Part shown: positions 1-64,000 of the stretch, in pieces | Layout of the letters: every line of letters begins with the position of its first letter | Numbering within the stretch: the first letter of the stretch is position 1 | Assembly (NCBI RefSeq): GCF_026210795.1 | Contig: NC_089445.1 | Span: forward strand, 3,658,001-3,722,000 | Origin: Rhizophagus irregularis | Lineage: Eukaryota > Glomeromycota > Glomeromycetes > Glomerales > Glomeraceae | Reading direction: 5' to 3' | DNA: 64,000 bases | Position numbers and translations under genes: made by a program | Notes under the pieces: model-generated | Databases searched by the model: none | What the model was told of the DNA's origin: nothing | Seen by the model: only the letters and a program-made list of their open reading frames with translations

Positions 1-814
1 CAAGTGTTTCATATATTCCAGTTTTACAATTCTTCTCGATAGGGATGAAGGAGTAACTATCAGAGTTCTTACCTTTCTGAAACTGTCCAACTGTAAGAGA
101 CTTAACTGTCTTACCATTGTATATTGTTACTACATTATTAACCCCATCTTCACGATAAACAAAGGGAGACTTTTGTTTTCTATCTAATTTGCTAGGGTGG
201 AGTCTTCCGGGATTCAGTGCAAGAGAGTAGTGGCCTTCAGACAGGATAAGTGTTGCACGTCTGTCAGATTTGCTCTTGGAAATTCGAGTGGAATCCCCTA
301 CAATATTAAGTGCAAGGCTTCCTGCAAGTTGTTCAACCTTATCCATATATGAGACTGGAACTGGAGCATCACGATTGAGACCTAATGCCTTTTTGATATA
401 CTCGGGCTTTTTGATTGACTTTGGCATTTTAGAGAATGTGCCGTAGATATATTTCAGGCATTCATACAGGCAATCATTTAGCTCCCCGTTGCAACCCCCT
501 GCAACCGGTGGGGCATCTCTCACATAAATTATGAATCGTTCAAAATAATCAGGGTCTGCATCATCCGGTAGTTGTGCTTCGTCGTAGTGGTCCAAGAGTG
601 AGAAGAGGCTGGCTGGTTGGTTTCCTGATGTCCATCCACCGGGTTTCCAGTTTTCATAGGGAAGCAGAATCTGAAATTTATGTGTCGGATACCGGGATTG
701 GAGTTGCTGTCCAAGTCTGGCAATAGCTCCTCTAGAAAATCTTGCGCCTGAATACTGTAGTTCTTTGATATCTGGTCTTGTAGGCAAAGCACGTGCAATT
801 TTTGAATAGGCCAT
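1..814 (-). CDS. Family B DNA polymerase, N-terminal 271 residues (cut by window edge), element A
   Basis: This is the same protein start as the complete polymerase of element B (36598-38478). The ATG at 814 corresponds to 38478 in B. Only the N-terminal region upstream of the polymerase motifs is in the window, including the Cys (residue 115) and His (195) that resemble an OTU-type cysteine protease pair. Motifs A, B and C lie beyond the left edge, so I cannot say whether this copy is intact. It is followed on the minus strand side by the helicase gene upstream (898-3451), with an 83 bp AT-rich spacer between them. Confidence 0.85.
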   Translation of the reverse strand, partial: MAYSKIARALPTRPDIKELQYSGARFSRGAIARLGQQLQSRYPTHKFQILLPYENWKPGGWTSGNQPASLFSLLDHYDEAQLPDDADPDYFERFIIYVRDAPPVAGGCNGELNDCLYECLKYIYGTFSKMPKSIKKPEYIKKALGLNRDAPVPVSYMDKVEQLAGSLALNIVGDSTRISKSKSDRRATLILSEGHYSLALNPGRLHPSKLDRKQKSPFVYREDGVNNVVTIYNGKTVKSLTVGQFQKGKNSDSYSFIPIEKNCKTGIYETL

Positions 815-897
815 TTGATATAACTATGAATTGTATTCAATTGTAATATAGGTTTTTTATATAAAAAATATAAGATAACTAAGAGGCGCTTATCTTA

Positions 898-3451
898 TTA
901 AAAGGAGTCAATCATATCACAGGCCTCATCAATATCCAGCTCGTCTACAAATCCATTAGCGGCTTCCCATTCACGTTCCATATCAGTTTTTGGACGTTCC
1001 TCTGGGATTTCTCGTGCCTTACCCTTATTCATCTTCATAGTTTCATAACCGGAGGTGGTAGGGATAATCTCGGCATCATGATCCTCCTTATATGCTCTTA
1101 TTAGATCTGCGAGTTCTTTACGGCTAGGTGTTTTAGGTAAGTACCCATTATATTCTATCCAGTCCTTGAAGCGGTCTACTACCTCCCTAAGGTAGTACTG
1201 GTACTCGTCCTCAATACGTGTTGTGGGACATTCCTCTACTTCAAACGCGAGTATTTCCCAGTCATAGTTGTCTGACACGTCTTGGTACTTAGCCCATAAA
1301 TCCTTACCTGTATTGTGGAGATCATTGAAGACCTGGTCCTTTGAATTCTTGACCCATGGCTTACGATCCCATCGGTGCCTTTCATGCCAAGCCCAGTGTG
1401 CTTGAGTACCTTCCTTTGGTTCAGGGTCCCAGTCAACTTCTAGTTCTGTGTCGGGTTCTGGGATAGGTTGCTCTTCAGGAGCCGGTTCTGGGTCAGGCTT
1501 AGTGACAGATGCAGAAAATTCTGCGGGAGACTCGGGTTGTTGCTCAGGAACTGGGTTCACAGTTGTAAAATCTGAGTCAGATAGCAAGTCATCTAAAATG
1601 TCGTAGTCATCATCAGCTTTAAATGCAGGTTCCTCAGCAGGCGGCTCATTTTCTTGATCAGGTTCCTCATCAGATAAATAACAGTCCGAGAAGCTATCTA
1701 TAGGTTCATCAGTATCTGATTCTATAGGAGCTGGAGATTCCTCAGGAATAGGATCCTCATTGATGACAGGTGCGGGTTTTACCTTCAAGCAATCGGGCTT
1801 AAGTGGTACTGGTGGTGGAGTCTTTTTGGAAACTGGTTTCTCTTCAGTAGGCTTCTTCTCAACAGGAGCGGGTTTTTCCTCAGCAGGTTTCTCAACAACT
1901 GGCTCCACTTCCTCTTGATCTACTTGCGATTTACTAGCTGGATTATATATATTTGCTAAGAACTTCACCAAGGCATTTGGATCAGATGTAGGCTTCTCAG
2001 GAGTTTCTACATCTATTCCTTCTATATTGATTTCATCTGTTTCGTGGATCCATTTTTTGGTGAGAAACTTCTTGTAAAGGTCCTCCCTGGATATGCTGTA
2101 AACTCGTGGTGTTGCCTTACCTACACGTATTTTTCTGCTATTTATACCCAACTCATTTGATAGGATTCTAGAAGCGTTTATCTTTGATAGGGGTGTAATG
2201 CAATGAGTTTCACAGTATGAAGTATATACCCTATAAAATTCTTGAACAGGTAGGTCGGTTATATGATTTTTTACTATGAGGTAAGTGTCCTTTATGAATT
2301 GAAATAGGGGTGGGAGAGTCGATATGATGTGATCCTGCTTAGATGTTGTCATAGGTGGTGGATTCCCATTGAAGTCTGGGTAAGCATCTGCAATGGCTCT
2401 CAAATAAGCATAGAATGCCTCACTGGCGCCTGGGTATTTCATAGCGTCACCGAGTTTTTTGAAGTAGTTGAGGTCTCCCTTGCGGGATGGTGACACATCC
2501 AAGAACACTGTGCGCCTATCATCATTATCCACTCTGAGAGCATTTTCGTTGGTTAGGACGATAGTAGACATAAAGTTTTTATAATGTGTTGGTGTCTTGT
2601 ATTTTTCATGGATTTCCATTATGTCACTCGTTACCTTATCCTTTAAAGAGCGATACAGATTATTCCACTGGCTTTTTTCCGTGGGCATTTCCTCGAGAAG
2701 AAGAAGAATCTTACCCTGTAATTGCCCATTGAAACTTCCACGAATCGTCTGAGGATCGCTGGTCTTATAAACGAGTTGAGTGCCTAGGACGCTGCGCTGA
2801 ATGAAATCTGTTATAATGCCTTTGCCCCAACCCCTGTCCAGATTTCAGGTAAAGGATCGAATACATTTTCCTTCCAGCTGCCACACCGGCCAACCACTTT
2901 ATGATATACTCAGTAAGATTCCAATCGCCTGAACACCAGATATCCTGAATGTGAGAGAAGATAAATTTAACTGCGAGGTGGGTTGTAGATTCAAAAGTGG
3001 ATATCGGACGCAGGATATGGAGGAATCCTGGAAAGATATTGAGATAAAGTTGGCCACCTAGTTTAAAGATACGGGATTTTTGAGGGTCACAGGTAGCTAC
3101 ACATACAGTACTATATTCGATCATAAACCATTTGTTGATATTAAATTCAACCTTTTGTGAAGGACCCTGTTCAGATTGTGTGTAAAAGACTTTGGTAATT
3201 GGACGGATAAGTTTATTAATATTTTTATCAGGGATGTGCTCGAGGTTTTTGATTTCTGATCGCCACATGAAGACTCCATGCGGGTTGGAGCAGGGGATAA
3301 AGTAACTGCAAAGATAACCTTTAGCTTGATTGAGATCCCTCATATTCTTTGCAGCGTTAATGAGCCATTTAAGCTCATCAATACTAAAAGCCTTCTTTTG
3401 TTCACCGAACTTGGGGATAACTTGAGCTTGAGTGCTAGTTTGGGCAGTCAT
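898..3451 (-). pseudogene. SF3 helicase, frameshifted copy (element A)
   Basis: This is the equivalent of the intact 850-aa helicase of element B. Reading from the ATG at 3451, the frame is lost at about codon 206. A run of four C at 2831-2834 replaces three C in B (40495-40497). The extra base lies among the glycine codons of the Walker A loop (SGQGWGKG), so the ATPase site itself is destroyed. The rest of the protein, with Walker B, sensor region and acidic tail, stays open in the other frame from 2688 down to 898. No other difference from B was seen here. A sequencing or assembly error in a homopolymer is an alternative to a real mutation. Confidence 0.85.
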
Positions 3452-3671
3452 TTTTTGTTCTATCAAATCGAGTACTAATTTATAGTTACCTAATCTTCAA
3501 TTGCCGAATATTTTTTCCAAAGATCTGCACTCCTAACAGGTTACCCTCCTGTAGTCCTGTGGTCCTGCAATTCTGCAATCCTCCGGTTATATCTGGTTAT
3601 TTTCTAGGGGTAAAAAAAAAACTATAAACCACGAACCTTTACGACTGCTCTAAATCTTCCCTTCCCCTTTT

Positions 3672-4031
3672 TCAAACTACATATATCTGAAATCCAAACC
3701 GCTCAAGAGCTCCTTTTACTATAGTTAACTCTTTTCTAGTGTCCGTTAACTCTTTACAAGCCTTTTGATATGCTTCCCATTCAAGTTCACGGAGGATACC
3801 CTCCTCTTCCAATGATTGGCCAAGAGCATCATTTGCTTTTTCCTTCTTTTCTACTGCCCTGTCGTATACCTCCTCGGCTTTTTTATGCCGCTTCCAGAGT
3901 ACTCGTTCAGCTTCGGCTCTCCAAATTGGGCTGACTTCTAGAAGATGTGGCCCGAAATTGCTACTTGGAATGCGTTCCAGGATATGGCCTACAAGTTCGG
4001 GGATTACTGATACTGCGTGCGGGGTATACAT
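3672..4031 (-). CDS. 119-aa F-box-like coiled-coil protein, element A
   Basis: This is identical to the 119-aa protein of element B (41335-41694). Residues about 8-45 read like an F-box: an IPELVGHILERIP core, then a conserved L, S and W spaced as in F-box helices 2 and 3. A charged helical region rich in K, E and A follows, likely a coiled coil. It is the gene nearest the right TIR and is read away from it. The start codon ATG at 4031 lies 30 bp inside the TIR boundary. Upstream spacer 3452-3671 between this gene and the helicase holds short CCTG-rich repeats and an A9 run; I see no gene there. F-box assignment is by eye only. Confidence 0.65.
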   Translation of the reverse strand: MYTPHAVSVIPELVGHILERIPSSNFGPHLLEVSPIWRAEAERVLWKRHKKAEEVYDRAVEKKEKANDALGQSLEEEGILRELEWEAYQKACKELTDTRKELTIVKGALERFGFQIYVV

Positions 4032-4060
4032 GTTATCTGTCCTTATAGATTACTTATGGT

Positions 4061-4520
4061 ATACCCATTGTTCAATTACTTATTTTTTCTGACGGGGGCA
4101 GGACGGGGTTGGTCTTACTAGCTCTATAGACCTTCTAGGGGCTTACCTGCTAACTTACCTGGTTTGCTATCTCACTGCCTCCAACAGATTATTAGACGGA
4201 ATCCTGACTTGTTCCAGATGTTCCGGATGTGGCGGATCTGGGGGGTAAAAATAAAACTTTTTCTGGGGGGATGTCCTCTCATAATTTTTCTGAAACATCT
4301 GCCACATCTGCCACATCCGGGACAACCCTCTCACTATATCCGTTATTGCTTCCTTTTCTATTTTTTTCTAGTTATTTGGTATATATATTTGTTCCAGATG
4401 TTGTCCCAGATTGTGGTGGATATATGGGGATTCCAGGGCCATTAAGGCCCAAGTAGGTACTGCGAGGACGTGAGTCCGAGGTGGGTGAGCGGTAGCGAGA
4501 CCCACATCCAGACCGACGAC
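4061..4520. repeat. Right terminal inverted repeat, element A (460 bp)
   Basis: It is the same sequence as the right TIR of element B (41724-42183) and the inverted copy of B's left TIR (27862-28321). The outer end is GACGAC. It contains short internal repeats of GATGTGG/CACATC type and a TTGAA-type motif near its inner edge. The open frames that run through it are not shared with any gene and are taken as chance. Confidence 0.9.
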
Positions 4521-7500
4521 CCATTGATTCTCTACCATTCCAACATGTATCCAATACTCATCACCATAAATATCCTCCTGAACTTACCATGCTTATTGCT
4601 GTCAACAAATTCTTGGATAGATTATTGTTTAAATTGACCACATCTAGGCCTAGTCGTCCTGCTCAAATTTCACAAATGATTAATTCTTTACCAACCCAAT
4701 TAATCCTTCTTAAGTCTCTTTTAACAGATTATACTATACCTTCTTATAGTACAACACCACTTCCTACTTTTGTCAAATTTTTACGTTCACAAAAAGCTTT
4801 GGTCTCAGCTTATCTTTCCACACAATTTCATCAGCATCGTGTAGATTCCATTGAATATTATATTGCTCTTAGAGATGAATATTTCTCTACATCCCCGGGC
4901 TCTTTTATTTCTTCAGCCCTATCAGTGGAACATCATTCTATCGTCCTTGATAGAGTTTTGGTTGTTATTGACTCCAAACCCACATTACTTACTGATCCTT
5001 CAGATATCAAACAAGCTGCTATTAAACACTTCCAATCGGTTGTCACTCCTCCTTTGGTCCAGTATTCTTCTACGGATTCATTTCCTCCACGATGGCAACG
5101 AGCTTATACTCCTCTTCCAGTTATTGATTCGTCCTTATATAACTCGGTTATGTCTCCTATTCTGGCCGATGAATGGAAAAACACTCTCAATTCTATGCCT
5201 AATAATAAAGCCTCTGGTCCTTCCAAGATCTCTTATGAGATGCTCAAACATTTAACTGGAGAAACTTTCAATTTGTCCCTTGTATTAGCCAATGCTTGTC
5301 TCATTCATGGAGATATTCCTGCCGATTGGCGTGAAGCGCTTGTTTATCCCATTCCAAAGCCTCATGAATTTGACGCCCAATTGAAGAATACGCGACCTAT
5401 CACTCTATTGGAAACAGTACGAAAATGTGTGGTTAAGGTCGTTACAACTCGACTATCAAAAATCCTAGCCGACAATCAAGTGCTCCAAGGTGGTAATTTT
5501 GCCGGATTACCAGGCGGCTCCACCGACATTCCTATTAAGATGCTTGATGCTATTATTCATCAACGACGCTTTGATAAAAGCGATGACCAAGAACTATGGG
5601 TTGTTTCTCAGGACATTTCTAAGGCCTTTGACTCAATTGATTTGAACATGCTTAGACTGGCTTTAATTCGTCTGCATATTCCGTCTTTATTGATCAAATT
5701 TATCATTAACCTTTTTTACAAGGCGTAATAATAAAATTATTACACATCATGGTGATACTTCTGGATATAGAGTTAGAATTGGTATTGACCAAGGTGAAAT
5801 CATCTCTCCACTATTATGGGTTATATACTTGGATCCATTACTTACCACACTTAATCGAGAAGCTTGTGATCCCTTTATTTTGAAATCTTCTGCATTATTG
5901 GATTATTCTCCAATTGAATATGAACAACATAATCTTCCTGTTTCACATATTACATTTATGGATGACTCTACTTTGATTGCTTCATTTAAACAAGGAATTG
6001 AAGATCGCCTTTCCATCACTGCTGAATTTTACACTTTAAATAATACTCAAGCAAATTCAGCAAAATATATCCTTCTTTCTTCTGAACAATTTTCTCAAAC
6101 TATTGTATTTGATCTATTCCCATCTTCTTTAAATACGATTCATACCCTTACTTTAAAGGCGTTAGCCTTATCTACTTCTTTTCGGTTCTTAGGTGTTTGG
6201 TTTAACCTTTTGGCTTCTTCTCGTTTCGTTCATAACCAAACTGTTTCCATGGTCAAAGACATGGCTGCTCTACTCAGTCCTAAAAAACTTTTAGCACAAC
6301 ATATAGCTTATCTTTATAACGTTGTCCTACTTCCGAGGCTAGAATTTCGCCTACAAACCACATTATTTGCAGAATCCACCATTAATCGCATGGTTTCTCC
6401 AATGCTTTCTCTTATTCGTCAGAAGGCTGGTTTGGCCTCAGTCACTCCTCTTTCCACACTCTTCACACTGTTGCCTTTCTCTATTCAACAAGCGTTTGGT
6501 CGATTTCTATCATCTCATGTGGCTTCATGGCAGAAAATTTTTTCTCACCCTTCATATAAGCTCTTTGCTAATTATATGATTACTTATCTCCAAGGTTTTT
6601 TGGACTGTGATGTCTGCCCTTCTACTATTGACCTGGAACCATGGTCCCACACCTTTTCTTTGCGAACACATTCTTTATTTAATTCTTTATTGTTCTCTTC
6701 TCGTTTAAATATCACGTGGTCTTTACTGTTCCGACCTCCGAGGAAAGATTTACGTCCGGCGATTCCACTCCGGTCTATTTTACCAAAAGATTTATTTACT
6801 TCCATGAAAAATGTTCGGAAAAATTTCTGCACTCATTTTCTTGCTCAATTGATTACACCGTGTGGCTCTCGACTTCTCTCATGGAAAGATTTACATTTTC
6901 TTAAACGAGTATCGAACAAAGGATCTGTGCCTGCTTGGTTTAATTATTTGTTCAATCTTATTGTTATTCCTAATTCACCTTCTTTTTTTATTTTACAACA
7001 ATTTAGAATTCCTAGTTCTCATACCGTAGCTTCTATTTCTTTTATAGATATTAGTCGAAATTATTAGTTTAACCCTCAATGGGCTATTTCTTTTAATCGC
7101 AATACTAACTCTTTCCTCGTTGGCCGTGTGATTACTACCTATCCTGCTCCACGTAATGAAGCTCTTATTTCACATTGGATTGCGTCATCGGTTGATGATT
7201 TACTTTCTGAATTTACTGCATGCCAAGGTTGTGCCTCTGCTATTCCGCGATCCTCTACCTCTAAGACTTTGATTAAACGATGTCCCTCTGAAGGATGTTT
7301 CTCCTATGTTCCGTTATCAAGTTTGATCCGTTATCCTACGAAACCTCATACTTATATACATGCAGATACTCGTTCGGTTTCACTTTCTGCCTCATTAGGC
7401 TATGCCAAATCTCTTTTACTATTTCATCTTTTTGCTCCGGTTCGCCTACCTCCTACGAATGAACTAGTGCTTAGGATTTCTGATATCCAACTTCCTTCTT

Positions 7501-8918
7501 CAGTGTTTACCCTTTATATTGATGGTTCCTTCCTTTCTCCTCCTAGTCATCCGGCATCCTCGATGGCTTATGCATGGACTGCTATAGATCCTGATGGATT
7601 TATTTTGGAATCCCATTATAATATCATCTCTTCCATTTTTCCTTCTGCTTTACGTTTAGAAGTTTTTGCTTTATTGCACGGATTGGACTCCCTTCCTCGG
7701 AATTCAAAGATTACTGTCGCCACTGATTGTGCTCAATTACTTTCTTTATGGTCTTTATATGTGGATGCTCCTTTTATTCCCAGAATGCTTAAAGAATCCA
7801 ACCACCTTTTGTGGTCCTCCATACGCACTATTATGTTGCAAAAGAATCTGGATGTTACCTTGATCAAGGTTCCTGCTCATGCTGATGACCCTTTGAATAA
7901 TCATGTGGATGCATTAGCCAAAGCCGCTCATACTGACCCACATCTTTCTTCTTGTCCACCATCGGAATTGATGGCTCCTTGCATTTTACAATTTAATTCC
8001 TTACCTGTGGATATGAATATCCAGAAATTTATTAGAGATATTTTTGACGCCAAAAGTCTTTTAACTCTTGCTGTATTACCAAGATTTAATTCCTATTCTT
8101 CAACTTCTGATATTGATTGGGCTTGCACCAAATTTTGTCTCAACAACAATAAGCATTTTGTCTCTCATCAGAATGGCCGTTCCGAATTTTGTGGTTTCTG
8201 TATTAAGCTACTTTTAGATATGCTTCCAACGCTTACAACTCTTCAGAGACGAAAGCCTCATCTTTATAATCCAAGTTGGCTTTGTCCTCAATGTAATTCC
8301 TTTCCTGAGACTTTAGACCACTTGTGGACTTGTCCTTATATTTTACCGGAATTTAGCCCTTTACAAACTTTTAAAACACTACTATTGGCTCTTCGGACTA
8401 CTTATCTTGATAATTTCCTTTCCGCGTCATCTTTAATCCCTTTACCGGACTCTTTTGCTGCTGAATTTATGGCTCTTGATTGTTGGATTTGTGACCCTCC
8501 TTCATTTTCATGCCTGAGACTCGCACGAGGACTTATACTGATATCCCTTACAGAATTTCTTGGAATTTATTTTTCTTCACCTACCATATGGTCTATCTTA
8601 GATACACCTTTGCACGACTTTCATTTTGACCTTTATATTCAAATCTGGTTGTACCGATCCATTTTCTTTCATCATTGGGAATTAGCTCAAGGCATTACAA
8701 AAAAAATGAAATCGTCAGCTCTTGGGCCTTCTTCTATTCTTCGACCTTCCTCTAACATTCCTCTTGACTCTTCGACACCTTTCTTGGCAACAGCTTCCTT
8801 GGATTCCTGGGTTTCTTGGGTTTCCTCTTCTATAATCTGTGGGGGATCTTGGATTTCGCATTTGGATTTTTGGCGCCGCTTAACAGTTCAGCCTCTACTT
8901 AGGATTTCTTTTTGGTAA
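4521..8918 (+). pseudogene. LINE ORF2 (RT-RNase H), broken, copy 1
   Basis: The frame is open from 4521 to about 5716. It then shifts: a run of six T (against five in copy 3) and a changed ACAAGGCG give an early stop at 5726-5728. The reverse transcriptase continues in another frame with the FMDD catalytic box near 5959. A TGG-to-TAG change stops it at 7065-7067. RNase H follows (YIDGS near 7516, then conserved E, D and D), and a C-x2-C...H...C motif near 8283-8335 precedes the stop at 8916-8918. The frameshift is shared with copy 2, so it predates the separation of these two copies. Not functional as it stands. Confidence 0.9.
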
Positions 8919-9199
8919 CGGATTGGATCTTAGGACATGCTGGATAGTTGACTCACACTGGCCTTCGGGTAAAGATGGGGTATGCGTTTCTGTAATAGTT
9001 TAGTTTTTCTTTACTTAAATTTATTTTGTTTAGATTTCTTTACTTGTATGAATCGTAAAGCTTGTTCTTTTTATTTTTTATGTTTATTTTCTATATTTGA
9101 TATTTGTAATATTGTTCGATCTGTTTATTGTACTTTTCGTTTAAATTTAATAATAAAAGATAAAGTCATAAGACTGTTTGCTCATAATCACCAAATATG
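8919..9199 (+). other. LINE 3' untranslated region and tail, copy 1
   Basis: This is about 280 bp without coding potential. It holds a C-rich/G-rich segment with a CC-TTCG-GG tetraloop-type hairpin (8961-8970) followed by TGGGGTATGC, then a T-rich stretch, then the tail ATAATCACCAAATAT. The same order is seen after ORF2 in copies 2, 3 and 4. The hairpin-TGGGGTATGC segment and the tail recur in the SINE-like units at 25203-26545, so this is probably the part recognised by the LINE reverse transcriptase (inference). Confidence 0.7.
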
Positions 9200-9254
9200 A
9201 GGATCATCGCAACTCTTTCCTGAATTTTTGAAAATACTAATAAAATTTATTTTT

Positions 9255-9276
9255 GAAATTTTCGTTCGAAAATTTC
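9255..9276. promoter_or_regulatory. Palindrome in LINE 5' UTR, copy 2
   Basis: A perfect 10 bp inverted repeat, GAAATTTTCG and CGAAAATTTC, is separated by TT. It lies 64 bp before the ORF1 start. The same palindrome is kept at the same place in copies 3 (17274-17295) and 4 (26602-26623). It is a candidate for the internal promoter or an RNA hairpin of the LINE; the function is inferred from conservation and position only. Confidence 0.5.
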
Positions 9277-9339
9277 TAAAGTGCTCATTCTAAATACTAA
9301 TATTTCTTCAGTTGCCTTCCTCTTTACTGAGCTTCTACT

Positions 9340-11460
9340 ATGTCTTCACCTCCAGCTCCTTCTGTTATTAACCCGGATATTCCGCCGCCACCGCGTCCTA
9401 TTACTTCTACTCCCTCTGGAGACCAACCTTTGTCTCCCACGACTACCGTTGGCGCGCCTAATAAACGTTCACGTATTGTCACTGATGATGCTATGAATGT
9501 TGATATAACTTCGCCCTCTGCTCCTGCTCCCACCCTTACTTCTTCCGTTCCTTCTGGTCTTCCTGTCAACAAAGTCCAATTGATTACCTCTCCTCATACT
9601 ACTACTACTCCTGTTGAAACTGTTGACGCTTCTATCCATGCTCTCTCCAACACCAGTGGTAAAGGCAAAGCTGTCGTCTTTGATGTCCCAGAACGACGAC
9701 CATCTCCCGATGGTAATGCTGCTGCTATCAAATCTGCACCCTTTCATTATCATGCTGCGGCCTATCTACGCGACGCGCCTGACGCGTTCAAAGCTAAATT
9801 CACCACCAATCGCTCTATGTGTGACAAGGTGGATTGTTCACTCTCCCATTATTTCTCTTATGGTGCTCGCGCACGATGCGATGGATCAGGCGATAACAAG
9901 AAAATCCTTGTCTTCTTTAATAATCATGATGATTATACCGATTGTATCACCTCTCCACGTGCCGATCTTCTCGACTTGGCCTTCAGTCATTACTCCCCTG
10001 CAGACGCCAAGCTCAGTGACGAGATGAAGTCCTTATTCGTCACTGATATCCCACTTTTCCTCACTGAGACTCAAGTCCGTCAGGCATTTTCCCGATATGG
10101 TACTGTAATCAAGTGCAAACTTACTCCTAGGAAACATTACTATAATAGACATATCCAGTTTTCCTCCGCGGATGCAGTTACCCAATTTAATGATATTTGG
10201 GCGATCATTTGCCTTGGTAATTCTTTACGTGTCTGCCCGGCATCTTTCTCGAAAACCCAACGCGACAGCCGTAGAGAACATGTCGCCATCCTTGCTGGCA
10301 TCCCAAAGAATATTAAAGAAGCTGATCTGTTGGAAATTGCTACTCAAGTTAACGCTAAAGCCCTTAACGTTCCTCTATCTATCAGCTCCTACAAGCTTAA
10401 ACCCTATGTATATTTGAACTTCTCCTCGTTTGAATCTCTTGAAGCTGCCAAAGAAATGACCGTGGCTTTCTGCGGCAAAGGTTTAACTTGGCACCCTCCT
10501 AATGAAGCTCACACTTTATATCATGTCTGTGGACGTTCGGGTTGCTCTCCTTCTGTATGTAGCCCTCGCCCCACACGAAAAGTGGACGATCGCCTTAACA
10601 AACTTTACTCTCGCTTCAATGCTGGCCCTAGACGTGGCCGTCAGGATTCACGACAATCACGTGACAATTCTAATTCCCGTTCAAGATCACGTTCCAATTT
10701 TCGATCTTGCAATAATAATTCCTCTTCATCCCGCTCTAACAACAGCAATAATAAGTCTAACACTTTTCGTCCCAATACTCCTCGAAGTAGTAACCGGACT
10801 AACAATAATAATAATAATCCCAGGAACAATGGAAATTCTTCCGGACCTACTCAACTTCCGCACAGACCTCATCCTATTATTTCTACAACACCTACTTTTT
10901 CATCTGACAATCCTGCCCCTACGCTTTCTCAACATATTATTGATGAACTAAATGCACAGATTAAAGAGATCGCTAACACCCTCTATACTCTTGAGGAAAC
11001 TGTCTCTTGGATGAATGATACTATCACGGCTCATGAGTATAGGCTATCTGAGCTGGAATCAATGATGAATTATGATGCTCCTGACGACTCTCAATTGTAT
11101 TCGCCTCCAAATGATCATGACCAATATAATCATTCTTACAACAATGGATGGGATGATGCTCCAACCCATGACACGAATTCTGGTTTCAATCTTCCTCCCC
11201 ATACTTCCTCTTCTCTTATGGACGTTTCTCCTGATGCTTCCTTCTCAGCTTTGGATCCTAGCTCCATCCTATCAAAACGACATGTCCCCTTACCTGTTTC
11301 CCGACCTACTAATATCACCCCCGACGTTAACACTTTCCGTTTGCAATCAGAAATTTTTAATGTTACTACTACACAAAAGAATCTTTCTGCCCAACTTGGT
11401 TCGATTATGGAAAAATTGGACTCCTTCTCTCCTTCAAAACCCTCCCCTTCTAATGATTGA
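9340..11460 (+). CDS. LINE ORF1 protein, intact, two RRM-like domains (706 aa)
   Basis: It is an RNA-binding ORF1 protein, expected to coat LINE RNA. Residues 1-120 are Pro/Ser/Thr-rich and of low complexity. About 230-300 is RRM-like (SLFVTDIP as RNP2-like strand, then IQFSS as RNP1-like strand) and about 313-380 is a second RRM-like unit (VAILAGIP...YVYLNFSS). A Cys-rich motif (CGRSGCSPSVC) sits near 395. It is followed by an R/S-rich segment (about 440-475) and Asn-rich spacers. A heptad-like segment near 530-577 is a likely coiled coil. The ATG at 9340 is the first start after the conserved 5' UTR. The stop (TGA, 11458-11460) overlaps the ORF2 start. This is the only fully open ORF1 in the window. 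Confidence 0.88.
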   Translation: MSSPPAPSVINPDIPPPPRPITSTPSGDQPLSPTTTVGAPNKRSRIVTDDAMNVDITSPSAPAPTLTSSVPSGLPVNKVQLITSPHTTTTPVETVDASIHALSNTSGKGKAVVFDVPERRPSPDGNAAAIKSAPFHYHAAAYLRDAPDAFKAKFTTNRSMCDKVDCSLSHYFSYGARARCDGSGDNKKILVFFNNHDDYTDCITSPRADLLDLAFSHYSPADAKLSDEMKSLFVTDIPLFLTETQVRQAFSRYGTVIKCKLTPRKHYYNRHIQFSSADAVTQFNDIWAIICLGNSLRVCPASFSKTQRDSRREHVAILAGIPKNIKEADLLEIATQVNAKALNVPLSISSYKLKPYVYLNFSSFESLEAAKEMTVAFCGKGLTWHPPNEAHTLYHVCGRSGCSPSVCSPRPTRKVDDRLNKLYSRFNAGPRRGRQDSRQSRDNSNSRSRSRSNFRSCNNNSSSSRSNNSNNKSNTFRPNTPRSSNRTNNNNNNPRNNGNSSGPTQLPHRPHPIISTTPTFSSDNPAPTLSQHIIDELNAQIKEIANTLYTLEETVSWMNDTITAHEYRLSELESMMNYDAPDDSQLYSPPNDHDQYNHSYNNGWDDAPTHDTNSGFNLPPHTSSSLMDVSPDASFSALDPSSILSKRHVPLPVSRPTNITPDVNTFRLQSEIFNVTTTQKNLSAQLGSIMEKLDSFSPSKPSPSND

Positions 11461-14400
11461 ACACCAATTTGTATCGGGTGTCTCACAGGGATTTCACCCC
11501 CCTGATAGTGCGATACCTAACTTTAATAGTCCTAATAATCCCCCTTCTCCTCCTTTTTCTTCTTTTCTTATTAACTTTGGACAAATTAATGTTAATGGAT
11601 TATGTTCCCCTGTACGACAATTGCATTTGTTAAATTATTTCCTTCATTCTTCTTTTGGCGTTTTATCTTTAAATGATACTCGTCTTACTTCTTCTAGTGC
11701 TAAATTTATTTATCAAAATGAACATTCCCAACATAATTTTAAGTCCTATTGGGCTCCTTCCCTCTCTAATTCACGACCACATGATGGTGTTGGTCTTTTA
11801 CTTCGCCATCCTTTACACAAACATGTTCAGAAGATTGATCCCTGGAAAGGTCGTCTTTTAAAATTAGATCTTTTTTTTCATCAGACAAAAATTTCTATTA
11901 TCTCTGTTTATATTCCTCCTTACCACTCTATTCATTATAAAGAACGTGATGCTATTCTTGTTCAACTTAATTTATGGCTTGATAAAGCCCGTTCCAATAA
12001 TTATCACGTAGTTATCCTTGGTGATTTTAATGCAGATGAAATTTCACATTCACATCTTCCTCAACATCATTTAAAAATTTTACGATCACTCTCTTCTCGA
12101 TATTTTACGGATCACCAATCCCTTCTTTCCTCAATTTCAGGTCCTAGTCCTACCTTTTATCATCAAAATGGTTCTTCAAGACTTGATTATATCTGGTCAT
12201 CCCCTGGATTTCCTGCTCCCGGTCTTTTCTCTCAAGTTGCAACTTGTCCTAAGCTGAATGATAATCAATTTACTGATCATTGTGTACTTATAACGGCCTT
12301 TGATTTTAGCTCATGTTTCGCTATTTTATCCAAAGCTCGATTAAAGCAGAAAAGCGAACAACGCACCATCTTTCTTTACAAAAATTTGAAAGATGACACT
12401 TGGGACAAATTTTCCAATGAAGTAAACTCACGTCTTGAGTTATACTTGACCACACACCACCCTTCAGTATCTTCACTTTCAGCTCTTTCATTGGACAAAC
12501 TTTGGCACGCTCTTAAACGTTCTATTCTTGGTGGTGCCATTGATTCTCTACCATTCCAACATGTATCCAATACTCATCACCATAAATATCCTCCTGAACT
12601 TACCATGCTTATTGCTGTCAACAAATTCTTGGATAGATTATTGTTTAAATTGACCACATCTAGGCCTGGTCGTCCTGCTCAAATTTTACAAATGATTAAT
12701 TCTTTACCAACCCAATTAATCCTCCTTAAGTCTCTTTTAACAGATTATACTATACCTTCTTATAGTACAACACCGCTTCCTACTTTTGTCAAATTTTTAC
12801 GTTCACAAAAAGCTTTGGTCTCAGCTTATCTTTCCACACAATTTCATCAGCATCGTGTAGATTCCATTGAATATTATACTGCTCTTAGAGATGAACATTT
12901 CTCTACATCCCCGGGCTCTTTTATTTCTTCAGCCCTATCAGTGGAACATCGTTCTATCGTCCTTGATAGAGTTTTGGTTGTTATTGACTCCAAACCCACA
13001 TTACTTACTGATCCTTCAGATATCAAACAAGCTGCTATTAAACACTTCCAATCGGTTGTCACTCCTCCTTTGGTCCAGTATTCTTCTACAGATTCATTTC
13101 TTCCACGATGGCAACGAGCTTATACTCCTCTTCCAGATATTGATTCGTCCGTATATAACTCAGTTATGTCTCCTATTTTGGCCGATGAATGGAAAAACAT
13201 TCTCAATTCTATGCCTAATAATAAAGCCTCTGGTCCTTCCAAGATCTCTTATGAGATGCTCAAATATTTAACTGGAAAAACTTTCAATTTGTCCCTTGTA
13301 TTAGCCAATGCTTGTCTCATTCATGAAGATATTCCTGCCGATTGGCGTGAAGCGCTTGTTTATCCCATTCCAAAGCCTCATGAATTTGACGCCCAATTGA
13401 AGAATACGCGACCTATCACTCTATTGGAAACAGTACGAAAATGTGTGGTTAAGGTCGTTACAACTCGACTATCAAAAATCCTAGCCGACAATCAAGTGCT
13501 TCAAGGTGGTAATTTTGCCGGATTACCAGGCGGCTCCACCGACATTCCTATTAAGATGCTTGATGCTATTATTCATCAATGACGCTTTGATAAAAGCGAT
13601 GACCAAGAACTATGGGTTGTTTCTCAGGACATTTCTAAGGCCTTTGACTCAATTGATTTGAACATGCTTAGACTGGCTTTAATCCGGCTGCATATTCCGT
13701 CTTTATTGATCAAATTTATCATTAACCTTTTTTACAAGGCGTAATAATAAAATTATTACACATCATGGTGATACTTCTGGATATAGAGTTAGAATTGGTA
13801 TTGACCAAGGTGAAATCATCTCTTCACTATTATGGGTTATATACTTGGATCCATTACTTACCACACTTAATCGAGAAGCTTGTGATCCCTTTATTTTGAA
13901 ATCTTCTGCATTATTGGATTATTCTCCAATTGAATATGAACAACATAATCTTCCTGTTTCACATATTACATTTATGGATGACTCTACTTTGATTGCTTCA
14001 TCTAAACAAGGAATTGAAGATCGCCTCTCCATCACTGCTGAATTTTATACTTTAAATAATACTCAAGCAAATTTAGCAAAATATATCCTTCTTTCTTCTG
14101 AACTATTTTCTCAAACTATTGTATTTGATCTATTCCCATCTTCTTTAAATACGATTCATACCCTTATTTTAAAGGTGTTAGCCTTATCTACATCTTTTCG
14201 GTTTTTAGGTGTTTAGTTTAACCTTTCGGCTTCTTCTCATTTCGTTCATAACCAAACTGTTTCCATGGTCAAAGACATGGCCGCTCTACTCAGTCCTAAA
14301 AAACTTTTAGCACAACATATAGCTTATCTTTATAACGTTGTCCTACTTCCAAGGCTAGAATTTCGCCTACAAACCACATTATTTGCAGAATCCACCATTA

Positions 14401-16949
14401 ATCGCATGGTTTCTCCAATGCTTTCTCTTATTCGTCAGAAGGCTGGTTTGGCCTCAGTCACTCCTCTTTCCACACTCTTCACACTGTTGCCTTTCTCTAT
14501 TCAACAAGCGTTTGGTCGATTTCTATCATCTCATGTGGCTTCATGGCAGAAAATTTTCTCTCACCCTTCATATAAGCTCTTTGCTAATTATATGATTACT
14601 TATCTCCAAGGTTTTTTGGACTGTGATGTCTGCCCTTCTACTATTGACCTGGAACCATGGTCCCACACCCTTTCTTTGCGAACACATTCTTTATTTAATT
14701 CTTTATTGTTCTCTTCTCGTTTAAATATCACGTGGTCTTTACTGTTCCGACCTCCGAGGAAAGATTTACGTCCGGCGATTCCACTCCGGTCTATTTTACC
14801 AAAAGATTTATTTACTTCCATGAAAAATGTTTGGAAAAATTTTTGTACTCATTTTCTTGCTCAATTGATTACACCGTGTGGCTCTCGACTTCTCTCATGG
14901 AAAGATTTACGTTTTCTTAAACGAGTATCGAACAAAGGATCTATGCCTGCTTGGTTTAATTATTTGTTCAATCTTATTGTTATTCCTAATTCACCTTCTT
15001 TTTTTATTTTACAACAATTTAGAATTCCTAGTTCTCATACCGTAGCTTCTATTTCTTTTATAGATATTAGTCGAAATTATTGGTTTAACCCTCAATGGGC
15101 TATTTCTTTTAATTGCAATACTAACTCTTTCCTCGTTGGCCGTGTGATTACTACCTATCCTGCTCCACGTAATGAAGCTCTTATTTCACATTGGATTGCG
15201 TCATCGGTTGATGATTTACTTTCTGAATATACTGCATGCCAAGGTTGTGCCTCTGCTATTCCGCGATCCTCTACCTCTAAGACTTTGCTTAAACGATGTC
15301 CCTCTGAAGGATGTTTCTCTTATGTTCCGTTATCAAGTTTGATCCGTTATCCTACGAAACCTCGTACTTATATACATGCGGATACTCGTTCGGTTTCACT
15401 TTCTGCCTCGTTAGGCTATGCCAAATCTCTTTTACTATTTCATCTTTTTGCTCCGGTTCGCTTACCTCTTACGAATGAACTAGTGCTTAGGATTTCTGAT
15501 ATCCAACTTCCTTCTTCGGTGTTTACCCTTTATATTGATAGTTCCTTCCTTTCTCCTCCTAGTCATCCGGCATCCTCGATGGCTTATGCATGGACTGCTA
15601 TAGATCCTGATGGATTTATTTTGGAATCCCATTATAATATTATTTCTTCCATTTTTCCTTCTGCTTTACGTTCAGAAGTTTTTGCTTTATTGCACGGATT
15701 GGACTCCCTTCTTCGGAATTCAAAGATTACTGTCACCACTGATTGTGCTCAATTACTTTCTTTATGGTCTTTATATGTGGATGCTTCTTTTATTCCCAGA
15801 ATGCTTAAAGAATCCAACCACCTTTTGTGGTCCTCCATACGCACTATTATGTTGCAAAAGAATCTGGATGTTACCTTGATCAAGGTTCCTGCTCATGCTG
15901 ACGACCCTTTGAATAATCATGTAGATGCATTAGCCAAAGTCGCTCATACTGACTCACATCTTTCTTCTTGTCCACCATCGGAATTGATGGCTCCTTGCAT
16001 TTTACAATTTAATTCCTTACCTGTGGATATGAATATCTGGAAATTTATTAGAGATATTTTTGACGCCAAAAGTCTTTTAACTCTCGCTGTATTACCAAGT
16101 TTTAATTCCTATTCTTCAACTTCTGATATTGATTGGGCTTGCACCAAATTTTGTTTCAATAACAATAAGCATTTTGTCTCTCATCGGAATGGCCGTTCCG
16201 AGTTTTGTGGTTTCCGTATCAAGCTACTTTTAGATATGCTTCCAACGCTTACAACTCTTCAGAGACGAAAGCCTCATCTTTATAATCCAAGTTGGCTTTG
16301 TCCTCAATGTAATTTCTTTCCTGAGACTTTAGACCACTTGTAGACTTGTCCTTATATTTTACCGGAATTTAGCCCTTTACAAACTTTTAAAACATTACTA
16401 TTGGCTCTTCGGACTACTTATCTTGATAATTTCCTTTCAGCGTCATCTTTAATATCTTTACCGGACTCTTTTGCTGCTGAATTTATGGCTCTTAATTGTT
16501 GGGATTGTGACCCTCCTTCAATTTCCTGCCTGCGACTCACAAGAGGACTTATACCGATATCTTTGACAGAATTTCTTGGAATTTATTTTTCTTCACTTAC
16601 CATATGGTCTATCTTAGATACACCTTTGCACGACTTTCATTTTGACCTTTATGTTCAAATCTGGTTGTGCCGATCCATTTTCTTTCATTATTGGGAATTA
16701 GCTCAAGGCATTACAAAAAAAATGAAATCGTCAGCTCTTGGGCCTTCTTCTATTCTTCGACCTTCCTCTAACATTCCTCTTGACTCTTCAACACCTTCCT
16801 TGGCGACAGCTTCCTTGGATTCCTGGGTTTCTTGGGTTTCCTCTTCTATAATCCGTGGGGGATCTTGGATTTCGCATTTGGATTTTTGGCGCCGCTTAAC
16901 AGTTCAGCCTCTACTTAGGACTTCTTTTTGGCAACGGATTGGATCTTAG
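11453..16949 (+). pseudogene. LINE ORF2 (endonuclease-RT-RNase H), broken, copy 2
   Basis: It starts at ATG 11453, overlapping the ORF1 stop by 8 nt (ATGATTGA). The endonuclease reads GQINVNGL, NDTRL, SVYIPP, LGDFN, RLDYIW and TDH in order (11570-12300), as in APE-type LINE endonucleases. Breaks: CGA/CGC to TGA at 13580-13582, the same T-insertion frameshift as copy 1 near 13732, TGG to TAG at 14214-14216 and TGG to TAG at 16341-16343. The FMDD box lies near 13975, and RNase H at about 15520-15950. RNase H begins YIDSS rather than YIDGS. The usual final TAA is CAA here, so the protein would run 4 codons further to 16949. Confidence 0.9.
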
Positions 16950-17214
16950 GACATGCTGGATAGTTGACTCACACTGGCCTTCGGGTAAAGATGGGGTATG
17001 CGTTTCTGTAATAGTTTAGTTTTTCTTTACTTAATTTTATTTTGTTTAGATTTCTTTACTTGTATGAATCGTGAAGCCAGTTCTTTTTATTTTTTATGTC
17101 TATTTTCTATATTTGATATTTGTAATATTGTTCGATCTGTTTATTGTACTTTTCGATTAAATTTAATAATAAAAGATAAAGTCATAAGACTGTTTGCTCA
17201 TAATCACCAAATAT
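16950..17214 (+). other. LINE 3' untranslated region and tail, copy 2
   Basis: It has the same layout as copy 1, with a CC-TTCG-GG hairpin at about 16976-16985, TGGGGTATGC, a T-rich stretch and the tail ATAATCACCAAATAT ending at 17214. Copy 3 starts a few bases later (ATAGAGGATC). No gene is seen between 16950 and the ORF1 start at 17360. Confidence 0.7.
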
Positions 17215-17273
17215 ATAGAGGATCATCGCAACTCTTTCCTGAAATTTTGAAAATACTAATAAAATTTATTTTT

Positions 17274-17295
17274 GAAATTTTCGTTCGAAAATTTC
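17274..17295. promoter_or_regulatory. Palindrome in LINE 5' UTR, copy 3
   Basis: GAAATTTTCG-TT-CGAAAATTTC, identical to copy 2 and in the same position relative to the ORF1 start at 17360. Confidence 0.5.
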
Positions 17296-17359
17296 TAAGT
17301 GCTCGTTTAAAAATATTAATATTTCCACAGTTGCTTTCCTCTTTACTGAGCTCTAAACT

Positions 17360-19464
17360 ATGACTACATTTTCAGCTCCTTCTGTTATTAACCCAGATAT
17401 TCCACCGCCACTGCGTCCTGTTGTTTCTACTCCCTCTGGAGACTGACCTTTATCTCCCACTAGTACCGCTGGCACGCCTAACAAACGTTCACGCGTTGTC
17501 TCTGATGACGCTATGAATGTTGATATAACTTCACCTTCTGCTTCAGCTCCCAACCTTATTTCTACCGCTCCTTCAGGACTTCCTGTCAACAAAGTCTAAG
17601 TGATTACTTCTTCTCGTAATATTACTACTCCTGTTGAAACTGTTGACTCCTCTATCCATGCTTCCTCTAACACCGATGGTAAAGGCAAAGCTGTTGCCTT
17701 CGATATCCCAGAGCGCCGACCTTCTTCCGATGGTAATGCGGCTGCTATCAAATCCGCACCTTCTCGCTACCATGCTGCGGTCTATCTACGCGACGCACCT
17801 GACGCGTTCAAAGCTAAATTTACCACCAATCGCTCCATGTGTGACGAAGTGGATTGTTCACTCTCCCGATATCCTTCTTATGGTGCCCGCGCACGTTGCG
17901 ATGGATCAGGCGATAACAAAAAGATCCTTGTCTTCTTCAATGATTAGCATGATTTTACCGATTGTGTCAGCTCCCCACGTGCAGATCTTCTCAATTTAGC
18001 CTTTGTTCATTATTCCCCTGCAGATGCCAAACTCAATGATGAAGCAAAGTCTTTATTTGTTACTGACATCCCACTTTTCCTAAATGAGACGCAAGTCCGC
18101 CAGGCATTTTCCCGATATGGAACTGTGATTAAATGCAAACTCACCCCTAAGAAACATTACTACAATGGTCATATCCAGTTTTCCTCCGCAGATGCAATTA
18201 CCCAATTTAATGATATTTGGGCGATCATTTGCCTTGGTAATTCTTTACGTGTCTGCCCGGCATCTTTCTCGAAATCCCAACGTGACAGCCGTAGAGAACA
18301 TGTCGCTATCCTTGCCGGCATTCCTAAAAATATTAAAGAGGCTGACCTTCTTGAAATTGCTAACCAAGTTAATGCTAAAGCCCTTAACGTCCCTTTATCT
18401 ATTAACTCTTACAAGCCTAAACCCTACGCATACTTGAATTTTTCTTCATTTGACACTCTAGAGGCTGCAAAAGAAATGACCGTAGCTTTTCGTGGCAAAG
18501 GGTTGACGTGGCACCCTCCCAATGAAGCACATACTTTATGCCATGTTTGTGGGCGTTCTGGTTTCCTCGTCCTACACGAAAAGTGGATGATCGCCTTAAC
18601 AAATTATATTCACGCTTCAATGCTGGTTCTCGACGTGGTCGTCAGGATTCACGCCAACTGCGTAATAAATCAAATTCCCGTTCACGATCACGATCTAATT
18701 CCAGATCTCGCAATCCATCTTCTTCATCCCGATCTAATAACAGTAATAACCGTACTAATAATACTGGTCCTGATACTTCTCGTAGTAACAACCAAACCAA
18801 CGGCAATAATAATAATAACATTCCCAATAACAATGGTTATTCATCCGGTTCTATTCAACCTCCACCTAAGCCTCGTCCTAACAATTCTACTACACATACC
18901 TCTTCTTCTGACAATTCTGCTCATACTCTTCCTCAACATATCATTGATGAGTTAAAGGCGCAGATTAAAGAGATTGCTACTACCCTCAAGTCTCTTGATG
19001 AAACTGTTTCCTGGATGCAAGATACTATCACGAATCATGATTATAGAATTTCTGAGCTCGAATCAATGATGAATTATGATAGCGGTAATCCTGATAACTC
19101 AGATTTGTACCCACCTCGTGATGATCAAGAAACTCATTTCTATAATAATGGATGGGATGATGCTCCAACCCAGAACACGAATTCAGGGTTCAATCTTCCT
19201 CCTCATACTTCACATTCTCTTATGAATACTTCTCCTGATGCTTCTTTTTCAGCTTTGGATCCTAACTCCGTCTTATCAAGAAGACATGTCCCCTTACCTA
19301 ATTCTCGATTTCCTATTATTGCCCCTGATGCCAATGCTTCCCGTCTGCAAATGGAAATTTCTAATGTTACTAATACACATAGAAATCTTTCTGCCCAACT
19401 TGGTTCGATTATGGATAAATTGGACTCCTTCTCCCCTTCAAAACCTTCCCCTTCTAATGATTGA
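17360..19464 (+). pseudogene. LINE ORF1, broken, copy 3
   Basis: It has the same domain order as the intact ORF1 of copy 2. Stops in frame: TGA at about 17446 (CGA/CAA codon in other copies), TAA at about 17597 and TAG at about 17945. Near 18563, about 23 bases covering the Cys-rich motif are missing, which changes frame; the R/S-rich, Asn-rich and coiled-coil parts continue open to the TGA at 19462-19464. The stop overlaps the ORF2 ATG at 19457 in the same way as in copy 2. Confidence 0.88.
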
Positions 19465-22400
19465 ACATCAACTTAATTTGGGTGATTTACAGGGACCTCA
19501 CCCCCCTGACAATGTGTTACCTGATAATTTTAATAATAATTTTCATTCTTTTTCTCCTTCCCCTCTTATTAAATTTGGACAAATCAATGTTAATGGTTTG
19601 TGTTCTTCTGTTCGACAATTACATTTGTTAAATCATTTTCTACATTCTTCTTTTGGCGTTTTATCTTTAAATGATACTCGTCTTACTTCTTCTAGTGCCA
19701 AATTTATTTATCAAAATGAACATTCCCTTTATAATTTTAAGTCCTATTGGGCTCCTTCCCTTCTAATTCACGACCTCATGATGGTGTTGGTCTTTTACTT
19801 CGCCATCCTTTACATAAACATGTTCAGAAGATCAATCCTTGGAAAGGTCGTCTTTTAAAATTGGATCTTTTTTTTCATCAAACAAAAATTTCTATTATTT
19901 CAGTTTATATTCCTCCTTATCATTCTATTCATTACGAAGAACGTGATGCTATTTTTGCCCAACTTAATTTATGGCTTGATAAAGCCCGCTCTAATAACTA
20001 TCACGTAGTCATCCTTGGTGATTTTAATGCAGATGAACTTTCACATTCACATCTTCCTCAACATCATTTAAAAATTTTACGATCACTTTCTTCTCGATAT
20101 TTTACGGACCATCAATCCCATATTTCCTCAACTTCAGGTCCTAGTCCTACCTTTTATCATCAGAATGGTTCTTCAAGACTTGATTATATTTGGTCATCCC
20201 CTGGATTTCCTGCTCATGGTCTTTTCTCTCAAGTTGAAACTTGTCCTAAGCTGAACGATAATCAATTTACTGATCACTGTGTACTTATAACGGCCTTTGA
20301 TTTTAGTTCTTGTTTCGCTACTTTAGCTAAAGCTAGATTAAAGCAGAAAAGCGAACAACGCACCATTTTTCTCTACAAGAATTTAAAAGATGATATTTGG
20401 GAGACATTTTCCAATGAAGTAAATTCACGTCTTAAGTTGTATTTGACTACATACCATCCCTTTATATCTTCACTTTCAGCTCTTCCTTTGGACAAACTTT
20501 GGCACGCTCTTAAACGTTCTATTCTTGGTGGTGCTATTGACTCTTTACCATTTCAACATGTATCCAATACTCACCATCATAAATATTCTCCTGAGCTTAC
20601 TAAGCTTATTGCTATCAACAAATTTTTGGATAGATTATTGTTTAAATTGACCACATCTAGGCCTAGTCGTCCTGCTCAAATTTCACAATTGATTAATTCC
20701 CTACCTACCCAATTAATCCTTCTTAAATCTCTTTTAACAGGTTATACTATACCTTCTTATAGTACAACACCACTTCCTAATTTTGTCAAATTCTTGCGTT
20801 CACAAAAAGCTTTGGTCTCAGCTTATCTTTCCACACAATTTCATCAACATTGTGTAGATTCCATTGAATATTATACTGCTCTTAGAGATGAACATTTCTC
20901 TACATCTCCGGGCTCCTTCATTTCTTCAGCCCTATCAGTGGAACATCGTTCTATCGTTCTTGATAGAGTCTTGGTTGTTATTGACTCTAAACCCACTTTA
21001 CTTACTGATCCTTCAGATATCAAACAAGCTGCTATTAAACACTTCCAATAGGTTGTTACTCCTCCTTTGGTCCAGCATTCTTCTATAGATTCATTTCCTC
21101 CACGATGGCAAAGAGCATATACCCCTCTTTCCGATATTGATTCGTCGTTATATAACTCGGTCATGTCTCCTATTCTGGAAGATGAATGGAAGAACATTCT
21201 TAATTCTATGCCTAATAACAAAGCCTCTGGTCCTTCCAAAATTTCTTATGAGATACTCAAACATTTAACTGGCGAAGCTTTCAATTTATCCCTTATTTTA
21301 GCTAATGCCTGCCTCATTCATGGTGATATTCCTGCTGATTGGCGTGAAGCGCTTGTTTATTCCATTCCAAAGCCTCATGAATTTGACGCACAATTAAAGA
21401 ATACGCGACCCATCACTTTGTTGGAAACTGTACGAAAATGTGTGGTTAAGGTCGTTACAACTCGTCTTTCAAAAATCCTAGCTGACAACCAAGTGCTCCA
21501 AGGTGGTAATTTTGCTGGATTGCCAGGCGGTTCCACTGATATTCCTATTAAGATGCTTGATGCTATTATTCATCAACGCCGCTTTGACAAAACTGATGAC
21601 CAAGATTTATGGATTGTTTCTCAGGACATTTCTAAGGCCTTTGACTCAATTGATTTAAACATGCTTAGACTGGCTTTAATTCGTCTGCATATCCCGTCTT
21701 TATTGATTAAATTCATCATCAACCTTTTTACACGACGTAATAATAAAATTATTACCCATTATGGTGATACTCCTGGATATAGAGTTAGAATTGGTATTGA
21801 CCAGGGTGAAATCATTTCTCCATTATTATGGGTTATTTACTTGGATCCTTTGCTTACCACACTTAATCGAGAAGCCTGTGATCCCTTTATTTTGAAATCT
21901 TCTGCATTATTGGATTATTCTCCAATTGAATATGAACAACACAATCTTCCTGTTTCGCATATTACATTTATGGATGATTCTACTTTAATTGCCTCATCTA
22001 AACAAGGAATTGAAGATCGCCTTTCCATTACTGCTGAATTTTATACTTTAAATAATACTCAAGCTAATTCAGCAAAATATATCCTTCTTTCTTCTGAACA
22101 ATTTTCTCAAACTATTGTGTTTGATATTTCTCCATCCCCTCTAACTACATCTCATACCCTTACTTTAAAGGCATTAGCCTTATCTACATCTTTTCGATTT
22201 TTAGGTGTTTGGTTTAATCTTTCGGCTTCTTCTCGTTTTGTTCACAATCAAACTGTTTCCATGGTCAAAGATATGGCTGCTTTACTTAGTCCTAAAAAAC
22301 TTTTGGCACAACACGTGGCCTATCTTTATAATATTGTTTTACTTCCGAGACTAGAATTTCGCCTACAATCCACATTATTTGCTGAATCCACCATTAATCG

Positions 22401-24921
22401 CATGGTTTCTCCAATGCTTTCTCTTATTCGTCAGAAGGCTGGTTTGGCCTCAGTCACTCCTCTCTCTGCGCTTTTCACACTGTTGCCATTCTCTATCCAA
22501 CAAGCGTTTGGTCGATTTCTGTCATCTTATGTGGCTTCATGGCAAAGAATTTTTTCTCACCCTTCATATAAGCTTTTTGCCAACTATATGATTACCTATC
22601 TCCAAGGATTTTTGGATTGTGATGCCTGTCCCTTTACTATTGATTTGGAACCATGGTCTCATACCTTTTCCCTACGAACACATTCTTTGTTCAATTCTTT
22701 ATTGTTCTCTTCTCGATTGAATATCACGTGGTCTTTATTGTTCCGACCTCTGAAGAAAGATTTACGACCGGTGATTCCACTCCGGTCTATTTTGCCAAGA
22801 GATTTATTTACTTCCACGAAAAATGTTCGGAAAAATTTCTGCACTCATTTTCTTGCTCAACTGATTACACCATGTGGCTCTCGACTTCTCTCATGGAAAG
22901 ATTTACGCTTTCTTAAACGAGTATCGAACAAAGGATCTGTGCCTGCTTGGTTTAACTATTTGTTTAATCTTATTGTTATTCCTAATTCACCTTCTTTTTT
23001 TATTTTACAACAATTTAGAATTCCTAGTTCTCATACTGTAGCTTCTATTTCCTTTATAGATATTAGTCGAAATTATTGGTTTAACCCTCAATGGGCTATT
23101 TCTTTTAATCGTAATACTAATTCTTTTCTTGTTGGCCGTGTGATTACTACTTATCCTGCTCCACGTAATGAAGCTCTCATCTCACATTGGATTGCGATTT
23201 CAGTTGATGATTTGCTTTCTGAATTTACAGCATGCCAAGGATGTGCCTCTGCTATTTCGCGATCCTCTACCTCTAAGACTCTACTTAAACGATGTCCTTT
23301 TGAAGGATGTTTTTCTTATGTTCCGTTATCAAGTTTGATCCGTTATTCTACGAAACCTCGTACTTATATACATGCGGATACTCGTTCGGTCTCACTCTCT
23401 GCTTCGTTAGGCTATGCCAAATCTCTTTTATTATTTCATCTTTTTGCTCCGGGTCGATTGCCTTCTATGAATAACCATGTGTTTAGGATCTCGGATATCC
23501 AACTTCCTTCTTCGGTGTCTACACTTTATATTGATGGTTCCTTCCTTCCTTCTTCTAGTCATCCGATACCTTCGATGGCTTGTGCATGGACTGCTATAGA
23601 TCCTGATGGATTTATTTTGGAATCCTATTATAATATCATTGCTTCTATCCTTCCTTCTGCTTTACGCTCAGAAGTGTTTGCTTTATTACATAGATTGGAC
23701 TCCCTCCCTTGGAATTCTAAGATTACTGTCGCCACTGATTGTGCTCAATTACTTTCTTTATGGTCTTTATATGTGGATGCTCCTTTTATTCCCAGAATGC
23801 TTAAAGAATCCAACCACCTTTTGTGGTCCTCCATACGCACTATTATGTTGCAAAAGAATCTGGATGTTACCTTAATCAAGGTTCCTGCTCATGCTGACGA
23901 CCCTTTGAATAATCATGTAGATGCATTAGCCAAAGCCGCTCATACTGACTCACATCTTTCTTCTTGTCCACCATCGGAATTGATGGTTCCTTGTATTTTA
24001 CAATTTAATTCCTTACCTGTGGATATGAATATCCAGAAATTTATTAGAGATATTTTTGACGCCAAAAGTCTTTTAACTCTTGCTGTATTACCAAGATTTA
24101 ATTCAACCTCTGATATTGATTGGGCTTGCACCAAATTTTGTCTCAATAACAATGAGAAATTTGCCTCTCATCGAAATGGCCGTTCCGAGTTTTGTGGTTT
24201 CCGTATCAAATTACTTTTAGATATGCTTCCAACGCTTACAACTCTTCAGAGACGAAAACCTCATCTTTATAATCCAAGTTGGCTTTGTCCTCAATGTAAC
24301 TCTTTTCCTGAGACTTTAGACCACTTGTGGACTTGTCCTTATATCTTACCGGAATTTAGCCCTTTAAATACTTTTAAAACACTTCTATTGGCTCTCTGAA
24401 CTAATTAACTTGACAAATTCCTTTTCGCGTCATCTTTAATACCTTTACCGGACTCTTTTGCTGCTGAGTTTATGGCTCTTGATTGTTGGAATTGTGACCC
24501 TCCTTCGTTTTCTTGCCTGAGACTCGCACGAGGACTTATACCGATATCCCTTACAAAATTTCTTGGAAATTATTTTTCTTCACTTACCATATGGTCTATT
24601 TTAGATACACTTTTGCACGACTTTCATTTTGACCTTTATGTCCAAATCTGGTTGTGCCGTTCCATTTTCTTTCATCATTGGGAATTAGCTCAAAGCATTA
24701 CAAAAAAAATGAAATCGTCAGCTCTTGAGCCTTCTTCTATTCTCCGTCCTTCCTCTAATATTTCTCTTGACTCTTCGACACCTTCCTTGGCGACAGCTTC
24801 CTTAGATTCCTGGGTTTCTTGGGTTTCCTTTTCTATAATCCGTGGGGGATCTTGGATTTCACATTTGGATTTTTGGCGCCGCTTAACAATTCAGCCTCTA
24901 CTTAGGATTTCTTTTTGGTAA
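19457..24921 (+). pseudogene. LINE ORF2, broken, but with long RT-RNase H frame (copy 3)
   Basis: The start ATG 19457 overlaps the ORF1 stop. One base is missing near 19760 within the endonuclease (CTTCCCTTCTAA against CTTCCCTCTCTAA). A TCG-to-TAG stop lies at 21049-21051, and a further stop near 24397-24399 is followed by other changes. From 21067 the frame is open for 1110 codons. It covers fingers and palm (QDISKAFDS near 21626, FMDD near 21967), the thumb region, RNase H (YIDGS near 23527) and the zinc motif (CPQC...H...C near 24290-24340). NLFTRRNNK is intact here where copies 1 and 2 are frameshifted, so this copy shows the ancestral RT frame. Confidence 0.9.
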
Positions 24922-25202
24922 CAGATTGGATCTTAGGACGTGTTGGATAGTTGACTCATACTGACCTTCGGGTAAAAATGGGGTATGCGTTTCTGTAATA
25001 GTTTAGTTTTTCTTTACTTAATTTTATTTTGTTTAGATTTCTTTACTTGTATGAATCGTGAAGCTAGTTTTTTTTATTTTTTATGTTTATTTTCTATATT
25101 TGATATTTGTAATATTGTTCGATTTGTTTATTGTACTTTTCGTTTAAAAATTAATAATAAAAGATAAAGTCATAAGACTGTTTGCTCATAATCACCAAAT
25201 AT
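24922..25202 (+). other. LINE 3' untranslated region and tail, copy 3
   Basis: It has the same structure as in copies 1, 2 and 4: CCTTCGGGT near 24964, GGGGTATGC, a T-rich stretch, then the tail ATAATCACCAAATAT ending about 25202. No gene seen. Confidence 0.7.
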
Positions 25203-25529
25203 ATGTTTGAAGGTTATCTGACGAAAGTCCTCCGTGACAGTAGTAGTGGTGAGGGGTTTATAATAGTAGCCATTACAGTATCATGCAACGGATTAAAGGA
25301 CGAGTAGGGTGGTGTTCTTCCGATCCAAAGGCCTTCAGGTCCCTGGGGTATGCCTGATTTATGGACGTGCTGGATAAGTTGTCTTGGTTAAAAAGGTGGC
25401 CTTGATGACATCTGGTGGTTCAATGATGGCGAGAATACGAACGACCTACCTCCATAACCTTCAATAGAGGGTGCAGAAAGTAGTGGCCACTAAACGTACA
25501 ATACACTTGTAAAATAATCACCAAATATG
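25203..25529 (+). mobile_element. SINE-like unit, 5'-truncated
   Basis: This is a 327 bp sequence almost identical to the 3' part (26219-26545) of the following unit. It contains the GGCCTTCAGGT...TGGGGTATGC segment and GTGCTGGATAAGTTG, both related to the LINE 3' UTR, and ends in ATAATCACCAAATAT like the LINEs. It has no coding potential. Its start right after the LINE copy 3 tail and its missing head fit 5' truncation during target-primed reverse transcription. Confidence 0.65.
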
Positions 25530-25620
25530 GGTTGGTCACCCTATCTCAGTGGTTAGTCACTGAGACCCTCATTAAGCCTGAGTATGGTGAGGTCGCAGGT
25601 TCGATTCCCATGACCACGGA
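25530..25620 (+). other. tRNA-like region, SINE head (A box and B box)
   Basis: An A-box-like CTATCTCAGTGGTTAG (about 25542-25557) is followed about 40 bp later by a B box GGTTCGATTCC (about 25598-25608), in the order and spacing of a polymerase III type 2 promoter. The T-arm stem pairs only at two positions and I could not fold a full cloverleaf, so it is not called a functional tRNA gene. Confidence 0.55.
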
Positions 25621-25903
25621 AATAAAAAGAATTTTACTGCGGACGCTACAACCAATAGCGTGAAGGTACAGGGATTAGTGTAGTTGGACTGCATCATGGT
25701 GAATTAGTGTGTACAGTTAGGCTGCACATTTCAACTAAGGGTCATGGTGTCCTTCTAACGTTCCCTATGAAACCATTGGCATGTACGCAGTCCTGTCCTT
25801 GAGGTCACTACTATACCTTGGGGGGACTTCCTGTCCGGGTGGTCACTCTACGATACCACTTGGGGTCAGTAATGGCTAGATGGTCGTCCTAGATGGTAAA
25901 GCT

Positions 25904-26020
25904 GAGGGTGCAATGTCTTAGTGGTAGTTTGACCTTCTGTTAGGTCATAGACCAACTAAGGTGTTCGTGCACTAACAGATAGCTTGGTGATTGGGTTCGA
26001 TTCCCTTCTCTGATGGGCCC
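25904..26020 (+). other. Second tRNA-like region in SINE-like unit
   Basis: TGTCTTAGTGGTAG resembles an A box, and GGGTTCGATTCCC further on is a B box with a 3 bp GGG/CCC stem. The spacing of about 75 bp is wider than in a tRNA without intron. It may be a second tRNA-derived monomer of the unit. Confidence 0.45.
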
Positions 26021-26686
26021 TGGTTGGTGATTCCTGGTGGTTGATACCCACCATAAGGGATGATCCTGGGTAACACCTACAAGCTTACTGTCCAAGTGGT
26101 CACTACAAAGTATACCACTTGGGGATTACAACTGTACTATCGGTGGTGGGTAATCGCAGGCTGTAGTGGCCTTTGAGTGAGACCTGTTACCTAATATGGT
26201 GGTATGGAAGGGGTCTAGATGTTTGAAGGTTATCTGACGAAAGTCTTCCGTGACAGTAGTAGTGGTGAGGGGTTTATAATAGTAGCCATTACAGTATCAT
26301 GCAACGGATTAAAGGACAAGTAGGGTGGTGTTCTTCCGATCTAAAGGCCTTCGGGTCCCTGGGGTATGCCTGATTTATGAACGTGCTGGATAAGTTGTCT
26401 TGGTTAAAAGGTGGCCTTGATGACATCTGGTGGTTCAAGGATGGCGAGGATACGAACGACCTACCTCCATAACCTTCAATAGAGGGTGCGGAAAGTAGTG
26501 GCCACTAAACGTACAATACACTTGTAAAATAATCACCAAATATGGAGGATCATCGCAACTTTTTCCTGAATTTTTGAAAATACTAATAAAATTTTATTTT
26601 TGAAATTTTCGTTCGAAAATTTCTAAGTGCTCATTCAAAATACTAATTTTTCCACAGTTGCTTTCCTCTTTACTGAGCTTTATACT

Positions 26687-27861
26687 ATGACTACACCTCC
26701 AGCTCCTTCTGTTATTAACCCGGATATTCCGCCACCACTGCGTCCTGTTATTTCTGCTCCCTCTGGAGATCGACCTCTGTCTCCCATTAATACCGTTGGC
26801 ATACCAAACAAATGTTCGCGTACTGTCTCTGAGGACGCTATGAATGTTGATATAACTTCGCCTTCTGCTCCTGCTCCCAACCTTATTTCTACCGTTCCTT
26901 CTGGTCTTCCTGTCAACAAAGTCCACGTGATTACATCTCCTCAAAATACTACCACTCCTGTTGAAACTATTGACGCTTCTATCCATGCTCCCTCTAATAC
27001 CAGTGGTAAAGGCAAAGCTGTCGTCTTTGATATCCCAGAACGACGACCATCTCCTGATGGTAATGCTGCTGCTATCAAATCCGCACCTTCTCGTTATCAC
27101 GCTGCGGCTTACCTACGTGATGCGCCTGACGCGTTCAAAGTTAAATTCACCACCAATCGCTCCATGTGTGACGAAGTGGATTGTTCACTCTCCCGTTATT
27201 CTTCTTATGGCGCTCGCGCATGATGTGAAGGATCAGGCAATAACAAGAAAATCCTTGTCTTCTTTAATGATCAGCATGATTATACCGATTGCGTCAGCTC
27301 TTCACGTGCAGATCTTCTCAATTTAACCTTTACACATTATTCCCCTGCAGATGCCAAACTCAGTGACGAAGCGAAGTCTTTGTTTGTCACTGCCATCCCA
27401 CTTTTCCTAAACGAGATGCAAGTTCGCCAGGCATTTTCCCAATATGGCACTGTAATCAAGTGCAAACTCACCCCTAAGAAACACTACTATAATGGACATA
27501 TCCAATTTTCCTCCGCGGATGCAATTGCCCAATTTAATGACATCTGGGCGATCATTTGTCTAGGTAATTCCTTACGTATCTGTCCGGCATCTTTTTCGAA
27601 ATCCCAACGTGACAGCCGAAGAGAACATGTCACCATCCTTGCCGGTATTCCGAAAAATATCAAAGAAGCTGACCTTTTAGAAATTGCTACTCAAGTTAAC
27701 GCTAAGGCTCTTAATGTCCCCTTTCTATCAATTCCTACAAGCCCAAACCTTATGTATATTTAAATTTCTCCTCGTTTGATACTCTCGAGGCTGCTAAAGA
27801 ATTATCCGTGGCTTTCCGCAGCAAAGGTTTAACATGGCACCCTCCTAATGAAGCTCACACT
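26687..27861 (+). pseudogene. LINE ORF1, 5' part, copy 4
   Basis: The start ATG is at 26687. It is open to a TGA at 27221-27223, where other copies have CGA (the neighbouring GCGATGG is also changed to GTGAAGG, a second CpG loss). RRM1 (SLFVTAIP) lies at 27378-27570, and RRM2 begins near 27626. A one-base deletion near 27725 shifts the frame. The gene is then cut by element B at 27861; its 3' part is 42184-43126. Confidence 0.88.
27857..27861. repeat. Target-site duplication of element B, left (ACACT)
   Basis: ACACT stands directly outside both ends of element B (27857-27861 and 42184-42188). The undisturbed LINE sequence GCTCACACTTTAT has it once, as seen in copy 2 near 10508. Because the element begins GTCG and ends CGAC, a 3 bp duplication (CAC) with TG...CA ends describes the same junction equally well. 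Confidence 0.85.
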
Positions 27862-28321
27862 GTCGTCGGTCTGGATGTGGGTCTCGCTACCGCTCACCCA
27901 CCTCGGACTCACGTCCTCGCAGTACCTACTTGGGCCTTAATGGCCCTGGAATCCCCATATATCCACCACAATCTGGGACAACATCTGGAACAAATATATA
28001 TACCAAATAACTAGAAAAAAATAGAAAAGGAAGCAATAACGGATATAGTGAGAGGGTTGTCCCGGATGTGGCAGATGTGGCAGATGTTTCAGAAAAATTA
28101 TGAGAGGACATCCCCCCAGAAAAAGTTTTATTTTTACCCCCCAGATCCGCCACATCCGGAACATCTGGAACAAGTCAGGATTCCGTCTAATAATCTGTTG
28201 GAGGCAGTGAGATAGCAAACCAGGTAAGTTAGCAGGTAAGCCCCTAGAAGGTCTATAGAGCCAGTAAGACCAACCCCGTCCTGCCCCCGTCAGAAAAAAT
28301 AAGTAATTGAACAATGGGTAT
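27862..28321. repeat. Left terminal inverted repeat, element B (460 bp)
   Basis: It is the inverted copy of 41724-42183. I noticed one mismatch, in CCAGTAAG near 28261 against CTTACTAG on the right. The outer end is GTCGTCGGTCTGG. It contains several GATGTGG/CACATC repeats and a TTGAA-type motif near its inner edge. No gene is called in it. Confidence 0.93.
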
Positions 28322-28360
28322 TGAGAATAGAGCATAACAAGATAAGTTTAGAAGGTAGTA

Positions 28361-28681
28361 CTAATCCGTCTTCCTCTTTTTTGCCTCCTTAAGGCATTTA
28401 TCAATACACTGTTTACACGCATCATCAGAATCTAAGATTTTCTGTCCAAGTTTTTTGCATTGCCGATTGTAAGCAGTCTGCTGTCTCTTAGCAGCGGTTT
28501 CTTTCTTTTTCTCCTTAGTCTTCTTCTTGATCATCCAGTCTATTCCAGTAAAAGTATTCTTATGCATACCACAAATTGTGCAGTCACCATGCAGCCGGTA
28601 ACGCCCATTTGTAGTCATATCTTGTATTTCACTAGCCGTTTCAGTTTCCTTCTTGCACTTTAGGCAGTAAAAACGTGTCAT
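28361..28681 (-). CDS. Small zinc-ribbon protein, viral type (106 aa)
   Basis: The start is ATG at 28681. Residues 5-45 hold two CxxC knuckles (YCLKCKK and CTICGMHK) with TTNGRYRLHG between them. This pattern resembles the short zinc-ribbon proteins (DUF5679-like) of polinton-like viruses and large DNA viruses; I compare from memory. The rest is Lys/Glu-rich and basic, with a further CxxC...C group near the end. It is the outermost gene on the left and divergent from the integrase, with 44 bp between the two starts. A DNA-binding or virion role is possible but unproven. Confidence 0.7.
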   Translation of the reverse strand: MTRFYCLKCKKETETASEIQDMTTNGRYRLHGDCTICGMHKNTFTGIDWMIKKKTKEKKKETAAKRQQTAYNRQCKKLGQKILDSDDACKQCIDKCLKEAKKRKTD

Positions 28682-28725
28682 TTTAAGATTTGAAGTCTAA
28701 AACCATTCCTTTAATTTGTTGTAAT

Positions 28726-29817
28726 ATGTCACACTTAGAGAATTACTATAAGTACTACAATCTCTCCGGAGTACCAGCACGAATTCTAAAAGGTGAAGAG
28801 CACTACAACCTATACAAAAAGCCCCTAAAGGAAAAGTCAACAGAACGCCCAAAGGTAATTGTATGGAAACCAAATGCAACACATCAGGCAGATCTTGCAG
28901 AAATGCCAGTTGACCCCAAAGGATTCCACTATTTTCTCGTAGTGGTGGAAGTTGCAGGAAAGAGAGTTGATGCAGAACCCCTAAAGGATAAGACTGCAAA
29001 TAGAGTTCTAAACGGGTTTGTCAAAATCTACAGAAGAAATCGTATTAAGCCACCAACACACAGACTGGAGACAGACTCCGGATCAGAATTCACTAACGAC
29101 CAGGTACGTGATTTTTTCCTGAACAGCCTAGGGGTAATGATGAGGTTCGGAGAGCCAGGAAGGCATAAACAGCAATCTTATGCTGAAAGAGCTATCCAAG
29201 CCATCCAAGAACCCCTTCTTAAACGAATGGTAGCACAGGAGTTGAAAACCGGGGTGACATCCGTGGAATGGTCAGAAGATTTCCATAATATAGTGAGTAA
29301 AGTAAATGAACTCTGGCAGAGAAATCCCCCAGACATTCCGACAGGATCACCCAAAGTGTCAAAAAAGACGGATCTCCTCTCTGAAGGAGCACGTGTCAGA
29401 GTCAAGTTAGATGAACCTATCTCAGTACTCGGTAATAAACTTCACGGAAAATTCCGTACAGGAGACATAAGATGGAACCCAAACATTCGTGTAATCAAAA
29501 AAATGATACTCTCACCCGAACAGCCTCCTACATATCTCCTTAATGGACCACATGGTCGATTAGGTGTATCCAGATGTGCATATACCCGAAAGGAATTGCA
29601 AGTAGTTCCTATTAATGAAAAGCCTCCACCTGACTCTGTGATAAGAGGACAACCTGAAAGATTTATTCCTGAGCAGATACTTCGGCATCGCATTAGAAAA
29701 GGTCAAGACCAGTATTTGGTTAAGTGGGAGCGCTATCCAGACACTGAGGCTACTTGGGAACCTGCTGACCGGTTGAAGGAGGATGTCCCTGACTTAATTC
29801 GCAAATTTTGGGAATAA
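28726..29817 (+). CDS. DDE integrase with C-terminal chromodomain (363 aa)
   Basis: It is a retroviral-type (rve) integrase, expected to cut and join the TIR ends into target DNA. The catalytic triad candidates are D56 (HQADLAEMP), D117 (ETDSGSEF) and E154 (SYAERA), with 36 residues between the last two. An SH3-like C-terminal segment (about 215-300) is followed by a chromodomain at about 312-363 (YLVKWERYP...ATWEP), which may direct insertion to particular chromatin. I see no HHCC zinc finger at the N-terminus. The start ATG 28726 is the first in-frame ATG; upstream codons have none. It is read opposite to Gag-Pro and its stop is 27 bp from the protease stop. Polinton and chromovirus integrases share this plan. 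Confidence 0.9.
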   Translation: MSHLENYYKYYNLSGVPARILKGEEHYNLYKKPLKEKSTERPKVIVWKPNATHQADLAEMPVDPKGFHYFLVVVEVAGKRVDAEPLKDKTANRVLNGFVKIYRRNRIKPPTHRLETDSGSEFTNDQVRDFFLNSLGVMMRFGEPGRHKQQSYAERAIQAIQEPLLKRMVAQELKTGVTSVEWSEDFHNIVSKVNELWQRNPPDIPTGSPKVSKKTDLLSEGARVRVKLDEPISVLGNKLHGKFRTGDIRWNPNIRVIKKMILSPEQPPTYLLNGPHGRLGVSRCAYTRKELQVVPINEKPPPDSVIRGQPERFIPEQILRHRIRKGQDQYLVKWERYPDTEATWEPADRLKEDVPDLIRKFWE

Positions 29818-29843
29818 AAAAAAAATAGAAGAATTAAAGGGTC

Positions 29844-30617
29844 TTATTTTTTATCCCCTCGATTAGCATCAGGAACTATCGGGATAAAAACATTCTTCCC
29901 ATCACAGGTAAAGGCTATATGTTCACGTGATTCATGGACATCATAATTGTAACGTTTCAGACACGTTCGGCTTAACCCAATTTCCCTATGCTTGTAACCA
30001 CTTAAGACTGCAAGGTCCTCAGTGATAGCATAATCAGGGGTAAGTTTGATTGTCACTCCCTTTACCATGCCGAATGTCCTACCTGTTCCTGAAGCACCAG
30101 ATATGTTATATGTAATACTCTTGTCAATATCCAACCCTAATTCCTCAGCAGCTTCTCTCTGAATAAAAGACGCATTAGCACAAGTGTCTGCTAAACACTG
30201 AATTGCTATTCCATTAACCTCCCCATCCAGTGCTAAAAGATCTTTAGTATTCTCTAAACGAGCTATGTCAATATCCATAGGATCATCTACCCTGATATCC
30301 TCTTCTTGTTCCTCCTCAACTAGGTCCTCCGGAATCTCTGTGACTTTTCTAGCAGACAATAACTCCTCCTGAAGAATCTCACGGAGTAATTTCCTAAAGT
30401 CTGCAGACCTTAACAGGCTTAATAAATCATTCTTAGTAACAGCTTTTGCAGGTGTAAACTTACTACCAGTAACTTTCACAGGAATCTTAACAGGGGTTGC
30501 TTTGCCTTTCAATGGCACACTAGAAGAGCTAACTGCTGTCTTATTTGGGGACGACTTAAGAAGTTTTGAGATACTCGAACCTACTTTTTTTTTGACCCAA
30601 CACGAACCATATAGACA
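29844..30617 (-). CDS. Retroviral-type aspartic protease, -1 frame to gag (Pro)
   Basis: It is a pepsin-like retropepsin expected to mature Gag. The frame is open from 30617 down to the stop at 29844-29846 and overlaps the end of gag (30581) in the -1 frame. There is no ATG before the domain; the first possible non-AUG start is GTG at 30518, so ribosomal frameshifting is the likely mode of expression. The catalytic motif is ADTCANASFI (D-T-C in place of the usual D-T-G). A flap-like SGASGTGRTFG follows, and the second conserved hydrophobic-G element is IGLSRTCLKRYNYDV. The part before the domain is Lys/Ser-rich and then acidic (EEEQEED). A DTCA variant might lower activity, but some retropepsins deviate here. 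Confidence 0.82.
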   Translation of the reverse strand, partial: CLYGSCWVKKKVGSSISKLLKSSPNKTAVSSSSVPLKGKATPVKIPVKVTGSKFTPAKAVTKNDLLSLLRSADFRKLLREILQEELLSARKVTEIPEDLVEEEQEEDIRVDDPMDIDIARLENTKDLLALDGEVNGIAIQCLADTCANASFIQREAAEELGLDIDKSITYNISGASGTGRTFGMVKGVTIKLTPDYAITEDLAVLSGYKHREIGLSRTCLKRYNYDVHESREHIAFTCDGKNVFIPIVPDANRGDKK

Positions 30618-32011
30618 TCACCATCTTTTTCTCTCAATTCTACCTTTTCACCAAAACTCGCAGTATCAATGTCCATAGCATCATCATTAAGATCGAGGTT
30701 TCTCATTGCTCGGGCCAAATCCAGATCATCACGTCTATCTTTAGCCTTCTGAAGTTGTTTTGTAAGTATTTTAGACGTCCCACGTTTATATCCCATAATA
30801 AGATCAATAGCATTTTGATGATCATCCAAAGTCCACTCAGGAGCATCAGGGTCATCACCAACATCATGATCTACATAACCATCATCCCAATCAGGATCCT
30901 GAGGATCCTGAACAACACGTCTCTGTGGTTTTGGTCGAACAGGTTTAATCTGCTGTCTATAGACTGGTGGATTACGAACTGGCCGAGCCTGTAATTGTTT
31001 AAATTGCACCTGAAAATTCTTGGTAAGTTCGTCAGCTTGAGCCTTAAGTAACTCTTGTAATTGTTCTTGAGTAACCCCAGATGACTTTGATGTCAGTACG
31101 ACAGGTTCCTGTTTTCCTAATGGAGGTTGAGTTACATCACTGTAATCTGCTTGAAGTCGTCGATTTCTATCTTGTAACCCCAAGCGCATTTCAGCCCTTC
31201 TCCGTTCTAAATTTCTCAGATGTTTAACCAAGTCATCAGGATTAAGATTACTAAACCTTTCTGCTTCAAAAATATTATCAGCCGAAAGACCTCTAAAGAA
31301 CTGGTCGATAATAAGATCATCAGTTAGTTTTAGTAATTTTCCAGCTCTCTTTACAGTTCTATAAAATGCATCGACTGGCTCATTTTCCTGATAAAGACTG
31401 TTAAAACGGATACGTTTCTTTTCATCTAAAATAGTTGGGAATTGTGTTCTAAGCCAATAAAGCGCCTGGTTAGGTTTAATACCTGGAAAAACTATAGGAT
31501 GATTATTAGCAGCAGCAACACCAGCATCTGCAGTAGCTGGAGCAACTCTATCTGTCGGACGAGCACCAGCTCTTCCCCAAGCTTTATCTCCACCTATTAA
31601 ATCATGGGTAGGAATAAATGTTGCTCTAATAGTTGCTAATGCATTATTTATATCTCTTGAATAGATTTGTGCTTCAGACCCATTTACATAGGTACCTGCA
31701 TTTGGTCCTCCTGCACCTTCTGGTATTACTAATGCTACAAAAGCAGCTAAATTAGCTCCACCAGCTGAATTAATACTAGAAAGTTCCCAATTTTTTCCTG
31801 TAATTTCTCGATCAAACCATTCAGCCGCTTCACCAGCCATGCAGCTTCTAAGTATACCCATAGCTCTTTTCCAAGACTCTGGTGGCCCTCCAGCAGCGTA
31901 TGGGTTAAGATTGATAGTATCAAGATAACCCATATAAAGCCTAACAAATGTATCAATATCATCAGTAGCTTTACCCTCAAAAATTGGCAATCCTATCGCA
32001 GTGGTAGCCAT
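30581..32011 (-). CDS. Gag-like capsid protein (476 aa)
   Basis: It is a retrotransposon-type Gag, expected to form the particle. The N-terminal capsid part has FEG, PESWKRAMGIL, then AAEWFDREITGKNWEL (about 60-76). The C-terminal capsid part has ALYWLRTQFP, RIRFNSLYQ-x-EPVDAFY and IIDQFFRGLS (about 175-245), matching the order in Ty3-type Gag (W-F then Q-x-x-x-E-x-V and F-x-x-G-L). It then has a basic, RRRAEMR-type region and a long Gln/Pro-rich tail. No CCHC zinc knuckle is visible. The start ATG 32011 overlaps the end of the coiled-coil gene by 19 nt, suggesting coupled translation. It ends in the slippery A run. Confidence 0.82.
   Translation of the reverse strand: MATTAIGLPIFEGKATDDIDTFVRLYMGYLDTINLNPYAAGGPPESWKRAMGILRSCMAGEAAEWFDREITGKNWELSSINSAGGANLAAFVALVIPEGAGGPNAGTYVNGSEAQIYSRDINNALATIRATFIPTHDLIGGDKAWGRAGARPTDRVAPATADAGVAAANNHPIVFPGIKPNQALYWLRTQFPTILDEKKRIRFNSLYQENEPVDAFYRTVKRAGKLLKLTDDLIIDQFFRGLSADNIFEAERFSNLNPDDLVKHLRNLERRRAEMRLGLQDRNRRLQADYSDVTQPPLGKQEPVVLTSKSSGVTQEQLQELLKAQADELTKNFQVQFKQLQARPVRNPPVYRQQIKPVRPKPQRRVVQDPQDPDWDDGYVDHDVGDDPDAPEWTLDDHQNAIDLIMGYKRGTSKILTKQLQKAKDRRDDLDLARAMRNLDLNDDAMDIDTASFGEKVELREKDGDVYMVRVGSKKK
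30587..30593 (-). other. Putative -1 ribosomal frameshift site, gag/pro
   Basis: On the minus strand, gag ends TCA AAA AAA AAG TAG. The heptamer A AAA AAA in the gag frame lets both tRNAs slip back one base. After slippage the protease frame reads on from AAA GTA GGT with no stop through the whole domain. The run is nine A long and ends immediately before the gag TAG. I did not find an obvious stem-loop downstream by eye. Confidence 0.72.
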
Positions 32012-32790
32012 ATCGTCTCTAGTGGATTGTTTAATATAGGTGGAGGAGGGTTCAATTGTCTAATTCGAAACCATTGTACCTGAATTCTAAGAGCAGCTAT
32101 CTGTTGGAAAAGTCTATTCCTAAGTCTCCCTAATGTCTGAATCCCAAAACGCACCCTATTATTAGCATGTGCTAGCTGTACATTAACCTGTCCAAGTTGT
32201 GCATTAGCCAATACAAGTTGTCCTCCAGTCCGAGTAGCCCTCAGCCGCCAATGATTTAAAAGGATATTACCACGATTCACAGCATTTTGAGCCTCATTAC
32301 GATCCCTTACTGCTTGAGTATAATCTGCTTGTAATACATTACGTTCATGTCGTGCCTGATTACGTTCACCTATAGCCCGTCGACGAAGCTCTACCATAGT
32401 ATCATAATCTCTTTGCAGGTTATGGTTTTCTTCTATAAAATTATCATTGGCAGCACGTATAATAACTAATTGACGTTCTAAATTAGTAAACGTTTCATCA
32501 AATGCATTTATCTTACCTTGTGCAAAAACTAACAAATCTTTTGTAATACCAAGTTCTTCATGTTTTGCTTTACAGCGATACATTAATATATTAATAATAT
32601 GTTTGATTTGATTATTTGCCTCCTGTATCTCTGAATCAACAGTTAAACGACCCCTGGTAGTCAATAAATTTGCATGAGCCTTTAGTATTCTAACTAATTC
32701 ATCATCGTCTTCTTCATTAGCCAAGTGTGCAGGAGGCGGTCCAGTAGGTTCTGAAGGAGTATAAACTGGAATTGGTGTTGATGTCGACAT
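31993..32790 (-). CDS. Coiled-coil protein of unknown function (265 aa)
   Basis: I do not recognise a family. Residues 1-35 are Pro/Thr-rich, then acidic. From about 40 to 240 the protein is almost continuously helical, rich in N, Q, R and A with heptad-like spacing and RHERNVLQADYTQAV-type repeats, so a long coiled coil is likely. The C-terminus is Pro-rich. It lies directly upstream of gag in the same orientation and overlaps its start by 19 nt, so it probably shares the gag transcript and may be a particle or scaffold component. The start ATG is 32790; the opposite-strand ATPase starts 31 bp away. Confidence 0.7.
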   Translation of the reverse strand: MSTSTPIPVYTPSEPTGPPPAHLANEEDDDELVRILKAHANLLTTRGRLTVDSEIQEANNQIKHIINILMYRCKAKHEELGITKDLLVFAQGKINAFDETFTNLERQLVIIRAANDNFIEENHNLQRDYDTMVELRRRAIGERNQARHERNVLQADYTQAVRDRNEAQNAVNRGNILLNHWRLRATRTGGQLVLANAQLGQVNVQLAHANNRVRFGIQTLGRLRNRLFQQIAALRIQVQWFRIRQLNPPPPILNNPLETIWLPLR

Positions 32791-32821
32791 AGTATTTAAA
32801 CTAAGTTAGAATAAAATTCAA
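32791..32821. promoter_or_regulatory. 31-bp bidirectional intergenic region
   Basis: It is the only sequence between the divergent starts of the coiled-coil protein/gag unit (32790, minus) and the ATPase (32822, plus). It is AT-rich, with TATTTAAA, and on the minus strand it has TTTGAATTTT, matching the TTGAA motif found before other genes of the element. The promoter role is inferred from position. Confidence 0.5.
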
Positions 32822-34045
32822 ATGGATCTTTATGTATACAATTTGGATGAGTACACGACCGACTCAAGACAAGGCAATGAGTTTGCTCCATCATGGCCCT
32901 TTCGATTAGCCGTAGCAGGTAGCTCAGACTCAGGTAAGACAACTATGATTATTAACTTGTTAATGGGTGACAAGAAGGCAAAGGAGGATGGTAATCGGTA
33001 TGTACTATGTGATGCAGTACTTTTAGTTGGCAGATATCTTAACGAGCCAAAGTGGGCAGTTGTACATGATTTTTTCGAAGAGGAGAAGATCCCATTCACT
33101 GCAGTAACCCATAGTGAGATTCCAGAGATTGACTCCTTCGACCCTACTCAAGCTACTGTGGTAATCTTCGAGGATCTGATGGATGCACCTAAAAAAATCC
33201 AGGATCTTATCACTGGTTACTTTACACATGGACGACACAAAAATATTTCATGTATTTATGTAGCTCAAAGATTCTTTGCCATTCCTAAGGCTATTCGAGA
33301 AAATGTTAACTACATCTCACTGCATGGAGGTCATGGGAGCCTTACAGATACTAAGAGAATCATTCGCCTATATACAGAAGAATCAGAGTCATTAGCACCA
33401 GTAATTGATGATCTTACTTTGCAACGTGAATTTGTAGTGTTTGATCTTAGACGGTCTAAAAGTGATCCACTGTCCATTCGAGTAAGATGGGATACTAGTC
33501 TCAGTTCGATCACAGAGCAATCTCAGTTCAATCCTAGTTCAATCTCAGTTCAATCTCAGTTTGATCCAAGTTTGAACCCAGTTCGATCTCAGTCTGAACC
33601 CAGTTCAATCACAGTTCGATCCAAGTTTAGTCCCTATGGTCAGAAAGCTGTATCTGAAGCAAAAAAAGGTGGACACTTGATTGAATTTGCTCGGGTATTT
33701 CCATCCCCTAAAGAGCGTCAACATTTACTTGTACCTGGTGTCTTAGCCAAGAATACAGATACCTGGATTAAATTTGTCTTTCGGGAAGCTTATGGACTCT
33801 CTGGTAAGACCCTAGGAGCTGACTTTCAGGACTTCTTAGCAAAAGTACAGGGTAGGACTGCAAAGACTGAAACTCTGAAAACTGAGAATGTGAAGGAGTT
33901 ATTCTCCCGATATGAAGCCCTGAAGTCTAGTCGCCCTCTGGATAATAAAAAAATAATAGAAGGTATTGAAGTCCTTCTACAGATCTTTTCTAAGAGCCAC
34001 ATGGACCGTCGAGCATTACAAGTAGGGATTAATAGTATCTTGTGA
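32822..34045 (+). CDS. A32/FtsK-like packaging ATPase (407 aa)
   Basis: It is expected to pump DNA into a particle, as the genome-packaging ATPases of Polintons and large DNA viruses do. Walker A is GSSDSGKT (33-40), Walker B VVIFED (113-118), and a conserved Gln follows in IYVAQRFF (about 149). The ATPase core ends near 200. Residues about 226-262 are a Ser/Gln/Phe-rich insertion made of short repeats. The C-terminal 140 residues are helical with KKGGHLIEFARVFPSPKE; I do not recognise this part. The start ATG 32822 follows a 31 bp spacer. The stop overlaps the end of the 186-aa gene on the other strand by 17 bp. Confidence 0.85.
   Translation: MDLYVYNLDEYTTDSRQGNEFAPSWPFRLAVAGSSDSGKTTMIINLLMGDKKAKEDGNRYVLCDAVLLVGRYLNEPKWAVVHDFFEEEKIPFTAVTHSEIPEIDSFDPTQATVVIFEDLMDAPKKIQDLITGYFTHGRHKNISCIYVAQRFFAIPKAIRENVNYISLHGGHGSLTDTKRIIRLYTEESESLAPVIDDLTLQREFVVFDLRRSKSDPLSIRVRWDTSLSSITEQSQFNPSSISVQSQFDPSLNPVRSQSEPSSITVRSKFSPYGQKAVSEAKKGGHLIEFARVFPSPKERQHLLVPGVLAKNTDTWIKFVFREAYGLSGKTLGADFQDFLAKVQGRTAKTETLKTENVKELFSRYEALKSSRPLDNKKIIEGIEVLLQIFSKSHMDRRALQVGINSIL
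33501..33630 (+). repeat. Short tandem repeats within the ATPase gene
   Basis: About ten imperfect copies of a roughly 12-base unit around CAGTTCAATC encode alternating S, Q, F and P residues. They sit between the ATPase core and the C-terminal part, so they form a flexible linker that can vary in length without breaking the frame. Confidence 0.65.
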
Positions 34046-34589
34046 GAATATCAAGTAATTCGTCTGCAGAAGCTCTAAGAATCATAGCACTTTTTTTACG
34101 GCCTTCAAAGTCAATCCTTAACATCTTAGCCTTCAACCCTATTGCTCCTAAAGCACGAGAAGCAAAGTTCTTAGTCATTGGATTACTTATATGATTTACA
34201 TAGTTCTCATAGAATGTAGTGAAAGGCTCGTCAATACCATCTGGATATGTATCTCTTAGAAATTGATATAAAGCAATTTCTCCACTGTCACAACCTATGG
34301 CTATAAGCTGTTCGAGAAGCCACTTCCTAATATCTTCATATGGCTCTCCATCCATAATTTTCATATCCAGTCTTTGTGTAAACAATTGTGTAAAGTCCAC
34401 ATTACTTCCCTGACGAATGATCTGAACTAACTTATTCCTAGCAAGTCCCAAGGCTTGTAGAGGGTCATTCTCATTACTAATCTTCTTTATAATCTGTCTG
34501 TATAACACGCTGGATAATCCTCTATGTGCTGTTTTTGGAGTGATTACTCCACAGTTTTGGCATTGGTTTATTACGATTGATGTTGACAT
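34029..34589 (-). CDS. Unknown 186-aa protein
   Basis: I do not recognise it. The start is ATG at 34589. Near the N-terminus it has CQNCG, half of a zinc knuckle. Residues about 130-185 (NPMTKNFASRALGAIGLKAK...) have the look of a small helix-turn-helix or winged-helix unit; this is only an impression. It has no signal peptide or membrane segment. It is read towards the ATPase and overlaps its 3' end by 17 bp. On the other side the 193-aa gene lies 45 bp away in the same direction. Confidence 0.65.
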   Translation of the reverse strand: MSTSIVINQCQNCGVITPKTAHRGLSSVLYRQIIKKISNENDPLQALGLARNKLVQIIRQGSNVDFTQLFTQRLDMKIMDGEPYEDIRKWLLEQLIAIGCDSGEIALYQFLRDTYPDGIDEPFTTFYENYVNHISNPMTKNFASRALGAIGLKAKMLRIDFEGRKKSAMILRASADELLDILTRYY

Positions 34590-34634
34590 GGCTATCTTTC
34601 TTTATGTAAAAAAGAATTATTCAAAATTAAGTAA

Positions 34635-35216
34635 CTATTCGGAGCAGTCCTTGCACAACTTGTCCGTTAAGTCACTTGGGCTTACAGGCATGAGACATTC
34701 CCTACACAACTCAATATTAAGCTCTGCAAGTCTCGGGGTATGGTCCTCCAAAGTTCGTGGATGACCGGAAGGACCAGAGGAAGGTGTTCCGTTAGTCGTA
34801 TCTTGCTGTAAGATAAAATCATCATATTCATCTTGGTCAGCCTGAATAGCGGCCCTGATTTGTTGTATATCATTGAAAGTTAACCGCTGCCCATCAAGAT
34901 TTTCCTCATTATAGCGTGTTTCATTGATGATTTCCTCTATAAGCGCCTCTTCTTCATAATGGACAAGGTAGTAATCCTCAACTACCTCATAGTCACTCTC
35001 AATCAGTCTATAATATGTTCTAGTACCACGTCGAACATAACGTCCTGTATCTGTATTTAAATATACAGGTTGCTCTTCAGGTGGAGGTGCAGTTTGTCTA
35101 CGGACAAGCCTTCCATCAATATAATCATGGGATTCCATAACTATTCGATTAAAGGTATCTCCACCGATAATAATTGGACGTCCAGTTATAGGGTTAGCTA
35201 TATAAGGGTAAGACAT
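34635..35216 (-). CDS. 2-cysteine-adaptor-like and zinc-knuckle protein (193 aa)
   Basis: The start is ATG at 35216. Residues 6-26 (ANPITGRPIIIGGDTFNRIV) resemble the core of the 2-cysteine adaptor domain of nucleocytoplasmic large DNA viruses, which reads NPxTGRxIxxGGxTY; the flanking cysteines are not clear here. The middle is acidic and rich in Y and E. The C-terminus has CREC...CKDC, a likely zinc knuckle. In viruses such domains occur in virion or regulatory proteins, so a structural or adaptor role is possible. Four tandem hairpins follow on its upstream side. Confidence 0.62.
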   Translation of the reverse strand: MSYPYIANPITGRPIIIGGDTFNRIVMESHDYIDGRLVRRQTAPPPEEQPVYLNTDTGRYVRRGTRTYYRLIESDYEVVEDYYLVHYEEEALIEEIINETRYNEENLDGQRLTFNDIQQIRAAIQADQDEYDDFILQQDTTNGTPSSGPSGHPRTLEDHTPRLAELNIELCRECLMPVSPSDLTDKLCKDCSE

Positions 35217-35254
35217 GTCTTTTTTCTGTATGTGTCTACATACCTAATAGTTTT

Positions 35255-35261
35255 CTTCAAT
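35255..35261 (-). promoter_or_regulatory. ATTGAAG motif upstream of the 193-aa gene
   Basis: On the minus strand it reads ATTGAAGAAAACTATTAGG and lies about 45 nt before the ATG at 35216. It is one of several similar motifs before genes of element B. Confidence 0.4.
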
Positions 35262-35277
35262 TTACAATAACCAAGTG

Positions 35278-35487
35278 ACATGGTCATCAGTCCTTGTCGA
35301 AAAAAAATGCAAGGATACCTGATGATAAAGTTACATGGTCATCAATCCTTGTCAAAAAAATGCAAGGATACCTGATGATAACGTTACATGGTCATCAATC
35401 CTTGTCGAAAAAATTCAAGGATACCTGATGATAAGGTTACATGGTCATCAGTCCTTGTCAAGAAATATGAGGATACCCGATAAATAA
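35278..35487. repeat. Four tandem 53-55 bp hairpin repeats
   Basis: Units start at 35278, 35333, 35386 and 35439. Each contains GTCATCAGTCCTTG or GTCATCAATCCTTG, a short A-rich loop, and CAAGGATACCTGATGA, so each can fold into a hairpin (6 bp TCCTTG/CAAGGA plus about 7 bp TCATCAG/CTGATGA around a bulge). The fourth unit is degenerate on its right side. The array fills the space between the 193-aa gene promoter and the stop of the 95-aa gene. It could be a terminator, a replication or packaging signal, or a small RNA source. Confidence 0.75.
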
Positions 35488-35488
35488 G

Positions 35489-35776
35489 CTACTCCTGTTG
35501 AGTCCATTCATTCCACTTCCAGTCCAGTCTCCAAGGATCGCCTCCCCATCTTTGTTCACTTAATGCATGCTCTATGGTTTCCCTCTCTTGGGGGTCCACG
35601 ACCATCCCATTCCTAAGCATTTTCTCCATAATATAAAGCTGATCCTCGGTGAGGCGGTCTATCCATCTTTTATAGAAGTCGTTTACATCTTCAAATGATA
35701 TCCAGTCAATATTCCCTTTTTCAAACGGCTTTCCAAGAGCTTGGACATGCCCAATTGTAGTAGCGTAATTTTTCAT
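35489..35776 (-). CDS. Unknown 95-aa protein, translationally overlapped with an F-box gene
   Basis: The start ATG at 35776 overlaps the TGA of the 43-aa F-box gene (ATGA). I recognise no family. It is rich in Trp (six) and Glu, with a helical middle (DFYKRWIDRLTEDQLYIMEKMLRNGM) and a Trp-rich end. It could be the partner or the former C-terminal part of the F-box protein just upstream: a frameshift at the ATGA overlap would fuse the two. Hairpin repeats begin right after its stop. Confidence 0.6.
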   Translation of the reverse strand: MKNYATTIGHVQALGKPFEKGNIDWISFEDVNDFYKRWIDRLTEDQLYIMEKMLRNGMVVDPQERETIEHALSEQRWGGDPWRLDWKWNEWTQQE

Positions 35777-35904
35777 CTCTTATATGCTTCTTGACGAACT
35801 TCCTGCCACCACACACTATCTACTTTACTCGCTGCAATAAGGTCAGTATCTGGGATCTTTGCAACAATGCGTTCGACTATTTCTACTGGTAATCGGTCCA
35901 ACAT
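35773..35904 (-). CDS. Mini F-box protein (43 aa)
   Basis: ATG 35904 to TGA 35773. The whole product is little more than an F-box: LDRLPVEIVERIVAKIPD, then a conserved L, S and WW spaced as in F-box helices 2-3. F-box proteins bind Skp1 and bring targets to SCF ubiquitin ligases. It is short because it stops at an ATGA overlap with the next gene, so it may work alone as a Skp1 decoy or be expressed as a fusion with the 95-aa product. An ATTGAAGAT motif lies 35 nt upstream. Confidence 0.6.
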   Translation of the reverse strand: MLDRLPVEIVERIVAKIPDTDLIAASKVDSVWWQEVRQEAYKR

Positions 35905-35932
35905 GATGTTATGTTACTTATACTATAGCCAT

Positions 35933-35939
35933 CTTCAAT
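35933..35939 (-). promoter_or_regulatory. ATTGAAGAT motif upstream of mini F-box gene
   Basis: On the minus strand ATTGAAGAT is followed 3 nt later by CTATAGTATAA and lies 35 nt before the ATG at 35904. Confidence 0.45.
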
Positions 35940-36013
35940 TACTGTATGCCTATTACACATGGATAAAAAATATAGACTAAATTCGTACAGGATCGTAGGA
36001 CCACAGGAGCCGC

Positions 36014-36484
36014 TTATGCAAGAAGTTCTGTTAAGGTTTTCTCAGCCTCGTTTTTAGTAATAGCTCGCTTTGGGGGACCGGTTGATGAGTCCTTAGTCGC
36101 ATTATAATACAATTCGAAGAGGGCCTCAAGTTTGTCTAAAAGAGCTTGTTTATTCTTGTATGATTCACGAATCTTTGCTATCTTAGCAGTATATGCTGCA
36201 TTATCTGGGAAGAGTTTTCTGGCCACGAACTTCACATATGATACAGGAGAATTTGCCGTCTGGATTCGCTTGATATACTTCACATGATCCTGGACAAGGT
36301 AGCTGGTTTTGCTAAACCCAGATACTAATGCGACTACTATAGTGTCTTTCAATGCACGGATAATCTTGAGGACAGTTTCATCAGAGACAATGGTGAACTG
36401 ATTGTGTGATGCATCATAAATAACTTTATCACTAATGCTGTCAGTGCTGTTAATAATGCTTGCTAATTCGGTATATGTTGACAT
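36014..36484 (-). CDS. Unknown 156-aa helical protein
   Basis: The start is ATG at 36484. I recognise no domain. The N-terminal half mixes strands and helices (VIYDASHNQFTIVSDETVLKIIRALKD); residues about 95-130 are a charged helix (AKIAKIRESYKNKQALLDKLEALFELYY), and the tail is short and basic then acidic. It has no signal peptide or cysteines. It lies between the F-box pair and DNA polymerase, with a TTTGAAGAT motif 47 nt upstream. A replication accessory role is possible from position only. Confidence 0.62.
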   Translation of the reverse strand: MSTYTELASIINSTDSISDKVIYDASHNQFTIVSDETVLKIIRALKDTIVVALVSGFSKTSYLVQDHVKYIKRIQTANSPVSYVKFVARKLFPDNAAYTAKIAKIRESYKNKQALLDKLEALFELYYNATKDSSTGPPKRAITKNEAEKTLTELLA

Positions 36485-36524
36485 GATTCCTTATACTTTT
36501 TTGTACTTTGTAATAAATAGGAAT

Positions 36525-36531
36525 CTTCAAA
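36525..36531 (-). promoter_or_regulatory. TTTGAAGAT motif upstream of the 156-aa gene
   Basis: On the minus strand TTTGAAGATTCCTATTTATT lies 47 nt before the ATG at 36484. Confidence 0.4.
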
Positions 36532-36597
36532 TTGACTTTACATTCAAGCAAGAAAAAATATATATACCTACTGTAAATCCAACCGCATTCTTGGCAA

Positions 36598-38478
36598 TCA
36601 TGTCCAGATAACCTTGTTTGCATTTTTCACATGGCAGTATCCTGCGGTTTCAAACTTGAGAGCTTTCAATGCTTTGGATGCATTTTCTGGACAAGTGATA
36701 AGTGTAGGACTACTCGGCTGTTCCTCTAGAATAAATCCATCTGTATGGATGCGTCGTACTTTATCCTTATATGGTTCTAATAACTCTGAAGTCGTCTTTC
36801 GTCCATGTGCTAATAAGAATGGAGCGATCCTAGGATATTCCCCCTTGAAGGGACTACCTGGGTTTGTGAACTGGAATCGCCACTGGTCAGATCCTACTGG
36901 TACGATGGAGTCAAGTGTGTGGCCTTCTGGAAACTTGAATGGATCTGTTTGATCTGTGGTGAGTGTCTTGTAATTGCGTTTCCTCTGGCAGAGTGCTCCC
37001 CATAGTGTATTGAGAACTCTCTTTGCAACACGACCGGCCACGCCACCCTGGTTCTTTATATTGAAGAGAAAGTGGACATACTCACCAAATATTACAGTCC
37101 CAGGAATTCTTGCTTCTCTGTCATATATCAAGGCATTTGGCTTTCCATCCTGAATTAACTGTATATCGAGTCCAAGTTTCTTTGCTCGTTGTAAGTCAAT
37201 GAATGTATAGACTCCCCTCTTATTCTGTCGGAAGAGAATGTCATTACCACTTACCTTGCCCTTGGGCGCTCCCTGGGAGCTAGCACGAAATAATCCATAC
37301 AAGGCATAACCTCTATGGTCTACAAAGTCTTTGAGTATTTGAAACTTACCTTGTCGGATTGGAAAGTTTGCATTTGATTGCTGAATACTTGGATACAAAC
37401 TTGTCACGTCGTATTGCCTTCCATAGCCCTTCCATTCATTGTCTGCCCAGATAAGACCTCCCATCATTGCATCACTTATCCACTCTGCTTCGACTGGGTC
37501 AAGAGGATCATTGGCTGGAACCCCTACACTAAACCGTTCAAAAAGCCAGAGTGCAGTTCTCTTGTACGACCAGTTGTGGTAAGATAAGTCGATTCCTAGA
37601 CCGAACTTCTTTGTAGCCTGTAGGAAGGAATCCCGCTCTTCATGGATCCTCTGGTATGTTTCCTCAAGTGTTTCATATATTCCAGTTTTACAATTCTTCT
37701 CGATAGGGATGAAGGAGTAACTATCAGAGTTCTTACCTTTCTGAAACTGTCCAACTGTAAGAGACTTAACTGTCTTACCATTGTATATTGTTACTACATT
37801 ATTAACCCCATCTTCACGATAAACAAAGGGAGACTTTTGTTTTCTATCTAATTTGCTAGGGTGGAGTCTTCCGGGATTCAGTGCAAGAGAGTAGTGGCCT
37901 TCAGACAGGATAAGTGTTGCACGTCTGTCAGATTTGCTCTTGGAAATTCGAGTGGAATCCCCTACAATATTAAGTGCAAGGCTTCCTGCAAGTTGTTCAA
38001 CCTTATCCATATATGAGACTGGAACTGGAGCATCACGATTGAGACCTAATGCCTTTTTGATATACTCGGGCTTTTTGATTGACTTTGGCATTTTAGAGAA
38101 TGTGCCGTAGATATATTTCAGGCATTCATACAGGCAATCATTTAGCTCCCCGTTGCAACCCCCTGCAACCGGTGGGGCATCTCTCACATAAATTATGAAT
38201 CGTTCAAAATAATCAGGGTCTGCATCATCCGGTAGTTGTGCTTCGTCGTAGTGGTCCAAGAGTGAGAAGAGGCTGGCTGGTTGGTTTCCTGATGTCCATC
38301 CACCGGGTTTCCAGTTTTCATAGGGAAGCAGAATCTGAAATTTATGTGTCGGATACCGGGATTGGAGTTGCTGTCCAAGTCTGGCAATAGCTCCTCTAGA
38401 AAATCTTGCGCCTGAATACTGTAGTTCTTTGATATCTGGTCTTGTAGGCAAAGCACGTGCAATTTTTGAATAGGCCAT
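36598..38478 (-). CDS. polB: Family B DNA polymerase (626 aa)
   Basis: It is expected to replicate the element. Motif A is YDVTSLYPS (D357), motif B KRVLNTLWGA (486-495) and motif C RIHTDGF, with His578 in place of the first Asp of DTD and the catalytic Asp580 kept. The short spacing and lack of long insertions fit the protein-primed branch used by Polintons. I do not see clear 3'-5' exonuclease motifs. Residues about 105-200 contain NDCLYECL (C115) and SEGHYSLAL (H195), spaced like the Cys-His pair of OTU-type cysteine proteases. The ATG 38478 is preceded by an ATTGAA motif at 27 nt. The helicase lies upstream, 83 bp away. Confidence 0.9.
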   Translation of the reverse strand: MAYSKIARALPTRPDIKELQYSGARFSRGAIARLGQQLQSRYPTHKFQILLPYENWKPGGWTSGNQPASLFSLLDHYDEAQLPDDADPDYFERFIIYVRDAPPVAGGCNGELNDCLYECLKYIYGTFSKMPKSIKKPEYIKKALGLNRDAPVPVSYMDKVEQLAGSLALNIVGDSTRISKSKSDRRATLILSEGHYSLALNPGRLHPSKLDRKQKSPFVYREDGVNNVVTIYNGKTVKSLTVGQFQKGKNSDSYSFIPIEKNCKTGIYETLEETYQRIHEERDSFLQATKKFGLGIDLSYHNWSYKRTALWLFERFSVGVPANDPLDPVEAEWISDAMMGGLIWADNEWKGYGRQYDVTSLYPSIQQSNANFPIRQGKFQILKDFVDHRGYALYGLFRASSQGAPKGKVSGNDILFRQNKRGVYTFIDLQRAKKLGLDIQLIQDGKPNALIYDREARIPGTVIFGEYVHFLFNIKNQGGVAGRVAKRVLNTLWGALCQRKRNYKTLTTDQTDPFKFPEGHTLDSIVPVGSDQWRFQFTNPGSPFKGEYPRIAPFLLAHGRKTTSELLEPYKDKVRRIHTDGFILEEQPSSPTLITCPENASKALKALKFETAGYCHVKNANKVIWT

Positions 38479-38561
38479 TTGATATAACTATGAATTGTAT
38501 TCAATTGTAATATAGGTTTTTTATATAAAAAATATAAGATAACTAAGAGGCGCTTATCTTA

Positions 38562-41114
38562 TTAAAAGGAGTCAATCATATCACAGGCCTCATCAATATC
38601 CAGCTCGTCTACAAATCCATTAGCGGCTTCCCATTCACGTTCCATATCAGTTTTTGGACGTTCCTCTGGGATTTCTCGTGCCTTACCCTTATTCATCTTC
38701 ATAGTTTCATAACCGGAGGTGGTAGGGATAATCTCGGCATCATGATCCTCCTTATATGCTCTTATTAGATCTGCGAGTTCTTTACGGCTAGGTGTTTTAG
38801 GTAAGTACCCATTATATTCTATCCAGTCCTTGAAGCGGTCTACTACCTCCCTAAGGTAGTACTGGTACTCGTCCTCAATACGTGTTGTGGGACATTCCTC
38901 TACTTCAAACGCGAGTATTTCCCAGTCATAGTTGTCTGACACGTCTTGGTACTTAGCCCATAAATCCTTACCTGTATTGTGGAGATCATTGAAGACCTGG
39001 TCCTTTGAATTCTTGACCCATGGCTTACGATCCCATCGGTGCCTTTCATGCCAAGCCCAGTGTGCTTGAGTACCTTCCTTTGGTTCAGGGTCCCAGTCAA
39101 CTTCTAGTTCTGTGTCGGGTTCTGGGATAGGTTGCTCTTCAGGAGCCGGTTCTGGGTCAGGCTTAGTGACAGATGCAGAAAATTCTGCGGGAGACTCGGG
39201 TTGTTGCTCAGGAACTGGGTTCACAGTTGTAAAATCTGAGTCAGATAGCAAGTCATCTAAAATGTCGTAGTCATCATCAGCTTTAAATGCAGGTTCCTCA
39301 GCAGGCGGCTCATTTTCTTGATCAGGTTCCTCATCAGATAAATAACAGTCCGAGAAGCTATCTATAGGTTCATCAGTATCTGATTCTATAGGAGCTGGAG
39401 ATTCCTCAGGAATAGGATCCTCATTGATGACAGGTGCGGGTTTTACCTTCAAGCAATCGGGCTTAAGTGGTACTGGTGGTGGAGTCTTTTTGGAAACTGG
39501 TTTCTCTTCAGTAGGCTTCTTCTCAACAGGAGCGGGTTTTTCCTCAGCAGGTTTCTCAACAACTGGCTCCACTTCCTCTTGATCTACTTGCGATTTACTA
39601 GCTGGATTATATATATTTGCTAAGAACTTCACCAAGGCATTTGGATCAGATGTAGGCTTCTCAGGAGTTTCTACATCTATTCCTTCTATATTGATTTCAT
39701 CTGTTTCGTGGATCCATTTTTTGGTGAGAAACTTCTTGTAAAGGTCCTCCCTGGATATGCTGTAAACTCGTGGTGTTGCCTTACCTACACGTATTTTTCT
39801 GCTATTTATACCCAACTCATTTGATAGGATTCTAGAAGCGTTTATCTTTGATAGGGGTGTAATGCAATGAGTTTCACAGTATGAAGTATATACCCTATAA
39901 AATTCTTGAACAGGTAGGTCGGTTATATGATTTTTTACTATGAGGTAAGTGTCCTTTATGAATTGAAATAGGGGTGGGAGAGTCGATATGATGTGATCCT
40001 GCTTAGATGTTGTCATAGGTGGTGGATTCCCATTGAAGTCTGGGTAAGCATCTGCAATGGCTCTCAAATAAGCATAGAATGCCTCACTGGCGCCTGGGTA
40101 TTTCATAGCGTCACCGAGTTTTTTGAAGTAGTTGAGGTCTCCCTTGCGGGATGGTGACACATCCAAGAACACTGTGCGCCTATCATCATTATCCACTCTG
40201 AGAGCATTTTCGTTGGTTAGGACGATAGTAGACATAAAGTTTTTATAATGTGTTGGTGTCTTGTATTTTTCATGGATTTCCATTATGTCACTCGTTACCT
40301 TATCCTTTAAAGAGCGATACAGATTATTCCACTGGCTTTTTTCCGTGGGCATTTCCTCGAGAAGAAGAAGAATCTTACCCTGTAATTGCCCATTGAAACT
40401 TCCACGAATCGTCTGAGGATCGCTGGTCTTATAAACGAGTTGAGTGCCTAGGACGCTGCGCTGAATGAAATCTGTTATAATGCCTTTGCCCCAACCCTGT
40501 CCAGATTTCAGGTAAAGGATCGAATACATTTTCCTTCCAGCTGCCACACCGGCCAACCACTTTATGATATACTCAGTAAGATTCCAATCGCCTGAACACC
40601 AGATATCCTGAATGTGAGAGAAGATAAATTTAACTGCGAGGTGGGTTGTAGATTCAAAAGTGGATATCGGACGCAGGATATGGAGGAATCCTGGAAAGAT
40701 ATTGAGATAAAGTTGGCCACCTAGTTTAAAGATACGGGATTTTTGAGGGTCACAGGTAGCTACACATACAGTACTATATTCGATCATAAACCATTTGTTG
40801 ATATTAAATTCAACCTTTTGTGAAGGACCCTGTTCAGATTGTGTGTAAAAGACTTTGGTAATTGGACGGATAAGTTTATTAATATTTTTATCAGGGATGT
40901 GCTCGAGGTTTTTGATTTCTGATCGCCACATGAAGACTCCATGCGGGTTGGAGCAGGGGATAAAGTAACTGCAAAGATAACCTTTAGCTTGATTGAGATC
41001 CCTCATATTCTTTGCAGCGTTAATGAGCCATTTAAGCTCATCAATACTAAAAGCCTTCTTTTGTTCACCGAACTTGGGGATAACTTGAGCTTGAGTGCTA
41101 GTTTGGGCAGTCAT
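38562..41114 (-). CDS. SF3 (D5-like) helicase with acidic tail (850 aa)
   Basis: It is expected to unwind DNA at the element's origin. Walker A is SGQGWGKG (about 203-210), ending in Gly where Ser/Thr is usual. Walker B is ILLLLEE (about 248-254), and the SF3 motif C region is STIVLTNEN followed by DDRR (about 294-313). A winged-helix-like segment lies around 385-445. From about 475 to 660 the chain is Pro/Glu-rich and low in complexity, then a helical C-terminal domain of about 150 residues follows that I do not recognise. No archaeo-eukaryotic primase motif was evident in the N-terminal 190 residues. The start ATG 41114 is the first in-frame ATG. Intact here, broken in element A. Confidence 0.87.
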   Translation of the reverse strand: MTAQTSTQAQVIPKFGEQKKAFSIDELKWLINAAKNMRDLNQAKGYLCSYFIPCSNPHGVFMWRSEIKNLEHIPDKNINKLIRPITKVFYTQSEQGPSQKVEFNINKWFMIEYSTVCVATCDPQKSRIFKLGGQLYLNIFPGFLHILRPISTFESTTHLAVKFIFSHIQDIWCSGDWNLTEYIIKWLAGVAAGRKMYSILYLKSGQGWGKGIITDFIQRSVLGTQLVYKTSDPQTIRGSFNGQLQGKILLLLEEMPTEKSQWNNLYRSLKDKVTSDIMEIHEKYKTPTHYKNFMSTIVLTNENALRVDNDDRRTVFLDVSPSRKGDLNYFKKLGDAMKYPGASEAFYAYLRAIADAYPDFNGNPPPMTTSKQDHIISTLPPLFQFIKDTYLIVKNHITDLPVQEFYRVYTSYCETHCITPLSKINASRILSNELGINSRKIRVGKATPRVYSISREDLYKKFLTKKWIHETDEINIEGIDVETPEKPTSDPNALVKFLANIYNPASKSQVDQEEVEPVVEKPAEEKPAPVEKKPTEEKPVSKKTPPPVPLKPDCLKVKPAPVINEDPIPEESPAPIESDTDEPIDSFSDCYLSDEEPDQENEPPAEEPAFKADDDYDILDDLLSDSDFTTVNPVPEQQPESPAEFSASVTKPDPEPAPEEQPIPEPDTELEVDWDPEPKEGTQAHWAWHERHRWDRKPWVKNSKDQVFNDLHNTGKDLWAKYQDVSDNYDWEILAFEVEECPTTRIEDEYQYYLREVVDRFKDWIEYNGYLPKTPSRKELADLIRAYKEDHDAEIIPTTSGYETMKMNKGKAREIPEERPKTDMEREWEAANGFVDELDIDEACDMIDSF

Positions 41115-41157
41115 TTTTTGTTCTATCAAATCGAGTACTAATTTATAGTTACCTAAT

Positions 41158-41164
41158 CTTCAAT
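41158..41164 (-). promoter_or_regulatory. ATTGAAGAT motif upstream of helicase gene
   Basis: On the minus strand ATTGAAGATTAGGTAACTAT lies 50 nt before the ATG at 41114. The remaining spacer to 41334 contains CCTG-rich short repeats and an A9 run, without a gene. Confidence 0.45.
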
Positions 41165-41334
41165 TGCCGAATATTTTTTCCAAAGATCTGCACTCCTAAC
41201 AGGTTACCCTCCTGTAGTCCTGTGGTCCTGCAATTCTGCAATCCTCCGGTTATATCTGGTTATTTTCTAGGGGTAAAAAAAAAACTATAAACCACGAACC
41301 TTTACGACTGCTCTAAATCTTCCCTTCCCCTTTT

Positions 41335-41694
41335 TCAAACTACATATATCTGAAATCCAAACCGCTCAAGAGCTCCTTTTACTATAGTTAACTCTTTTCT
41401 AGTGTCCGTTAACTCTTTACAAGCCTTTTGATATGCTTCCCATTCAAGTTCACGGAGGATACCCTCCTCTTCCAATGATTGGCCAAGAGCATCATTTGCT
41501 TTTTCCTTCTTTTCTACTGCCCTGTCGTATACCTCCTCGGCTTTTTTATGCCGCTTCCAGAGTACTCGTTCAGCTTCGGCTCTCCAAATTGGGCTGACTT
41601 CTAGAAGATGTGGCCCGAAATTGCTACTTGGAATGCGTTCCAGGATATGGCCTACAAGTTCGGGGATTACTGATACTGCGTGCGGGGTATACAT
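41335..41694 (-). CDS. 119-aa F-box-like coiled-coil protein
   Basis: It is identical to the copy in element A. IPELVGHILERIP followed by L, S, P-x-W and a helix up to about residue 45 resembles an F-box; the rest (KKAEEVYDRAVEKKEKAND...) is a charged coiled coil. The start ATG 41694 lies 30 bp inside the right TIR, so its promoter (TTGAA motif 45 nt upstream) lies within or at the TIR edge. It may serve to recruit a host ubiquitin ligase. Alternative: a generic helical protein with a chance F-box resemblance. Confidence 0.65.
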   Translation of the reverse strand: MYTPHAVSVIPELVGHILERIPSSNFGPHLLEVSPIWRAEAERVLWKRHKKAEEVYDRAVEKKEKANDALGQSLEEEGILRELEWEAYQKACKELTDTRKELTIVKGALERFGFQIYVV

Positions 41695-41723
41695 GTTATC
41701 TGTCCTTATAGATTACTTATGGT

Positions 41724-42183
41724 ATACCCATTGTTCAATTACTTATTTTTTCTGACGGGGGCAGGACGGGGTTGGTCTTACTAGCTCTATAGACCTTCTA
41801 GGGGCTTACCTGCTAACTTACCTGGTTTGCTATCTCACTGCCTCCAACAGATTATTAGACGGAATCCTGACTTGTTCCAGATGTTCCGGATGTGGCGGAT
41901 CTGGGGGGTAAAAATAAAACTTTTTCTGGGGGGATGTCCTCTCATAATTTTTCTGAAACATCTGCCACATCTGCCACATCCGGGACAACCCTCTCACTAT
42001 ATCCGTTATTGCTTCCTTTTCTATTTTTTTCTAGTTATTTGGTATATATATTTGTTCCAGATGTTGTCCCAGATTGTGGTGGATATATGGGGATTCCAGG
42101 GCCATTAAGGCCCAAGTAGGTACTGCGAGGACGTGAGTCCGAGGTGGGTGAGCGGTAGCGAGACCCACATCCAGACCGACGAC
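41724..42183. repeat. Right terminal inverted repeat, element B (460 bp)
   Basis: It is the inverted copy of 27862-28321, ending GACCGACGAC at 42183. ACACT of the LINE target follows. Confidence 0.93.
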
Positions 42184-42188
42184 ACACT
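42184..42188. repeat. Target-site duplication of element B, right (ACACT)
   Basis: It repeats 27857-27861. Joining the flanks through one copy restores GCTCACACTTTATGTCATG, as in other LINE copies. Confidence 0.85.
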
Positions 42189-43126
42189 TTATGTCATGTT
42201 TGTGGACGTTCGGGTTGCTCTCCTTCTGTATGTAATTTTCGTTCTGCACGCAAAGTGGATGATCGCCTTAACAAACTATATTCACGTTTTAATGCCGGTC
42301 CTAGACGTGGTCGTCAGGATTCACGTCAACCACGTGATAAATCTACTTCCCGCTCAAGATCGAGATCTAACTCCAGATCCCGTAACAATTCATCCTCATC
42401 CAGATCCAACAATAACAATAATAATATTAACACTTCCCGTCCAAATGTTCCTAATGGTAACAATCGGTCCAGTAACAATAATACTAATTCTAGGAACAAT
42501 GCAAATTCTTCTGGTTCTACCCAATCTCTACACAATCTTCATCCTAACAATACTTCACTTACCTCTCCGAATAACAACCCTAATTGTACGCTTTCTCAAC
42601 ATAACATTGATGAGTTAAAGGCGCAGATCAAAGAAATTGCTGCTACCCTCAATACTCTTGAAGAAACTGTCTCTTGGATGAATGATACTATCACGTCCCA
42701 TGAGTATAGGCTATCTGAGCTTGAATCAATAATGAATTATGACAACCCTGGTGACTCTGATTTGTATCCTCCTCGTGATGATCATAAAAATCAAGATCAT
42801 TCTTATGAAAATGGATGGGATGATGCCCCTACTCAAAACACAAATTCAGGATTCACTCTTCCTCCCCATACTTCTCCTTCTCTTATGGACACTTCTCCTG
42901 ATGCATCATTCTCGGCTCTGGACCCTAACTCCATCTTATCAAGAAGACATGTCCCGTTACCTAACTCTCGTCCTACTATCAATACCCAGATGCTACTGCT
43001 TCCCGTTTGCAATTGGAAATTTCTAATGTTACTAATGTACATAAGAATCTTTCTGCCCAACTTGATTCGATTATGGACAAATTGGACTCCTTCTCTCCCT
43101 CAAAACCCTCCCCTTCTAATGATTGA
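42184..43126 (+). pseudogene. LINE ORF1, 3' part, copy 4
   Basis: It resumes with the Cys-rich motif (CHVCGRSGCSPSVC) and continues through the R/S-rich segment (42340-42400), Asn-rich spacers and the coiled coil (42600-42735). A frame change near 42985 diverts the reading, while the original frame ends at the TGA 43124-43126, overlapping the ORF2 ATG at 43119. Confidence 0.85.
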
Positions 43127-46100
43127 ACACCAATTTATATCAGATGCATCACAGGGATTTCACCCCCTGATAGTGCGATACCAAATATTAATAATCCTAA
43201 AAATCCTTCTTCCCTTTCTTCCTCTCTTATTAATTTTGGTCAAATCAATGTTAATGGTTTGTGCTCCCCGGTTCGACAATTACATTTGTTAAATTATTTT
43301 CTTCATTCTTCTTTTGGCGTTTTATCTTTAAATGATACTCGTCTTACTTCTTCTAGTGCTAAATTTATTTATCAAACTGAACATTCCCAACATAATTTTA
43401 AGTCCTATTGGGCTCCTTCCCCTTCTAATTCACGACCTCATGATGGTGTTGGTCTTTTACTTCGCCATCCTTTACATAAACATGTTCAGAAGATTGATTC
43501 TTGGAAAGGTCATCTTTTAAAATTAGATCTTTTTTTCCATCAAACAAAAATTTCTATTATTTCTGTTTATATTTTTCCTTATCATTCTGTTCATTATAAA
43601 GAACGTGATACTATTTTTGCACAACTTAATTTATGGCTTGATAAAGCCCGTTCTAATAATTATCACGCAATCATCCTTGGTGATTTCAACGCAGATGAAC
43701 TTTCACATTCACATCTTCCCCAACATCATTTGAAAATTTTACGATCACTTTCTTCTCGATATTTTACAGATCATCAATCCCATACTTCTTCAATTTCAGG
43801 TCCTAATCCTACCTTTTATCATCAGAATGGATCTTCATGACTTGATTATATTTGGTCATCCCCTGGATTCCCTGCTCCTGGTCTTTTCTCTCATGTTGAA
43901 TCTTATCCACAGTTGAATGATAATCAATTTACTGATCACCGTGTACTTTTTACGGCCTTTGACTTCAGTTCTTATTTCGCTATTTTAGCCAGGGCTCGAC
44001 TAAAACAGAAAAGTGAACAACGCACCATTTTTCTCTACAAGAATTTAAATGAAGTCACTTGGGACACATTTTCTACTGAAGTTAACTCACGCCTCGAGTT
44101 GTATTTGATCACACACCATCCTTCCGTATCTTCACTTTCTGCTCTTTCTTTGGACAAACTTTGGCACGCTCTTAAACGTTCTATTCTTGGAGGTGCAATT
44201 GTTTCTCTTCCATTTCAACATGTATCCAATACTCATCACCATAAATATTCTCCAGAACTTACGATGCTTATTGCTATCAACAAATTTTTGGATAGATTAT
44301 TGTTTAAATTGACTACATCTCGGACTAGTTGTCCTGTCCAAATTTCACAAATGATCAATTCTTTACCTACACAACTGACTCTTTTGAAATTTCTTCTAAC
44401 AGATTATACTATACCTATTTATAATACAACACCTCTTCCTACCTTTGTTAAATTTTTGCGTTCACAAAAAGCTTTGGTCTCTGCTTATCTTTCCACGCAA
44501 TTTCATCAACATCGTGTGGATTCCATTGAATATTATACTGCCCTTAGAGACGACTATTTCTCTACATCGCCAGGTTCCTTTATCTCTTCAGCCCTGTCAG
44601 TGGAACATCGCTCTATCGTTCTTGATAGAGTCTTGGTTGTAATTGACTTCAAACCCACATTACTTACTGAACCTTCAGATATCAAACAAGCTGCCATCAA
44701 ACATTTCCAATCGGTTGTTACTCCTCCTTTGGTCCAGTATTCTTCTACCGATTCATTTCTTCCACGATGGCAACGAGCGTATACTCCTCTTCCTGATATT
44801 GATTCATCATTATACAACTCGGTCATGTCTCCCATCCTGGAAGATGAATGGAAAAACACTCTCAATTCTATGCCTAACAATAAAGCCTCTGGTCCTTCCA
44901 AGATCTCTTATGAGATGCTCAAACATTTAACTGGAGAAGCTTTTAATTTATCCCTTATTCTAGCTAATGCTTGTCTTACTCATGGAGATATTCCTGCTGA
45001 TTGGCGTGAAGCGCTTGTTTACCCCATTCCGAAACCTCATGAATTTGACGCTCAATTAAAGAATACACGACCTATCACTTTATTGGAAACTGTCCGAAAA
45101 TGTGTAGTTAAGGTCGTTACAACTCGTCTTTCAAAAATCCTTGCTGACAACCAAATACTTCAGGGTGGTAATTTTGCTGGATTACCAGGTGGATCCACTG
45201 ACATTCCTATCAAAATGCTTGATGCGCTTATTCATCAACGTCGCTTTGATAAATCTGATGACCAAGAGTTATGGATTGTTTCTCAAGACATTTCTAAAGC
45301 CTTTGACTCAATTGATCTAAATATGCTCAAATTGGCTTTAATCCGTTTACATATCCCACCTTTGTTGATAAAATTTATTATCAATCTTTTCACAAGACGC
45401 AATAATAAAATTATTACTCATTATGGTGATACCTCTGGATATAGAGTTAGAATCGGTATTGACCAGGGTGAAATTATTTCCCCATTATTATGGGTGATTT
45501 ATTTAGATCCTTTGCTTACAACACTTAATCAAGAAGCTTGTGATCCTTTTATTTTGAAATCCTCTGCATTATTGGATTATTCTCCGATTGAATATGAACA
45601 ACATAACCTTCCTGTTTCACATATCACATTTATGGATGATTCTACTTTAATTGCTTCATCTAAACGAGGAATTGAAGATCGCCTTTCCATTACTGCTGAA
45701 TTTTATACTTTAAATAATACTCAAGCTAATTCAGCAAAATATATCCTTCTTTCTTCTGAACAATTTTCTCAAACTATAGTGTTTGATCTTTTCCCATCTC
45801 CTTTAATCCCAAATTATACCCTTACTTTAAAATCTTTAGCTTTGTCCAAGTCTTTCCGTTTTTTAGGTGTCTGGTTTTGCCTTTCAGCTTCCTCTCGCTT
45901 TGTACATGATCAAAGTACTTCCATGGTCAAGGACATGGCTGCTCTACTCAGTCCTAAAAAACTTTTGGCACAACATGTGGCTTACCTTTATAACGTTGTC
46001 TTACTTCCAAGGCTAGAATTTCGTCTACAAACCACATTATTTGCTGAATCTACCATTAATCGCATGGTTTCTCCAATGCTTTCTCTTATTCGACAGAAAG

Positions 46101-48605
46101 CTGGTTTGGCCTCAGTCACTCCTCTTTCCGCGCTTTTTACATTGTTACCATTCTCTATCCAACAAGCATTTGGTCGATTTCTATCATCTCATGTGGCTTC
46201 ATGGCAAAAAATTTTTTCTCACCCTTCATATAAACCTTTTGCCAATTATATGATTACTTATCTTCAAGGTTTTTTGGACTACGATGCCTGCCCTTCTACT
46301 ATTGACTTGGAACCATGGTTCCATACATTCTCTTTGCGAACACATTCTTTGTTTAATTCTTTATTATTTTCTTCTCGATTGAATATCACGTGGTCTTTAC
46401 CATTCCGACCTTCGAGAAAAGATCTATGTCCGGCGATTCCACTCCGGTCTATTTTACCTAAAGAACTTTTTACTTCTATGAAAAATGTTCGAAACAATTT
46501 TGGTACTCGTTTCCTTGCCCAACTGGTTACCCCGTGTGGCTCCAGACTTCTTTCATGGAAAGATTTGCATTTTCTTAAACGAGTCTCGAACAAAGGATTT
46601 GTGCCTGCGTGGTTTACTTATTTATTTAATTTTGTGGTTATTTCCAATTCCTCTTCTTTTTTTGTTTTACCGCAATTTAGAATACCTAATTTCTATACTG
46701 TAGCTTCTGTCCTTTCTATAGATATTAGTCTTCTATAGATATTAGTCGCAATTATTTGTTTAATCCCAATGGGCTATTTCTTTTGATCGTAATACTAATT
46801 CTTTCCTCGTTGGCCGTGTGATCATTACCTATCCCGCTCCACGCAATGAAGCTCTTATTTCACATTGGATTGCGTCATCTGTCGATGACTTATTATCAGA
46901 TTTCACTGCATGCCAAGGTTGTGCCTCTGCTATTCCGCGATCCTCTACTTCCAAAACACTGCTTAAACGATGTCCCTCTGAAAAGTGCTTCTCTTATGTG
47001 CCTTTATCAAGTCTTATCCGTTATCCTACGAAACCTCGTACTTATATATATGCAGATACTCGTTCGGTCTCACTTTCCGCTTCGTTAGGCTATGCCAAAT
47101 CTCTTTTATTATTTTATCTTTTTGCTCCAGTTCGGCCACCTCCTATGCTTAATCAAGTGTCTAGGATTTCTGATATCCAACTTCCTTCCTCGGTGTCTAC
47201 ACTGTATATTGATGGATCCTTCTTTCCTCCTTCTTGTCATCCGACACCTTCGATGGCTTATGCATGGACTGCTATCGATTCTGATGGTTTTATTCTTGAA
47301 TCTCATTATAATACCATCCCTTCCCTCTTCCCCTCTGCTTTGCGTTCCAAAATTTTTGCCTTATTGCATGGATTGGATTCCCTCCCTCGGTATTCCAAGA
47401 TTACTGTCGCTACTGATTGTGCTCATTTAATTTCCTTATGGTCCACATATGTGGATGCTCCATTCATTCCTAAAATGCTTAAAGAATTCAACCACTTTCT
47501 ATGGTCCTCGGCACGTGCTATTATCTTACAAAAGAATCTGGAAGTTACTTTAATCAAGGTTCCTGCTCATACTGACGATTCTTTGAATAACCATGTTGAT
47601 GATCTAGCGAAAGCTGCTCATACAGACTCATGTCCTTCCTCTATTTCACCTGCATTTTTGGCTCCTTGCATTTTACAATTTAATTCTTTACCTGTGGATA
47701 TGAATATCCGGAAATTTATTGGAGACATTTTTGACGCTAAAAGTCTTTTGACTCTTGCTTTATTACCAAGATTCAATCTTAATTCCTCTATTTCAGATAT
47801 TGATTGGGCTTGTACCAAATTTTGTATTAAAAATAAACAATTACAATCTTCCTATCGAAATGGCCAATCTGAATTTTGTGCTTTCTGTATCAAGATTCTA
47901 TTGGATATGCTTCCGACACTCACAACTCTTCAAAGACGAAAGCCTCATATCTATGATCCGAGTTGGCTCTGTCCTCAGTGCAACTCCTCTTCTGAGACTC
48001 TAGACCATTTATGGACTTGTCCTTATATTTCACCTGAATTTAGTCCTTTTAATACTTTTAAAACACTTCTGCGGGACCTTAGAACCGTTTGTCTTGGAAA
48101 ATTTCTCTCCGCGACTCCTTTGAAATCTTTACCGGACTTCTTTGCTGTGGAATTTACGGCTATGGATTGTTGGGAATGTGACCCTCCTTCAAATTCTTGT
48201 CTGCGACTTGCACGTGGACTTATACCGATGTCTCTTACTAGTTTTCTTGGAACATATTTTTCATCATCCACTATTTGTTCTATTTTTGATACACCTTTAT
48301 ATGATTTTCATTTTGATCTCTACGTACAAATCTGGTTGTGCCGTTCCGTTTTCTTTCATCATTGGGAATCAGCTCAAGGCATTACCAATAAAATGAAATC
48401 GTCTGCTATTGGACCTTCTCCTACTTCTCATTCTTTCTCACAAATTTCTCCTGCAATTTCGACACCTTCCTTGGTGACAGCTTCCTTGGATTCCTGGGTT
48501 TCTTGGGTTTCCTCTTATATAATCCATGGGGGATCTTGGATTTCGCATTTGGATTTTTGGCGCCACTTAACAGTTCAGCCTCTACTTAGGATTTCTTTTT
48601 GGTAA
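43119..48605 (+). pseudogene. LINE ORF2, broken, copy 4
   Basis: The start ATG 43119 is followed by a lost base in a C run near 43165. The endonuclease then reads from about 43230 to a TGA at 43838-43840 (AGA in other copies). From 43913 the frame is open for 941 codons covering the end of the endonuclease and the full reverse transcriptase (FMDD near 45628), until a 17 bp tandem duplication at 46716-46747 gives a stop at 46736-46738. RNase H (YIDGS near 47204) and the C-terminal zinc motif (CPQC...H...C near 47970-48020) are open from 46818 to 48605. It has the RT frame of copy 3, without the frameshift of copies 1 and 2. Confidence 0.9.
46716..46747 (+). repeat. 17-bp tandem duplication inside LINE ORF2, copy 4
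   Basis: CTATAGATATTAGTC occurs twice, with TT between, where other copies have it once. The duplication, together with a nearby single-base loss, shifts the frame and separates the RT and RNase H parts of this copy. Confidence 0.8.
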
Positions 48606-48993
48606 CGGATTGGTTCTTAGGATATGCTGGATAGTTGACTCACACTGGCCTTCGGGTAAAGTTGGGGTATGCGTTTCTGTAATAGTTTAGTTTTTCTTTA
48701 CTTAATTTTATTTTGTTTAGATTTCTTTACTTGTATGAATCGTGAAGCTAGTTCTTTTTATTTTTTATGTTTAATTTTCTATATTTTAGTTGTAATATTA
48801 TTCGATTTAAGTTTTGTACTTTTCGTTTGAAATTTATAATAAAAGATAATGTCATAAGACTGTTTGCTCATAATCACCAAATATGAAGATCATCGCAACT
48901 CTTTCCTGAAAATTTGGAAAACATATTTCTCGAAATTGACAAGTTTAAAATTTTCTTTCCTCGTTGCTTTCCTCTTACTAAACTTGCTTTACT

Positions 48994-51116
48994 ATGACAA
49001 CACCTAAAGCTCCTTCGGTTATTAACCCTGATATACCACCTTCACCGCCTCCTGGACTTACTATTCCTTCTGTAAACGTTCTTTATCTCCCGATAACTCT
49101 GGTGGAGCGTCCACTAAGCATTCGCGTACAGCCCAAGAAAATGCTATGGACATTGAAATAACTTCTACCCTTACTCCTGGTTTTAGCTCTGTTTCTTCTA
49201 TTCCATCCGGCCTTCCTGTCAATAAAGTCGCTATTATTACACAACCACCTATTATTAATACAAATTCTCTAGACTCTTCCATCCACGCGCGTCCCCTTCC
49301 TGCTTCTACCACTGTTGCCTCACATGATGACAAAGGTAAATCCGTTGCTTTTGCCATCCCGGAACGATAACCATCCCCCGATAGTAATACTATAGCTATT
49401 AAATCTGCACTTTCTCGTTATTATGCTGCGGCCTATCTACGCAATGTGCCTGATGCGTTCAAAGCCAAATTTACTACCAATCGCTCCATGTGTGATGAAG
49501 TGGATTGTTCACTCTCCCATTATCCTTCTTATGGCACCCGTGCTTGCTGTAATAGATCAGGCGATAACAAAAAAATCCTTGTCTTTTTCAATAGTCATGA
49601 AGATTTTACCGATTGTGTTAACTCCCCACATGCCAATCTTCTCGATTTAGCTTTCATCCATTATTCCCCTGCAGACGCCAAGCTCAGCGACAAAGCTAAG
49701 TCTTTGTTCGTCACTGATATCCCACTTTTCCTAAACGAGACACAAGTCCGTCAGGCATTTTCCTGATATGGTACTGTGATTAAGTGTAAACCTACCCCTA
49801 GGAAACATTACTATAATGGACATATCCAATTCTCCTCTGCGGATGCAGTTACCCAATTTAATGATATTTGGGTGATCATTTACCTTGGTAATTCTTTACG
49901 CATCTGCCCAGCATCTTTTTCGAAATCCTAACGTGATAGTCGTAGAGAACATGTCGCTGTCCTTGCTGGCATTCCAAAAAATATTAAAGAGGCTGACCTT
50001 TTAGAAATTGCTTCTCAAATCAACGCTAAGACTCTTAATGTTTCCCTTTCTATCAGTTCTTATAAACTTAAACCCTATGTATGTCTGAATTTCTCCTCAT
50101 TTGATACCCTTGAGGCTGCGAAAGAGATAACTGTGGCTTTTTACGGCAAAGGATTGATGTGGCACCCAATGAAGCACACACTTTATGTCATGTTTGTGAA
50201 TGTCCTGGTTGTTCCCCTTCTATATGCAATCCTCGTTCTACATGAAAAGTGGATGATCGCCTTAACAAACTCTATTCACGCTTTAATGCTGGTCCTTGAC
50301 ATGGTCGTCAGGATTTGTGCCTATCACGTGACAAATCCAATTCCCGTTCAAGATCGTGATCCAATTCTAGATCTCGCAACAACTCTTCTTCATCCTGACC
50401 CACTAATAGCAATAACAATATTAACAATTCTTGTCCTGTTACTTCCTGTAAAACCAACCGGACCAACAATAATAATATTAATAATTCAGTAACAATGAAT
50501 CTTCTTCCAGTTCTACTCAATCTCCACACGATTCTCATCCTAATAGTTCTATACCTACTTCTCCATCTAACAATTCTGCCTATACGCTTTCTCAACATAT
50601 TATTGATGATTTAAAGGCGCAGATCAAAAAATTGCTAACACCCTTAATACTATCGATGAAACTGTCTCCTGGATGCAGGATACCATCACGCTACATGAGT
50701 ATAGGCTATCTGAGCTTGAATCAATGATGGGTTATGATACCCTTGGAGACTCTGATTTGTATCCGCCTTATGAAGAAAATGAATACCACTCCTATAATAA
50801 TAAGTGGCATGATGAATCAGCCCATAACACGAATTCACGATCCAATCTTCCTCCTCATACTTCCTCTTCTCTTATGGACACTTCTCCTGATGCTTCTTTT
50901 TCCACTCTAGATCCTAGCTTTGTCTTATCTAGTAGACATGTCTCCTTGCCAACTTCCCAACCCAATATTATCGCCCCTAATGCTACTGCTTTCCGTCTGC
51001 AATTGGAAATTTCTAATGTTACTAGTGTACATAAGAATCTTTCTGCCCAACTTGGTTCGATTATGGAAAAATTAGACTCCTTCTCTCCCCCAAACCCTTC
51101 CCCTTCTAATGATTGA
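48994..51116 (+). pseudogene. LINE ORF1, heavily mutated, copy 5
   Basis: ATG 48994. The frame is lost near 49075 and stops occur at 49369 (CGA to TAA region), 49765 (CGA to TGA) and 49929 (CAA to TAA). Parts of RRM1 (SLFVTDIPLFLNE near 49705) and RRM2 remain readable. The R/S region is degraded, and the coiled-coil end is open again from 50673 to the TGA at 51114-51116, which overlaps ORF2's ATG at 51109. Confidence 0.85.
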
Positions 51117-54100
51117 ACACCAAGTTATATCGGGTGTTCCACAGGGATTTCACCTTCTACCAGTGCGATACCTACTAATCATAATTATAATAGTCAATCC
51201 CTTTCTCCTTCCTCTCTCATTAATTTTGGACAAATCAATGTTAATGGTTTATGTTCCCCTATTAGAAAGTTGCATTTGTTAAATTATTTCTTGCATTCTT
51301 CATTTGGTGTTTTATCTCTAAATGATACTCGTCTTACTTCATCTAGTGCTAAATTCATTTATCAAAATGATCATTCCCAATATAATTTTAAGTCCTATTG
51401 GGCTTCTTCCCCTTCTAATTTACAACCTCACGATAATGTTGGTCTTTTACTTCGCCATCCTTTACATAAACATGTTCAGAAGATCGATCCTTGGAAAGGT
51501 CATTTATTAAAATTAGATCTTTTTTTTCATCAGACAAAAATTTCTATTATTTCTGTTTATATTCCTCCTTATCATTCTATTCATTACAAAGGACGTGATG
51601 CTATTTTGGCACAACTCAATTTATGGCTTAATAAAGCCCGTTCTAATAACTATCATGTAGTCATCCTTGGTGACTTTAATGCAGATGAATTCTCACATTC
51701 ACATCTTTCTCAACATCATTTAAAAAATTTGCGATCACTTTCTTCTCGATATTTTATGAATCATCAATCCCATATCTCTTCAATTTCAAATCCTAGTCCT
51801 ACTTTTTATCATCAAAATGGTTCTTCAAAACTTGATTATATTTGGTCATCTCCTGGATTTCCTGCTCCTGGTCTTTTCTCTCATATTGAAACTTGTCCTA
51901 AGCTGAATGATAATCAATTTACTGATCACCATGTACTTATAACGGCCTTTGATTTTAGTTCTTGTTTTGCTACTTTAGCCAAAGCCAAACTAAACAAAAA
52001 AGCGAACAACGCACCATTTTTCTTTACAAGAATTTAAAAGAAAATACTTGGGATACATTTTCCAATGAAGTCAATTCGCGTCTTGAGTTGTATCTGGCCA
52101 CACATCATCCTTTCATATCTTCACTTTCGGCTCTTCCTTTGGATAAACTTTGGCACGCTCTTAAACGTTCTATTCTTGGTGGTGCCATTGTTTCTTTACC
52201 ATTTCAACATGTCTCCAATACTTATCACCATAAATATCCTCTTGAGCTTACAATGCTTATTGCTATCAACAAATTCTTGGATAGATTGTTGTTTAAATTA
52301 ACTACGTCTCAACCTGGTCGTCGCTCAAATTTCACAAATAATTAATTCTTTACCTACACAATTAACTCTTTTCAAATCGCTTTTAATAGATTATACTATA
52401 CCTATTTATAGCACAACACCACTTCCTGTTTTTGTTAAATTTCTGCATTCACAAAAAGCTTTGGTCTCTGCTTACCTTTCCACGCAGTTTCAACAACATC
52501 GTTTAGACTCCGTTGAATATTATACTGCTCTTAAAGATGAACATTTCTCTACGTCACTGGGTTCCTTTATTTCTTCAACCCTGTTAGTGGAACATCGCTC
52601 TATCGTTCTTAATAGAGTCTTGGTTGTAATTGACTCCAAACCCACTCTCCTTACTGATCCTTTAGATATCAAACAAGCTGCTATCAAATATCATTTCCAA
52701 TCAGTAGTTACTTCTCCTTTGGTCCAATATTTTTCCATAGATTCATTCCCTTCGCGTTGGCAAAGAGCATATACTCCGATTTCTGATATTGACTCGTCTT
52801 TATATACCTCAGTTATGTCTCCTATCCTGGATGATGAATGGAAGAATATTATCAATTCTATGCCTAATAATAAAGCCTCTGGCCCTCTAAGATCTCTTAT
52901 GAGATGCTCAAACATTTAACTGGAGAAGCTTTTAATTTGTCCCTTGTTTTAGCTAATGCCTGTCTTATTCATGGCGATATTTCTGCTGATTGGCGTGAAG
53001 CGCTTGTTTATCCCATTCCAAAGCCTCATGAATTTGAAGCTCAATTAAAGAATACACAACCTATCACTTTGTTAGAAATCATACGGAAATATGTGGTTAA
53101 GGTCATTACAACTCGACTTTCAAAAATCCTAGCTGATAACTAAGTGCTCCAAGGTGGTAATTTTGCCGAATTGCCAGGTGGTTCTACTGACATTCCTATT
53201 AAGATGCTTGATGCTCTTATTCATCAACGTCGCTTTAATAAAACTGATGACCAAGAGTTATGGATTGTTTCTCAAAACATTTCCAAGACCTTTGACTCGA
53301 TTGATTTAAATATGCTTAGACTAGCTTTAATCCGTCTGCACATACCATCTTTGTTGATCAAATTTATCATTAATCTTTTACAAGACGTAATAATAAAATT
53401 ATTACCCATTATGGTGATACTTCTGGATATAGAGTTAGAATTAGTATAGACCAGGGTGAAATTATTTCTCCGTTATTATGGGTAATTTATTTGGATCCTC
53501 TGCTTACAACATTTAATCGAGAAGCTTGTGATCCCTTTATTTTGAAATCCTCTGCATTACTGGATTACTCCCCGATTGAATATGAACAACATAATTTGCC
53601 TGTTTCACATATCACATTTATGGATGACTCTACTTTGATTACTTCATCTAAACGAGAAATTGAAAATCACCTTTCCATTACCGCTGAATTTTATACTTTA
53701 AATAATACTCAAGCCAATTCCGCAAAATATATCCTTCTTTCTTCTGAACAATTTTCTCAAACTATAGTGTTAGATCTTTCTCCATCCCCTTTAATTGCAG
53801 TTCGTACCCTTACTCTAAAGGCGTTAGCCTTATTTACGTCTTTTCAGTTTTTAAGTGTTTGGTTTTGCCTTTTGGCTTCTTCTCGTTTTGTTCACAATCA
53901 AACCACTTCCATGATCAAAGAAATGGCTGCTCTACTCAGTCCAAAAAAACTTTTGGCACAACATGTGGCCTATCTTTATAATGTTGTCTTACTTCCAAGG
54001 CTTGAATTTCGCCTACAAACCACATTATTTGCTGAATCTACCATTAATCGCATGGTTTCTTCAATGCTTTCTCTTATTCGACAGAAGGCTGGTTTAGCCT

Positions 54101-54470
54101 CAGTCACTCCTCTTTCTGCGCTTTTTACATTGTTGCCTTTCTCTATCCAACAAGCATTTGGTCGATTTCTATTATCTCATGTGGCTTCATGGCAAAAAAT
54201 TTTTTCTCATCCTTCATATAAACTTTTTGCCAATTATATGATTACTTATCTCCAAGGTTTTTTGGACTGTGATGCCTGCCCTTCTACTATTGACTTGGAA
54301 CTATGGTCCCATATGTTCTCCTTGCGAACACATTTTTTATTCAATTCTTTATTATTCTCTTCTCGATTGAATATCACGTGGTCTTTATTATTCCGACCTC
54401 CAAGAAAAGATCTACGTCTGGCGATTCCACTCCAGTCTATTTTACCGAAAGATTTATTTACTTCCACATC
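51109..54470 (+). pseudogene. LINE ORF2, truncated and mutated, copy 5
   Basis: The endonuclease is readable from 51270 to about 51980, then a lost base shifts the frame (LNKKANNAPF). Further breaks lie near 52330, 52690, 52880, 53143 (CAA to TAA, in DNQ) and 53380. Reverse transcriptase fragments include FMDD near 53620. The frame ends in foreign sequence at 54470, so RNase H is absent here. Confidence 0.85.
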
Positions 54471-54520
54471 AGTAATTTTTTTAGGTCATAGATCTATAAG
54501 GAATCTTTAAATTATTTCAG

Positions 54521-54619
54521 AATCCTTAAAGATCCAGTAATTTATAGAATCCTTAAAAATCTTTTGACAAATTATAAAAATCTTTAAGGATTCTATAAAT
54601 TACTGGATCTTTAAGGATT
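54521..54619. repeat. Foldback hairpin with perfect 37-bp arms
   Basis: 54521-54557 is the exact inverted complement of 54583-54619, with a 25 bp AT-rich loop. Related AATCTTTAA/TTAAGGAT pieces continue on both sides (54500-54660). It may be a MITE or the decayed end of a transposon. Nothing else is seen from 54471 to 54750. Confidence 0.8.
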
Positions 54620-54750
54620 TCTAAGAAAAAATCTTTAAGGATCCTTATTTTTAAATCCTTAGGGAATTATTTAAATTAATAATGTATTTAAACTAATTTA
54701 ATAATCAAAATGTATAAAAGTTTTTAATATTTAAATTATTATAAATTTAA

Positions 54751-57700
54751 TTAAAAAAGAAATTTATTTACAAAGTATTCATTTTCATAATCAAATCGTT
54801 TTACTACATATGCTAATCCCGCAATAGAATCAAAAGGTATTAAATCATAATGATTTACAAATTTCATATGAGGATATTCATACATTATAGGAAATCTTTT
54901 AGAATAATAATCATACCAATGTATTAAAGCAAGAGATAGGGGGGGATGATTAGGAAAAAGTGATACTTCAACCAACATTAATATCTGCAAATTTATAAAT
55001 TAGACATATAAATTAAGTTTATCTTATATTAAATCTTAAAATAAAAAATTTACCTTGCCGTAACATAATCCATCATCAGTTAAATAATCAATATTATCCA
55101 TAGTGATTGCAACATCACTGAATCTTGCATAACCATGAAATTTACTAACGGCATAAATGATTTCGCCATTTTCTAATGTTCCGTTAGCATAAATTTTCAA
55201 ATAAATATTGTCACTTGCAGATGCATTAGATACATCATCTAAATATACATCTAAGCAACTTATTAGATGCTTTATTCCTTCAATACACAGATTATCTATA
55301 TTTTCATCATGTTCAAGCTTTTGTTGAAGATCGTATATTTCACCAATTTGCAGTTTCCAAAGTAATGATTTCATAGAATTTGATCTTAATTTTAAGGGTT
55401 TTTTAGTAATACTTGTGATTATTTGACGTCGAATCTGATAAAATAAGTTTTAGTTAAATTCAATTATTATGTAACCAAAATACAATTTTATTAATAAATA
55501 TTATATACCGTTTTTAACATTTGATCAAGTGTATGTTCATCCTTTTTATTGGATATTCTATATGGGGTTTTAACCCAATTTTTATGTAATGTCTCATACG
55601 TCTCGGTAGTTAATCCATTTAGTGCACCATACCGTCTGATAGTGTGAATAGTATGGTATCTCCACATATGAAGCTTTGGCAATTGAAGGTTACTAGGTGA
55701 AAATTGTTTAAATATATTTACAAAATCATTTGACCAATCGATTATTTCATTCTATGGTATAACAATGAATGGATTAATAACATATTTAATAAATTAATAT
55801 TAATATTATAATTTTTTAAAAAATAATACTCACTTTAAACCTTTTTAAATCATCTTCATTAAATTGTCTTTTTCTTGATGTAATATACATTTTAATAAAT
55901 TTGACATAACATTTGATAAGTGTTTTACATGAAATAGTAGAAAGTGAATTATCATTAACGTTCTTCATATAATCACTTTCATCATACAATTCGTCAAGTA
56001 CAAACATGATGATTTTCATCACATCACGCATTTCACCACCTGTGAATTTCACTCCCTGTTGATACCCTTTTTTTTAATATTCTTAAGCCTTCAAATCGTG
56101 TAATAGTAGCCAGTCTATTATCCATTATACTAAGAAACTGATTACCACACTGAAGTTTGAGCATATCTCGTGTGTAATCAAGTATGTATAGAAATAGACC
56201 AATCTCTTGTAAGTGCATATGATCTAATGCTGTCGCATCATATATGTTCATTATTCTAAGAAAATTGAAAAATATGAGTTTAAATAATTAAAAGAAAAAA
56301 AGCAAGTAAATTGATCTTACTTAAAATTCCAGAAAAAATTATCATATTCATGAATAGAATATTCCTTTGCATCATAAGAAAAAACGGCTTCTTGCATATT
56401 ATCATGATTACGTAAAATTATTGAATCTTGCTCAATATTCATATTATTTAGTTGCTTACCAGACGTAAGACATTTGTAACAAGGATATCGTGTGCAATAG
56501 GATTTATATGTACAACATATACTTTGTGCCTCTAACATATCTGCAAGTACTGTAGACAAATAAGCAGTAAAGTGTTCAACCTTTCCATCTATAGCCAAGT
56601 ATATGCCATTTTCATTAAGAAGGGGACTTAGCAAATATTTTAATGCACGATGTTGTATATCTCGTTGTACTTGTTTAAACTCCTTTAAATTTCGCAATTT
56701 ACTATCTCGAGTGGTCAAGTGTAGTAGAAATCTGACGAGAACCTTTGCATCAGGTGAATTACGGCGTGAATTTGGAATATTTCCAAGTGTTAAAAAAATG
56801 GGATACTCAGATTTTCGACCAAGAGTATCAAGAGTTGTTTCATCAATATAGATCATAATAGCTAGAATTTTGCTAAATGGCATCTGTCTTTCACGCCACC
56901 AATCTGCTGTATTCTGCTCAGAGTAAACACGCACATATGTTCCATTCTAAGCATATAATAATAATATTAATTAAATAATAAATAAATGTATTGAGTATTA
57001 CCATTACAGAAAGCCAAATAGATAGTACTTACAAGACCAAGTTCCCATTGTCTCGTTATAATCAAAAAGAAAGTCTTTATTCAGATCGGCATTAGAAACT
57101 AAACTTTTGATTGCATCAAAAATTGGTCTATATTGCAGCTTATAAAGTTTCCCTTCAAATGTAATAAGACTTTTTTCTTTAAAGCGTAAGCCTTTAATAT
57201 TTACATTATCCATAAATGTTCTCCCTTTTCTAGTAGATTCAGAAAGCGGATTATTGCAATATTTTTTAAGTAAATGTAATACAGAATCAGCTGCTGCATC
57301 CGAAAGGTGATATTGTGTTACAATAGTCATAAATTCTTTATATGCGTCACTTGGCCAAAGCATTTATTTTATATTAATATTATTTAATTCTTCATAGGCA
57401 TCAGCTAAACTTACACCACAAAAGTCTTCACTGGATAATGTACTTTTATTATTTTGTGACCGAACGCTTTCATCATGTTCACTTAAACTTTTTGTATTTT
57501 TGCCATCATCAGTATTGTCTTCTATATTATCATTTTTTTCACTATCGTCACCATTATCTTCATCATGATCATTGTCTGCATCACAGACTGCATGATAATC
57601 TTCAGTTTGATAATCTTCAGTTTGATAATTAGCAGCAAACTCGGTTGTAATTATCTCTTCATTTTGACCAAAGCCTTCAATATTCCAAACATTATTATTA

Positions 57701-57850
57701 AAAGCTTGTGATAACGTTGTCGGTTGCAAATTCAGTTGTTAATCTTGAATCCACGCTACTGTTTACGAAAGCTTATTATTTGAATGAAGTCGGTGACGAT
57801 GTTGTGTCAAATCTTGACCTCGAGAAAAATTATGATCACAAAAGTTGCAT
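54751..57850 (-). pseudogene. Plavaka-like (CACTA-related) transposase gene with introns, mutated
   Basis: Blocks of one protein are read on the minus strand: a C2H2 finger (C-x2-C-x12-H-x4-H, 57764-57850), an acidic linker (57364-57729), a 57004-57363 block, the core (56317-56948, with YPIFLTLGNIPNSRRN and CYKC), LDHMHLQEIGLFLYILDYTR (56251-56080), TGGEMRDVMKII (56040-55816), YGALNGLTTETYETLHKNW (55682-55509), and C-terminal blocks to 54751. Several introns of 69-85 nt have clear GT/AG ends and keep frame, for example 55435-55508 and 54985-55053. Breaks: in-frame TAA near 57364 and in the 57730-57770 stretch, an 8-base A run near 56070 needing one more A, and one junction (57004/56949) that does not keep frame. 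Family assignment is from memory of fungal Plavaka proteins. Confidence 0.72.
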
Positions 57851-58544
57851 TTATATATATTTACGAGGTAGGATGTATTTATTTTTTTGTTTTTGAATTT
57901 ATATGTTTAAATTAGCTATTTAGCTATTTTTAACTATTTTAATGAGCGTGAAATATAGTTTATATATTAACTTTATAATAAACTTTATTTACATATAGCT
58001 TATCAAAAATATCCAAGATTTCATATCGTCTTAAACTTTTCCCCTTCAAGTTTTAATTTACTAACCAAATTTTTATTTTTTCTGAAATTATAACGATTAT
58101 ATCTGAAATTTCTATCATGGGTAAAGAAAGAGGTATTTAAGATATGACAAATTTTTAGCAAGTAGTTTTGATCATTATTCATATTCTGTTTATAACCATA
58201 TAGTATATGCTCGAAATACCACAAGAAACAAAAGTTCTCAGTCCACTTCTTCTAAAACAATAACAAGTGAAGCGGATAGAATTGCTGCACGTTTAGCAGC
58301 TACCAGAAGTGGGTTTATGTAATATAACGATCTTATAATTTTCATCCTGCTAATTCTACTATAGTAGCATCATCAGCTCAACAAAAACGAAGAGAAGCAA
58401 GTGTTGAAATAGTAATTCCATTGGTTCCACTACCAATTATAACAAATAGCAGAAGAATTTGTGAAACTTCAATTGTACAAGATCGTGAAACTTCAATTAT
58501 ACAAGATCAAAAATTCGCTTTGAATTATTCAATGGTTCATGATA
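57851..58544. other. Spacer with possible 5' remnant of the plus-strand transposase
   Basis: AT-rich. From about 58379 to 58542 the plus strand is open (AQQKRREASVEIVIP...) and includes a 24 bp tandem duplication coding for ETSIVQD/ETSIIQD. This frame continues without a break at 61442 if the mariner-like element and one TA are removed. The earlier part, 57851-58378, shows nothing I can assign. Confidence 0.5.
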
Positions 58545-61441
58545 TGGTGCGTAACACCTAAACTCATCAAACAGTCCAAAATTTCAAAAATGACATTTCA
58601 CGTGACTTATCACGTGTAATTGATTTTATTGGGTAAAATTTAATTTTATTGATTTTAACGGCTTGAAAAAATTTTGATAAAATTTATTCATTCTAACTTA
58701 TTTAATTCCTCCAAAACACACTCTGGTATTCTCCTGTGAGATTTATATTTTTTTACCGCATATTCCACTAATTTTCTGTCAATACCTTTCCTATAAAGGT
58801 CCATATAGCGCCAACATTTTCTTGAAAACTTTCTAATAGTAATTAAGGTTACTGAATTAAGACTTTCAGGAACCATTTTTTGCAATCCCTCTCATGAATA
58901 ATCACAGTTTTCACGAGAATACCTTTTGGCAGCACCCTAATATCTTTCAATGAAATTTAATTCGCAATGAAATTTAGGGAAAAAAATGCATTTATGTCCT
59001 GCATTTTCAATTAATTCTTCAATAGCACCTTTTTGAGCAAGAAAATTGGGTTCTAAGGATATTACTCGACGTGCATAGCAGGAAGTTCTTGAGCTATCCT
59101 GACACTTTTCTTTGCATTTGCTACATTCTAATACCAATCCTCCAGATGGCCATTTTCCACGTTCCATTAACACTTGTTTAATTCCTTTAGGCTTACCTCG
59201 AAGTTTCTTATCATAATGTGTTGTTGGAAACACCATTGACTGTAGCTGATTATTTGGCCCAAAGTAAGTATTCCGCATGACTGGTTGTTTACCACCTGGA
59301 TTTAAGTTCATTCGACTTGCAACTAAAGCATCTTTGCTAAATGCAGCATGATTAGAGCTATTATCAAAAGCAAATACTGCTACACAATCTGAATATAAAG
59401 CCTCGAAAATAGGAATTGCTTTATATTCAATTTGTTCCAGAAGATGTTCTGCTGTCCAATATCCCTCTTGATTTGTGCCAGGTTTTAAGTAACATCATGC
59501 TGCTTCGGGTACATGAGGATGTTTTTTTATATCAGCTTGCTGCAAACGCAGACATCCATCAACTTTGGTTAGAAATTCACTAACCATAATTGATTTTCCA
59601 TTTCCTTTTTTTCGTAATGGCATCTCCCCATTTCTAGTCTACAATTCGCGTTTTCCATCATTTGAATAAAAAATGCATTCATCATGAACTACCAGGATTC
59701 TCTCTTTCTCTCCTTCAGGTAAGTTAGGATGTATTTGATCTATAGATTCACCTTCATATTTGGACATATATTTTTCATGTTCAAACATTTTTTCTAAGAA
59801 TTCTTTTCGATATTGTACAACATCATCTCTTTCATGCCTATCATAATATATTCCACGACGATATTGTTGAAATGAATAATCAAGAACGTTAAGCCCTTTA
59901 TTTAATATATATAATAAATATAATAATTAATATTCGGGTTTATTAAAGAAAATTTAGTTTAAATTCTTCACTTACATCTTGCTGCAGTCATTAAAGCAAT
60001 GGATTTTTCTCTAGTGATTCCAATGCTAGGAAATAATTCAGTTTCAATGAATTTTTTAAATAAAGCTGGTGTGGCTTTGAAATCTTGTTTTCGAATCCAA
60101 ATATGACATCTTTCTGCAACATCTTCATCATCAATTATTCTAATTGTTTTTTGATGTTTTCCACATCTAGATTCTGGGAGTTTATTATTCAGTAACCAAT
60201 ATTTTGTAAGATATCAGATTTTTCGTGCTTTCCATACACCACCATCAATAAAAATTTTTTGAGCAACTTCCAAACTAATATCAATTCTTCCGTGTCCATT
60301 ATTATTATTTAACAAGGTTAGATATTCAAATATTGCTCTTTTATAATTATACTCAACAACTGTTAATTGATTATGTTGTTTCTCTAACTGTTCTTTTAGA
60401 TTCTTTATTTTTTCAGTTATTTTGTAAATATATGGGTTAACAACTTCACTTTCTGAATCACTTGAAAAAACTTCTAGTGTATCAGCTCTAGATAATTGTG
60501 GATTAGTAACTTGGGTACTACTAATCTTAAAAAAATTTGTAATTTTTTCAGTGCCAGCTGCAGCTTTAGTTAACGTGCCATTTGGACCATATTTGTCATA
60601 ATATGTTGATTTTGGTGTTTTGCTTGTTTTATATGGCCCTTGCTTTATTTTTTCTAGTTGATTATCATCTTTCTATACTAAATCGAAATTTTTTAATCTT
60701 TGGTGGAGTTTAATTTCGGCTTCCATTTCTTCTGGTTCGTCCCATCCACTATCATCATCATCACTCCACACTTCATCATCAAAGAATTCAAAATTAATAT
60801 CATCAGCCGGTATATCATCAATAAAACTTGAAGAATCGCCACCATTATCATCAAAAGAATCAGTGTCATCATTAAAATAGCATGAACCATCATCGAAAAA
60901 ATCATTATCATTGTAAGATACTTCAAGTATCAAAGAGTCCTGGCCATTTTTACATGTTTTTTTAGTATTATACTTACCGCCTACTGTACGTGGTTGTTCT
61001 TTTGATTTTCTTTTTTGTTTAGAAAGAAGCGGCATTTTTTTTATTTTTATTTTGTATATTTTTGTATTAAAAAAAGGGAGCAACTAAAAATCAAAAGGCC
61101 CCAAATCAACGATAGAAACAATAGACAAAGTATATAATTGTTTAAATGATAATCGAGATTGTCACGTGATTTAAATCTCGCATTTTTATTGGCCAAAACC
61201 CTGTAAATACCCCTGCAAAGTAAGTCCGAATCTGGCTACCTACTAATAAAATACTATATTTTTAAATACTGATAACTTTTTAAATAACTAAACTAGTCCA
61301 AAAATGTAAGCCAATTTTCTAAAAGAGTATGACTTAAACTACATAAAAATCGGTTTGATTTTTTAATAATATACAAATTGAAAAACTAGATACATTTAGA
61401 GTTTATGCTAAATTTTTGATGAATTTAGGTGTTACGCACCA
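58545..61441. mobile_element. Tc1/mariner-like transposon with TA target duplication (2.9 kb)
   Basis: The ends are inverted repeats TGGTGCGTAACACCTAAACT and the complement of GAATTTAGGTGTTACGCACCA, matching over about 27 bp with one mismatch. Both are flanked by TA (58543-58544 and 61442-61443). It carries one transposase gene on the minus strand. The inner spacers (58545-58687 and 61036-61441) hold no gene that I can see. TA duplication and a DDE transposase fit the IS630-Tc1-mariner superfamily. Confidence 0.85.
58688..61035 (-). pseudogene. DDE transposase of the mariner-like element, nonsense-mutated
   Basis: The start is ATG at 61035. The N-terminus is basic, then very acidic (SDDDDSGWDEPEE). 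One intron, 59896-59975 (GTAAGT...AAAG), restores frame. Catalytic candidates are D in VVHDEC, D in FAFDNSSNH and E in FHCELNFIERY. The C-terminus reads CWRYMDLYRKG...AVKKYKSHRRIPE, as in a fungal DDE endonuclease family I know from memory. About six in-frame stops interrupt it (60673-60675, one near 60210, near 59640, near 59497, 58937-58939 and near 58893). I saw no frameshift: the same frame runs through, so the breaks are all point changes. Confidence 0.78.
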
Positions 61442-61580
61442 TACTTTTGATAACGATGCATCACCACTTGATGTAAATATATCGAGATCAATGGAAAAAG
61501 TTCCAACAGGTATTAATAAGTATTGAATTTACGTATTGTTAATAATTACACATTAACGATAATTATTGACTTGTTAAAAT
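61442..61580 (+). other. Remnant flanking the mariner insertion, plus strand
   Basis: TTTGATAACGATGCATCACC onward continues the open frame from 58542 after excision of the mariner element. The frame ends about 61526. The following AT-rich 50 bp to 61580 may be an intron (it ends AATAAAG before CTCATTGAG), though the junction phase is unclear. Confidence 0.4.
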
Positions 61581-62653
61581 AATAAAGCTCATTGAGGTAC
61601 AATACGGCAGGAATAAAATTATGCCGAATCTACATCTCTCGCTTCATTTGTCTGAATATTGTCATGATTTTGGCCCATTATATGCGTTCTGGTGTTTTTT
61701 ATTTGAACGCATGAATGGAATACTCGGTAAGATACACTGGCCTTTATTATTATTATTATTATTATTATTGGTTTTAAATTTTCTTTTAAATACAACCCTT
61801 AGGATCATTACCGAACAGTAACAGAAAAATTGAACTAGAACTAATGCGTCGATTAATGAATAATAACTGAATCAGAGATATCATTACTTCTAGTGCTCAG
61901 ATGAAAGGTCTTGAATTACTTGAAAATCATCCTACCATTGGATCACTATCAAAAAATGATCAATTCGCTTCAGATGAAATAGAAAGGTTTTGGCTAAATT
62001 CAAAAAATATCCAGGAATCTACTGTTACTGAATGCGAAGCGTTTCCTGGTGAAATATTAAGACCTACTTCTGAAAATGTAGTATTATCACAATCGATGCT
62101 CGATTTAATGATCGATTATTATATTGCTACATATGAAATGTATAATTTCTGAAAACCATCTGATGCTATAGAGCAAGATGCGATAAATATTCGTGTAAAA
62201 ATGGATAAATTTAGAAGATGTCGTATTGGATCTGAGGTGTTTGGCTCCGCGTTGTCATTTCGACACATAAAAAGTTCATATGTATTAGCCAAATTCATAA
62301 CGACTGATGGAGAAGTCAATCGTTATCCTGGACAAGTCCAGTATTATTTCAAGCATGAAATTGACTTACCAAATGGACCTACTGAGCATTATTTGGCTTT
62401 TATTAGGTGGTACCGACCAGCAGATACAGCAAATATTCGGTATCATTTTAGTATTGATGATACTGAAGAAACGGAAACATGCAATGTTGAATTATGGAAA
62501 ACAGATTTTTTTCCTGAAAGTAGGGATTGTATTATTCCAGTACACAACATTCTTTGCCAATTTGTGCCTGCTAAATATAAAATTTCTTCTAACCGCAACG
62601 CAACTGAATATTTAGCGATAAATCCATTAAATCGCAAGTTTCACATTCGGTAA
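61581..62653 (+). pseudogene. CACTA/Tnp2-like transposase, C-terminal part, two stops
   Basis: It reads QYGRNKIMPNLHLSLHLSEYCHDFGPLYAFWCFLFERMNG, the His/Leu-rich pattern (NxHLxxHL...GPxYxFWxFxFERxNG) found at the end of Tnp2/CACTA-type and related fungal transposases. An intron at 61727-61802 (GTAAGA...CTTAG) keeps frame and joins G to GSLPNSNRKIELELMRR. Two in-frame TGA codons (61868-61870 and 62150-62152) interrupt an otherwise open frame to the TAA at 62651-62653. The end (YLAFIRWYRP...CNVELWKTDFF...IIPVHNILCQF) matches the terminal domain of such proteins. The N-terminal part is missing or unrecognisable. Confidence 0.65.
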
Positions 62654-63099
62654 TTTACTAAAAGCTACAGAATTTTTCTTTACAATAATTGTTTAACGAA
62701 TTTTATGGAATTGGTTATTTAATAATAAATAAAATAATACGAATAAATTGATTTACAATAAAATTTGACGAATCTTTAATTTCAGTGTTTTCTTATTTTA
62801 CTTATATGTCATTATTATTTATTGATATTAATTAAAATTAATTAAAAAATCGGTTAAAAATCGTCAAAAAAGTTTAAGTCGATCGTTGTTATTAGTAAAA
62901 ATCGATAAAAAAGAAGTATTGGTCGATTTATGGTTTTTTTTATGTTACAGCTCAACCAAAAATCGACCAAAAATCGACCAGTTGATTTATGCCAAAATTT
63001 TTCCGAATTTTGTAATTAGCCGAATGTGTGACGAATCACGTGACGATGATGACGAACTTTTGACGAAAGGTATTAATGCTGAAAGAAATGATTTTGATC
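62654..63099. other. AT-rich spacer before LINE fragment
   Basis: No gene seen. It contains scattered AAAATCGAC repeats (62850-62975) and a CACGTGACGATGATGACGA stretch near 63040, and ends at the abrupt start of LINE similarity at 63100. It may include the end of the transposon that carries the Tnp2-like gene. Confidence 0.5.
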
Positions 63100-64000
63100 A
63101 GTGCCTCGTTAGGCTTTGCCAAATCTCTTTTATTATTTCATCTTTTTGCTCCGGTGCAATCAATTCCTAAGAACAATCAAGTGTCTAGGATTTCTAATAT
63201 CCAACTTCCTTCTTCAGTGTCTACACTCTATATTGATGGTTCCTTCCTTCCTCCTTCTAATCATCAGACACCTTCGATGGCTTATGCATGGAGTGCTATA
63301 GATTCTGATGGATTTATTCTTGAATCTTCTTATAACTCCATTTCTTCTATTTTTTCTTCTGCTTTACGTTCAGAAGTTTTTGCTTTATTGCATGGATTGG
63401 ACTCCCTCTCTTGGATTTCCAAAATTACTGTCACCACTGATTGTGCTCATCTACTTTCCTTATGGTCTTTGTACATGAATGCCCTCTTTAATCCTAGAAT
63501 GCTTAAAGAATCAAACCACCTTTTGTGGTCTTCTATACGAAATGTTGTCTCACAAAAGCATTTGGATGTTACTTTGATCAAGGTTCCTGCTCATACTGAT
63601 GACCCTTTGAATAATCATGTGGATACATTGGCCAAAGCTGCTCATATTGACTCGCATCCTTCTTCTTGATCGATGTCTGAACTTTTGGCCCCTTGCATTT
63701 TATAATTTAATTCTCTACCTATGGATATGAATATCCGGAAATTTATTAGAGATATTTTTGACGCTAAGAATCTTTTAACTCTCACTGTATTACCAAGATT
63801 TAATCCTACTTCTTATCTTTCTGATATTGATTGGACTTGTACTAAATTTTGTCTTAACAATAAAAAGCAATTTTTCTCCCATCTGAATGGCCGTTCTGAA
63901 TTTTAGCTTTTTGTATCAAAATACTATTAGATATGCTTCTGACGCTTACAACTCTTCAGAGACAAAAGCCTCATCTCTATGATCTAAGTTGGCCTTGTCC
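63100..64000 (+). pseudogene. LINE ORF2 fragment, RNase H region (copy 6 or the rest of copy 5)
   Basis: LINE similarity begins within SASLGFAKSLLLFHLFAP and runs to the window edge. RNase H is recognisable: YIDGS (near 63232), SEVFALLHGLDS, TTDCAHLLSLW and HTDDPLNNHVDTLAK. Stops lie at 63667-63669, about 63702 and 63904-63906. If it belongs to copy 5, about 580 bp of LINE between the two parts were lost during insertion or later deletion. Confidence 0.85.

Follow-up and report, generated by a model that had tools for sequence, protein, structure and literature searches.

The capsid is a chief trait separating virus realms, and that of the double-jelly-roll type is the hallmark shared by Polintons, adenoviruses and giant viruses. 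For Glomus intraradices / Rhizophagus irregularis, a soil fungus that partners with plant roots, Polintons have been listed without a detectable capsid gene, and the excerpt of PMC7805220 used here advances the idea that some Polintons lost their capsid and live as transposons. The elements of that list come from the same host species as those described below and may correspond to the present lineages; the excerpt does not mention Gag or protease, and we found no report in the literature of Gag in R. irregularis Polintons.

We suggest that a 14.3 kb element of this fungus is probably a self-synthesizing DNA transposon of the Polinton type whose DNA-virus capsid module has given way to a retroelement Gag-protease module. 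It resembles Polintons/Mavericks, as far as the excerpted text of Krupovic et al. 2014 (PMC4028283) describes them, in having terminal inverted repeats (TIRs), an rve integrase, a family B polymerase and an A32-like ATPase. Unlike those Polintons, it has Gag and an aspartic protease in place of the double-jelly-roll capsid protein and the adenovirus-type cysteine protease, and its lineage has a 5-bp target duplication, a short polymerase (PolB) and a separate SF3-type helicase. If true, the replacement of a double-jelly-roll capsid by Gag-Pro in DNA-to-DNA replicators would join two virus worlds, and suggests that DNA viruses and retroviruses are able to exchange containers; it would also offer an answer to the capsid gap of the R. 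irregularis Polintons, for which the excerpted PMC7805220 proposes virion loss. The idea is testable, since Gag either assembles and shields the element DNA or does not.

Organization of the window element

The window, a stretch of 64,000 nt from R. irregularis (GCF_026210795.1, contig NC_089445.1, 3,658,001-3,722,000, forward strand), contains the element at 27862-42183 (Table 1). A first-pass annotation had described 460 bp TIRs and a short target duplication enclosing genes for a family B polymerase, SF3 helicase, A32-like ATPase and rve integrase, together with Gag and a retropepsin. The ends are as described, with one mismatch between the two TIRs and a 5-bp duplication; Pfam recovers the polymerase, helicase, ATPase and integrase in one element, and Gag and retropepsin are borne out by a CA fold prediction and a domain match, respectively. 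The polymerase has recognizable motifs A (DVTSLYPS), B (KRVLNTLWG) and C (HTDG); a pattern search found no exonuclease motif in it, and a PDB profile search gave no matches. The coiled-coil gene CC265 occupies the position of the N-terminal part of the fused coiled-coil-Gag of other lineages (fused forms: L037, L042).

The absences noted in the same annotation also hold. Among the 13 ORFs, Pfam detected neither reverse transcriptase (RT) nor RNase H, and no adenovirus-type (Ulp1-like) cysteine protease; no long terminal direct repeats were found between 26500 and 43500, where direct repeats are limited to a single short internal family (58 nt). No capsid match was obtained in Pfam (13 ORFs) or PHROGs (10 ORFs), a negative that covers the double jelly roll, whereas a single jelly roll may still be present among the small proteins. 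A double-jelly-roll capsid among the unassigned proteins had been named as evidence against the proposal; the largest ORF without assignment is CC265 with 265 aa, a coiled coil by eye, and is thus too short for such a capsid.

Table 1. Features of the window element (window positions) and locations of the further lineages.
Feature	Position	Strand	Evidence or remark
Target-site duplication ACACT, left	27857..27861		
Left TIR, 460 bp, tip GTCGTCGG	27862..28321		
p106, DUF5679 protein	28361..28681	-	Pfam 3.6e-17
rve integrase with C-terminal chromodomain	28690..29817	+	Pfam rve 5.5e-9, Chromo 4.3e-17; TTG-start ORF, true start may differ
Retropepsin-like aspartic protease, active site D-T-C-A	29844..30518	-	Pfam Asp_protease_2 9.3e-9
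Gag; predicted CA C-terminal domain ~residues 194-288	30581..32011	-	structure prediction
Candidate slip site CAAAAAAAAAG, directly before gag stop codon	30584..30594	-	
CC265, coiled-coil protein (by eye)	31993..32790	-	sequence
A32-like packaging-type ATPase	32822..34045	+	Pfam Pox_A32 3.1e-9; PHROG terminase large subunit 2.2e-8
p186, with an N-terminal CxxC; C-terminal part conserved	34029..34589	-	Gag_p24_C E 0.0035, below cut-off
p193, 2-cysteine adaptor-like motif	34635..35216	-	Pfam 2C_adapt 0.0017, below cut-off
p95, no family assigned	35489..35776	-	
p156, no family assigned	36014..36484	-	relatives also in two further lineages
Family B DNA polymerase, 626 aa	36598..38478	-	Pfam DNA_pol_B_2 1.7e-7
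SF3-type helicase (DUF5906 / phage-primase helicase region)	38562..41129	-	Pfam 1.4e-17; PHROG 5.1e-23
p119, no family assigned	41335..41694	-	
Right TIR	41724..42183		
Target-site duplication ACACT, right	42184..42188		
Class 2 lineage	C8:3481000-3505500		
Class 3 lineage	C7:3326939-3338987		
Class 4 lineage	C16 ~50.6-62.4 kb		

Gag, protease and their junction

The predicted structure of the window Gag matches retroviral CA C-terminal domains, those of PEG10, MLV, HIV and Arc (best Foldseek E 0.013); Arc, PEG10, PNMA2 and MOAP1, which are lone host genes outside any polymerase/integrase mobile element, are among the best structural matches to its C-terminal CA domain. The N-terminal domain was matched in some rows only (MLV, dArc1, Copia), and the Pfam match of the protein is under the cut-off (0.023). 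The window Gag is predicted to have a retroviral CA fold, firm for the C-terminal domain and partial for the N-terminal one. Judged by its domain match, the neighboring protein is a retropepsin of putative activity; its open frame extends upstream to 30617, giving 257 aa in all, and the active-site motif in the proteases of classes 1 and 2 is D-T-C or D-S-C, not D-T-G.

In the window element gag and pro overlap by 37 nt, and pro lies in the -1 frame downstream of a run of nine A (A9) that is kept in 10 of 11 subfamily A elements (window counted in) and in all four B-type copies. A run of nine or ten A where gag meets pro, combined with a -1 shift of the pro frame, is found in subfamilies A and B and in classes 2 and 4; class 3 does not have this arrangement, gag and pro being in a single frame in one copy and pro in a further frame in another, decayed copy. 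No stable RNA stem was found 3' of the slip site, the predicted folding energies being weaker than the shuffle mean in three of four cases and about equal to it in the fourth.

The predicted CA fold, the aspartic protease and the gag-pro overlap with its candidate -1 slip site are all shared with Ty3-type LTR retrotransposons and retroviruses, as are the CCHC motifs of classes 3 and 4 and the 5-bp duplication of the window lineage, 5 bp being the target duplication of Ty3. Unlike Ty3-type elements, the window element lacks RT, RNase H and LTRs, and has TIRs and a DNA polymerase.

Copies in the genome

A sequence search with the window TIR gave at least 40 matches in the R. irregularis genome. 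Eleven full copies were fetched in addition to the window element, 10 of subfamily A and one of subfamily B; with the window counted in, the 5-bp duplications are perfect and mutually different in 12 of 12 elements. The first-pass annotation had called for a search for copies with the same gene set, and each of the 10 A copies that were fetched has the complete set of 13 genes (several of them decayed); the B copy has 12, p119 missing from its place. Full-length copies lacking gag and pro would have spoken against the proposal; both genes stand at the window-equivalent place in 11 of 11. Gag-pro is a fixed component of the element, and with dN/dS below 1 (gag 0.36-0.62, pro 0.14-0.21) both genes are under purifying selection. 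The window copy itself is probably a recent insertion.

Across the genome, an ATPase match lies within 5 kb of 80 of the 91 window-lineage gag matches, versus none of the 150 listed canonical Retrotrans_gag matches, of which the genome holds at least 150. Listed RT matches (150 of 1007 candidates, whole genome) show the reverse distribution: 102 of the 150 listed canonical matches have one within 5 kb, as against 0 of 91 window-lineage gag matches (1 of 91 within 10 kb, among the same listed RT matches). No gag is listed within 10 kb of 19 of 107 ATPase matches, and no ATPase within 10 kb of 6 of 91 gag matches. Gag loss was considered for three of the 19 places and rejected, since all three, when fetched, hold a decayed B-type gag.

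Chance nesting, by which gag-pro would be what is left of a retrotransposon inserted into one element, has practically nothing to recommend it: we found no point in its support, no LTR is present, no RT is listed within 5 kb of any of the 91 gag matches, and we reject it because gag-pro is co-located in all 11 fetched full copies, from two subfamilies.

Further Gag-Pro lineages

The element had initially been presented as a single case; it is itself as described, but its lineage is one of at least four. In three more R. irregularis lineages (classes 2 to 4, Table 1) an rve integrase adjoins a coiled-coil-Gag-type protein and a protease, and the polymerases differ from that of the window. Class 3 has a long polymerase and AG...CT ends, and the one copy read has TIRs and a 6-bp duplication, ATGGTA; in polymerase length, duplication and ends it is like the Polintons/Mavericks of the excerpted PMC4028283. 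For class 2 no ends were located in the fetched flanks, so that bounding by TIRs is presumed at most.

Between the window Gag and the polyprotein of class 3, an alignment of ~273 aa at 27-30% identity (E 2e-23 to 4e-27) spans the whole CA part. The corresponding proteins of classes 2 and 4 have no Pfam Gag match and connect to class 3 via the coiled coil and the region behind CA, not CA itself; by sequence they are Gag-type, with a putative CA part. For protein priming (pPolB), a trait of Polintons, the long polymerases of classes 3-5 and of L040/L041 served as comparison; they align mutually, and the window PolB aligns with none of them (E above 5). For the class 3-5 polymerases DNA_pol_B_2 is unlisted by hmmscan, while the genome search scored the same places over the cut-off. 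For eight of the 63 PolB matches, the 20 kb around them contain no typed protease match, with 186 matches typed from listings of at least 155 and at least 151 and smaller fragment rows excluded; near the polymerase gene at one of these eight, C8:2715967, is a retropepsin-like 152-aa ORF with 31% identity over 67 aa to class 4 (E 0.007).

CCHC motifs are found in classes 3 and 4 (Pfam matches under the cut-off, 0.013-0.028), and no A32 ATPase was detected beside Gag in these two lineages. The packaging motor is thus not a constant partner of Gag; the first-pass annotation had proposed that the ATPase could fill Gag-Pro with DNA. Gag-Pro could serve another task in a purely intracellular transposon, for example interference with host Ty3-type retrotransposons, nuclear escort of integrase and DNA, or integration targeting, and the missing ATPase of classes 3 and 4 agrees with this, as do the canonical retrotransposon Gags of the genome, at least 150 in number, as possible targets of interference. 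Gag and the coiled-coil gene are moreover the fastest-diverging assigned genes between subfamilies A and B (51% and 40% identity, compared with 81-92% for integrase, protease, ATPase, polymerase and helicase), which is conflict-like, although fast divergence is also usual for capsid genes. We nonetheless regard a non-packaging task as rather unlikely: Gag, protease and frameshift-type junction are all retained, which fits the building and maturation of particles, and in the window lineage the packaging-type ATPase keeps close to gag, as described above.

Since CCHC motifs bind nucleic acid in retroviruses, and RT matches are plentiful in this genome, a Gag particle might also hold element RNA, or an RNA stage might be copied in trans by the RT of a resident retrotransposon. 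Such a hybrid appears very improbable to us, as the element has no LTR or RT, and purifying selection acts on the DNA polymerase that it encodes (dN/dS 0.06-0.20).

Relatives with candidate capsid genes

A scan of IMG/VR with polymerase profile A6 found two Polinton-like virus contigs, L040 and L041, whose polymerases share 36-39% identity over ~1,100 aa with that of class 3; scans with the ATPase, the class 4 Gag, the class 4 polymerase and the integrases found no relative. L040 carries an rve integrase and an A32-like ATPase. Unlike class 3, both contigs have candidate jelly-roll capsid genes, that of L040 with a Capsid_N match below the cut-off (E 0.028) and that of L041 with no Pfam match, and tblastn with Gag and protease from all four classes found no counterpart in them. 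With the two capsid candidates as queries, no match was obtained in the R. irregularis genome, in a search run with no positive control.

Gag, protease and integrase each have a Ty3 counterpart, and the window integrase has a chromodomain like chromoviruses (some Polintons have one too), so that the elements might derive from a Ty3-type LTR retrotransposon in which a DNA polymerase replaced the RT and TIRs replaced the LTRs. Polymerase, ATPase and TIRs instead indicate the Polinton side; furthermore, integrase and polymerase are arranged tail to tail in class 3 as in L040, and their integrases can be aligned over 327 aa (20%, E 2e-11). A Ty3 origin is thus improbable in our view. Exchange of the capsid in a Polinton-type element fits, since this genome has elements whose polymerase is of the type seen in relatives with a capsid, but which carry Gag-Pro in its place. 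The proposal that a Polinton lineage swapped its capsid for Gag-Pro stands in part: it is favored by the fixation of gag-pro, by purifying selection and by the relatives identified through the polymerase, while the 5-bp duplication and polymerase type of the window lineage depart from canonical Polintons.

A model for packaging

We infer that the element DNA is enclosed by Gag. It would be copied by the element's own PolB, with the helicase in the window lineage, while Gag assembles into particles; -1 slippage on A9 would yield a minority of Gag-Pro fusion carrying the protease into the particle, where it would mature Gag. The DNA would enter via the A32 ATPase in the window lineage, and in lineages with no detected ATPase the CCHC motif may take it up; the integrase would finally insert it with a 5-bp stagger. 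Extended to the whole group, we speculate, with the chances about evenly balanced, that dsDNA virus-like elements in this Glomeromycotina fungus enclose their DNA, copied DNA-to-DNA with no reverse transcription step, in retrovirus-type Gag/CA particles that are made by way of gag-pro slippage and that an aspartic protease matures. A single module of coiled coil, Gag and Pro would then have spread over three mutually non-aligning polymerase types. Classes 1 and 2 would take in the genome by an A32 ATPase motor, classes 3 and 4 by a CCHC knuckle.

We also considered p186 as a second capsid protein and rejected it on sequence grounds, its Gag_p24_C match being under the cut-off. The alignment of its family brings out a CxxC at the start and conservation at the C-terminus, which by eye resembles a small winged-helix region.

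The window element and its copies

The TIRs of the window element span 460 bp with a single mismatch, and one copy of ACACT stands on each side, so that the matching repeats and short target duplication claimed in the first-pass annotation stand. The insertion point is a repeated host sequence: when its two flanks are joined, they match at least 40 places that are without the insert, at 84-91% identity, and 17 of 40 among the matches listed span all 164 bases. A second, nearly identical copy lies 23 kb from the first and is flanked by a distinct duplication, CCATT. Perfect 5-bp duplications, all mutually different, were found at 12 of the 12 elements examined (window included), and the TIR arms of each fetched copy (11 in all) share 97-100% identity. 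Since the two most similar copies are 99.6-100% identical to the window element over their own length, this lineage has probably moved recently. The Gag-Pro element is real, multi-copy and recent. A non-coding stretch holds four repeat copies at 53-55-bp spacing, one of them just 66% alike, and is possibly a control region.

Location of the features discussed (window positions unless a contig, C, or fetched stretch, L, of the same genome is named)
Feature	Location	Remarks
Window element	27862-42183	TIRs, flanking duplication
Second copy	C17:3648198-3662520	Right end at window 1-4520
p106	28361-28681	DUF5679 protein
Protease active site	29844-30518; L031 3442-4257; L033 4108-4716; L037 501-1157	
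gag and coiled-coil genes	30581-32790	
p193	34635-35216	
Repeats	35247-35465	
Small conserved protein	36014-36484; L037 4583-4957; L001 331-756	
p119	41335-41694	
p119 relative	L032 7010-7369	Close to an end of a class 3 element
Class 2	C8:3481000-3505500	Integrase, coiled-coil-Gag-type protein, protease, A32 ATPase, polymerase
350-aa class 2 protein	L031 5062-6114	
Class 3	C7:3326939-3338987	TIRs, long polymerase, rve integrase, coiled-coil-Gag with CCHC motif, protease
263-aa class 3 protein	L033 5541-6332	
Class 4	C16	TIRs, long polymerase, integrase, coiled-coil protein with CCHC motif, protease

Gene content

Thirteen ORFs were considered, and their matches bear out the earlier reading that polymerase, helicase, ATPase, integrase, Gag and protease share one element: integrase (Pfam rve 5.5e-9, chromodomain 4.3e-17), protease (Asp_protease_2 9.3e-9), ATPase (Pox_A32 3.1e-9, PHROG terminase 2.2e-8), polymerase (DNA_pol_B_2 1.7e-7, with motifs A, B and C; a pattern search gave no exonuclease motif), helicase (DUF5906 1.4e-17) and, below the cut-off, Gag (Retrotrans_gag 0.023). 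No ORF matched a reverse transcriptase (RT), a jelly-roll capsid or an adenovirus-type protease, in agreement with the first-pass annotation, which had seen no RT, Ulp1-like protease or jelly-roll capsid genes. The biggest ORF without assignment encodes a coiled-coil protein of 265 aa, below the size needed for a double-jelly-roll capsid protein. Named database matches of Gag and polymerase all come from Rhizophagus, nearly all from R. irregularis; the latter, an arbuscular mycorrhizal species, is therefore the probable host.

Among the small ORF products, p193 shows, below the cut-off, a motif resembling the 2-cysteine adaptor known from large DNA viruses. Another small protein is conserved across three lineages (window and L001 share 34% identity over 99 aa, E 1e-17), adjoining the polymerase in the window and L001 and the integrase in L037; its window copy has no Pfam match, and it may be a terminal protein or a partner in replication.

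Conservation and selection

The genome (146.7 Mb, 32 contigs) gave at least 91 matches for Gag and at least 107 for the ATPase, falling into two subfamilies, A (which includes the window copy) and B, of which 10 and 1 full copies were fetched. The gene set does recur: each of the 10 A copies has all 13 genes, with several decayed, and the B copy has 12 of the 13, as p119 is absent at its place. Full-length copies lacking gag or pro, envisaged earlier, were not among them, as 11 of 11 carry both.

A and B are 92% identical in integrase, 86% in protease, 87% in ATPase, 89% in polymerase and 81% in helicase, while Gag (51%) and the coiled-coil protein (40%) are low. When the window copy was compared with four A copies and with B, over the best aligned stretch only, dN/dS was 0.36-0.62 for Gag, 0.14-0.21 for protease and 0.06-0.28 for integrase (one pair unchanged in each of the latter two), and 0.06-0.20 for polymerase. 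L043 joins a B-type gag to an A-like integrase end and an ATPase that is closer to A (93% vs 86-87%). Because of this mosaic, and because A/B divergence in the capsid genes exceeds that of most neighbouring genes, these genes seem to be exchanged or fast-evolving. Since p119 is 74% identical to a class 3 protein, although the window and class 3 polymerases do not align, and is absent at its place in the B copy, it points to gene exchange between lineages.

Ordinary retrotransposon Gags number at least 150 in the same genome. Among the matches listed, an RT match lies within 5 kb of 102/150 of these vs 0/91 element gags (1/91 within 10 kb), a comparison rather than an absolute count, as the RT matches used were the best 150 of 1007 candidates. 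Conversely, an ATPase match lies within 5 kb of 80/91 element gags vs 0/150 ordinary Gags (3/150 within 10 kb), again among the matches listed.

Further Gag-Pro lineages

Three further lineages were reached, class 2 via next-best protease matches and classes 3 and 4 via two long-polymerase groups. In class 2, the integrase (rve 0.019) and protease (Asp_protease 1.4e-4) fall below the cut-off, but the integrase is 36% identical to that of class 3 and the A32 ATPase 40% identical to that of the window (E 3e-57); the coiled-coil-Gag-type protein has 803 aa, and the polymerase, judged by motifs only, is of family B and of a different type from the window's. Class 3 has 439-bp TIRs (99.5% identical), ends AGT...ACT and a 6-bp duplication, ATGGTA. 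Class 4 has TIRs of about 800 bp (97.6%), a 695-aa coiled-coil protein with a CCHC motif, and a protease (Asp_protease_2 2.9e-7). Among the matches listed, 43/63 PolB matches have a typed protease match within 10 kb and 55/63 within 20 kb; so do 699/20000 random points on five contigs within 10 kb.

The predicted capsid domain (CA) is present in classes 1 (the window lineage) and 3: along about 273 aa that cover it, window Gag and the class 3 polyprotein are 27-30% identical, with E values between 2e-23 and 4e-27. Classes 2 and 4 match each other over the presumed CA part (41% over 222 aa, E 2e-36), and they probably have a CA as well, but they align with class 3 only outside it: class 4 does so in the coiled coil (E 2e-41), and a stretch behind CA gives E 5e-12. 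A coiled-coil-Gag-type protein with a protease recurs in four lineages.

A 350-aa class 2 protein, inspected by eye, shows an extended coiled coil and a single membrane-spanning segment close to its C-terminus (the Pfam TM-domain hit stays under the cut-off) and is possibly an envelope or spike-like protein. A class 3 protein of 263 aa consists of two halves that resemble each other and, by eye, a TATA-binding protein; Pfam gave no match above the cut-off.

The gag-pro junction

In the window lineage, pro lies in the -1 frame relative to gag with a 37-nt overlap, which contains a run of nine A directly before the gag stop; the run is kept in 10/11 A elements, window included (the remaining one is short of three A), and in 4/4 B-type copies. 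Since the -1 frame upstream of the first pro start codon encodes SISKLLKS in both A and B, the junction fits translation through a slip, though no stable RNA stem was found 3' of the predicted site. Pro is also in -1 in class 2 (nine A) and class 4 (ten A). Class 3 has an A run at the same spot but no -1 frame: the intact copy at C29 has nine A within a single 1073-aa polyprotein frame (coiled coil-Gag-CCHC-protease), and a decayed copy at C7 has ten A and another frame.

Relation to Polintons

The available text of PMC7805220 treats Polintons of Glomus intraradices (R. irregularis), which the first-pass annotation also mentioned, describing them as without detectable MCP, which prompted the idea that some Polintons dropped MCP for transposon life; their MCP is given as not yet found. 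PMC4028283, as far as available, lists nine MCP-less Polintons that also lack cysteine protease and ATPase. Maverick elements in R. irregularis are noted in the accessible parts of PMC8647823 and PMC11075540, recently expanded according to the former; there "gag" occurs only in gag-pol as an annotation filter. The accessible parts of PMC4409740, PMC6431247, PMC12220804, PMC8547959 and PMC10328495 have no Gag in Polintons, and titles and abstracts of the literature searched (few subscription journals, no preprints) describe no Gag-Pro with DNA polymerase without RT. The elements are a variant of Polinton-type elements, and this combination is what is new.

A profile of class 3-5 polymerases, run against IMG/VR, gave two viral contigs, L040 and L041. 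Over about 1,100 aa, their polymerases share 38.9% and 36.3% identity with that of class 3. The two show a similar identity between themselves (37.7%), and that between class 3 and class 4 is slightly lower (35.3%). Their capsid-gene candidates have 477 and 439 aa, that of L040 matching Capsid_N below cut-off (0.028) and that of L041 having no Pfam match. L040 further encodes an rve integrase, set tail to tail with the polymerase as in class 3, along with an A32 ATPase. Because both contigs carry capsid candidates and tblastn with Gag and protease of all four classes gave nothing in them (best E 0.36), a single polymerase type would occur with two unrelated capsid modules, the jelly-roll one being a candidate. 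From known Polinton biology rather than a tree, we infer that the jelly roll was lost and Gag gained.

Possible routes of genome loading

Classes 1 and 2 have the ATPase without CCHC, classes 3 and 4 CCHC without a detected ATPase (none by tblastn in their stretches, except a repeat-region match in L037). This alternation across four lineages, with absence judged by sequence search, suggests two routes by which the genome might be loaded, through the ATPase or through CCHC. Foamy viruses and caulimoviruses have Gag-type capsids that enclose DNA and therefore offer a precedent, although their DNA is made by reverse transcription. At the active site of the protease, the two ATPase lineages have D-T-C or D-S-C, and the two CCHC lineages D-T-G.
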